37,185 nt of DNA from Bacillota bacterium (GTDB taxonomy: Bacteria; Bacillota; Dehalobacteriia; UBA4068; UBA4997): NCBI GenBank assembly GCA_021771915.1, contig JAETNY010000017.1:1-37185 (forward strand). Reading direction: 5' to 3'. Positions 1 to 37,185 of the stretch are shown here, piece after piece. Every line of letters starts with the position of its first letter. Position 1 is the stretch's first letter. The notes under the pieces were generated by a model. The model saw only the letters and a program-made list of their open reading frames with translations, was not told the origin of the DNA and did not search any database. A program made the translations under genes and the position numbers.

Positions 1-561
1 ACCGAGGGCAGCTTAAATACCTTTGCCAAGCCCACCAATGTGGATACTAACTCACGGATCATTTGCTATGACATTCGGGATTTGGGCAAGCAGCTGCTGC
101 CGGTTGGTATGCTGGTGGTGCTGGATAGTGTGTTCAACCGGGTAATCCGCAACCGTAAGCTGGGGCGGAACACTTGGATTTACATTGATGAGATTTATTT
201 GCTGTTCCAGCATGAGTATTCGGCCAATTTCCTTTTCACGCTCTGGAAGCGTGTCAGAAAGTACGGCGCCTGTGCGACCGGGTTAACCCAGAATGTAGAT
301 GACCTTCTCCAGAGTCATACGGCCAGAACGATGCTGGCCAACTCTGAATTTTTGGTAATGCTCAATCAGGCTGCAACGGATAGAGTGGAACTGGCTAGGC
401 TGCTTAACATTTCAGATAATCAGTTATCCTATATAACCAATGTGGATTTTGGCCACGGGCTGTTAAAATGTGGCAGCGCCATCGTGCCTTTTGCGGATAG
501 TTTTCCCCAGCATACTAGGCTGTTTAAGCTGATGACAACGAGATTAAAAGACCTGGCGTAA
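1..561 (+). CDS. VirB4-type conjugal transfer ATPase, C-terminal part (5' end outside window)
   Basis: The frame is open from base 1 and ends at TAA 559-561, so only the last 186 residues are present. Visible motifs are a Walker B-like strand with acidic pair (WIYIDEIYLLF, near residue 60) and a downstream TGLTQNVDDLL segment. Both are typical of the VirB4/TraE ATPases of Tn1549/CTn-type integrative conjugative elements (the CD1110-like group). These ATPases power the type IV secretion channel at the inner face of the membrane. The opening residues TEGSLNTFA and the C-terminal MTTRLKDLA also fit this family. In related elements an NlpC/P60 cell-wall hydrolase gene follows closely; here the equivalent gene begins about 24.5 kb downstream. 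The family call is confident. The exact subfamily is from memory, not a search. Confidence 0.9.
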   Translation, partial: TEGSLNTFAKPTNVDTNSRIICYDIRDLGKQLLPVGMLVVLDSVFNRVIRNRKLGRNTWIYIDEIYLLFQHEYSANFLFTLWKRVRKYGACATGLTQNVDDLLQSHTARTMLANSEFLVMLNQAATDRVELARLLNISDNQLSYITNVDFGHGLLKCGSAIVPFADSFPQHTRLFKLMTTRLKDLA

Positions 562-634
562 GTTTGTTAATCATTGAAATTTTGTTGAAATTGTTTTCTA
601 TAAATTATATTTTTTATAATGATTAAAGTTAATA

Positions 635-663
635 TTGACAAATGTGTTGGAAAGTGTTATCAT
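635..663 (+). promoter_or_regulatory. Sigma-A promoter of the cobalamin uptake operon
   Basis: TTGACA at 635-640 and TATCAT at 658-663 are separated by exactly 17 bases, a near-consensus housekeeping promoter. It lies in an AT-rich stretch after virB4 and directly upstream of the first cobalamin riboswitch. Transcription would start near 670. The cargo operon therefore has its own promoter rather than depending on read-through from the conjugation genes. Confidence 0.8.
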
Positions 664-679
664 TTAGGCATAAAAAAAT

Positions 680-866
680 ATTTTCGGTGAGCTATGCCTC
701 TATATGCTAGCTTGAAAAGGGAAGTGGGTGCAAATCCCACACAGCTGCCTTTACTGTAATTGGGGACAAAAGAGAATAATGCCATTGGCTGCAAAGCTGA
801 GAAGGCTCTCTGGAGGAAGAACCATAAGTCAGGAAACCTGCCGGAATTTATCTGCTAATTTCCGGG
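680..866 (+). promoter_or_regulatory. Cobalamin riboswitch 1 (full-size class)
   Basis: The conserved core is readable: GGGAA followed by a GGTGCAAATCC hairpin, the ACTGTAAT element near 753-760, and a strong B12 box (AAGTCAGGAAACCTGCC, 826-842). A hairpin pairing 842-851 with about 857-866 follows, then an intrinsic terminator at 903-935. Cobalamin aptamers of this form turn expression off when the cofactor is plentiful. The gene order implies that this one controls the downstream B12-capture and ECF transport genes. The outer boundaries are approximate. Confidence 0.93.
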
Positions 867-902
867 CCAGGGATGAAAAGCAATTATCTTTCATTGTTAT
901 TT

Positions 903-935
903 AACCTTTTCCCGGTTGGTGGAAAAGGTTTTTTT
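903..935 (+). terminator. Intrinsic terminator of riboswitch 1
   Basis: AACCTTTTCC (903-912) pairs perfectly with GGAAAAGGTT (921-930) around an 8-base loop. The T-run continues to 935. Its place just after the aptamer makes it the probable off-state expression platform. Confidence 0.9.
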
Positions 936-993
936 GTTGCAAAAAATAAGAAAGGAGTAATAATTTAATATTTACATTTGTAAACGATTTACC

Positions 994-1126
994 GGCTACC
1001 AGTATTGCCTGGGCTTTTTAAGCCTGTGGCGATTTGAAAGGGGAATCAGGTGAGATGCCTGAACAGTCGTGCTACTGTATATGCCGCTTGGCGGCATGAG
1101 TCAGAATGCCTGCTGGAAGCTGCTGT
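994..1126 (+). promoter_or_regulatory. Cobalamin riboswitch 2 (shorter class) in series
   Basis: A second, more compact cobalamin aptamer follows the first terminator. It shows GGGGAATCAGGTGAGATGCC, then GCTACTGTAT (1071-1080), a short hairpin (ATGCCGCTTGGCGGCAT) and a variant B12 box (GAGTCAGAATGCCTGC, 1098-1113). CCAGTA near 999-1004 can pair with TGCTGG near 1111-1116 to close P1. The reduced peripheral domain and the altered B12 box suggest the smaller class-II type rather than the classic btuB type. Ligand preference (adenosyl versus methyl or aquo form) cannot be read from sequence. A weak promoter candidate (TTGCAA at 936) lies between the two aptamers. Confidence 0.82.
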
Positions 1127-1228
1127 CATTTTGCAACACGTAATTGTGAAATGGGGGAGGTGTATTGTTCTGTTTTGCGCGCCATTTTTGCAAGATGACT
1201 GAATATACGCCGCTCTGTTTTTACATTA

Positions 1229-1326
1229 TGAAGCAAATGGCAGCATAAAGAAAAATGTTTGATTTTTCCGGGAAATGCTGTTGCAGGCATTTCCTTTTTT
1301 ATATAGTATGTTTGCCATTTGCTTCA
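1229..1326 (+). repeat. 14-bp perfect inverted repeat around the second terminator
   Basis: TGAAGCAAATGGCA (1229-1242) is the exact reverse complement of TGCCATTTGCTTCA (1313-1326). The two arms bracket the terminator hairpin at 1271-1294. Within the same interval CAGCAT (1241-1246) can pair with ATGCTG (1275-1280), which would disrupt the terminator stem. The arms could thus belong to an alternative fold of the leader. No function is proven. Confidence 0.6.
1271..1300 (+). terminator. Intrinsic terminator of riboswitch 2
   Basis: GGAAATGC (1271-1278) pairs with GCATTTCC (1287-1294), followed by T-run 1295-1300. It lies about 70 bases before the start codon of the first structural gene, so it is placed to gate the operon. 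Confidence 0.87.
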
Positions 1327-1367
1327 AGTTGAAGATTTACAAAATCATAGAAATGGAGGCAAACAAA

Positions 1368-4300
1368 ATGAAAAGATTTAAAAGCCGGGCGCTTAGCCTG
1401 TTGTTGACATTGGCAATGTTGGTTGGTATGCTGCCAACCACGGCGTTAGCCACTGATAGCGAGCTGGATAATTTGGTTTATAAAAACAATCTGGATACAT
1501 ATATTATGCCATTGGCTGGCGACGAGCCGATTGAGATAAGCACGGCGGAGGATTTGAAGCAGTTGGCAAGTGCGGCTGAGGGCAGTCAGTTTGTTTTGGC
1601 GGCGGATATTACGCTGCCGGCGGACTGGGAGCCAATAGAATTTGCTGGTGTGTTAAATGGTAATGGTTACACAATAACCTTAACTGGCAATCCTGTTTTT
1701 AAAAACCTGAATTCAGGTTCTATAATTAGTAATTTGATTTTGGCAGGGGCAGTTACAAGCGGTTCCACGCACATTTCTTCTTTGACCTCTAATAATTGCG
1801 GCGGAACGGTGAGAAATTGTATTTCTTATACTGATGTAACTTATACTGGGTCTGCCGGTGGTTTGATGCCAAGGTTTGTTGGCGGTTTGGTTGCGCAGTT
1901 TTCTTCCACTGGTGGTGTGATGAACAACTGTGTTTACGCCGGAACTTTAACACAAGGCAATGCGGATGCTTGGGGCTCGCTTGCAAATGCCGCCTATGGT
2001 GCAAATCCTATAATAACAGTTTGTATTGGCGTTGGCGTTGACAGAATAGGTTCTTCTGAGGGCTTGTCAAGTTGTACTGAAATATTAGTTGGTAACAACA
2101 CGCTAATTCCTGACGCAGCAAATTTTGACCCTACGGATTATCTGGAACAGCTTAACCAAAACCGTGATGTTACGGCAGGCGATTTGGAATGGGAGGTTGT
2201 CGGTGATAAGCTGACATTAAAGCGCACTGTGGTCGAGGCTCCCGAAGCAACGCCAGAAGAAATGGCCGCTTTGCAGGCTGCTGTTGCCCAAGCTGTTGAT
2301 ACCGGTAAAGTTTATACTGCGGACAGCTGGGCTGCCTATGTTGAGGCATTGAGCAAGGCGCAGGGCATTTTACAGCAGGAAACGCTAAAGCAAGATGTGG
2401 TGGTTAATGCAACTGACAAGCTGAACGCTGCATTTAATGGTTTAACAGAGCGTATTTTGGCGGTTGTTGATTTGAGCGGCGAGGAAGTTATTCCCATAAC
2501 AAGCGTCAGTGGTTTGGGAAATATGCAGGCTGGTAAATATTATCGCCTGGACGCTGATTTGGAAATTAAATCTACAGATTATTATTTTCCAGCAGAAATG
2601 AACGCTGTTTTTGACGGCAACGGCCATACCATAACCCTTAGCAATAAAAATTATGTTTGGAAATCGCTCGGCCCAAATGCAGTTGTGCAAAATTTGGGCG
2701 TTAAAGGCGGCGTTGCTTCTGCCAACAATGCCGGGGCGATTGCCGGGGCCAGCCAGGGTTTGATTATCAACTGCTGGTCTTTGGCAAATGTTACCACCAA
2801 TGGACAGAACGGCAATTTGAAGCATACCGGCGGCCTGGTGGGTCAGCTGCAATCCGGCGGTGCGATTGTGAACAGCTGGGTGGCTGGCAATGTGGTCGGC
2901 AAGGGTGTCAACACGGCAAACGGTAGCGTTGGCGCATTGGTCGGCAGCACGGAGGCCAACAGCATGCTGCAAAATTGCTATTACCAGACCGGTGCAGCCA
3001 GCCAAATTGTCGGCGTGGAGGGCGTACAAATTACTGATTGCGCAGAAAAAGCACGCAAGGATTTTTACAGCCAGACATTTATTGACCTGTTGAACGCTCA
3101 CAAAGAGGGCGGCAAGGAATGGACGCTTTCCGCCGAGGGTTATCCGCATTTGGGCGAGGCGCAGGAATATATACCACCGGAAGATATGAAGATAACCTTT
3201 AACTATCTGAAGGAGGGTAAGCAGCCGGTCGAGTTTAAAACCTCGGACGGTTTTGAGGTAAGCTTGCAGGACGCGGTGGCGGTGGGAAATGACCGCTACA
3301 AGGTTGGTACTTTTTCTATGCCGGGCGTAGCGCGTTGGCAAGATACAATAGTTGGCAATAAAGACGTTTTGTTGGTTAATGAAGATGGTACTTTAAGCAT
3401 ATATAAACCGGGCAGCGCAGAGGTGGTAGCAATCAGTTCTGAGGAGAGCGGTTCCACGGAGCTGGCGCGCTTTACGGTAACGGTGGTTGAGGGCGAAGCC
3501 GTTGATGAATTTCGTTTGGCGATTGACGGCCAGCCGGTTGGCGATACTCTGACTTTGCAGGGCAGCGAACATAAAACCCTTACGCCGCAAATTAAGCTGG
3601 CCGGTGCAGACGCCTGGCAGGATATTGCTGTAAGCCAGGTTGAGTTTTCGCACACCGGCAGTTTGCACCGGGTAAATAACAGTATTTATGCCGAAGAACC
3701 CGGCGAAATGACGCTGACCGCTAAATATCAGGACAAGGAAATTACCATTAATATTGTGTCTGCGTTTGTGGCGGTTACCAGTATTAAACCGGCTCCGGCT
3801 GGCGAATATTATATTCACCAGCGCAACCCTAATGGCCAGCCCTTGGGTGATTTTCTGGATTTAACATTGTCCCATAAAGCAGGCACCGTAATTGTGGAGC
3901 CGGAAAACGCCAGTTATCGGGATAAGTGGCAGATGACCTCCAGCGACGATACGATTGTGGAATGTAAAAATAGTATGATAATTGCCGCCCTGCCTAAAGC
4001 GGCCGGCACGGTTACCTTAACCGCCGTGGTGGCGGAGGAGGGCGCGCAGCCCCGTGTGGATGGAACCTCACAGGTTACAATTAAATATGAAAATCCGGTG
4101 CAGACGGTTAGTATTGCGCAAACCAGGCTGACGGTTAAAGAGAATGCGGAAATTCCGCTGCCGATTACTTTCAGCGGCCCCAAATCGGCGGACGGCCTGT
4201 GCGTTACCGAGCCGGCTATGGATTGGAGCTTCAGCGGCGAGGGCGTGGTGCGGATTGAAACGGACGGTTCGCCTATTATTTGGGAGGAAAAACCGGACGG

Positions 4301-7283
4301 AACCAAACCCTGCGAAGCCAACGATAAGTTTAAGCTGATTGGCGTAAGGGCCGGCGAGGTTAAAGTGGTTGGCACGCCGCAGGATAAAACCGGCAACGCC
4401 AAGCCTGTTGAATTTACGGTTACGGTAACGCCGGGCGAGGCTCTGCCGGACGCTGATAACCACGCATTGGCGTGGGCCGGCATTGCCGCCGGCGCGGCTT
4501 ATTTGACGGCCAACGCGCCGGTGGAATATCGCTATGGCAATGAATGGGAAATTTTTGCTTTGCGCCGTTCCGGCCAGACCATTGACCCGGCCAAGCTGGA
4601 AGCTTATCTGGATTCCGTGGCGGCGGCTTATCAGAACAACCCCGGCGCAACGGAAACCAAACCGACGACTATTGCCAGGGTGGCTTTAACTCTGAGCGTT
4701 TTGGGGGAAAATGCGGCGGATTTCCGTGGGCTGAATTTTATTGATATGCTTTGTAATTCAGAGCGTATCGGCGAGGGCGGCAATGAGCCGATGTGGGCCT
4801 TGCTGACTTTGGACAGCCGGGATTATGCCGAGCCTGCCGGCGCCCTTTGGACAAGGGACAAGCTGGCGACGGAATTGATTTTGCAATATCAAAACCCGGA
4901 GGGCGGCTTTGGCCTGACGGACAACGTAACGGCCAGCGTGGATATGACGGCGATGGCGGTGCAGGCTTTGGCGCCTTATTATACCAACCGGGCTGACGTT
5001 AAGGAAGCCGTGGACAAGGCTTTGGCTTATCTGCAAAGCCAAATGAGCGCGGATTGCGGCTTTAACAGCAATGTGGAGGGCACGGCGCAGGTTGTTTTGG
5101 CGCTTGCCGCCTTAAACCGCAACCCGGCGTTGCCGGAAAGTGGTTTTGCGCCTAATCTTGCCGTCAATATGCTCACAAACATCGCCAGCTTTGCCGCAGA
5201 GGGCGGCGGCTACAAGCATTACGCCGCGGATCGCGCGCCGCAGATTATGAGCACCACGCAGGCGGTGTTGGCTTTTGAAGCTTATCTACGCCAGGCCAAT
5301 GCAGAAAATTTCATTTATGATTTAAGCGATGTTAATCGTTTGGCGATGCTGCAACAGCGTTTGGCGGAAGCCGAGAGTTTGCGAGAAGCTGATTACACGG
5401 CGGAAAGCTGGCAGGCGTTGCAGACGGCCAAAAATACTGCACAGCAGCTGTTGGCAGGAGCTTATACCGAAGCGGATTTGCAGGCGGCGGACAAAGCTTT
5501 GGCGGCGGCCATTGCCGGCTTAAAGCTGCTAAACCCGGATAGCAAACCCAACCCCGGCCCGGACGCTAAGACGATTACCGTGTCTTTTCGCCTGATTGGT
5601 GATAACAAGCATGAGGGCGCAGACACGCACGAAAAATATATCAACTGGATTAAGACTATGAATATAACCGTTCCTGATGGCAGCACGGTTTATGATGTTT
5701 TTGTGGAGGCCCTGAGCCAGAAAGGGCTAAATTTTGAAGAGGGCCAGTATAGCTATATCAGTAGCATTCAGGCTCCGGCCGTGTTGGGCGGCTTCTGGCT
5801 GACTGAATTTGATAACGCTCCCAGCAGCGGTTGGAAATATCTGGTGAACGGCAGGTATCCTAATGTAGGTTTGCGTTATTATTGGCCGAAAAACGGCGAC
5901 GTTATCATTTGGCGTTATGTCGATGATTACACTGATAATAAGGATAACAGCAACAAATGGCAGGAGGCCGAGGATATTGACCCCAACCCCAGCATGAGCG
6001 GCGGCTCCGGCGGGCTGACCGGCGTGTCCGGCGAGAAAACCTCAATCTTGGCTCCGGAGGTCAACATTGACGCTAAGGGTGCGGCTACGGCGGAGATAAG
6101 CGTTAAAGACGTGGTAGACGCGCTGAAAAAGGCGCAAAAAGATAAGGCGGAAAGCATTACCATTATGCCGCAGAACACCGGCAAGGCTAAGGAAATAACC
6201 GTCAGCCTGAAAGTGGATTCCGCAAAGGATATTGCAGCTGCGGAAATCGGCCTGAATGTGAACACTAGCAAAGGCAGCCTGGCTATTCCCCACCCGGCTT
6301 TGCAGTCGATTGCCAAGCAGGCCGGCGGCGTGGATATTCGTATCAATGTGAGCGAGCAGGACACTAAAAAAGAAGAAGTCAACGCAAAGGTGAACAACGC
6401 TTTGCAACAGGCGGCGGCAATTTTCAGAGGCGCTATGGAAACGCTGTTTGCGAACGCCTGCGTAACTAACGTGACGATTACCTCCAACGGTAAGGAAATT
6501 AACACTTTTGACGGCCACCAGCTGACCATCAATCTGCCGGTTGATAGCAAGCATTTTGCCAAGGACGAAAGCTATAAGGTGGTTGTGTTGAGTTCTGACA
6601 GTACGGTGGAAACGCTTATCGGCAAATGCCTGCGTGTAAACGGCGAGCTGGTGGTGCAGGTGAAAGTAAGCCATTTGAGCACCTTTATCGTAACCACCGA
6701 GAAAGAGAAAGCCGAAATCGCCAAGGTAACGATGAACTTTGCAGATGTGAACGAAAGCCAATGGTTCTATGAAGCGGTTAAGTTCGTTTATGAGGCCGGT
6801 TTGATGAACGGTGAGGGCGAAAACACATTTAACCCCAACGGCAATCTGAACCGGGCAATGCTTGTAACCATTCTGTATCGTCTGGAGCAAAGTCCGGAGA
6901 TTGCAGCCGCTGGCAGGTTCACTGACGTAAAAGCCGGCCAGTGGTACAGCGAAGCGGTTATCTGGGCCAGCGAGAACGGCATTGTGAACGGCTATGAGGA
7001 CGGGACTTTCAAGCCGATGAACAACGTAACCAGAGAGGAAATGGCGGCAATGTTAATGCGTTACGCCGAGTTCAAAAAGATTGACACCTCTGCAACCAAG
7101 GATATTAGCGGCTACAAGGATGCTGCGCAGGTGGCGGAATGGGCCAAGCAAAATATGAGTTGGACTAACTCTGCTGGTCTTATCCAGGGCGATGAGAATA
7201 ACAACCTCAATCCGCAGGGTAAGGCAACCAGAGCCGAGGCGGCAATGATTCTGATGCGGCTGGTTAAAAATGTTTTAGGATAA
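1368..7283 (+). CDS. Secreted SLH-anchored intrinsic factor/transcobalamin-like cobalamin-capture protein (1971 aa)
   Basis: The start is ATG 1368, with GGAGG at 1355-1359. An in-frame ATG at 1275 is rejected because it lies inside the terminator. Domains in order: signal peptide (about 1-30, KRFKSR then a hydrophobic stretch ending ALA); GLUG-like beta-helix repeats (about 50-280); FIVAR-like helical unit (about 296-362); a second beta-helix-like stretch; Ig-like regions (to about 1020); an alpha/alpha-barrel domain of the prenyltransferase/cobalamin-binding type (about 1030-1317, e.g. EPMWALLTLD, NPEGGFGL, VDMTAMAVQAL); second FIVAR-like unit (about 1323-1388); DUF4430 (about 1400-1520, with SSGWKYLVNG and GDVIIWRY); a stalk domain; three SLH repeats (about 1788-1969). 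The barrel-plus-DUF4430 order matches vertebrate intrinsic factor and transcobalamin, which bind B12 between the two domains. B12 binding is inferred from this order and from the riboswitches; the protein is untested. Confidence 0.85.
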   Translation: MKRFKSRALSLLLTLAMLVGMLPTTALATDSELDNLVYKNNLDTYIMPLAGDEPIEISTAEDLKQLASAAEGSQFVLAADITLPADWEPIEFAGVLNGNGYTITLTGNPVFKNLNSGSIISNLILAGAVTSGSTHISSLTSNNCGGTVRNCISYTDVTYTGSAGGLMPRFVGGLVAQFSSTGGVMNNCVYAGTLTQGNADAWGSLANAAYGANPIITVCIGVGVDRIGSSEGLSSCTEILVGNNTLIPDAANFDPTDYLEQLNQNRDVTAGDLEWEVVGDKLTLKRTVVEAPEATPEEMAALQAAVAQAVDTGKVYTADSWAAYVEALSKAQGILQQETLKQDVVVNATDKLNAAFNGLTERILAVVDLSGEEVIPITSVSGLGNMQAGKYYRLDADLEIKSTDYYFPAEMNAVFDGNGHTITLSNKNYVWKSLGPNAVVQNLGVKGGVASANNAGAIAGASQGLIINCWSLANVTTNGQNGNLKHTGGLVGQLQSGGAIVNSWVAGNVVGKGVNTANGSVGALVGSTEANSMLQNCYYQTGAASQIVGVEGVQITDCAEKARKDFYSQTFIDLLNAHKEGGKEWTLSAEGYPHLGEAQEYIPPEDMKITFNYLKEGKQPVEFKTSDGFEVSLQDAVAVGNDRYKVGTFSMPGVARWQDTIVGNKDVLLVNEDGTLSIYKPGSAEVVAISSEESGSTELARFTVTVVEGEAVDEFRLAIDGQPVGDTLTLQGSEHKTLTPQIKLAGADAWQDIAVSQVEFSHTGSLHRVNNSIYAEEPGEMTLTAKYQDKEITINIVSAFVAVTSIKPAPAGEYYIHQRNPNGQPLGDFLDLTLSHKAGTVIVEPENASYRDKWQMTSSDDTIVECKNSMIIAALPKAAGTVTLTAVVAEEGAQPRVDGTSQVTIKYENPVQTVSIAQTRLTVKENAEIPLPITFSGPKSADGLCVTEPAMDWSFSGEGVVRIETDGSPIIWEEKPDGTKPCEANDKFKLIGVRAGEVKVVGTPQDKTGNAKPVEFTVTVTPGEALPDADNHALAWAGIAAGAAYLTANAPVEYRYGNEWEIFALRRSGQTIDPAKLEAYLDSVAAAYQNNPGATETKPTTIARVALTLSVLGENAADFRGLNFIDMLCNSERIGEGGNEPMWALLTLDSRDYAEPAGALWTRDKLATELILQYQNPEGGFGLTDNVTASVDMTAMAVQALAPYYTNRADVKEAVDKALAYLQSQMSADCGFNSNVEGTAQVVLALAALNRNPALPESGFAPNLAVNMLTNIASFAAEGGGYKHYAADRAPQIMSTTQAVLAFEAYLRQANAENFIYDLSDVNRLAMLQQRLAEAESLREADYTAESWQALQTAKNTAQQLLAGAYTEADLQAADKALAAAIAGLKLLNPDSKPNPGPDAKTITVSFRLIGDNKHEGADTHEKYINWIKTMNITVPDGSTVYDVFVEALSQKGLNFEEGQYSYISSIQAPAVLGGFWLTEFDNAPSSGWKYLVNGRYPNVGLRYYWPKNGDVIIWRYVDDYTDNKDNSNKWQEAEDIDPNPSMSGGSGGLTGVSGEKTSILAPEVNIDAKGAATAEISVKDVVDALKKAQKDKAESITIMPQNTGKAKEITVSLKVDSAKDIAAAEIGLNVNTSKGSLAIPHPALQSIAKQAGGVDIRINVSEQDTKKEEVNAKVNNALQQAAAIFRGAMETLFANACVTNVTITSNGKEINTFDGHQLTINLPVDSKHFAKDESYKVVVLSSDSTVETLIGKCLRVNGELVVQVKVSHLSTFIVTTEKEKAEIAKVTMNFADVNESQWFYEAVKFVYEAGLMNGEGENTFNPNGNLNRAMLVTILYRLEQSPEIAAAGRFTDVKAGQWYSEAVIWASENGIVNGYEDGTFKPMNNVTREEMAAMLMRYAEFKKIDTSATKDISGYKDAAQVAEWAKQNMSWTNSAGLIQGDENNNLNPQGKATRAEAAMILMRLVKNVLG
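6732..7275 (+). repeat. Direct repeat copy A (SLH-coding, 544 bp)
   Basis: This segment encodes the three SLH repeats and aligns without gaps to 24315-24858, at a constant offset of 17583 bases. Stretches such as the one encoding QWFYEAVKFVYEAGLMNGEG differ only at scattered, mostly third-position bases. The two SLH proteins share a recent common tail, probably by duplication or gene conversion. Confidence 0.8.
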
Positions 7284-7302
7284 TGTTGTTTTCACAGCTG
7301 AA

Positions 7303-7328
7303 GCCACAGGGTGTTAGGGCCTTGTGGC
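7303..7328 (+). other. Intercistronic stem-loop
   Basis: GCCACAGGG (7303-7311) pairs with CCTTGTGGC (7320-7328) with one G-U pair. There is no T-run, so it is unlikely to stop transcription fully. A processing or mRNA-stabilising site between the first and second genes is more plausible. Confidence 0.45.
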
Positions 7329-7372
7329 CAAAGTTGCATAATAATGTTTAATGAAAAAGGAGATGTGTTTTT

Positions 7373-8998
7373 ATGCGGAAAAGGAGTAGTATTTTAGCGG
7401 TAATTTTAGCGTTGGTTCTCACACTGCTGTCGCTTCCAGCGATGCCGGCCTATGCTTATGAGGACGCTAAGGTAAACGAGGTGGTGCAGGAGGCGGTCAA
7501 GTATATTGCCGATACGGTGAAAAAACCGGCGATTGGCTCCACCGGCGGCGAATGGGCGGTAATTGGCCTGGCACGCAGCGGTTATAATCTGCCGCAGTCC
7601 TATTTTGATGATTATTACAGCGGCGTGGTGGATTATGTTAAGGATTGCGGCGGCGTGCTACATGAGCGCAAATACACCGAATATTCCCGTGTTATTCTGG
7701 CGTTGACGGCGATTGGCCGCGACCCGGCCAATGTGGGCGGCTACAATTTACTGACTCCTCTTGGGGATTATGATGCCACCGTCTGGCAGGGGTTGAACGG
7801 CCCCATCTGGGCCTTAATTGCTTTGGATTGCGGCAATTATGCCGTGCCGCAAAATCCGGCGGCCAAAACGCAGGCCAGCCGGGAAATGTACTTGCAGGCT
7901 ATTTTGGATGCGCAGCTGGCCGACGGCGGCTGGGCTCTCGCCGGCAAGACGGCCACCGCCTCCGACGTGGATATGACCGGCATGGCTTTGCAGGCTTTGA
8001 GCAATTATCAGGACAAGGCAGAGGTTAAAGCGGCCACGGACAAGGCTTTGAGCTGGCTTTCCTCTGTGCAGGATAAGGAGGGCGGCTTCTCCTCCTGGGG
8101 CGAGGCTAATTCGGAAAGCGTGGTACAGGTGATTGTAGCCTTGACCGCTTTAGAAATTCCGCTGGACGACAGCCGTTTTATTAAAGAGGGACACAGCCTG
8201 CTGGATAATCTGTTGAGTTTTTATCAGTCCGGCCAGGGCTTTTTGCATGTGCAAAGCGGCGGCGGCAACAGTTTGATGTCCTCCGAGCAGGGGCTTTACG
8301 CGATGGCGGCGATTAAGCGCGCTAATGCGGGCCAAACTGCGCTTTACGATATGTCCGACGTGCAAAAACAGGCGACGGCGAAGCCGGAACCGGAGCAAAA
8401 ACCAGCAGTGGAAACTAAAACCGTTGATTTTGCCGATTTGGCAGGAGTTTCTGCCGAAGCTAAAGCGGCCATTGAAACGCTGGCCGGCCGGGGGATTATT
8501 ACCGGCGAGCAGGCCGGGGACAAGCTGAACTTCCGTCCGGAGGGCAATATGACCAGAGCGGAATTTTGCGCCATTGTGGTGCGCGCTTTAGGATTGGAAA
8601 CCGCTAAAAGCGGCGTGTTTGCCGACGTGCAAGCGAATGCTTGGTACGCTGCATATGTGGACACCGCCAACGCGCAGGGGATAGTAAACGGCACGGCGGC
8701 CAATGAATTTTCTCCGGGCAGCACCATCACCCGGCAGGAAGCGGCGGCTATGGTGGCCAGGGCGGCGGCCAAATGCGGCCTGGCGAACGATTTGGACGCT
8801 AACGCGGCCAGAGATATTCTGGCGCAGTTTAGCGATTATACCCAAATTGCGGATTATGCCCGTGTGCCAATGGCCTTTTGCTATCAGCAGGGGATATTGG
8901 ACGACAGCGCGCTGACGGTGGAGCCGAACAAGGTGATTGCCAGAGCTGAAATTGCCGAAATGCTTTATAATATGCTCTCCGCCGCTGGGCGACTTTAA
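7373..8998 (+). CDS. Secreted SLH protein with alpha/alpha-barrel (cobalamin-binding alpha-like) domain, 541 aa
   Basis: Start ATG 7373 follows AAAAAGGAGATG. A signal peptide (about 1-28, ending AYA) leads into an alpha/alpha-barrel domain (about 30-320). The repeat signatures are GEWAVIGLARSG, GPIWALIALD, DGGWALAG, DVDMTGMALQAL and EGGFSSWGEAN. These match the alpha domain of the 1971-aa neighbour and the prenyltransferase/squalene-cyclase-like fold. A short Pro/Glu linker follows, then three SLH repeats (about 350-541) for attachment to cell-wall polymers. There is no DUF4430 here, but the next gene, 12 bases downstream, encodes DUF4430 alone. The inference is that this is the alpha half of a two-protein B12 receptor. 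It could instead bind another ligand, since this fold is also used by enzymes; no prenyltransferase catalytic motif was recognised. Confidence 0.8.
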   Translation: MRKRSSILAVILALVLTLLSLPAMPAYAYEDAKVNEVVQEAVKYIADTVKKPAIGSTGGEWAVIGLARSGYNLPQSYFDDYYSGVVDYVKDCGGVLHERKYTEYSRVILALTAIGRDPANVGGYNLLTPLGDYDATVWQGLNGPIWALIALDCGNYAVPQNPAAKTQASREMYLQAILDAQLADGGWALAGKTATASDVDMTGMALQALSNYQDKAEVKAATDKALSWLSSVQDKEGGFSSWGEANSESVVQVIVALTALEIPLDDSRFIKEGHSLLDNLLSFYQSGQGFLHVQSGGGNSLMSSEQGLYAMAAIKRANAGQTALYDMSDVQKQATAKPEPEQKPAVETKTVDFADLAGVSAEAKAAIETLAGRGIITGEQAGDKLNFRPEGNMTRAEFCAIVVRALGLETAKSGVFADVQANAWYAAYVDTANAQGIVNGTAANEFSPGSTITRQEAAAMVARAAAKCGLANDLDANAARDILAQFSDYTQIADYARVPMAFCYQQGILDDSALTVEPNKVIARAEIAEMLYNMLSAAGRL

Positions 8999-9010
8999 GG
9001 AGCGGACGTT

Positions 9011-9835
9011 ATGGCAAAACATAAGAATAGGCTAATTGCCGCCGGGATAATTATTGTAATTTTAGCCGCCCTGTTCTGGTGGGGCGGCAACGCCCCCGGC
9101 TTGCAGGGCTGGAGCGTGGGCGATAAGACGCAGACGGCGGTTCAGTTTGAACGACAGACCGTCGCAGCTAAAGAATTACCGGCAAGTCTGCCGGCAGACG
9201 TTTGGAGCAAGCCTGTTGTCGCTTTGGCGGAGCAGCCGGCAACAAGCCCGGAGAATGAGGAAGAACCGGCGGTAGAAACGCCGGAGAAGCCAAACGCTGA
9301 TGAGCGTAGTGGCGGTATGGAAATCAACCCGGAAACCGGCAAGGATAAGTATAATACCGACCCAGTGCCGGAGGGTAAACCCCTGCCGGTGGAGCCGCAG
9401 GAGGCAGTGATTGGCGAAGCGGCTTACACCTGCACCATTTCCATCTCCTGCGCCACAATTCTGGATAACCCGGACTGGCTGAACCCGGAGAAAACGGAGC
9501 TGGTGCCGGAGGGTGGCGTTATTCTGCCGGCCCAGACCGTAACCTTTTACGAGGGGGAATCGGTGTTTAACGTGTTGCAGCGTACTTGCAAGCAGAACAG
9601 TATTCATATGGAATTCAGCAACACGCCGATGTATAATTCCGCCTACATTGAGGGTATCCACAATTTGTATGAATTTGACTGCGGCGAGGGCAGCGGTTGG
9701 ATGTATAAGGTGAACGGTTGGTTTCCCAACTATGGTTGCTCGCGCTATCAGCTGCAAAACGGCGATGTGATTGAGTGGGTTTTCACCTGCAACCGCGGCG
9801 GCGACGTGGGCGGCGGCCAGGCTGTTGGTAGTTGA
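9011..9835 (+). CDS. Membrane-anchored DUF4430 (transcobalamin beta-domain-like) protein, 274 aa
   Basis: Start ATG 9011 is preceded by TAAGGAG. One N-terminal hydrophobic segment (about 9-27, IAAGIIIVILAALFWW) acts as an uncleaved anchor or signal. A Pro/Glu-rich spacer (about 60-130) and a single DUF4430 domain (about 135-262) follow. The domain shows the conserved core GSGWMYKVNGWFPNYG and NGDVIEWVF. DUF4430 is the Pfam family related to the C-terminal beta domain of transcobalamin and intrinsic factor, which caps bound cobalamin. The arrangement puts the beta half at the membrane, next to the ECF T-component gene 15 bases downstream. The inference is that it receives or caps corrinoid delivered by the SLH alpha-domain protein and passes it to the importer. 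Confidence 0.82.
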   Translation: MAKHKNRLIAAGIIIVILAALFWWGGNAPGLQGWSVGDKTQTAVQFERQTVAAKELPASLPADVWSKPVVALAEQPATSPENEEEPAVETPEKPNADERSGGMEINPETGKDKYNTDPVPEGKPLPVEPQEAVIGEAAYTCTISISCATILDNPDWLNPEKTELVPEGGVILPAQTVTFYEGESVFNVLQRTCKQNSIHMEFSNTPMYNSAYIEGIHNLYEFDCGEGSGWMYKVNGWFPNYGCSRYQLQNGDVIEWVFTCNRGGDVGGGQAVGS

Positions 9836-9850
9836 TTGGAGTAAATAATA

Positions 9851-10783
9851 TTGAAGAACACGGATACTTTCAGCGGTTATCATCCGCTGGTGAACTTTTT
9901 ATATTTTGCGCTGGTGCTGGTTTTTAGTATGTGCCTGATGAATCCAGCCTGTTTGGCAATTTCGCTGGCGGCGGCTTTTGCCTATAATCTGTACCTGAAC
10001 GGCCGTCGGGCGCTTAAATTGGCCCTGTGCATAATGCTGCCGCTGCTGCTGCTGACGGCAGTTATCAATCCGGCTTTTAATCATCAGGGAGCCACGATTT
10101 TAACCTATCTGCCCAGCGGCAATCCGCTGACGCTGGAATCCATAATTTACGGCTTGGCGGCGGCTAGTATGCTGATTGCGGTAATCCTCTGGTTTGGCTG
10201 TTATTCGGCGGTGCTTACCTCGGACAAGTTTGTATATCTGTTCGGGCGGCTTATTCCTGCGCTCTCCTTGGTGCTTTCGATGACTCTGCGCTTTGTGCCC
10301 AAGTTTAAGGCGCAGCTGGGGCAGGTGAGCCTGGCTCAGCAATGCGTGGGGCGCGATGCCGGCAGCGGCAGCCTGCTGCAACGGCTGAAAAACGCTATCA
10401 CCATTTTGTCGATTATGGTAACCTGGGCTTTGGAAAACGCCATTGAAACGGCGGACAGTATGAAAAGCCGCGGCTATGGCCTGCCGGGGCGCACCGCTTT
10501 CAGCATTTACCGCTGGGAGGAGCGCGACAAAAACGCCATAGTATGGCTGCTTTTCTGCGGCCTATATATCCTCTCTGGCTGGTTGGCCGGCGGCTTGTAC
10601 TGGCGTTACTTTCCCACCATGAAAGGGGCGACGCTCTCGCCCTTTGCTGCTAGCTTTTATCTGGTGTATCTGGCGCTGTGCCTGACGCCGCTGCTCATCA
10701 ATATCTGTGCGGATTGGAGCTGGCGCAAAATGACGGACAAAAAGCTGCGAGAGGAGGAGCTGCCCAATGTTGCAAACCTTTAA
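9851..10783 (+). CDS. ecfT: ECF transporter T component (EcfT/CbiQ family)
   Basis: The TTG start at 9851 follows TTGGAGTAAATAATA. The 310-residue protein has several hydrophobic segments (about 10-35, 55-75, 90-125, 235-255, 270-290). It carries the cytoplasmic coupling-helix motif SMKSRGYGLPGR (near 205), the counterpart of the Ala-Arg-Gly motifs by which EcfT contacts the two ATPases. EcfT is the shared transmembrane scaffold of energy-coupling-factor vitamin importers. No separate A or S genes lie beside it; these are fused in the 886-aa protein three genes on. Its 3' end overlaps the TIM-barrel gene by 17 bases, indicating translational coupling. The family call is firm. Corrinoid specificity comes from context. 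Confidence 0.88.
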   Translation: MKNTDTFSGYHPLVNFLYFALVLVFSMCLMNPACLAISLAAAFAYNLYLNGRRALKLALCIMLPLLLLTAVINPAFNHQGATILTYLPSGNPLTLESIIYGLAAASMLIAVILWFGCYSAVLTSDKFVYLFGRLIPALSLVLSMTLRFVPKFKAQLGQVSLAQQCVGRDAGSGSLLQRLKNAITILSIMVTWALENAIETADSMKSRGYGLPGRTAFSIYRWEERDKNAIVWLLFCGLYILSGWLAGGLYWRYFPTMKGATLSPFAASFYLVYLALCLTPLLINICADWSWRKMTDKKLREEELPNVANL

Positions 10784-11756
10784 TCTGCCGCTGTTAAATG
10801 AAATTCTGGCGGAATATGGTGGTTGGCGCAGTCTGCAAAGGGAGGCGGCGTCTTTGGGCTGCGCCGGCATTGAAGCCATCTGGGCCGGCGAGGATATACC
10901 GGCGGATTTGCCGGAGGGGCTAGTGCAGGGCTATCACCTGACCTTTTTCCCGGATTGGCTGGATATGTTTCGCAACCGGCAGACGACGGTTAAAAATAAG
11001 TTTGGCAGTATGGCGATTGCCTTTGAGCATTACGGCGGCTGGGGGCCGGATTGTCTGCTGCGCCGCTATCAGGAGGATTTAGCCAGAGCGGAGCGGCTGC
11101 GGCCGCGTTATCTGGTGTTTCACGTTTCTGATGTTTCGCTGGCGGAGGGGCTGACCTATCAATGGCAGCACTGCAACGCGGAGGTTATCGACGCGGCCTT
11201 GGAGCTTATTAACGCCTTGCTGGCCGATTACGCCGCCGACGCGCCCTGGGAATTTTTGGTGGAAAATCAATGGTGGCCGGGCTTCACCTTTACGGAGCCT
11301 GCCGAAACCGCCCGTCTGTTGGAGGGTATCAACTATCCGCGCAAGGGAATTATGCTGGACGTGGGGCATTTAATGAACTGCAACCGAAATTTGCAAACCC
11401 AAGCGCAGGGCGCGGCCTATGTGCAGGCAATGCTGGATAAGCATGGCAGCCTGGCGCAGGCGGTGCGCGGCGTGCACCTGCATTACTCGCTGAGCGGCGC
11501 ATATGTTAAGGAGCATATTGGCGAATTGCCGGAGTGGTGGGCGAGCGCAGACTATGCCGAGCGTACCGGCTATTGCTATAATTATGTGCTGCGAATTGAC
11601 CAGCATTTGCCCTGGACGGACAAAACAATTTTGCCGCCTTTGGCGCGGATTAACCCGGCTTATCTGACGCATGAATTTAACGCCGGCAGCCGGCAGGAGC
11701 GTCGCCAAATGGTGGCCCAGCAAAAGGGGTTGCTGAAACGGGGCGGTTTACTATGA
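10767..11756 (+). CDS. Xylose isomerase-like TIM-barrel protein of unknown reaction (329 aa)
   Basis: Start ATG 10767 lies inside the ecfT gene with GAGGAGG upstream. The sequence fits the sugar-phosphate isomerase/endonuclease IV-like TIM-barrel superfamily. Candidate metal-binding or catalytic elements at barrel-strand ends are GYHLTFFPDW, LVFHVSD, FLVENQWW, MLDVGHLMNCN and GVHLHYSL, with TLE-like Glu/His residues throughout. No signal peptide is seen, so it should be cytoplasmic. It overlaps the next gene by 4 bases (ATGA) and is locked into the B12-uptake operon. Members of this superfamily use divalent metals on sugar-like substrates. A corrinoid-related substrate such as the nucleotide loop is only a guess. 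The substrate is unknown. Confidence 0.72.
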   Translation: MLQTFNLPLLNEILAEYGGWRSLQREAASLGCAGIEAIWAGEDIPADLPEGLVQGYHLTFFPDWLDMFRNRQTTVKNKFGSMAIAFEHYGGWGPDCLLRRYQEDLARAERLRPRYLVFHVSDVSLAEGLTYQWQHCNAEVIDAALELINALLADYAADAPWEFLVENQWWPGFTFTEPAETARLLEGINYPRKGIMLDVGHLMNCNRNLQTQAQGAAYVQAMLDKHGSLAQAVRGVHLHYSLSGAYVKEHIGELPEWWASADYAERTGYCYNYVLRIDQHLPWTDKTILPPLARINPAYLTHEFNAGSRQERRQMVAQQKGLLKRGGLL

Positions 11757-12394
11757 AATTTGCTATGTCTTACAGCTGCGGCAAGGACAGCACGCTGGCT
11801 CTGCATAAAATGTTGGCCCAGGGCAACGAGGCGGTTTGTCTGGTAATTTGCTTTAATGAAACAGCGGGCCGCTCCTATTTTCATGGGGCGGATAATGAGA
11901 TGCTGCAACGCTACTCGGAGGTGTTGGGTTTGCCAATTCTGCTTTGCCCGACGACCGGCGATGATTACGCGCAGGCATTTGAGGCCGGGTTGGCTCAGGC
12001 CAAGGCAATGGGTGCGGAGGCCGTTTGTTTTGGCGATATTGATATTGCGGAAAACCGCCGCTGGGAGGAGGAACGCTGCCAGGTGGTGGGGCTTGCGGCC
12101 TGCTTTTCGCTTTGGCGGCAGGGGCGGGCGGCGTTGGTGCAGGAGCTGTTGGCTTTGGGCTATCGCTGTTTGATTAAAAGCGTGAACCGGCGGCTTTTGC
12201 CAACCTCTCTGCTGGGCTGCTGTTTGGATGAGGCGGCCGTTGCTGTTATGCAGGCGGCCGGGGTTGACGTTTGCGGTGAAAACGGCGAGTATCACACGCT
12301 GGCGGTGGACGGGCCGATTTTTCGGCGGTCTTTGCAGTTTAAGTTGGGCGAGCTGCTGGAGTCCGGTGATTATGCATTTATTGATATTAGCTGA
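11753..12394 (+). CDS. Dph6/MJ0570-like PP-loop ATP pyrophosphatase (213 aa)
   Basis: The ATG at 11753 overlaps the preceding stop. The PP-loop is SCGKDS (residues 8-13), and the C-terminal signature GENGEYHT (near 178) is diagnostic of the diphthine-ammonia ligase (Dph6) family. These enzymes activate a carboxylate by adenylation so that it can be amidated. Bacteria lack diphthamide, so the substrate must differ here. Co-transcription with a cobalamin importer makes amidation of a corrinoid side-chain carboxylate an attractive hypothesis, but nothing in the sequence proves it. The protein is of normal length, has no export signal and should act in the cytoplasm. The family call is confident; the role is speculative. 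Confidence 0.83.
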   Translation: MKFAMSYSCGKDSTLALHKMLAQGNEAVCLVICFNETAGRSYFHGADNEMLQRYSEVLGLPILLCPTTGDDYAQAFEAGLAQAKAMGAEAVCFGDIDIAENRRWEEERCQVVGLAACFSLWRQGRAALVQELLALGYRCLIKSVNRRLLPTSLLGCCLDEAAVAVMQAAGVDVCGENGEYHTLAVDGPIFRRSLQFKLGELLESGDYAFIDIS

Positions 12395-12427
12395 CATTTA
12401 TAAAATATTTAGGAAACAGGTAAAATA

Positions 12428-15088
12428 ATGGAAAATATATTGCAAATTAAGCATTTCAGCTTTGCTTATCCGGAGCAGAAGCGGCTGACGCTGACGGATA
12501 TAGATTTGAGCGTGGGTCGGGGCGAATTTTTGGTGTTGTGCGGCCCCTCCGGCTGCGGAAAATCTACGCTGCTGCGGCAGCTGAAAACGGTGTTGGCTCC
12601 GCACGGGGAGCGGCAGGGAGAAATCCGCTTTGCCGGCCGGCCGCTGGCCGAGCTTGACCAGCGTGAGCAAAGCGCGCGGATTGGTTTTGTGCAGCAATCG
12701 CCGGATAACCAGATTGTGACGGATAAGGTTTGGCATGAACTGGCCTTTGGTCTGGAAAGCTTGGGAATGGATACGCCAACCATTCGCCGCCGGGTGGCAG
12801 AGATGGCCTCATACTTTGGTATTCAAAATTGGTTTTACAAGAATGTTACGGAACTTTCCGGCGGCCAAAAGCAGCTGTTGAATTTGGCCGCCATTATGGT
12901 TATGCAGCCGGATTTGCTGATTTTGGACGAGCCTACCTCGCAGCTGGACCCGATTGCCGCGGCGGATTTTCTGGCCACGGTGGGCAAGATTAATCGGGAA
13001 CTGGGTGTTAGCGTAATACTGACGGAGCACCGGCTGGAGGAGGCTTTTCCGCTGGCCGGCCGGGTGGCTGTGCTGGACAAGGGGCGGCTTATCTGCACCG
13101 GCAAACCGGCGGAGGTTGGCGAGAGCCTGAAAACAATGGGACATAATATGTTTTTGGCTATGCCAACGCCAATGCGTGTTTGGGCGGCAACGCCAGCTGA
13201 GCAGGCCACGGCCTGCCCGGTGACGGTGGCGGAGGGTAAACAATGGCTGGAGCAGATTGCCGGGCAAATGCAGCCAGATTTACTGCCAGCGGAGCCGGTT
13301 TATACATATCCAAAGGAGCCGGTAATTGCAGCAGAGGATTTGTGGTTTAAATATGATAAAGAACTGCCGGACGTAGTTAAGGGGCTTAATTTGCAGGTGC
13401 AAAAAGGGGAATTGCTAGCTTTGCTTGGCGGCAACGGCACCGGCAAAACCACCAGCCTGAAGTTGCTGGCCGGTTTGCTTAAACCATATCGGGGCGATGT
13501 GCAGATAAAAGGCAGCGTGGGCGTTTTGCCGCAAAATCCGCAAACTTTGTTTGTGAAAAAAACTGTTCGGGAGGATTTGTTTGAGATATTGCAGGGGCGC
13601 AAATTAAGCCAGGCGCAAAAGGAGCAGAATGTGTCTGGCGTGGTGCAACTGTGCAGGCTGGCGGAGTTGTTGGACAGGCACCCTTACGACCTTTCCGGCG
13701 GCGAGCAGCAGCGGGCGGCATTGGCTAAGGTGCTGCTGCTGGCTCCGGATATTTTGCTGCTGGACGAGCCAACCAAGGGGCTGGACGCTGAGTTTAAGCA
13801 GGCACTGGCCGAGATTTTGCAGACTTTGTTGGCAAAGGGTGTAACTATTTTGATGGTGAGCCACGATGTTGAGTTTTGCGCGGCTTATGCGCACCGCTGC
13901 GCCCTGTTTTTTGACGGCAGCGTGGTGACGGAGGCCGGGCCGCGGCAGTTTTTTTCTGGCAACAGCTTTTACACCACGACGGCCAACCGCATGGCCAGGG
14001 GCGTTGTGCCGCAGGCGGTGACGGCGGAGGATTTGATTACCGTTTGCGGCGGCGCACCTCCGGCGAGGGCTCCTTTGGCGGTGGCCGAAGACTGGCGTTT
14101 GCCGGAGCCGGAGGCCGGCAGTGCGGATTGGCAGCCGCCGAAGCTGTCCCTGTGGCGCAAGATACTGGCCGGCGTGTCCGGCCTGGCTGCCGCGGCTTTG
14201 TTTATTAAGGCGATTTGTAATAGCAATTTAAGCGATATTATTACGGCTGACGGTTTGGCGGTTGAAGCATATAGCACGGCAGGCGATACTTTGCTGTTTG
14301 TGACGGTGATGTTGGTGTTTTCTCTGGCGGTGGGCCGCCGCTCGGCTCCGCCAACGGGCAGCGTGTTGCAGGTGGCTAAGGAGCAGCGGCATTTGACCAG
14401 GCGCACCATTGCGGCGGCGGTGATGATATTGCTGCTGATACCTCTAACCCTGTTTGTTGGTGTGTATTACTTGCAGGATAATAAATATTATTTTATTATG
14501 ATGCTGGTGCTGTTGGAATGTATGCTGCCTTTCTTTCTGGTGTTTGAGGGGCGCAAACCGCAGGCCAGGGAACTGGTGATTATTGCGGTGCTGTGTGCCA
14601 TTGGCGTGGCCGGGCGGTCGGCTTTCTTTATGCTGCCGCAGTTTAAACCAGTTATGGCCTTGACGATTGTGGCTGGTGTGGCTTTTGGCGGCGAGTCCGG
14701 CTTTCTGGTGGGCGCTATGACAATGCTGGTATCTAATATGCTGCTTTCGCAGGGGCCGTGGACGCCCTGGCAGATGTTTTGTATGGGGATAATCGGCTTT
14801 TTGGCCGGCGTGCTGTTCCGCAAGGGCTGGCTGCGGCGTAGTCGTCTTTCCTTGTGTATTTTTGGGGCTTTGGCGGCTGTGCTGGTTTACGGCGGTATTA
14901 TTAACAGCAGTTGGGCTTTGCTTTATGGCGGCGATTTTAGCTGGGCGGTGCTGATAAGTTATCTGATTAGCGGTTTCCCTTTCGATTGCGTGCATGGGGC
15001 GGCAACGGCAATTTTCCTGTGGCTGGCTGCGGAGCCGATGCTGGAGAAGCTTGACCGGATTAAGGTTAAATACGGTTTGGTGGAGTGA
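12428..15088 (+). CDS. ECF transporter fusion: ATPase-ATPase-S component (886 aa), probable corrinoid importer
   Basis: ATG 12428 follows AGGAAACAGG. The N-terminal ATPase has Walker A GPSGCGKST (39-47), signature LSGGQKQ, Walker B LLILDEPT and switch LTEH. The second ATPase (from about 297) has GGNGTGKTT, LSGGEQQ, ILLLDEPT and VSHD. From about 572 to the end the protein is a multi-span membrane domain resembling ECF substrate-binding S components, with a typical inner region (LTIVAGVAFGGESGFLVGA, then MGIIGFLAGVLF). EcfA, EcfA' and S are usually separate proteins; here all three are fused, and the T component is encoded three genes upstream. B12 riboswitch control and the neighbouring DUF4430 proteins argue that corrinoids are the substrate. 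No S-component residue diagnostic of B12 can be named from sequence alone. Confidence 0.88.
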   Translation: MENILQIKHFSFAYPEQKRLTLTDIDLSVGRGEFLVLCGPSGCGKSTLLRQLKTVLAPHGERQGEIRFAGRPLAELDQREQSARIGFVQQSPDNQIVTDKVWHELAFGLESLGMDTPTIRRRVAEMASYFGIQNWFYKNVTELSGGQKQLLNLAAIMVMQPDLLILDEPTSQLDPIAAADFLATVGKINRELGVSVILTEHRLEEAFPLAGRVAVLDKGRLICTGKPAEVGESLKTMGHNMFLAMPTPMRVWAATPAEQATACPVTVAEGKQWLEQIAGQMQPDLLPAEPVYTYPKEPVIAAEDLWFKYDKELPDVVKGLNLQVQKGELLALLGGNGTGKTTSLKLLAGLLKPYRGDVQIKGSVGVLPQNPQTLFVKKTVREDLFEILQGRKLSQAQKEQNVSGVVQLCRLAELLDRHPYDLSGGEQQRAALAKVLLLAPDILLLDEPTKGLDAEFKQALAEILQTLLAKGVTILMVSHDVEFCAAYAHRCALFFDGSVVTEAGPRQFFSGNSFYTTTANRMARGVVPQAVTAEDLITVCGGAPPARAPLAVAEDWRLPEPEAGSADWQPPKLSLWRKILAGVSGLAAAALFIKAICNSNLSDIITADGLAVEAYSTAGDTLLFVTVMLVFSLAVGRRSAPPTGSVLQVAKEQRHLTRRTIAAAVMILLLIPLTLFVGVYYLQDNKYYFIMMLVLLECMLPFFLVFEGRKPQARELVIIAVLCAIGVAGRSAFFMLPQFKPVMALTIVAGVAFGGESGFLVGAMTMLVSNMLLSQGPWTPWQMFCMGIIGFLAGVLFRKGWLRRSRLSLCIFGALAAVLVYGGIINSSWALLYGGDFSWAVLISYLISGFPFDCVHGAATAIFLWLAAEPMLEKLDRIKVKYGLVE

Positions 15089-15099
15089 GGTGATATATT

Positions 15100-16041
15100 G
15101 TGAAGTCTTTAAGTTTTGTTAAAACATTTTTGTTTGCTTTCTTAATTGTGTTTAATGTATTTGCTTTGGGTACAGACCATGCCTTGGCCTATGATAGTTC
15201 CCTGCCGGTTTATGTCAACGAGGAGCCAAGCGGTTATAAAGCGGTTGTTGTTAATGGAGAATGGTATATAAAGCTACGTGATATTTGTGCTATTTATTTT
15301 GTGGAAATAAATTACGATGATGCTACGCAAACGATTACAATTTATGATGAGCCAACGCCAACGAAATTGAAATTACTTGGCGATAAGGTGGCTGAAAATG
15401 AAAAAATGTTTGTGGAAAATGGCTATGTATATGTTCCCTTAAAAAATAGCGGTGTAGTAACTTTTAAGAGCTGGCATAAGCCGCAGGGACATTTAGATGT
15501 GCAGCGCACATTCAGCTTTAATAATGGCTCCTGGTCATTGAATGATAGTCGGCAGCAGGTTGGTGACTTTGAATATGCTGTATTTGACAGAACCGGATAT
15601 TCAGAGTCAACACTTAATAAAGATTATGTATGGCAATTTAAAACGAATGGATGCTGTCGTGCTGTGGCAGTATATTGGCGGCAAATTACTTCTTTTGTTG
15701 TTGACGGCGATGATATCTTTATTGTCGGCAGAGATACCTGGAATGCCAGTGATGTGATGAAATTTTCCTTAATAGATGGTACGGAAACCAGATTGGGCCA
15801 ACTTGGCTATGATTATGGGGATAACCTGACTTGGGCTGCGCATTATAGTCCGGACATAGAGCCTTTGCCGCACACCGGCATGGTTGTGCGTGAAGACGGC
15901 GTTTATACTGTGGGTTACAGCCGAGCAGGTTTTTTTGAGAATAATGTAATCGATAAGGATATTTTTCTGGATACTTATGCTTATTATCGTTTGGATAAAA
16001 ATGGCGGAAAGCACGAAAAAGTTGCCAACTGGCCAGAATAA
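15100..16041 (+). CDS. Secreted accessory protein with copper amine oxidase-N-like stalk domain (313 aa)
   Basis: The GTG start at 15100 follows GAGGTGATAT, 11 bases after the transporter stop. A signal peptide (about 1-30, hydrophobic, ending ALA) is followed by a domain (about 33-115, VYVNEEPSGYKAVVVNGEWYI to YVYVPLKN). That domain resembles the copper-amine-oxidase N-terminal-like stalk found in many Bacillota surface proteins. The remainder has short strand-rich segments (DGDDIFIVGRDTW, REDGVYTVGYSRA) suggestive of a partial beta-propeller, with no catalytic motif. It is the last gene of the operon. It is probably exported or wall-associated. A direct role in B12 capture is suggested only by position. 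Confidence 0.62.
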   Translation: MKSLSFVKTFLFAFLIVFNVFALGTDHALAYDSSLPVYVNEEPSGYKAVVVNGEWYIKLRDICAIYFVEINYDDATQTITIYDEPTPTKLKLLGDKVAENEKMFVENGYVYVPLKNSGVVTFKSWHKPQGHLDVQRTFSFNNGSWSLNDSRQQVGDFEYAVFDRTGYSESTLNKDYVWQFKTNGCCRAVAVYWRQITSFVVDGDDIFIVGRDTWNASDVMKFSLIDGTETRLGQLGYDYGDNLTWAAHYSPDIEPLPHTGMVVREDGVYTVGYSRAGFFENNVIDKDIFLDTYAYYRLDKNGGKHEKVANWPE

Positions 16042-16050
16042 ATAGTAATA

Positions 16051-16094
16051 GTCCTCTTGTTTCTATCCTGTGAACTGGATATAAGCAAGAGGAC
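16051..16094. other. Stem-loop after the operon
   Basis: GTCCTCTTG (16051-16059) is the perfect complement of CAAGAGGAC (16086-16094), and TATCC/GGATA can extend the stem inside. It has no clear T-run on either strand. It may act as an mRNA 3'-end structure or be part of a degenerate insertion. Confidence 0.5.
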
Positions 16095-16116
16095 GCTTAC
16101 CGAAAGGAGTTTTATC

Positions 16117-16239
16117 TTGAAAGGAGGACAAAACTTACAAAAAAGTCAGCTCCTGGAAAGATTCAAGGTTAGACAGATACTAAATGAACTCTTCAAGCCG
16201 GCTGATTGCTACCTACTTTCAGCAATCAGCCGGACTTAA
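16117..16239 (+). CDS. Possible 40-aa ORF (hypothetical)
   Basis: The TTG at 16117 is preceded by GAAAGGAGT at suitable spacing. The product is basic at the N-terminus (MKGGQNLQKSQLLERFKVR) and has no recognised domain. Its last third is encoded by one arm of an inverted repeat, CCGGCTGATTGCT/AGCAATCAGCCGG (about 16198-16234), so the frame may be accidental. Confidence is low. Confidence 0.25.
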   Translation: MKGGQNLQKSQLLERFKVRQILNELFKPADCYLLSAISRT

Positions 16240-16343
16240 AGATTTACAGAAAAAATTCAACCGTGGATTTAGAAAAATATTAGTAATGTCTGGTTCCGGG
16301 AATTGAACCAAAAACACAACACGCTGTAAACGGAAAGATTTAA

Positions 16344-16404
16344 CAAAAAAAAGCCAACCGGAAGTGGATGGCAAAAAAATAAACGATTCTCTGGTGGAAT
16401 CGTT
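16344..16404 (-). terminator. Tandem intrinsic terminators of the minus-strand riboswitch
   Basis: On the minus strand the first hairpin pairs bases 16397-16404 with 16382-16389 (AACGATTC/GAATCGTT) and is followed by a U-run at 16379-16372. The second pairs 16366-16372 with 16353-16359 (one mismatch) and has a U-run at 16352-16344. Both directly follow the minus-strand cobalamin aptamer. Confidence 0.8.
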
Positions 16405-16454
16405 GAAAGAAAAATAATAAAGTCTGCCAAGCCTCCCACCCTAAAGGCTTTAAC

Positions 16455-16565
16455 AAACCCTTTTCAATTGGTAACCTGACTTATGCCAGCTGACGCTGAC
16501 AATCACAGTAGAGCTTGGACTGTGTCGGATTTTCACCGACTTCCCCATTTGAAAGGTTATATTGG
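16455..16565 (-). promoter_or_regulatory. Cobalamin riboswitch 3, minus strand, no gene downstream
   Basis: Read on the minus strand it shows GGGGAAGTCGGTGAAAATCCGAC, then CTCTACTGTGAT and the B12-box half TGGCATAAGTCAGGTTAC (ending near 16471). AACCTTTCAA at the 5' side pairs with TTGAAAAGGGTT at the 3' side to close P1. All core cobalamin-aptamer elements are present. Downstream on this strand there are only two terminators and then sequence antisense to the 313-aa gene; no minus-strand gene is seen. It may be a relic of a lost gene or a source of regulated antisense RNA. Confidence 0.9.
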
Positions 16566-16593
16566 AATATTTAGTTGTTAAAATTATGCATTT

Positions 16594-16622
16594 ATTTTAA
16601 TACAGAAAAATAGGATTGTCAA
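16594..16622 (-). promoter_or_regulatory. Consensus promoter for the minus-strand riboswitch
   Basis: On the minus strand, TTGACA (16622-16617) and TAAAAT (16599-16594) have a 17-base spacer. The intact promoter implies that the orphan riboswitch is still transcribed. Confidence 0.8.
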
Positions 16623-16672
16623 TAGCTTTTTGAAAAAATTTTCAGAAAAAAATAATATTTTATAAAATGGTA

Positions 16673-16701
16673 TTGCATTTTAAAAAATTTGGGTGTATAC
16701 T
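16673..16701 (+). promoter_or_regulatory. Promoter for riboswitch 4 and the second B12-linked block
   Basis: TTGCAT (16673-16678) and TATACT (16696-16701) are 17 bases apart. The promoter diverges from the minus-strand one and sits just before riboswitch 4. Confidence 0.8.
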
Positions 16702-16714
16702 GAAAAAAGATATT

Positions 16715-16910
16715 TGAAAAGAAGAATATATTATATAAGCGTGTCGTGAGGAAGCCGGTGTAATTCCGGGACAGATAACTCGCTACTGTGAATTGTTGCT
16801 GTTTCTTCGTTTAGTCACTGTTCAATGTTTTGGATGGGAAGGCAAGGAGATTACAGTTTGCATCAGAAATTTTTGGTGCAGAAGCATAAGTCAGGATATT
16901 CATGGCACAG
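16715..16910 (+). promoter_or_regulatory. Cobalamin riboswitch 4
   Basis: Core elements: GAGGAAGCCGGTGTAATTCCGG (about 16748-16769), CGCTACTGTGAA (16781-16792), a GGGAAGGCAAGGAGATTACAG peripheral segment and a somewhat divergent B12 box (GCATAAGTCAGGATATTCATGG, about 16884-16905). The layout fits the full-size cobalamin class. A long terminator follows at 16965-17032, before the 243-aa gene. By position it regulates that gene and possibly the block to 24863. Confidence 0.87.
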
Positions 16911-16964
16911 GCTCTTAAACAGGTCAGTTAGTTTGTTTGGGCGACTTGGAGTCACGAAAATACG

Positions 16965-17032
16965 AGCGTGATGAAATTTTTGTTTTCTAAAGGTAGCCTT
17001 TGGAAAATTCAAAATTTCATCACGCTTTTTTT
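16965..17032 (+). terminator. Terminator of riboswitch 4
   Basis: AGCGTGATGAAATTTT (16965-16980) pairs over 16 bases with its complement at 17011-17026, followed by T-run 17026-17032. The 30-base loop holds a small internal stem (AAAGG/CCTTT). It stops 12 bases before the next ATG. Confidence 0.92.
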
Positions 17033-17043
17033 GTTCTGAAAAT

Positions 17044-17775
17044 ATGAATAGAATTTGGTGGCGAAAAATTGTGGGAAGAAGTAAGCGAAAACGTAATGGT
17101 GATAGAACAACCAGGGCATTGGCAAATATGGCTTTGCAGCTAAAAGAGCAGGCATTTAAGCGGCGGTTTGCCGAAGTCGACGACGATAAGCTGCTCAATT
17201 ATCTGGCGCATTGCGCTGGGGAATTTGTCAATGGGCCTGCCTGTACGGATGTTTTGGGGGCTGCTGTTTTGAAAGGGCGATTTGGCGATTGGGACAGTCT
17301 GTTGTTGAAAATTGGCCGGAAGCCTACGCCATATTGCGAGCGTGAAGATGTGCCTGGCTTGTTTGCCAGAGAAGTTGCTGCCCAGGCGGAAATACACAAA
17401 AAAATTGTGGCGGCAATGCAGCAAAATGAGAAAAATTTTGCATTTCAACATGCTGGTGATAGCGACGAGGAATTGCTTGAATATGTGAGGGGTTGGGCTA
17501 AAAGACTCAAGCGCACGCCTAGATATGATGAGGTTTTGGGCGGAGAATATATCAGGAAGCGATTTAAGAACGATTGGCAAAGGGTTCTGCATTTAGCTGG
17601 ATTGAAGAGTTTTCCGGACGCTGCTCCCAGGCTGCACCGGCGGCAGATATATCTGGACGAGGCTAAAAAGCAGATGGGTGTTTATGTTGAGGAATGTATG
17701 CAGGAGATTGCCGGGATTATGCAGGGCAAAAAAGTTAGATATGTTGCACCCACTGATGTGAAAAGTGTGGTGTGA
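17044..17775 (+). CDS. Protein with two homing-endonuclease-associated-type repeats (243 aa)
   Basis: ATG 17044 lacks a good ribosome binding site; GTG 17071, with GGTGG upstream, is an alternative. Two copies of a roughly 50-residue unit align (about 42-95 and 139-190). They share D-[DE]-x-[KE]-LLxY, a Pro, VLG, RF-x-x-[DN]-W and a Gly, as in KGRFGDWDSLLLKIG and KRFKNDWQRVLHLAG. This resembles the homing-endonuclease-associated repeat (HNH_repeat) used for DNA contact. No HNH or other nuclease motif is present. The N-terminus is very basic (RKIVGRSKRKR). It may be a DNA-binding regulator. Its place directly behind a cobalamin riboswitch is unexpected, and its role is unknown. Confidence 0.6.
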   Translation: MNRIWWRKIVGRSKRKRNGDRTTRALANMALQLKEQAFKRRFAEVDDDKLLNYLAHCAGEFVNGPACTDVLGAAVLKGRFGDWDSLLLKIGRKPTPYCEREDVPGLFAREVAAQAEIHKKIVAAMQQNEKNFAFQHAGDSDEELLEYVRGWAKRLKRTPRYDEVLGGEYIRKRFKNDWQRVLHLAGLKSFPDAAPRLHRRQIYLDEAKKQMGVYVEECMQEIAGIMQGKKVRYVAPTDVKSVV

Positions 17776-17924
17776 TTGAGATAAGGTGAAGCCAGAAATG
17801 CCAGAAAAATGCGGATAGACGGCAGATTGGTCGTTTTTATGTATGGTTGTGCCTGAGAGCCGGCGGCGGAGGTCGTGATACGGCTGGTGAGCGAGGCAAT
17901 GGTTGGGTCTTTGAAATGTGAATG

Positions 17925-18032
17925 GGAGCCAAACGAAAGTTAGTGAAAACTGCGCCCGGTTTGGCTCCAAAAGATAACTTTTGAAAACTCGGCTTTGGGC
18001 TGTTTGCCTTGAACGGCAGGCAATCCAAAGCC
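17925..18032 (+). other. Structured intergenic segment with two strong stem-loops
   Basis: GGAGCCAAAC (17925-17934) pairs with GTTTGGCTCC (17959-17968). GGCTTTGG (17991-17998) pairs with CCAAAGCC (18025-18032), with TGCC/GGCA nested inside. Neither has a terminating T-run. They lie in a 675-base gap (17776-18450) with no long gene. The gap also holds a 28-codon ORF and a further weak hairpin (CACCAA...TTGGTG, about 18360-18405). A structured RNA leader is possible, but no known riboswitch class was recognised. Confidence 0.5.
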
Positions 18033-18086
18033 GGGCTTTCAGAAATGATAGTCCGGTAAAATAATTTATATTGTGAGGTGATTCCA

Positions 18087-18173
18087 ATGGGTTTAAGTAA
18101 GTGCTGCGGCGGAATTGCTGTGCGGTTGCAGGCACAAAACTCAGGCGTGGCAAACACGCCAAGTACGGCATGA
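18087..18173 (+). CDS. Possible 28-aa Cys-Cys-containing peptide
   Basis: ATG 18087 has GTGAGGTGATT upstream at good spacing. The product begins MGLSKCCGGIAVRLQ and ends SGVANTPSTA. There is no signal peptide or membrane segment, and no family is recognised. It lies after two stem-loops and 277 bases before the secreted DUF4430-like gene. It could be a leader peptide, a small protein or a chance ORF. Confidence 0.35.
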   Translation: MGLSKCCGGIAVRLQAQNSGVANTPSTA

Positions 18174-18450
18174 ATTTCCGGCGGCAAGGGTGTCGCTAAA
18201 TATCATAGTTTGTCAGCAAGGTTTTATGGTTGTTTTCCATCTGGGCAGATTATGTAAAAAATCAAAAAGGCTAAATAAAGTAATGTAAGGGCTGGCAAAA
18301 ACCGGGCTTGCCGTATGACGATTTGGATAGCTGAACATAAATTAAGATGATTCAGCCAAACACCAAACGCCAACAATTCAAATTTATTTGGCTTGGTGCA
18401 GGGTTTCGGTTTTTAAGAGCAGTTATATTACTAAGTAAGGAGAGATTTTT

Positions 18451-19107
18451 ATGCGTAAGTTGAAATCTTTATTGGTAGCCATTATGGCGTTTGCTATGGT
18501 TATGGCGATGAGCAGCGTGGCTTGGGCCGCTGACCAGTATAAAGTGGATACCAATAACCAGCAAGGTACAGCTACGGTAATCTTTACTAGGAATTGCAGT
18601 GAAAGCAACAATGACGGCCAGCGGTGGGATGGCTTGAGTGAAATTGGTGAATACTTGATTCCAGGTTTGGAGAAGACGACGGTTACTTTTGATGAACTGA
18701 ATGGTATGGTAAAGGGCTATGTTCCGGCAAACACTGACAACTATTTTGGCAACAAGGTTTCCGTTTTTGACGCGATTTACTATCTGGGACAGGACAACAA
18801 AAAAGTTGTTACTCTGGATTGCGGCTGGGGCGACGCTTATACCGATTCGGAAACTGGCATTACCAAACCTGCTGGAGCCTATGTGCACAATGTAAATAAT
18901 CAGGAATTGGAATCTGATTATTTTGTGGAAGATGGCACTGCTTATTCTATCGGCACAGGTTTTGTAGTGGCTGTGCAAAAAGCCGGCGAAACTACGCCTA
19001 CTTTCTCCGATATTTATCTGAGCAACGTGGCGTTGGAAGATGGCATGACTATTTATGTTGACCTGGGCTACTATGATTATAGCTGGGCGGACAATTCTAA
19101 CAAATAA
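18451..19107 (+). CDS. Small secreted DUF4430-like protein (218 aa)
   Basis: ATG 18451 follows GTAAGGAGAG. A clear signal peptide (about 1-27, ending AWA) precedes one domain of about 190 residues. Features resembling DUF4430 are a VSVFDAIYYLG helix (near 107), a central YFVEDGTAYSIGTGFVVAVQ segment and a C-terminal EDGMTIYVDLGYYD strand (compare GDVIxWxY). The SGWxYxVNG core is replaced by a divergent sequence, so assignment is tentative. There is no SLH domain or anchor, so it may be released or bound to partners. Between it and the 1879-aa DUF4430/SLH gene lies only a stem-loop. A free binding subunit for corrinoid or a related ligand is plausible. Confidence 0.6.
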   Translation: MRKLKSLLVAIMAFAMVMAMSSVAWAADQYKVDTNNQQGTATVIFTRNCSESNNDGQRWDGLSEIGEYLIPGLEKTTVTFDELNGMVKGYVPANTDNYFGNKVSVFDAIYYLGQDNKKVVTLDCGWGDAYTDSETGITKPAGAYVHNVNNQELESDYFVEDGTAYSIGTGFVVAVQKAGETTPTFSDIYLSNVALEDGMTIYVDLGYYDYSWADNSNK

Positions 19108-19150
19108 ACATTTGGCCGCTTATAGGAAAAATGTTTGATTAACTATAAGG

Positions 19151-19188
19151 CAGTGGCGGTATTGCTTTTTGCATATCGCCGCTACCTT
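19151..19188 (+). terminator. Weak terminator-like stem-loop
   Basis: GTGGCGG (19153-19159) pairs with CCGCTAC (19179-19185), with further imperfect pairing inside. The following CTTTATTTTC is a poor T-run. It is probably a partial terminator or an mRNA-stability element that reduces transcription of the next gene. Confidence 0.4.
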
Positions 19189-19223
19189 TATTTTCTTAAA
19201 TTGCAAACAAAAGGGAGGACTAT

Positions 19224-22200
19224 ATGATGATGAAAATAAGAAAATCTACATCATTTTGGGCATTTTGCATAATGTTTTTATTATTATGCGTATTGCCTGG
19301 CAGTGCCTTTGCCGCCGATATTACGGTTTATCTGACTGTCGGCGCAGGCGGAGAACTGCAAAGAGCTGCCGACGGCAGCGTTATGGCCTATAAGCCGGTT
19401 ACGGTGCCGGAGGGGGCAACGGTACAGGATGTGATTGCCAAGGCGCATAACGATTATCTGGGCGGCACAGAGGGTTTTGCCGTTGAGAGTGATGTTATAA
19501 AAAAACTTTGGAATAAAACGGTGGCTGATACTGCCAAAAATTTCTTCATCATTGAAGTTAACCCTAATAAAAATCTGAATTATTCGAACTTAATGGCAAA
19601 AAAAGCAGAAAAAAATTTGTCAGATAATGTGCTTGACGGTTATTATTATTTTATTACCGATAGCTATAATGGTACAAAAAAAACGACAGCTTTTTTTGCA
19701 GGTAATGGAATAAGAAAAAGTTCTCAATTTTTTATTGCGGATGTGGTGGTGAAAAAGGGCGAAGATTTTGCGGCGGTGCTTTCCGCTTGTGATGGCAGCA
19801 TTCAAAAATATTTGGAGAATTATGATATATATGCCAGCAAGGATGGCGGTGAATTTGCGAAAATAGATGGCAAACCTACTGACAATAAAGGCAATTTTAC
19901 AATCAATCTGACGGAAACCGGCGATTATATTATTACGGCCAAACCGCAGAATACAACTGCCTTGAACATCTTTATGCGCCCGGCTTTGCATATTAAAGTG
20001 ATTAACGCGGAGGACGCTCCTAAATTGGAAAACATTCAAATTGACTTAACAGATCAATTTGCAGGTGAAAATTTATTAGGTCAATTTGATAAAAATATAA
20101 ATGAATATATCATGACGGTTTCAGAAAGCCAAATAGCTGGCAGCAAAAGCTTTGGCCTTTGGGTAAAGCCGCAAATTACTAATGAGGTTTTGCGACAAAT
20201 GCCTCAGTTGGCCTGGGCGACGGCAGCTGAAGCCGGCGCTTTGAGTTCGCCAAACACAAAATACTTTAATGAAACAGAATTTGCGTATTGGTCTATCACT
20301 CCTGGCATGCTTAACAAAAAAATTTTTTTGCTGAACCATGCAGTGGCCGATTGCGCTATTTTGGCGGAATATATAATTAACTTCCAATATGTGCCGGTGC
20401 TGACCAATTTAGAATTTGGCGAGGGCGCTGTTATGCCGGAAGCCTTTGCCAGTGAAACCGGGGAGTATCAGGTATCCATTACCGATGAAAATGCGCAGGC
20501 TATTGCTATTACGCCCAGTATTGATACTGATTTGGGCGCTAATGAAGATTATTCTATTACAATCAACGGCCAGAATTTCCCGGCTGGGCAGGCTACTGAA
20601 TTGAATTTGGCCGGGTTAAGCTGGAATGAAGATGACGGCGTACCGAAAGCCACAGTTGATCTTGTTGTCAATAAACAATCGGAGCATAAAAATTATCTGT
20701 CTAATACCTACACATTAAATTTAATTAAAATGGCGCTAACAGACGAACCGCAGTTTGCCAAACAGCCAGTGGGGGCTGAATATATCGTAAGTTCGGCGTT
20801 TAGGAACCCAACAGAACAGCCAGTGGCGGAGTTGAGCGTTTTTGCGGTGGCCACGCAGCCGGTAACTTATCAATGGTATTGTATTGCCAACGATACCGAG
20901 GCGGAAAGGCTGGTTAATGCCACCGAGCAAAACTATCTGCCGAGTGTGGAGCAGGCCGGGGATTATAAATATTACTGTGTGGCCGGTTATACCACGGGAG
21001 AGGGAGAAGATCAGCAGGAGTTTTACACCAAATCTGATGAGGTATTGGTTACGGTGTATAATGATCCCACGCCGATAGTCAGGTTTAAGACGGCCATACC
21101 CAATATGCCGGCGGACAAGCTGGCCTATTTGAATGAAATTCTGGGGAGCAGTTATCAATATCAAAAAGGCTTTTATTATCGGGCAGAAGATACCAATGTT
21201 ACGCCCGTAGAATTGGTGGTTACTCTGCCTGATGATGTGCAAGCCAAAAATCCGGAAATTAGTTACAGTTGGAGTTACCGCGGGCTTACAACCAGCGGCG
21301 GTATTTACCAACAGTTTATAAATGGTATTTTTTCACCGCTGACGGATAAAGAATATGGTTTCCGCTATTATATACCGAGAGTGTCAGTTAAATTTTTAGA
21401 TTATAGTTTCTCTACTGATAGCCAAGATAACAATTTGTGGCTTTCGGTTTTTGTGGATAAGAAAGAAGAAATTATTGACCCCACCGACTGGCCGGGCAAT
21501 GGCACCGAGGCCGAACCATGGCAGCTGCGCAATGCCGAGGATATTCAGCGCTTGGCCGAGCGAGTAAACAGCGGCACAACCTATGAGGGAAAATTCTTCA
21601 AGATGACGGCGGATATTACCCTGCCCAAAGATTATCCGGGCATGGGGCTGGCTCCGGGCGGCAATGAGAGCAAGGGCGCAAATCTGAAACCGTTTTCCGC
21701 CACATTTGACGGCGGTAATTTTACGCTGACCTATGAATACGGCGCAGAAACCCCGTTGATTAGAGTGGCCAGAGAAGCTACGGTTAAAAACCTGAATATT
21801 AACGCGCCGTATATTAAAAATTCAGCAGTGTTGGGTGAAATATATTTGGATTATGGTTCAGACGGCGATTACAGCGCCGGTACCGGCGGCAGCTATCAAG
21901 CAGGTACGCCGGATACCATAGATATTAGCAATGTAACAATTAAAAGCGGTTCCAACATTTTGAAATCCGGCTTTATTGGCGAAGGAGAAGGTTCCTCTGG
22001 TGCAAATACAATCAATATAACAAATTGTAAAATTGAAAAAGGCGTAAATATCGGTTATGACGCAGATAAGCAGGCCAGCGCCGGCTTAAATAGTATTGGC
22101 AGCTTTGCCGGCAGCATTAGCGGTACAATCAATAATTGCTGGAGTGCTGCCACAGTTTACGGCAATAATTCTGTTGGCGGTATCGTAGGAAATAAGAGCC

Positions 22201-24863
22201 AGTCCATGGGTTTCTTCAAAATTTCTAACAATGCTTTTACAGGCAAGATTATCGCTACCGGCAATTATGTGGGCGGTATTTTGGGCGCAGGCTATAACGG
22301 CGGTGGTACAGCGCCGAACACCCCCTGCGTAACAGTTACCAACAGCTATGTGGCGGCGGATATTTCCGGCAAAGATTTTATTGGCGGCATTGTTGGCAGC
22401 GAACCGGGTACTGTACAGTCCTGGGGTAACGCTTATATTCGAGATAATTTCTATTATGGTAAAATAACCGCTGGCGCTGACGCACAGAGCGTTGGCAGCA
22501 TTATTGGTTATATGAATGGCCTGAATATTTGCAGTATTTTTGAAAATAACTATTATTTGAACGATTGCGGTGCAGATAAGCCAATCGGCAAGGCAAAATA
22601 TATTGATACCAGCGCCGAGCATGGCAGTGAGCCGGGAGTTATTTATGTTAATACGGCAGTGGAATTGCCAACAGATGAGAACGGTAAGAGAATTACTGGT
22701 TTTGATAAAAAAGATATGAACCGCACTGACGATCCACTGGGCAAGGATAAGGATAAACTTGCACAGCCGATGACGGCGAAACAATTTGCTGATGGCACAG
22801 TGCTCAATTTACTTAACAGCTCTGCCAGCAGCGCTAAAAACTGGGTTCAGGATGAAAAATATCCAGTTTTTGACGGCAACAAGGTTATCCCGCTTTCCCT
22901 GACAATCGACGGCGAATACAAGGCGGAATATTATATCGGCGATGAACTGGATTTAAGCAAGGCCGTATTCACGCTGAACATGAGCGACGGCTCGACAATG
23001 AAGCTCAATTTGAGCGATATTAAAATTAGCGGTTTTGATACCAATACGCGTGGCGAGCAAACGCTAACGGCGGAATATAACGGCCTGACCGTAGAATTTA
23101 AGGTTACGGTGCTGAAAAAGCCGGAGCAAAATCCGGGAAATCCGGGTGTAGATCCGAATAAGATTAGGGTATATTTCACTCTTATGGGCGACAGCGTACA
23201 CGGCGCGCCAACCAGTGATAAAGATACCCACACGCTGAAAAATAGAAATCTGCAAACCTGGATTGCTCGCAAGGCATATGACGTGGATTTGAACGCCACC
23301 GTTCTGGACGTGTTTGAGCAGGCTCTGACCGAAGCAGGTATGACCTGGCGCAATCCCAGCGGCAACTATATCGAGGCTATCACCGGCAACGGCGTAACGC
23401 TGGCTGAGTTCAGCAACGGCAATCTCTCTGGATGGATGTACACCCTAAACGGTGAACACCCCACCAAGGGCGTAAGCGAGCAGTTTTTGGAGAATAATGA
23501 TGTGATTGTCTTCCACTATACCGATGATTACAAGATTGAGAAAGGCTCCGACAACTGGGGCGGCAGTAGCAGTAAACCGATAGGCGGCGGAGCGGCAGGC
23601 GGCGAATCTGGCATAGTCCTCACCCCAGGCACTGTTGAGGGAGCAGACGGCAAGAACCTGGCCACAATGACTGTTAAGGAAATCACCAAGGCCATTGAAA
23701 ATGCTAAGAACGACAGCGTTAAGAATATCATTATTGAGCCGAACATTAAGGGCAGCGCCAGCAACGTATCTTTAAGCCTGCCGATTGATTCCCTCAACGA
23801 TATGGCCAAAGAGCAAATGAACCTGTATATGAACAGCAGGCAGGGCAGTTTGAATTTGTCTGCGGCAGTATTGCAGTCTATTGCCAAACAGGCCGGCGGC
23901 ATAGATATTCGCCTGAATGTGGAAAATAAGGAACTCAAGCAGGACGACGTTAAGGCAAGCGCGGCTAACGCTTTGGCACAGGCGGCCGCCAACCTGCGTG
24001 GCGCAGCGGAAAGTCTGCTTGCCAACGCCAGCGTAACCGAGGTTACTGTAACCTCCAACGGAAAAGCAATCACCAGCTTTGACGGCCACGATTTGACGGT
24101 TTACCTGCCGGTAAGCAATCGAGATTTGTTCACCGAGGGGCAGAATTACAAGGTGGTGGTAATCAGTTCTGACGGTACGGTGGAAACGATTATCGGTAAG
24201 TGCGTTAAGTACAATGCGCAGATTATGGTGCAGGTTAAGGTAAATCATTTGAGTACCTTTATCGTAACCAATGAAACTGAAAAAGAGGTTGTGGCGCAGC
24301 CGCAGAACGGCGCAATGAACTTTAGCGACGTTAAGGAAAACCAGTGGTTCTATGAAGCGGTTAAGTTTGTGTATGAAGCCGGTTTGATGAACGGCGAGGG
24401 TGAAAACAGTTTTAACCCCAACGGCAATCTGAATCGGGCAATGCTGGTAACTATTCTGTATCGTTTGGAGCAAAGCCCCGAAGTTACAACAGCTTCTAAA
24501 TTTACTGACGTAAAAGCTGGTCAGTGGTACAGCGAAGCGGTTATCTGGGCCAGCGAGAATGGTATTGTCAACGGCTATGAGGATAACACATTTAAGCCGA
24601 TGAACAATGTAAGCCGTGAGGAAATGGCGGCAATGCTGATGCGCTATGCCAAGTTCAAGCAGATTGACGTTTCTGCTACCAAGGATATTAGCGGTTACCA
24701 GGACGCTGCGCAAGTGGCGGAATGGGCTAAACAGAATATGGCCTGGTCCAATTCGGCTGGCTTAATCCAGGGTGATGAGCATAATAACCTCAACCCCCAG
24801 GGTAAGGCCACCAGAGCCGAGGCGGCGATGATTTTGATGAGGCTGGTTAAGAACGTACTTTAG
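19224..24863 (+). CDS. Giant secreted SLH protein with DUF4430, Ig-like and beta-helix regions (1879 aa)
   Basis: The first of three ATGs (19224, 19227, 19230) follows GGGAGGA. Order: signal peptide (about 1-30); an N-terminal domain with DUF4430-like traits (TVPEGATVQDVIAKAH); beta-sandwich regions; an Ig-like unit with QWYC (about 545); beta-helix/GLUG-like repeats (about 753-1119, e.g. SVGGIVGN, YVGGILG, FIGGIVGS); a Big_3-like domain (near 1235-1300); a clear DUF4430 (about 1312-1436, LSGWMYTLNG and NNDVIVFHY); the stalk domain shared with the 1971-aa protein; three SLH repeats (about 1696-1877). It lacks the alpha/alpha barrel, so unlike its paralogue it could not alone form a two-domain B12 cage. 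It is likely a surface adhesin or ligand-presenting protein linked to the same uptake system. Confidence 0.8.
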   Translation: MMMKIRKSTSFWAFCIMFLLLCVLPGSAFAADITVYLTVGAGGELQRAADGSVMAYKPVTVPEGATVQDVIAKAHNDYLGGTEGFAVESDVIKKLWNKTVADTAKNFFIIEVNPNKNLNYSNLMAKKAEKNLSDNVLDGYYYFITDSYNGTKKTTAFFAGNGIRKSSQFFIADVVVKKGEDFAAVLSACDGSIQKYLENYDIYASKDGGEFAKIDGKPTDNKGNFTINLTETGDYIITAKPQNTTALNIFMRPALHIKVINAEDAPKLENIQIDLTDQFAGENLLGQFDKNINEYIMTVSESQIAGSKSFGLWVKPQITNEVLRQMPQLAWATAAEAGALSSPNTKYFNETEFAYWSITPGMLNKKIFLLNHAVADCAILAEYIINFQYVPVLTNLEFGEGAVMPEAFASETGEYQVSITDENAQAIAITPSIDTDLGANEDYSITINGQNFPAGQATELNLAGLSWNEDDGVPKATVDLVVNKQSEHKNYLSNTYTLNLIKMALTDEPQFAKQPVGAEYIVSSAFRNPTEQPVAELSVFAVATQPVTYQWYCIANDTEAERLVNATEQNYLPSVEQAGDYKYYCVAGYTTGEGEDQQEFYTKSDEVLVTVYNDPTPIVRFKTAIPNMPADKLAYLNEILGSSYQYQKGFYYRAEDTNVTPVELVVTLPDDVQAKNPEISYSWSYRGLTTSGGIYQQFINGIFSPLTDKEYGFRYYIPRVSVKFLDYSFSTDSQDNNLWLSVFVDKKEEIIDPTDWPGNGTEAEPWQLRNAEDIQRLAERVNSGTTYEGKFFKMTADITLPKDYPGMGLAPGGNESKGANLKPFSATFDGGNFTLTYEYGAETPLIRVAREATVKNLNINAPYIKNSAVLGEIYLDYGSDGDYSAGTGGSYQAGTPDTIDISNVTIKSGSNILKSGFIGEGEGSSGANTINITNCKIEKGVNIGYDADKQASAGLNSIGSFAGSISGTINNCWSAATVYGNNSVGGIVGNKSQSMGFFKISNNAFTGKIIATGNYVGGILGAGYNGGGTAPNTPCVTVTNSYVAADISGKDFIGGIVGSEPGTVQSWGNAYIRDNFYYGKITAGADAQSVGSIIGYMNGLNICSIFENNYYLNDCGADKPIGKAKYIDTSAEHGSEPGVIYVNTAVELPTDENGKRITGFDKKDMNRTDDPLGKDKDKLAQPMTAKQFADGTVLNLLNSSASSAKNWVQDEKYPVFDGNKVIPLSLTIDGEYKAEYYIGDELDLSKAVFTLNMSDGSTMKLNLSDIKISGFDTNTRGEQTLTAEYNGLTVEFKVTVLKKPEQNPGNPGVDPNKIRVYFTLMGDSVHGAPTSDKDTHTLKNRNLQTWIARKAYDVDLNATVLDVFEQALTEAGMTWRNPSGNYIEAITGNGVTLAEFSNGNLSGWMYTLNGEHPTKGVSEQFLENNDVIVFHYTDDYKIEKGSDNWGGSSSKPIGGGAAGGESGIVLTPGTVEGADGKNLATMTVKEITKAIENAKNDSVKNIIIEPNIKGSASNVSLSLPIDSLNDMAKEQMNLYMNSRQGSLNLSAAVLQSIAKQAGGIDIRLNVENKELKQDDVKASAANALAQAAANLRGAAESLLANASVTEVTVTSNGKAITSFDGHDLTVYLPVSNRDLFTEGQNYKVVVISSDGTVETIIGKCVKYNAQIMVQVKVNHLSTFIVTNETEKEVVAQPQNGAMNFSDVKENQWFYEAVKFVYEAGLMNGEGENSFNPNGNLNRAMLVTILYRLEQSPEVTTASKFTDVKAGQWYSEAVIWASENGIVNGYEDNTFKPMNNVSREEMAAMLMRYAKFKQIDVSATKDISGYQDAAQVAEWAKQNMAWSNSAGLIQGDEHNNLNPQGKATRAEAAMILMRLVKNVL
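24315..24858 (+). repeat. Direct repeat copy B (SLH-coding, 544 bp)
   Basis: Gap-free counterpart of 6732-7275 at a 17583-base offset, in the same orientation and reading frame. Weaker similarity extends upstream into the stalk domain (about 23600 onward versus about 6040 onward). Recombination between the copies would delete the whole transporter block while leaving a hybrid surface protein. Confidence 0.8.
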
Positions 24864-24989
24864 AAGATTTTGTTTGGTCTTAGTTGAAGATTTTGTGCCA
24901 TTTACTCGCTGCGGCGAGAGTGAATGCTTCATATGTTTGATGTGTTTCCTGACCGAATATAGCGCAAAATGTAAAATCCTTTTAGATTA

Positions 24990-25031
24990 CAGGGTAATTA
25001 GTTATGCAAATAACTGATTGCCCTGTTTTTT
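24990..25031 (+). terminator. Intrinsic terminator after the 1879-aa gene
   Basis: CAGGGTAATTAGTTAT (24990-25005) pairs with ATAACTGATTGCCCTG (25010-25025) through two G-U pairs, followed by T-run 25026-25031. It closes the cargo region before the conjugation genes resume. Confidence 0.88.
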
Positions 25032-25092
25032 GTTTTAAATAAATATAAAGTTTGCGATTAGATTTTAACGATAAATCAGGAGGTGGTTTAAT

Positions 25093-27651
25093 ATCGATAA
25101 AATTAAAGAAAAACAACAAATTAAAGAAAAACAACAAATTAAACAAGAAATTAAAGCCAAGGTAGTAAACAACCCCAGAAAATTGCTTAAGCAAGGCTTG
25201 CAGTCCAGCGTTGAAAAAGCAGGCAAAAATATCCGGGAAGCTGGAGAACTGCAAAAGCAGGAGGAAAAGCCACAATCCGAGAGTGCTTATGGCGTAGACA
25301 AGATAGAGGCGGCAGCTAAATCGACAGCCAGTAATGCTTATATTATGGGCAGAAAACTGGCTCAAAAACAGAAAAACGTAAAGAAAATTCAGGAGAATAC
25401 GATTGCTTCTGAACCTAAACCACCCAATGAAAGTGTTTCAGAAACGGCAAACTGCGATGAAACCGCAAGTGCAAGTCACACTGTCAGTGTGGATGTGAAT
25501 CTGCCTGAAAGCACTGCTCATTATGTGGGAAATAATGGTATAAATATAGCAGACATTAAATTGAAAACCAAAACAGAGGAGCCTTTAGCTGGGAGTTTCA
25601 TAAAAAGTGAAGCTGCCGTTGAGCGAATCAAAGAAAAACCAAACAGCCATATTTTAGAAGCAGCAGATACAAAAACTGTTTGGGAAAGACCAATACATAG
25701 GGTTAAACCCTACGTGGGAGTATCGGCAGAAAATTCAGTTGAAACAGCTAGTCTTCCTAAATTGCCTAAGATAAAAGAGTTGTCTAATGGGGATATAAAG
25801 ACCAAAATGGTGGCAATAAATAAAGCGGCTGCTGCAAATGAAGCAAATACCAATACAGAACCTCTGACCGGGACACCGGCTGGAGGTTCTGCTGTTTATG
25901 CTGAAAATACCGCTAAAAATAATATAAAAACCAAAGAAAGTCAGGTTGTAGTAGAAAATGCAAATTCAGATAAAATAACTAAAATAGCCAGGGAACAAGG
26001 CCGCAAGCTGGCCATAAAGAATTTGTCTGGGAAAAAGGTACAGCAGCAGTTTGATTATGTAAATGCTGAAGAACAATCAGTTGAGTTTGGTAATATGTCT
26101 GCTGCTGAATTATCTTCTGTTTGGGAACAGCCAATAAGTGATGTAACTGATGTAAACAGCTTTAATAATCCGTTAGGCTTTGAGGCTAATTCATTTAAGC
26201 AGCTAGTTGGACAGCAGCAGAAAATGGTCAATATTAAAACCAGAGAATATGAAAAAAGCCGAAAAACGGTGGCTAATTCTGTTCGGGAAAGCAATTTGGG
26301 CAGGCAAAAGCTGTTTGGAAAAAGCATTATTTATGATGTAAAATCAGCTCTGGGTAATAAGGATAAATCAGCTGTAAAAGCCGGTTTCGCCGGTATTAAG
26401 GAGAAATCTGAAGCTGAAAAATCATATTCAAGCATGCCTAATGCAGGAAATTTTACATCCTATAAGGCGGTAAAATATAACGCTTTTGGTTATTTTGACG
26501 CAAACAATATCCGGACAAGGAATAAGGATATTAAGCAGTTTGTTGGTTGCCTTATACCTAAAAACGCTAAAGAAATGCTGGCAGCCATAATGGGTATGGG
26601 AACGGTAATGGCCGTGGTAATCATCATCTGCCTTATAGCCTCCCTGTTCGCCTCTCCCTTTGGCATATTCTTTTCCGGGGCGGATACAATGTCAGACGCT
26701 GTAAATGAGCTGAACGCTGACTTTGCCCAGAGGATTGAAGAAATAAAAGCAGGCAATACCTACGACGAGCTGGCGATGAGTAATGCCGGCAGCTCCGCTA
26801 TGGCGGCTAACTGGCCGGACGTGCTGGCTGTATATTCGGTACTGACAACGATGAATGACAGCAATCCCTATGAGGCGGTAACTCTGGATGCAGTCAAAAA
26901 AGCCAGGCTGCGTGAGGTGTTCTGGGCAATGAATCCAATCAGCTATGAGGTGCGTACTGTCTATGACGCTGAAATTGAAGTATTGTATATAACCGTGGCA
27001 GAAAAGGATTGTTGGCAGCTGGCCGATGAATATGGCTTCACGCCGGAGCAGCGGCAAATGCTGGCTGAATTGAAAAAGTCGGAGTACCGTGAGATGTTTA
27101 TGGCTTTAGCTGGCAGTTATAGAGATATTGCCTTGACGCCGGAAGAAATTGCGGAGATAATCGCTAATCTGCCGGAGGATTTGAGTGAAGAACGCCGACA
27201 GGTGGTGTTGACGGCTTATCAGCTGGAGGGTAAAGTTAATTATTTCTGGGGCGGCAAATCCTTGACGCTGGGCTGGGATTCCCGTTGGGGAACGCCGCAG
27301 GAGGTATGGGCGGCAGGCAGCGTTAGCACCGGTACAGTGCGCCCCTTTGGGCTGGATTGCAGCGGGTTTGTGGACTGGGTATTCTATAATGCCAGCGATG
27401 GCAGCTTCATAATGGGCAGAGGCGGCGGCGCAGCCAGTCAGCACAGCTATTGTAGGCCCATAAGCTGGTCGAAAGCGCAGCCGGGCGATTTGGTATTTTA
27501 TCCGGACAACAGCCATGTGGGCATAGTATGTGGCTTTGACAGGAGAGGCAACATTCAGATAATCCATTGTGCGGCTGGCTATAATAACGTAGTAGTAACG
27601 GGTAAGGCCGGCTTTACGGATGTTGGCAGGCCGGACTATTTCTCGGATTGA
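25093..27651 (+). CDS. Conjugative-element NlpC/P60 cell-wall hydrolase (CD1108-like)
   Basis: A strong AGGAGGTGG (25078-25086) is followed in frame not by ATG but by ATC at 25093, giving IDKIKEKQQIKEKQQIKQ. The first orthodox start is TTG 25183. I favour 25093 because of the ribosome site and the family-like opening, but this is unproven. From 25093 the product is about 852 aa: a long charged, low-complexity N-terminus; one membrane segment (about 495-525, AVVIIICLIASLFASPFGIFF); and a C-terminal NlpC/P60 domain (about 707-852) with catalytic Cys in GLDCSGFVDW, His in NSHVGIVCGF and a third polar residue near IQIIHCAAG. Such proteins open the peptidoglycan for the conjugation channel. In Tn1549-like elements the gene normally follows virB4 closely. 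Confidence 0.88.
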   Translation: MDKIKEKQQIKEKQQIKQEIKAKVVNNPRKLLKQGLQSSVEKAGKNIREAGELQKQEEKPQSESAYGVDKIEAAAKSTASNAYIMGRKLAQKQKNVKKIQENTIASEPKPPNESVSETANCDETASASHTVSVDVNLPESTAHYVGNNGINIADIKLKTKTEEPLAGSFIKSEAAVERIKEKPNSHILEAADTKTVWERPIHRVKPYVGVSAENSVETASLPKLPKIKELSNGDIKTKMVAINKAAAANEANTNTEPLTGTPAGGSAVYAENTAKNNIKTKESQVVVENANSDKITKIAREQGRKLAIKNLSGKKVQQQFDYVNAEEQSVEFGNMSAAELSSVWEQPISDVTDVNSFNNPLGFEANSFKQLVGQQQKMVNIKTREYEKSRKTVANSVRESNLGRQKLFGKSIIYDVKSALGNKDKSAVKAGFAGIKEKSEAEKSYSSMPNAGNFTSYKAVKYNAFGYFDANNIRTRNKDIKQFVGCLIPKNAKEMLAAIMGMGTVMAVVIIICLIASLFASPFGIFFSGADTMSDAVNELNADFAQRIEEIKAGNTYDELAMSNAGSSAMAANWPDVLAVYSVLTTMNDSNPYEAVTLDAVKKARLREVFWAMNPISYEVRTVYDAEIEVLYITVAEKDCWQLADEYGFTPEQRQMLAELKKSEYREMFMALAGSYRDIALTPEEIAEIIANLPEDLSEERRQVVLTAYQLEGKVNYFWGGKSLTLGWDSRWGTPQEVWAAGSVSTGTVRPFGLDCSGFVDWVFYNASDGSFIMGRGGGAASQHSYCRPISWSKAQPGDLVFYPDNSHVGIVCGFDRRGNIQIIHCAAGYNNVVVTGKAGFTDVGRPDYFSD

Positions 27652-27748
27652 CCGGAAAATGTTATTGCATAAGTTAAAATCCATTCCCGATGACGAATAA
27701 AGTCAAAAAAATATGTTAAGCGGATAGAACAAATATCCGGAAAAACCA

Positions 27749-27777
27749 TTGCAAAAGAAACATTTGTTTGGTATAAT
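27749..27777 (+). promoter_or_regulatory. Promoter of the ImmR/ImmA-like pair
   Basis: TTGCAA (27749-27754) and a perfect TATAAT (27772-27777) with a 17-base spacer, 54 bases before the repressor ATG. AGTGAACGA at 27784-27792 lies at the expected start point and may be an operator. Confidence 0.85.
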
Positions 27778-27783
27778 ATTGTT

Positions 27784-27792
27784 AGTGAACGA
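27784..27792. promoter_or_regulatory. Candidate repressor half-site 1
   Basis: AGTGAACGA overlaps the expected transcription start of the XRE gene. The identical 9-mer occurs at 28876-28884. It is proposed as a binding site for the adjacent XRE repressor. Confidence 0.45.
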
Positions 27793-27830
27793 ATCAAGTT
27801 TAAACTGACAACAGGGGTTGAAAATAAATT

Positions 27831-28214
27831 ATGGATAAGCTTACTTTTGGCGGTTTTGTGAGGCAGAAGCGAATTGAGAGGGAGATGTCCCTGCGCACTT
27901 TAGCGCAGCGGCTGGAATTATCTCCTGTGTATATGAGCAACATTGAGAATAATCTGAAGCCGGCTCCCAGTCAGGCAAAGCTGGATAAGATTGCATCGCT
28001 TTTTATGTTGGATAAAGCGGATACTGAGCTTATGTGGGATTTGGCAGCCAAGTCTAAAAAGCGGCAGGTATCTGTGGATCTGCCGGACTACATAATGGAC
28101 CGGGATATAGTCCGGGTGGCTTTGCGCACCGCCAGAGAGTGCGAGGCTACCGACGAGGACTGGCAGGAATTTATAGATAAGCTTAATAAACGCAGTCAAA
28201 ATGGAGATGAGTGA
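27831..28214 (+). CDS. XRE-family helix-turn-helix repressor (ImmR-like, 127 aa)
   Basis: ATG 27831 with GGGG upstream. Residues about 8-65 form a classic XRE helix-turn-helix (GGFVRQKRIEREMSLRTLAQRLELSPVYMSNIENN). The C-terminal half is charged and probably dimerises. It overlaps the next gene by 4 bases (GTGA), and that gene encodes an ImmA-like metalloprotease. In ICEBs1 and similar elements such a repressor holds excision and transfer genes off until the protease inactivates it. The same switch is inferred here. Confidence 0.86.
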   Translation: MDKLTFGGFVRQKRIEREMSLRTLAQRLELSPVYMSNIENNLKPAPSQAKLDKIASLFMLDKADTELMWDLAAKSKKRQVSVDLPDYIMDRDIVRVALRTARECEATDEDWQEFIDKLNKRSQNGDE

Positions 28215-28849
28215 AAATGCCCGGTAGTATGGAAATGCGGCAGGAAAAAATCTTTTATTCGGAGGCGGCTTTCGAGGGGATAGCCCGACAGGTATTATGC
28301 GAATATGACGAAAAGCTGTATTTTGGCGTTCCGCAGGCTGTACCTGTGGAGGAAATAATTGAGCATCGGGGCGTTCTTTTGGAGTATCAGTACATAAGGA
28401 AAGACGGTAGGGTTTTGGGTAAAACTATTTTTGAAGATGGTCTGGACGCTGTGTGGGATATGGAGGAACAGGAATATATCTTGTTTCCGGTTAAGGCCGG
28501 CACTATCCTTATTGACGCTTCCCTGTGTGAAGATGAGAGTAAATTGGGCAGGCTCAGATTTACCTGCGCCCATGAGCTAGCACACTGGCTGTTACATAAG
28601 GATTTGTTTGACAGACTGCCGGAGGATACGGATGTGGAGCTTATGACTGAGAAATGCGGTTTGGAGGTGCAGGCCAATATGCTGGCCTCTTCTCTGCTAA
28701 TGCCATTGTCCCAGATTAAGAAATGCTATTACAGACTCTTTACGGATGGTATAAGAGAGCGTTTAGAGATCATAGAGAAAATGGCGGCTTTGTTTCAGGC
28801 ATCCTGCCAGGCAATGCGAATAAGACTGGAGAAACACAGATTGGTGTAG
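28211..28849 (+). CDS. ImmA/IrrE-family metallopeptidase (212 aa)
   Basis: GTG 28211 overlaps the repressor stop; ATG 28217 is an alternative. The zinc site is CAHELAHWLLH (HExxH, near residue 120), with a downstream EVQANMLASSLLMP helix supplying the third ligand, as in ImmA/IrrE proteases. Length is typical. It probably cleaves or relieves the partner XRE repressor under DNA damage or cell-density signals, as in ICEBs1. The stimulus here is unknown. Confidence 0.87.
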   Translation: MKMPGSMEMRQEKIFYSEAAFEGIARQVLCEYDEKLYFGVPQAVPVEEIIEHRGVLLEYQYIRKDGRVLGKTIFEDGLDAVWDMEEQEYILFPVKAGTILIDASLCEDESKLGRLRFTCAHELAHWLLHKDLFDRLPEDTDVELMTEKCGLEVQANMLASSLLMPLSQIKKCYYRLFTDGIRERLEIIEKMAALFQASCQAMRIRLEKHRLV

Positions 28850-28864
28850 TGTTGTCAGTGTTGT

Positions 28865-28882
28865 GTTCACAATTAAGTGAAC
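28865..28882. promoter_or_regulatory. Candidate operator palindrome
   Basis: GTTCAC (28865-28870) and GTGAAC (28877-28882) form an inverted repeat around AATTAA. The right arm lies within AGTGAACGA, the 9-mer also found at 27784. It sits after immA and before the zinc-ribbon gene, a sensible place for the repressor to control the rightward genes. Confidence 0.5.
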
Positions 28883-28968
28883 GATTGCTCATATAAATTA
28901 AGGCCACTGGAAAAATTAATATAGATTTAAGTTAAGAATAATGCGCAATGAAATGGAGGTTTGAGATA

Positions 28969-29226
28969 ATGACAGTAACGAGAATTCCAAAGATAGAAAC
29001 ACAGAATGTTGAACATAGCGCTTTGGTAGCTGTACGCTGCCCGGTTTGTCGGCGAGGCAAACTATTAGACGCCGAGAAAGATACTGATATGTCAACACTG
29101 CACTTGTTTGGTATAGGTCAGAAAGGTTGTCAATGGTATATAAAATGTCCTAAATGTGGGAATCAAATTGGGGTTAGCTTTGGCAAAGCAGGAAAAAGAC
29201 CGCTTAGAAAACCGCTTCTGCATTGA
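28969..29226 (+). CDS. Small zinc-ribbon protein (85 aa)
   Basis: ATG 28969 is preceded by GGAGG at 28956-28960 and is preferred over the ATG at 28948. Two CxxC knuckles (CPVC near 23, CPKC near 61) frame a central HLFGIGQKGCQWYI, giving a treble-clef or ribbon-type zinc site. It resembles the small cysteine-rich (KTR-like) proteins of Gram-positive conjugative elements. It probably binds DNA or a partner protein, with no enzymatic motif. Confidence 0.6.
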   Translation: MTVTRIPKIETQNVEHSALVAVRCPVCRRGKLLDAEKDTDMSTLHLFGIGQKGCQWYIKCPKCGNQIGVSFGKAGKRPLRKPLLH

Positions 29227-29261
29227 TTAATCTTTCCCGGCAAAAAATTTACAACTGAATA

Positions 29262-29289
29262 TTGACAAAAATATTATTATAGATAATAC
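29262..29289 (+). promoter_or_regulatory. Promoter upstream of the attenuator
   Basis: TTGACA (29262-29267) and TAATAC (29284-29289) with a 16-base spacer. Transcription would begin near 29296 and enter a short leader with a peptide ORF and terminator. Confidence 0.65.
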
Positions 29290-29334
29290 TTCGTCAAGCG
29301 CACCAACCGCCCATCTTAGAATATGGGGCAAATA

Positions 29335-29373
29335 ATGTATATCGAGTTCGGAGCCTTACAAGTAGCTTTTTAA
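29335..29373 (+). CDS. 12-codon leader peptide of a probable attenuator
   Basis: ATG 29335 encodes MYIEFGALQVAF and stops at 29371-29373, inside the terminator hairpin. GGGG at 29325-29328 could serve as a weak ribosome site. Because the ORF runs through the first stem arm (29352-29359), ribosome position would decide whether the terminator forms. Confidence 0.5.
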   Translation: MYIEFGALQVAF

Positions 29374-29396
29374 GCTGCGCGTAAGGCTCTTTTTTT
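29352..29396 (+). terminator. Attenuator terminator
   Basis: AGCCTTAC (29352-29359) pairs with GTAAGGCT (29381-29388); the loop has its own AGCTT/AAGCT stem. T-run 29390-29396. It lies between a strong promoter and the sigma-like gene, so only read-through reaches the recombination genes. Confidence 0.85.
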
Positions 29397-29478
29397 GTGC
29401 CTTAACCACCCCTGAGCGAAGCGAATGGGGTTACCTTGAAATATGCTTCAAGCCCAGCTAAAAAGCAGAAAGGAGCTT

Positions 29479-29523
29479 ATGCTGGGTTATAAGTGGGAGC
29501 CATATATAGCTAAATATCCTTGA
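29479..29523 (+). CDS. Possible 14-aa ORF coupled to the sigma-like gene
   Basis: ATG 29479 has AAAGGAG immediately upstream and encodes MLGYKWEPYIAKYP. CCCAGC (29453-29458) and GCTGGG (29481-29486) form a stem that holds its ribosome site in the loop. The stop overlaps an in-frame TTG (29520) of the next gene, suggesting translational coupling. Confidence 0.4.
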   Translation: MLGYKWEPYIAKYP

Positions 29524-29576
29524 GCTTCAATTTTGGATTTAAGAAAACAAAAAATCTGAGATTGGAGCTTAAGACA

Positions 29577-30059
29577 ATGAAACAAAAATGGCAGGAAAGC
29601 CGGAACTATCGGCGTTTTAAGAATGAAAAGGGCGAGGTTGTTCGCCGGGTAATAACTGTAGACGAGCAGGATATAGAAGTAAGTGAGGAAGTGTTTCTGG
29701 CCTACTCTCAGGCTGAGCGTCGGGAACGCTACATAGCCGAGGAGGTTGAACAGGGGCTGGTTTTGTCTTTGGACAAGCTCATAGAGGATGGCGTTCCTCT
29801 GCAAAAGCTGGGGGTTGAGCCAGTAGAAAGCGCCGAGGACAGCGTGGTTGAATTGGAGCGAAAAGCCGAGAGATTTCAACAGCTGTGTAAACTGCCCGAA
29901 GCATTAGCGGCATTAGCCGATTCCGACAGGGAGCTTATAGAATCCCTCTATTTTAAGGGTATGTCAACAAGAGAATACGCCCGTTTTCTTGGTATAAGTC
30001 AAAGAGCTGTAATTAAGCGGCGAGATAGAATTCTCAAACTTATGAAAAAAAATATATAA
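29577..30059 (+). CDS. Sigma-70-like transcription factor of the element (160 aa)
   Basis: ATG 29577 with GGAG at 29564-29567; an upstream TTG at 29520 is an alternative. The C-terminal 50 residues are a region-4-type helix-turn-helix (LADSDRELIESLYFKGMSTREYARFLGISQRAVIKRRDRIL). The N-terminal half is acidic and lacks a clear region 2, so this may be a sigma-like activator rather than a full sigma factor. Similar proteins in Tn916/Tn1549-type elements control excision genes. Expression probably depends on the upstream attenuator. Confidence 0.72.
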   Translation: MKQKWQESRNYRRFKNEKGEVVRRVITVDEQDIEVSEEVFLAYSQAERRERYIAEEVEQGLVLSLDKLIEDGVPLQKLGVEPVESAEDSVVELERKAERFQQLCKLPEALAALADSDRELIESLYFKGMSTREYARFLGISQRAVIKRRDRILKLMKKNI

Positions 30060-30509
30060 AAAATTTTTGAAAACAGGGTATTCACCTATAGGGTATTCGG
30101 GAGGGGGTATAGAGGGAAATAAAGAGTTTTCTGAATCATCCCTCCCGGATCTTTGAAAGCTGAATAATAACGGTATGGGTAACAGCCCGGATATAAGAGC
30201 CGCAAGCTGCAGTGTGCGCCACGACTCATGTGCATTCAAAAAAGAGATGTGTATGACAAGCGATTAAACCTGCAGCTGGGCGCCTTTGGCGGAGGCGCTT
30301 TGGCATTGACGGTATCCGGGGTATAATGACACACCACGCACGGCCAGCGCATAAGCCTGGCGGAGCTGCCCTTAGATTGAAAACAGTGAAGATTAGAGGT
30401 ATATCGCTCGTGGAGGTTTGGCCAAACCTCGCCCATGCTGTTCGGGAAACCGACAAAAAACATTGTAAGAGGTATTTATCTATTTAGTAATTGGGAGAGA
30501 GGAAAGAAA
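30060..30509. other. 450-base intergenic region with structured elements
   Basis: No credible gene was found. Visible elements are a GC-rich hairpin (GCGCCTTTGGCGGAGGCGC, near 30279-30297), scattered short inverted repeats around 30330-30370, and a perfect 18-bp palindrome, GAGGTTTGGCCAAACCTC (30413-30430), 80 bases before the helicase. These could be a structured RNA, an operator or part of a DNA-processing site. No known RNA family was recognised. Confidence 0.45.
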
Positions 30510-32453
30510 ATGTTAAAAGAAACAGACAAACAGGCCGCTCAAAAGGAGCTGGCCAAAATATTTGGGGAGATAATGCCGGCAGCAGGATTACCGGAGCGAG
30601 CTGCACAGGCAGAGCTTAGTAAAAAAATGTTGGCGGCAATGCTGGACAATAACATTGCTCTGTGCGAGGCCGGAACCGGGATTGGTAAAACCTACGCCTA
30701 TCTGGCAGCGGCTTTTGTGTTTAATAAATACCGCAGGCTTGCCGGTTTGCCATTGAAGCCAATTTGTATATCCACCTGCAGCATTGCCTTGCAGGAGGCT
30801 ATTGTAAAAGAATATCTGCCAACCCTAAACCGAGCGTTATTGAGCGCCGGCCTTATATCTAAGCCGGCAATGGCGGCTGTGCGGAAAGGCAAGCAGCATT
30901 ATGCCTGCGATATTAGGCTGAGGCGGCGTTTGCAGTGCATAAATCAGGAAAAGAAAAATCGGCAGAATCTGGCCACTCTGCAAGCTATGCAAAAGCAGCT
31001 GGATATGGATAATGTTGCTAAACTTAGCGACTTCGATAAACGGCAGATATGCGTACCCAGAGTTTGCAACTGCAAGAAAAAGAATTGCCGATATATGGAT
31101 TATCTGGACAGCTGCTGCTCGGAAAAATACCTAATCCAGATTTGTAACCACAATCTGCTGCTGGCTGATGCAATCCACCGGCGGACTGGCAAGAAGCCGA
31201 TATTGCCGGACTGCTGTTGTGTTATTGTGGATGAAGCCCATAAGCTGCCGGATACAGCCAGAGAAATGTTTGGCTATACACTGTCGGCAGAGGATATTGA
31301 GGAGCTGTGTGAAATGCTGGAAGCTGCGGGATATGAGTTGGCAGCAGATAATTTGCTGGAGGCGGCACAGCCTCTGTTAAAGGCGCTGGCTGAACCCTGG
31401 GATGAAACTGTCGGCATAAAAGAGTTTATGAAACCCTTAAATAAAATGGCAATCAGGCTCAAGGTTATTAAAAACAAACTCAGAGGTGTTTTGCCTAAAG
31501 GGGTTCGGGACAGACTCTCGGAGCTGGTAGATATTGGCGACTGGCTGTTAAGCGGCCCGAAAAATGTAATGCTGTATACGGTAGAGGCTGCGGACGGCGG
31601 CACAAAGCTTGGGCTTGCTCCTCTTAATGTAGGTTGGCTGTTAGGCTATAGGCTTTGGAACCGGCAGCAGCCATTCGTGCTGACCTCTGGTACCCTTTCG
31701 GTAGCCGGGGATTTCAGCCGCTTTAGGGAGTCCGCCGGCCTGCTGGACAGATATAGGGTTAAAGAGTCGATAGCAGAATCACCATTCGATTATGAAAAAA
31801 ACTGTTTGCTGTATTTGCCGCTTAAAGCGCCTGATCATAATTCGGAAAAATACTTTGACGAGTTATTGGCTGAAATAGACAATTTGATTAAAGCTGCCTG
31901 CGGTCATACCCTGGTACTATTCAATTCCTACGCCGATATGTCGGAGATTAAGGAAAGAATTAAGCTTAAAGAGAGGGATTTCTCGCTGTATGTTATGGGG
32001 CGCAGCCGTTTTAATACAGCGGAACAATTCAAAACACAAAGCGGCGGTGTGCTTTTGGCAGCCGGCTCCGCCTGGGAGGGAATGGATTTTCCCGGCGACT
32101 GTGTTTCCCTGCTGATTATCCCTCGCCTCCCCTTCCCTGTCCCGGACGCTAAGTCGGAGCAGGAGAGAGAGCAATATGAAAATTTGATCGACTTTATAGA
32201 GTCGGTTGTGGTGCCGGATATGCAGATAAAGCTGCGGCAGGGATTTGGCCGGGCTATTCGCAGCGAAACAGACACCTGCGTTATAGCTATTCTGGATGAA
32301 AGAGCTAATCCCAAAAATGGCAGATATTTTGAGGCGGCGAAAAAAACTCTGCCCAAAATGCCCATAACCGAAAGCTTAAACGATGTTGCGTATTTTATCC
32401 GAACTGTTAAACCGGAGAGTTATTTTCAGGAGGCGACAGTTTGTGAATGTTAA
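30510..32453 (+). CDS. DinG/XPD-family helicase (647 aa)
   Basis: ATG 30510 with AGAGGAAAG is preferred to the in-frame ATG at 30435. Walker A is EAGTGIGKT (near 56), Walker B is the DEAH box VIVDEAHKLPD, and the C-terminal motifs are GSAWEGMDFPG and QGFGRAIR. A cysteine-rich insert (ICVPRVCNCKKKNC) lies between the helicase motifs, as in XPD/DinG Fe-S helicases. These use ATP to unwind 5'-3' from single-stranded DNA. In a conjugative element it may aid processing of transferred DNA or establishment. Length is normal and no motif is missing. Confidence 0.85.
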   Translation: MLKETDKQAAQKELAKIFGEIMPAAGLPERAAQAELSKKMLAAMLDNNIALCEAGTGIGKTYAYLAAAFVFNKYRRLAGLPLKPICISTCSIALQEAIVKEYLPTLNRALLSAGLISKPAMAAVRKGKQHYACDIRLRRRLQCINQEKKNRQNLATLQAMQKQLDMDNVAKLSDFDKRQICVPRVCNCKKKNCRYMDYLDSCCSEKYLIQICNHNLLLADAIHRRTGKKPILPDCCCVIVDEAHKLPDTAREMFGYTLSAEDIEELCEMLEAAGYELAADNLLEAAQPLLKALAEPWDETVGIKEFMKPLNKMAIRLKVIKNKLRGVLPKGVRDRLSELVDIGDWLLSGPKNVMLYTVEAADGGTKLGLAPLNVGWLLGYRLWNRQQPFVLTSGTLSVAGDFSRFRESAGLLDRYRVKESIAESPFDYEKNCLLYLPLKAPDHNSEKYFDELLAEIDNLIKAACGHTLVLFNSYADMSEIKERIKLKERDFSLYVMGRSRFNTAEQFKTQSGGVLLAAGSAWEGMDFPGDCVSLLIIPRLPFPVPDAKSEQEREQYENLIDFIESVVVPDMQIKLRQGFGRAIRSETDTCVIAILDERANPKNGRYFEAAKKTLPKMPITESLNDVAYFIRTVKPESYFQEATVCEC

Positions 32454-32586
32454 GAATGAGCTGCAATATCTGCTGGTTACAGACTTGCTGACAAGAGCTG
32501 CCGAGGCTGGTTTTATGACAGCAGATGAATTAGCGGCGGCCAAGGATTTGGCTGCGGAAAAATATCTGACGGATAATATTTTGTGA
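32443..32586 (+). CDS. 47-aa SHOCT-like small protein
   Basis: GTG 32443 with CAGGAGGCG upstream; it overlaps the helicase end by 11 bases. The product (NVKNELQYLLVTDLLTRAAEAG, then FMTADELAAAKDLAAEKYL) has the helix-turn-helix spacing of SHOCT-like short domains, often found beside serine recombinase genes in clostridial elements. Function unknown. Confidence 0.6.
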   Translation: MNVKNELQYLLVTDLLTRAAEAGFMTADELAAAKDLAAEKYLTDNIL

Positions 32587-32693
32587 GGAAATAGAGCGTT
32601 TTGTTCAGCTATTCTGCTGGATATTTACCAACGCTTGTGGTATTGTTGAACTAAGAAAAGCCTGCTATATAGGCAGAAAGGAAGCAAACGAAA

Positions 32694-34235
32694 ATGAACA
32701 AGGTAACGGTTATCCAGCCCACATTGACAGAAAAAGCCAGCTTAAGAGTGGCGGCCTACTGCAGGGTGAGTTCAGACTCTGAAGATCAGCTGCACTCCTA
32801 TGCAGCCCAGATAAAAGCCTACACCGCTATGGTAGCCAGGCAGCCAAATTGGCAGTTGGTGGATATATATGCCGACGAGGGGATAACCGGTACCGATATG
32901 GACAAGCGAGATGACTTCAAGAGGATGCTGACCGATTGCCGCAAGGGTCGGATAGATAAGATTTTGACTAAATCGGTCAGCCGGTTTGCGAGAAATACCA
33001 GAGATTGCCTGGTAACCCTAAGGGAGCTGGCCGCACGTGGAGTCAGTGTTCAATTTGAAAAAGAGAATATAGATACAGGGGCGCTCACCACTGAAATGTT
33101 GGTTAGCGTCTTCGCCTCAATGGCCCAGGAGGAGTCAATGTCCATATCCCAGAACCAGCGGATAAGCTACCAGCGGCGAATGGAGCGAGGAGAATTCATC
33201 ACCTGCTTTGCTCCCTTTGGCTACAAGCTGGTAAACGGTAAAAATCTGGAGATTGACGAAAATGAGGCAAAGCTGGTACGCTGGATATTTGCAGAATATC
33301 TTAATGGCAAAAGTACGGTTTGGCTGGCCGAGCAAATGGAGCTTATGGGTATAGCCACTAAAACCGGGATTAAGCATTGGGAATCGGGCGCTATACGCTA
33401 TATTTTAATGAATGAAAAATATATCGGCGATACCCTGTGCCAAAAGGTATTTACAGACGGCTTTCCCTTTAATAAGAAACCAAATTTGGGAGAGCGGGAT
33501 CAATACTATATTGAAAACACTCATCCGGCCATTATAAGCCGGGAGATTTTTGAGAAAGCGCAAAAGCTCAGGCTGGCTAAGGACGCCGGCGGCAAAAAAA
33601 TGCATAAAAAGTATTTACTAAGCTGCAAAATGTTTTGCGGCGAATGCGGCAACATATTTGAGCGGCGCTTAAATCGTAAATATGGCAAAGTCATTTGGGT
33701 ATGTCAGAAGCACGATGAGAGAGCGGCGGATTGCCCCATAGGCAGAATTGCCGAAGAAAAAATCTATACCGCCTTTGTGAGAATGTATAATAAGCTGCGG
33801 AAAAATGCCGATGTTATACTTAAACCGGCCTTAAATCAGCTGGTGGATTTGAATGAGGCGATGCTAAAGGATAACCCGGCAATGCTGGAAATAAATAAAG
33901 CCATAGCGGATACGGCGGAGCAGGAATACAAGCTGAACAAGCTGCAGGCGGCAGGTTTGCTTGATGCGGACGCTTGCATAGCCAAAACCAGAAGCATTAA
34001 CGCCAAACTGCTGGGGCTGAGAGCTAAACGCCGCCGTCTGCTGGAAAACGAGGAAGTCGATGAGGTGAGCGAAACCATCCGCCAGACTATTCGGGAACTG
34101 GCAATAGGGCCGGATAAGCTAACCGAATTTGATGAAAATATTTTCAAACGGCTGGTTGAGAAGATAACGGTGGAATCCAACAGCCGGCTGAGGTTCAGAC
34201 TTTACGGCGGCATAGAACTGCCGGAGGATATTTGA
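32694..34235 (+). CDS. Large serine recombinase 1 (513 aa)
   Basis: ATG 32694 follows AAAGGAAG. The N-terminal resolvase domain has the catalytic Ser in AAYCRVSSDSEDQ (near 25) and conserved KSVSRFARNTRD. A recombinase domain, a zinc ribbon (CGECG, later Cys pairs) and a C-terminal coiled-coil follow (residues about 380-450). All hallmarks of an active large serine integrase are present. It is the first of three recombinase-family genes in tandem, likely responsible for excision and integration together with its neighbours. Confidence 0.9.
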   Translation: MNKVTVIQPTLTEKASLRVAAYCRVSSDSEDQLHSYAAQIKAYTAMVARQPNWQLVDIYADEGITGTDMDKRDDFKRMLTDCRKGRIDKILTKSVSRFARNTRDCLVTLRELAARGVSVQFEKENIDTGALTTEMLVSVFASMAQEESMSISQNQRISYQRRMERGEFITCFAPFGYKLVNGKNLEIDENEAKLVRWIFAEYLNGKSTVWLAEQMELMGIATKTGIKHWESGAIRYILMNEKYIGDTLCQKVFTDGFPFNKKPNLGERDQYYIENTHPAIISREIFEKAQKLRLAKDAGGKKMHKKYLLSCKMFCGECGNIFERRLNRKYGKVIWVCQKHDERAADCPIGRIAEEKIYTAFVRMYNKLRKNADVILKPALNQLVDLNEAMLKDNPAMLEINKAIADTAEQEYKLNKLQAAGLLDADACIAKTRSINAKLLGLRAKRRRLLENEEVDEVSETIRQTIRELAIGPDKLTEFDENIFKRLVEKITVESNSRLRFRLYGGIELPEDI

Positions 34236-34251
34236 AAAAGAGGTGTGCAAA

Positions 34252-34767
34252 ATGTATAACCGCAGAATACTTTATGGTTATTTAATCCAAAACGGTGAAT
34301 TAACAGTAAAAGCTGATGAAGCTGCAACTGTGAAAAGGGTATTTAATGATTATCTGGAGGGATTGTCATATCAGGCCATCGCCGAAATGCTGAATGAGGA
34401 GAAAATCCCATATAGCCCGGAGGTCGCTGAGTGGAATAAGCATAAAGTAAAGCGGCTGCTGGAAAATCCTCGCTATACCGGCGAGAAAGAATATCCGGCC
34501 ATTATAGAGGGTGAAACCTTTGCCAATGTGCAACAGCTCATTCAAAGCAAGGCGACTAATTACACGCCTAAAAAGGCGAAGCAAAATATGGAAGTTGACG
34601 CTAATATAAATAATGAAGAAACTGGTTTGACAGCATACGCACCGTCAGCCGAGGTTGTGAAGATAGATAACTCTATAAACCGGGCTTTGGAAAAGGCGGA
34701 GCAGCCGGAGGTTATTCTGGATTTGATTTTACAGGGAATCGCCGCCAGATACGAATGCTGCGGCTAG
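34252..34767 (+). CDS. Recombinase-domain-only protein (171 aa)
   Basis: ATG 34252 with GAGGTG upstream. It matches the central recombinase/DNA-binding domain of serine integrases (RRILYGYLIQNG, YQAIAEMLNEEKIP, VKRLLENPRYTGEKEY). The N-terminal catalytic serine domain and the zinc ribbon are absent. The intact frame, own ribosome site and position between two full recombinases suggest an accessory DNA-binding or regulatory subunit rather than a random truncation. Confidence 0.75.
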   Translation: MYNRRILYGYLIQNGELTVKADEAATVKRVFNDYLEGLSYQAIAEMLNEEKIPYSPEVAEWNKHKVKRLLENPRYTGEKEYPAIIEGETFANVQQLIQSKATNYTPKKAKQNMEVDANINNEETGLTAYAPSAEVVKIDNSINRALEKAEQPEVILDLILQGIAARYECCG

Positions 34768-34802
34768 ATGGCAAAAAAATATATAACAGGGAGATGAAAT
34801 AA

Positions 34803-36461
34803 TTGGAACAGTTAATGGTTAATAGTCAGTCCGGCAAAAGGATTCAGATTATACCGGCAACTAAAAATGCTGGCACTGAAAATGCGCTTAAGCGTTCTGA
34901 CGGAATTTTAAGAGCAGCCGCCTACTGTCGGGTAAGCACCGATAAGGAGGAGCAGCTCAACAGCTATGAGGCGCAGAAAGCCTATTACACACAGCGGATT
35001 GCCGAAAACCCGAATTGGGAGCTGGCCGGAATTTTTGCCGATGAGGGGCTTTCCGGTACCAGCCTGAAAAAACGCAAGGAATTTAATCGGATGATAGCCG
35101 CCTGCAAGCGTGGCCGCATTGACCTGATACTGACCAAATCCGTTTCCCGATTTGCCAGAAATACCGTAGATTGTCTGGAAACAGTGCGTATGCTTAAAGC
35201 TAATGGAATTGGGGTGATATTTGAGAAAGAAAACATAAACACGCTAACTCAATCCAGTGAGTTTATGATAACTCTGTTCAGCGGTTTTGCTCAGGCGGAA
35301 TCGGAATCGCTGAGTAAAAATGTGGCTTGGGGTAAACAAAAAAGTATGGAAGCCGGTAATGTAGTATTCCAATTTACCAGACTGCTTGGTTATCGCAGAG
35401 GGGCAGATGATAAGCCGGAGATTGTACCGGAGGAAGCGGAAACGGTCAGGAGAATCTACCGACGTTATCTGGAGGGAGCAAGTACGCATATTATTAAAGC
35501 TGAGCTGGAGCAGGATAATGTTCCAACCGCTTTAGGTATCCAAAGGTGGGATGCAGGCGTTATTAAAAGCATTTTGAAAAATGAGAAATACTGCGGCGAC
35601 GCTCTGCTGCAAAAAACCTATGTAACCGATTGTATCAGCAAAAAGGTGAAGAAGAATAACGGCGAGCGGCCAATGTACTATATTCAGGATAATCATCCTG
35701 CTATTGTACCAAGAGAGATATATCGCCGGGTGCAGGAGGAGATGGCCAGGCGCTCAGGTAAACGTCGGGTTGCGCAAAAATATGTTAAAACGGAGCAGAG
35801 TAAATATTCCGGTAAATATGCTTTAACTGAGCTGCTGGTCTGTGGTGAGTGCGGCACTCAATACCGCCGGGTGACCTGGTCGAGGGGAGGAAAAAAGAGA
35901 ATAGTCTGGCGCTGTATTTCCAGGTTGGAATATGGCACGCAATTTTGCCATAACTCGCCGACAATACAGGAAGAAAAGTTGCATAGCGCAATAGTGACGG
36001 CGCTTAATAAATATGCGGCTAACCAGGAGGAATTGTGCGGTTCGGCTTATGATTTAATAAAGCTGGCGCAGGGCGACGAGGTTGAGGATAAGGCCGTCAG
36101 CATATTATCTCTGAAGCACAAATTGGAAAATATAAATCGGAAGCAGGCCAAACTGCTGGATATAGTGCTGGAGGATATGGAAAACGAGGCGCTGGTGGCT
36201 GAACTCAAAAAAGTAAAGGAGGAAAAGCAGCAGCTGCAGGAGTGGATCAAAACTCTGGAAAATGAGGGAGTTTATAACGCCAACAAGCAATCTCGAATGA
36301 AAGAAGTCAAGGAGTGGCTAGATGAACAGGAGGTGGGATTCAGAGAATATGACAATGTGATAACCCGAAAAATGATTGAAAGAATTGAGGTGGTGGACTC
36401 TGAAACGATAAGGGTTAAATTTCGGGATGTGGAAGTTGTGATTGAGCAAACGCTGGTTTAA
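34803..36461 (+). CDS. Large serine recombinase 2 (552 aa)
   Basis: TTG 34803 follows CAGGGAGATG. It has the catalytic serine in AAAYCRVSTDKEEQ (near 42), KSVSRFARNTVDC, a recombinase domain, a zinc ribbon (CGECG, later Cys pair) and a C-terminal coiled-coil. It is related to recombinase 1 but clearly distinct. Paired large serine recombinases with a shorter third member suggest that all cooperate in integration and excision. Confidence 0.9.
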   Translation: MEQLMVNSQSGKRIQIIPATKNAGTENALKRSDGILRAAAYCRVSTDKEEQLNSYEAQKAYYTQRIAENPNWELAGIFADEGLSGTSLKKRKEFNRMIAACKRGRIDLILTKSVSRFARNTVDCLETVRMLKANGIGVIFEKENINTLTQSSEFMITLFSGFAQAESESLSKNVAWGKQKSMEAGNVVFQFTRLLGYRRGADDKPEIVPEEAETVRRIYRRYLEGASTHIIKAELEQDNVPTALGIQRWDAGVIKSILKNEKYCGDALLQKTYVTDCISKKVKKNNGERPMYYIQDNHPAIVPREIYRRVQEEMARRSGKRRVAQKYVKTEQSKYSGKYALTELLVCGECGTQYRRVTWSRGGKKRIVWRCISRLEYGTQFCHNSPTIQEEKLHSAIVTALNKYAANQEELCGSAYDLIKLAQGDEVEDKAVSILSLKHKLENINRKQAKLLDIVLEDMENEALVAELKKVKEEKQQLQEWIKTLENEGVYNANKQSRMKEVKEWLDEQEVGFREYDNVITRKMIERIEVVDSETIRVKFRDVEVVIEQTLV

Positions 36462-36484
36462 TGAAAACCTGACATATAAATAAT

Positions 36485-36519
36485 GTCTGGCACTGTCGAA
36501 AGATGGTGTCAGACTTTTT
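36485..36519 (+). terminator. Terminator after the recombinase genes
   Basis: GTCTGGCAC (36485-36493) pairs with GTGTCAGAC (36506-36514) with one G-U pair, then T-run 36515-36519. It closes the recombinase transcript. The right end of the element probably lies beyond it, before 36649. Confidence 0.85.
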
Positions 36520-36648
36520 GCTTTGATTCATTAAAAGATATTGAAAATTTTAATAATTCATGTTACACTGTGAGCAATAAAAGTGCGATTAGCAAAGGGA
36601 CGAAAAAACTTTAATAAAATAATCTAAAAGGCCAAATGTGGTTTAGCA

Positions 36649-36978
36649 TTATGGGGTGTATCTATTTTGATGGTAGATGACATTCTTTTCTAAATCCGAA
36701 CCCGAAGCGCTGGCGGCTGTGTTGCCGTCCTTGCCGGGTAAGGTATTAAGGACTGAACGCATTAGTTCGGTCCTTTTTTCTTTATCAGTTAGATTGTAGG
36801 TTACAATCAATTTATCATCATAAAGATGTACCGAACTGATAAAACAGTCAATTATATTTTCGTTGTATTCCGCATGCCATTCTTTTTAAGCTGGGCTTTG
36901 TATATGGCTCTATCATAACGATTACGGTTGAAGCGGTCAAGCTTTCAGACAAGAACCGCGTCAAACAGCATATTTAAG
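36649..36978 (-). pseudogene. Decayed serine recombinase remnant
   Basis: On the minus strand an N-terminal resolvase fragment reads FDAVLV-stop-KLDRFNRNRYDRAIYKAQLKKNGMR (stop where Trp is expected). It is joined, after a frame change near 36860, to a recombinase C-terminus (ENIIDCFISSVHLYDDKLIV, then about 45 residues to TAA at 36651-36649). The central recombinase domain is gone. Both fragments match invertase/integrase-family serine recombinases. This is a relic of another element next to this one's recombinase end. Confidence 0.8.
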
Positions 36979-37103
36979 TGGTATTGCATGATTTATGTAA
37001 TAATACCAATATAATGTAAGTAAATTATGTAAAAAGTCAAAAGAAAAGAGTATGGATTAAAGAACAGAAAATAGAATTGCTTTGGGTTTTATTATGTAAT
37101 TAG

Positions 37104-37141
37104 AAAAAGTATGCCGATTAATTATAATCGGCATACTTTTT
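37104..37141. terminator. Bidirectional terminator
   Basis: A perfect 17-bp inverted repeat (37104-37120 with 37125-37141) around ATTA, with A-run and T-run at the ends, so it can stop transcription on both strands. The stretch 36979-37103 otherwise holds only a small inverted repeat (TGGTATT 36979-36985 / AATACCA 37002-37008) and no gene. Confidence 0.85.
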
Positions 37142-37185
37142 GCTATGAATATTTTTAACTATAACAGCATATTTGCAATTTCAGT

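Follow-up and report, generated by a model that had tools for sequence, protein, structure and literature searches.

Between conjugation genes of the 37,185-nt stretch of DNA analysed here (the window) lies a set of surface-protein and transporter genes, which raises the questions of what this set captures, how it is controlled and how it came to be there. Our answer is that it very probably encodes a CbrTUV-type system under riboswitch control, in which surface proteins resembling transcobalamin capture corrinoids for import, and that a conjugative element bears it as cargo. The B12 reading of the gene set is well supported, and corrinoid binding and transport are what we infer from it. The window belongs to genome G000, which was compared with genomes G005, G006 and G007; the host has been described as a gut-type Clostridia bacterium.

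The main operon (1275-15088, plus strand, as are all window genes described below) contains seven genes. The first encodes an S-layer-anchored capture protein (1368-7283) with repeats, FIVAR, an alpha/alpha toroid, DUF4430 and three SLH domains. Its longest open reading frame (1275-7283) comprises 2002 residues, in whose numbering the toroid spans residues 1065-1348 and DUF4430 residues 1426-1562; the ATG at 1368, assigned as the start because of the GGAGG upstream and the predicted signal peptide, gives 1971 residues. There follow a 541-residue S-layer-anchored toroid protein (7373-8998; toroid E=4e-8, SLH E=6e-22), a 274-residue membrane-anchored protein with DUF4430 as its sole domain and a single N-terminal membrane segment (9011-9835; PF14478, 75.3 bits), an ECF T component of the CbiQ family (9851-10783; PF02361, 27.6 bits, cut-off 25), a CbiR-like AP-endonuclease-2 TIM-barrel protein, a candidate cobamide phosphodiesterase (10767-11756), a PP-loop ATP pyrophosphatase (Diphthami_syn_2; 11753-12394; PF01902, E=1.6e-35), and an 886-residue ECF A-A-S fusion (12428-15088) with two ABC domains (E=3.8e-58) and a CbrT-like ECF S domain (E=5.4e-10) at residues ~690-886. 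Further downstream are genes for a 313-residue secreted protein in which a copper amine oxidase N1 domain is weakly recognised (15100-16041), a protein with a homing-endonuclease-associated (HNH) repeat (17044-17775; PF18780, E=9e-12) and a 218-residue secreted protein (18451-19107; signal peptide judged by eye), for which profile searches gave no family above cut-off. The last gene of a second unit encodes another S-layer protein with Ig-like, DUF4430 and three SLH domains but without a toroid (19224-24863). The initial annotation had listed barrel and DUF4430 domains, fused and split, on S-layer or membrane anchors, together with a T component and an A-A-S fusion, and all of these are found, the former at 1275-7283, 7373-8998, 9011-9835 and 19224-24863.

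The control of these genes points to B12. Cobalamin riboswitches 1 (668-859, plus strand; RF00174, 104.3 bits) and 2 (983-1131, plus strand; 49.8 bits) stand in tandem upstream of the main operon, and a further one (16751-16898, plus strand; 39.6 bits) lies upstream of the second unit. A fourth, orphan riboswitch is on the minus strand (16449-16594; 34.9 bits). All four, as initially annotated, reach the RF00174 gathering threshold, but the orphan was rejected as a regulator of the package, since no minus-strand package gene lies downstream of it. A homologue of it heads btuFCD at G000:C3, window positions 16040-16734 being 91.7% identical to C3:89603-90287, and the orphan is best read, on this sequence likeness, as a remnant of the element family's btuFCD operon, lost or replaced here. 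The 313-residue secreted protein occupies the position held by btuFCD in the relic elsewhere in the same genome. The whole G000 genome has seven cobalamin riboswitches, four of them within 1.6% of its length (binomial p=2e-6).

The gene set is not confined to the window, and the search for it that the initial annotation had proposed returned 497 related stretches in one genome scan. Of 80 loci, 73 have the ECF T gene ahead of the A-A-S gene, and DUF4430 is encoded immediately upstream of T in 55 of the 66 testable loci, 45 of which have the toroid as well; such sets are common in Clostridia. Riboswitches recur with them: 17 were found at 15 of 31 scanned loci (~0.8 expected from the rate of the G000 genome itself), most of them no more than 550 bases from the first operon gene, while the other 16 loci had none over the cut-off. 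These counts derive from Rfam; a home-made model, R1, was set aside for its poor structure (16 pairs). That toroid and DUF4430 are conserved together next to T and A-A-S, and that riboswitches stand at operon starts, makes it hardly credible that these proteins are common adhesins of the S-layer in which both domains are structural, even though their SLH, Ig-like and FIVAR domains are usual in many kinds of surface protein.

The transporter itself resembles a characterised B12 importer. As a single sequence, the S domain matches CbrT (6FNP_A) at E=4.8e-11, its sole PDB match at E<=1, and its profile does so at E=1.8e-12, well ahead of the next match; mean column identity within the S domain family is 82%. 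The parts of a CbrTUV-type system, a CbrT-homologous S, a T component and two ATPase domains, are all encoded here, as in ECF-CbrT/CbrTUV (PMC5997447; CbrUVT in PMC6593275), from which the present system differs in the fusion of A, A and S into a single chain, in having surface proteins in the operon and in the low identity of its S domain to L. delbrueckii CbrT. Both cobalamin and cobinamide are imported by CbrT, and hemin is no competitor of its substrate (PMC5997447).

A Lactobacillus curvatus operon encodes an LPXTG-anchored toroid protein, a DUF4430 protein, T, A and S; its S protein shares 39% identity with the window S domain, closer than L. delbrueckii CbrT appears to be, and no cobalamin riboswitch was found at this locus. 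We take the reported heme-import operon of Lactobacillus sakei to be a homologue of the same make-up. Heme is accordingly the main rival ligand, in the sense that the same architecture and fold would serve to import heme or another tetrapyrrole: the L. sakei ECF system has been reported as a heme importer (Verplaetse, as cited in PMC7299338), and the 39% identity links that type of S protein to the window. However, 15 of 31 Clostridia loci carry cobalamin riboswitches, none being found at the L. curvatus locus, the S domain's only PDB match is CbrT, with whose substrate hemin does not compete, and the operon contains a CbiR-like gene. With these points taken together, we regard heme as quite unlikely.

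AlphaFold models of the surface domains, compared by Foldseek (PDB ranking) and VIA-align, show what the proteins may hold. The initial annotation had recognised the two domain types of intrinsic factor and transcobalamin (TC) and had called for a structure prediction of the 1971-residue protein. Its toroid+DUF4430 model (pLDDT 88.4) matches TC, intrinsic factor (IF) and haptocorrin (HC) above all else by Foldseek, these proteins filling ranks 1-15 (E 2e-9 to 4e-7), and the next family, represented by a terpene cyclase, comes at 1e-4. By VIA-align, ~350 residues spanning both domains align with TC/IF/HC at Z 19-20, although the two modelled domains are arranged unlike those of holo-TC (rmsd 6.5 over ~350 residues). 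With the toroid alone, cyclases and epimerases score equal or higher by VIA-align. With DUF4430 alone, TC/IF/HC reach Z 12-14 over ~100 residues, whereas other beta-grasp proteins stay below 8, the exception being a bacterial DUF4430 structure, 3U7Z; the model of the 274-residue protein (pLDDT 94) has the TC beta domain among its top matches. The alpha/alpha toroid that marks transcobalamin/intrinsic-factor-like binders is present, and in the DUF4430 model the helix of the beta-grasp (56-66) is followed by a hairpin of two strands (71-76 and 81-87), the clade mark of the TC-type beta-grasp (PMC1796856). Sequence profiles of toroid and DUF4430 (mean column identity 65% in a 38-sequence family and 70% in 52 homologues, respectively) returned only cyclases or nothing significant from the PDB, and transcobalamin was not found, so that the link is visible only through fold comparison. 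The models support the view that both predicted domains resemble TC/IF/HC best by Foldseek, and DUF4430 also by VIA-align. Predicted toroid and beta-grasp folds are common to these proteins and the human carriers; the bacterial parts, however, sit on S-layer or membrane anchors, are partly split across several proteins and are encoded beside an ECF pump, whereas the human carriers use an endocytic receptor.

The enzymes of the operon bear on which corrinoid is meant. Filing the TIM-barrel gene as CbiR was rejected, its score against CbiR (NF041277) being far under the curated cut-off (16.8 versus 105 bits), while its score against the AP endonuclease 2 superfamily (PF01261, 36.6 bits) exceeds that family's cut-off of 31.1. 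Four of 12 members of its family match CbiR at E<=1, and a His/Asp/Glu pattern is conserved. The cobamide remodelling phosphodiesterase CbiR (PMC7733943) belongs to the same superfamily and is also found near corrinoid genes, the window protein being on another branch. The PP-loop gene is present too in an Oscillospiraceae locus and a Butyricicoccus locus. A CbiR-like enzyme hints that partial corrinoids are handled, which, with the CbiQ-family T subunit and the ability of CbrT to carry cobinamide (PMC5997447), would fit a substrate other than complete cobamides, namely cobalt or a fragment or precursor of B12 (cobinamide, alpha-ribazole). This we consider very unlikely: a cleft between two domains, as in transcobalamin, suits a whole corrinoid, and the host owns a separate CbiMQ-type cobalt transport system beside its own riboswitch. 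With cbiC, cbiD and these cobalt transport genes, the host may make corrinoids itself; the notion of a B12 auxotroph is unsupported, given cbiC and cbiD.

The initial annotation could name no characterised system of this layout, yet the layout is already on record. Toroid and beta-grasp surface proteins in Gram-positive CbiO/CbiQ operons, with FIVAR fusions and paralogous pairs as in the window, were described by Burroughs et al. 2007 (PMC1796856), who predicted B12 scavenging. Their text makes no mention of riboswitches, SLH anchors or conjugative elements, and they note that key enzymes of B12 synthesis are usually missing from the hosts, whereas the present host has cbiC and cbiD. In Lactiplantibacillus plantarum, the mobilizable plasmid pMF1298-5 (PMC6722938) carries CbrV-CbrU-CbrT next to genes for a DUF4430 protein and for a toroid protein that is annotated as a lectin, as in the window operon; it differs in being a plasmid, in its separate A and S and in nearby salvage genes such as cobS, and no riboswitch was found at this locus. 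The kind of system is therefore already known, its domains having been predicted in 2007 (PMC1796856) and its pump being CbrTUV; added here are the riboswitch evidence, the CbrT link, the S-layer anchors, the remodelling-type enzymes and conjugative carriage. In the literature, we found no report of such a set tested for B12 in Clostridia.

The flanks of the set carry conjugation genes, as initially annotated. On one side is the 3' end of virB4, encoding a CD1110-family conjugal ATPase (40-561; NF045971, E=6e-80). The remainder lies on contig C39, linked to the window start by an overlap of 116 identical bases. C39 carries genes for T4CP and for VirB2-like, TrbL/VirB6-like and PrgI-like proteins (the small ones assigned by eye), along with the 5' part of virB4. 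On the other side are the NlpC/P60 gene of the transfer module (25183-27651), a DinG/YoaA-type helicase of the element (30435-32453) and three serine recombinase genes (32694-36461; 513, 174 and 552 residues, the middle one partial). Two marks of an integrative conjugative element, the type IV transfer ATPase and a site-specific recombinase, are present; contigs C39 and C46 terminate within it. Judged from gene order, the 24-kb cargo is inserted between virB4 and the NlpC/P60 gene, which adjoin without cargo in G007 and three further elements of the G000 genome.

The element is also present in G006, where the aligned pieces are 91-97% identical at the DNA level, far above the 81% of purH; in G007, with purH at 95%, no DUF4430 and no close A-A-S homologue were found. 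The A-A-S tree places the window copy with those of G005, G006 and an Oscillospiraceae, apart from the other copies of its own genus. These comparisons support a package on a conjugative element that was probably exchanged recently between species. At most of the related loci, the stretch examined is free of conjugation genes, so the proposed travel by conjugation stands for the window copy and its near kin but not beyond. The element could also be a decayed, immobile relic whose B12 genes are now chromosomal, a reading that concerns mobility only and is compatible with the B12 function: virB4 is broken in the near-identical G006 element, the C39 coupling protein reads in two overlapping frames, no relaxase is among the genes identified, and G000:C3 holds a decayed copy. 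Against this, virB4 of G000, pieced together from C39 and the window, appears complete, recombinase genes are present, and the element's cross-species identity far exceeds that of purH; we consider a relic possible but rather unlikely. In work attributed to Frye and colleagues (2021), B12 transporters of Bacteroides, BtuB-type outer-membrane systems, are said to have been mobilised; there, likewise, mobile elements move B12 acquisition genes, and the proteins are presumably unrelated to those of the window.

As a plausible mechanism for this corrinoid system, scarcity of coenzyme B12 would let the riboswitches, going by their class, permit expression. The S-layer proteins would trap corrinoids in the cell wall between toroid and DUF4430, in the manner of intrinsic factor, and the ligand would pass to the membrane-anchored DUF4430 protein and from there to the A-A-S fusion at its CbrT-like S domain; by homology, this fusion would, together with T, import it at the expense of ATP. 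More speculatively, the CbiR-like and PP-loop enzymes may trim foreign cobamides, from which the host would rebuild its own. The 24-kb cargo between virB4 and the NlpC/P60 gene appears to have moved between species. That the full chain is joined on a conjugative element, from S-layer capture through DUF4430 hand-over and CbrT-type import to remodelling by a new CbiR-related phosphodiesterase and its PP-loop partner, such that a recipient uses foreign cobamides, is conceivable, with the balance somewhat against it. If the B12 reading is true, many Clostridia would catch B12 via relatives of human intrinsic factor and transcobalamin, which would lend weight to the proposal of 2007 that these proteins came to animals from Gram-positive bacteria and help to fill an acknowledged gap in the B12 transport annotation of gut genomes (PMC6593275), and B12 acquisition would move between gut species by conjugation.

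The window makes up the whole of contig C46 in the 2.3 Mb host genome (G000). Seven closely spaced plus-strand genes run from position 1275 to 15088 and encode, in order, an S-layer protein with toroid and DUF4430 domains, an S-layer toroid protein, a membrane-anchored DUF4430 protein, the ECF T component, a CbiR-like protein of the AP-endonuclease-2 type directly followed by a PP-loop protein (both within 10767-12394), and the A-A-S fusion of two ECF ATPase domains and a CbrT-like S domain (12428-15088). The association of toroid/DUF4430 surface proteins with T and A-A-S described in the initial annotation is therefore present, and Rfam confirms the four cobalamin riboswitches counted there. 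Behind the ECF operon, a second plus-strand unit encodes two secreted proteins, of 313 and 218 aa, with an HNH-repeat protein between them, and then a DUF4430-bearing S-layer protein of 1879 aa (19224-24863).

Using the A-A-S protein as the query against genome contigs, we obtained 497 related stretches, 80 of which were kept for the locus counts. T lies ahead of A-A-S at 73 of these 80 loci; among the 66 whose T does not sit at a contig start, DUF4430 is immediately upstream of T in 55, and toroid is found in addition in 45. The loci belong mostly to Oscillospiraceae and other Clostridia, with single archaeal and Bacteroidota labels that probably reflect mistakes in binning or naming. DUF4430 was found in 32/41 genomes searched. 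The CbiR-like protein occurs at 16 loci and the PP-loop protein at seven (window and duplicate loci included), and the pair is a candidate for a new cobamide-processing family. DUF4430 domains 38-49% identical to those of the window also occur in three "Bacteriophage sp." records (MT837027.1, MT839226.1 and MT835727.1); these come from human faeces, carry no annotation and may be bacterial fragments.

The proposal that this package resides on a conjugative element agrees with its surroundings, since it lies between virB4 and an NlpC/P60 gene. The end of contig C39 consists of the same 116 bases as the window start, and reading the two jointly yields a complete virB4, preceded on C39 by a T4CP split over two overlapping frames and by genes resembling VirB2, a toxin-antitoxin system, TrbL and PrgI; the small genes among these were assigned by eye. 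The toxin-antitoxin-like genes, likewise assigned by eye, form a ParE/Phd-like pair on the minus strand within the transfer module (C39 1748-2309, L179), and a pair of this type occurs in the related genome G006 as well. In contig C11 of another relative, G007, and in elements on host contigs C18, C3 and C21, an NlpC/P60 gene follows closely after virB4, an adjacency that suggests that the 24-kb cargo was inserted into the transfer module. The cargo is modular, as on contig C55 of a third relative, G005, just the second unit comes after virB4. There, the stretch 10258-22300 (L181) carries, after virB4, fragments of the riboswitch region, proteins with the HNH repeat and the gene for DUF4430-SLH; the ECF operon of G005 is on C29 and absent from this stretch. 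The window and G006 share 94% DNA identity across 15 kb, and further pieces align at 91-97%, compared with 81% at purH; the use of purH as the one housekeeping gene limits this comparison. G007 is 95% identical at purH, yet it is without the system. The A-A-S tree agrees with the transfer reading. Four or more additional virB4 genes of the CD1110 type are present in the host (on C18, C3, C13 and C21), pointing to several conjugative elements besides that of the window.

One of the four riboswitches lies on the minus strand. On host contig C3 (86263-90891; L144, L155), a minus-strand btuFCD-type operon is flanked by fragments of the window element, namely the 3' end of A-A-S, the surroundings of the minus-strand riboswitch, SLH ends and the NlpC start, and the locus is a decayed copy of that element. 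The leader of this operon, a cobalamin riboswitch of its own, is homologous to the window's minus-strand riboswitch, and in the window the place of btuFCD is taken by the 313-aa gene. The most likely reading of the fourth riboswitch is thus a leader that was left behind.

Four lines of evidence bear on the ligand. Scanning 31 loci (586 kb) with Rfam at the gathering score, we found 17 cobalamin riboswitches, against 0.8 expected from the host genome's own rate; they occur at 15 of the 31 loci, a fraction that is only approximate because the loci were picked by length and content, several of them because R1, our own riboswitch model, gave nothing there. The same scan returned no other riboswitch family except one T-box. 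For the S domain of A-A-S, CbrT (6FNP) is the sole sequence match in the PDB, and it is also matched when the S domain is used as a profile. Heme must be considered as the ligand of this transporter type, as an ECF system of L. sakei is reported to import it (according to a work cited in PMC7299338), but the cobalamin riboswitches and the exclusive match to CbrT argue against heme here and favor a corrinoid. The predicted fold of the toroid and DUF4430 models, which in Foldseek's PDB ranking come closest to transcobalamin, intrinsic factor and haptocorrin, provides the third line; the DUF4430 model also matches 3U7Z, a solved bacterial structure from Ruminococcus gnavus. The two modeled domains are placed relative to each other differently from those of ligand-bound transcobalamin, a difference that may stem from the missing ligand and proves nothing. 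CobS, B12-binding proteins and btuFCD-type genes in the host, together with the CbiR-like enzyme of the operon, add a fourth line, from context. We infer that the toroid and DUF4430 domains bind corrinoid, which would pass from the S-layer protein to the membrane DUF4430 protein and on to the S domain, while the operon's enzymes would remodel cobamides.

The initial annotation knew of no characterised system with this layout, but similar ones have been described. Scavenging of B12 by toroid/DUF4430-type domains with CbiO/CbiQ genes was predicted by Burroughs et al. in 2007 (PMC1796856), and CbrUVT is an accepted annotation for a B12 transporter (PMC6593275). The same five parts, namely toroid, DUF4430, T, A and S, occur on p1_CACC879 of L. 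curvatus and on the plasmid pMF1298-5 of L. plantarum, a precedent for carriage on mobile DNA. On pMF1298-5 (L188), a "fucose-binding lectin II" adjoining DUF4430 and CbrT (9638-11459) is recognised by the toroid profile (E=5e-22); its label is likely a misannotation. The L. sakei operon reported to import heme, which speaks against B12, is presumably the homologue of the L. curvatus operon. Given the heme report and the failure to find a cobalamin riboswitch at these two Lactobacillales loci, ligands may have diverged between the Clostridia and Lactobacillales systems. In the literature searched, we found no published test of a Clostridia member. The gene set is real; it is a variant of a predicted, little-tested kind, and its reading as a corrinoid import system is well supported.
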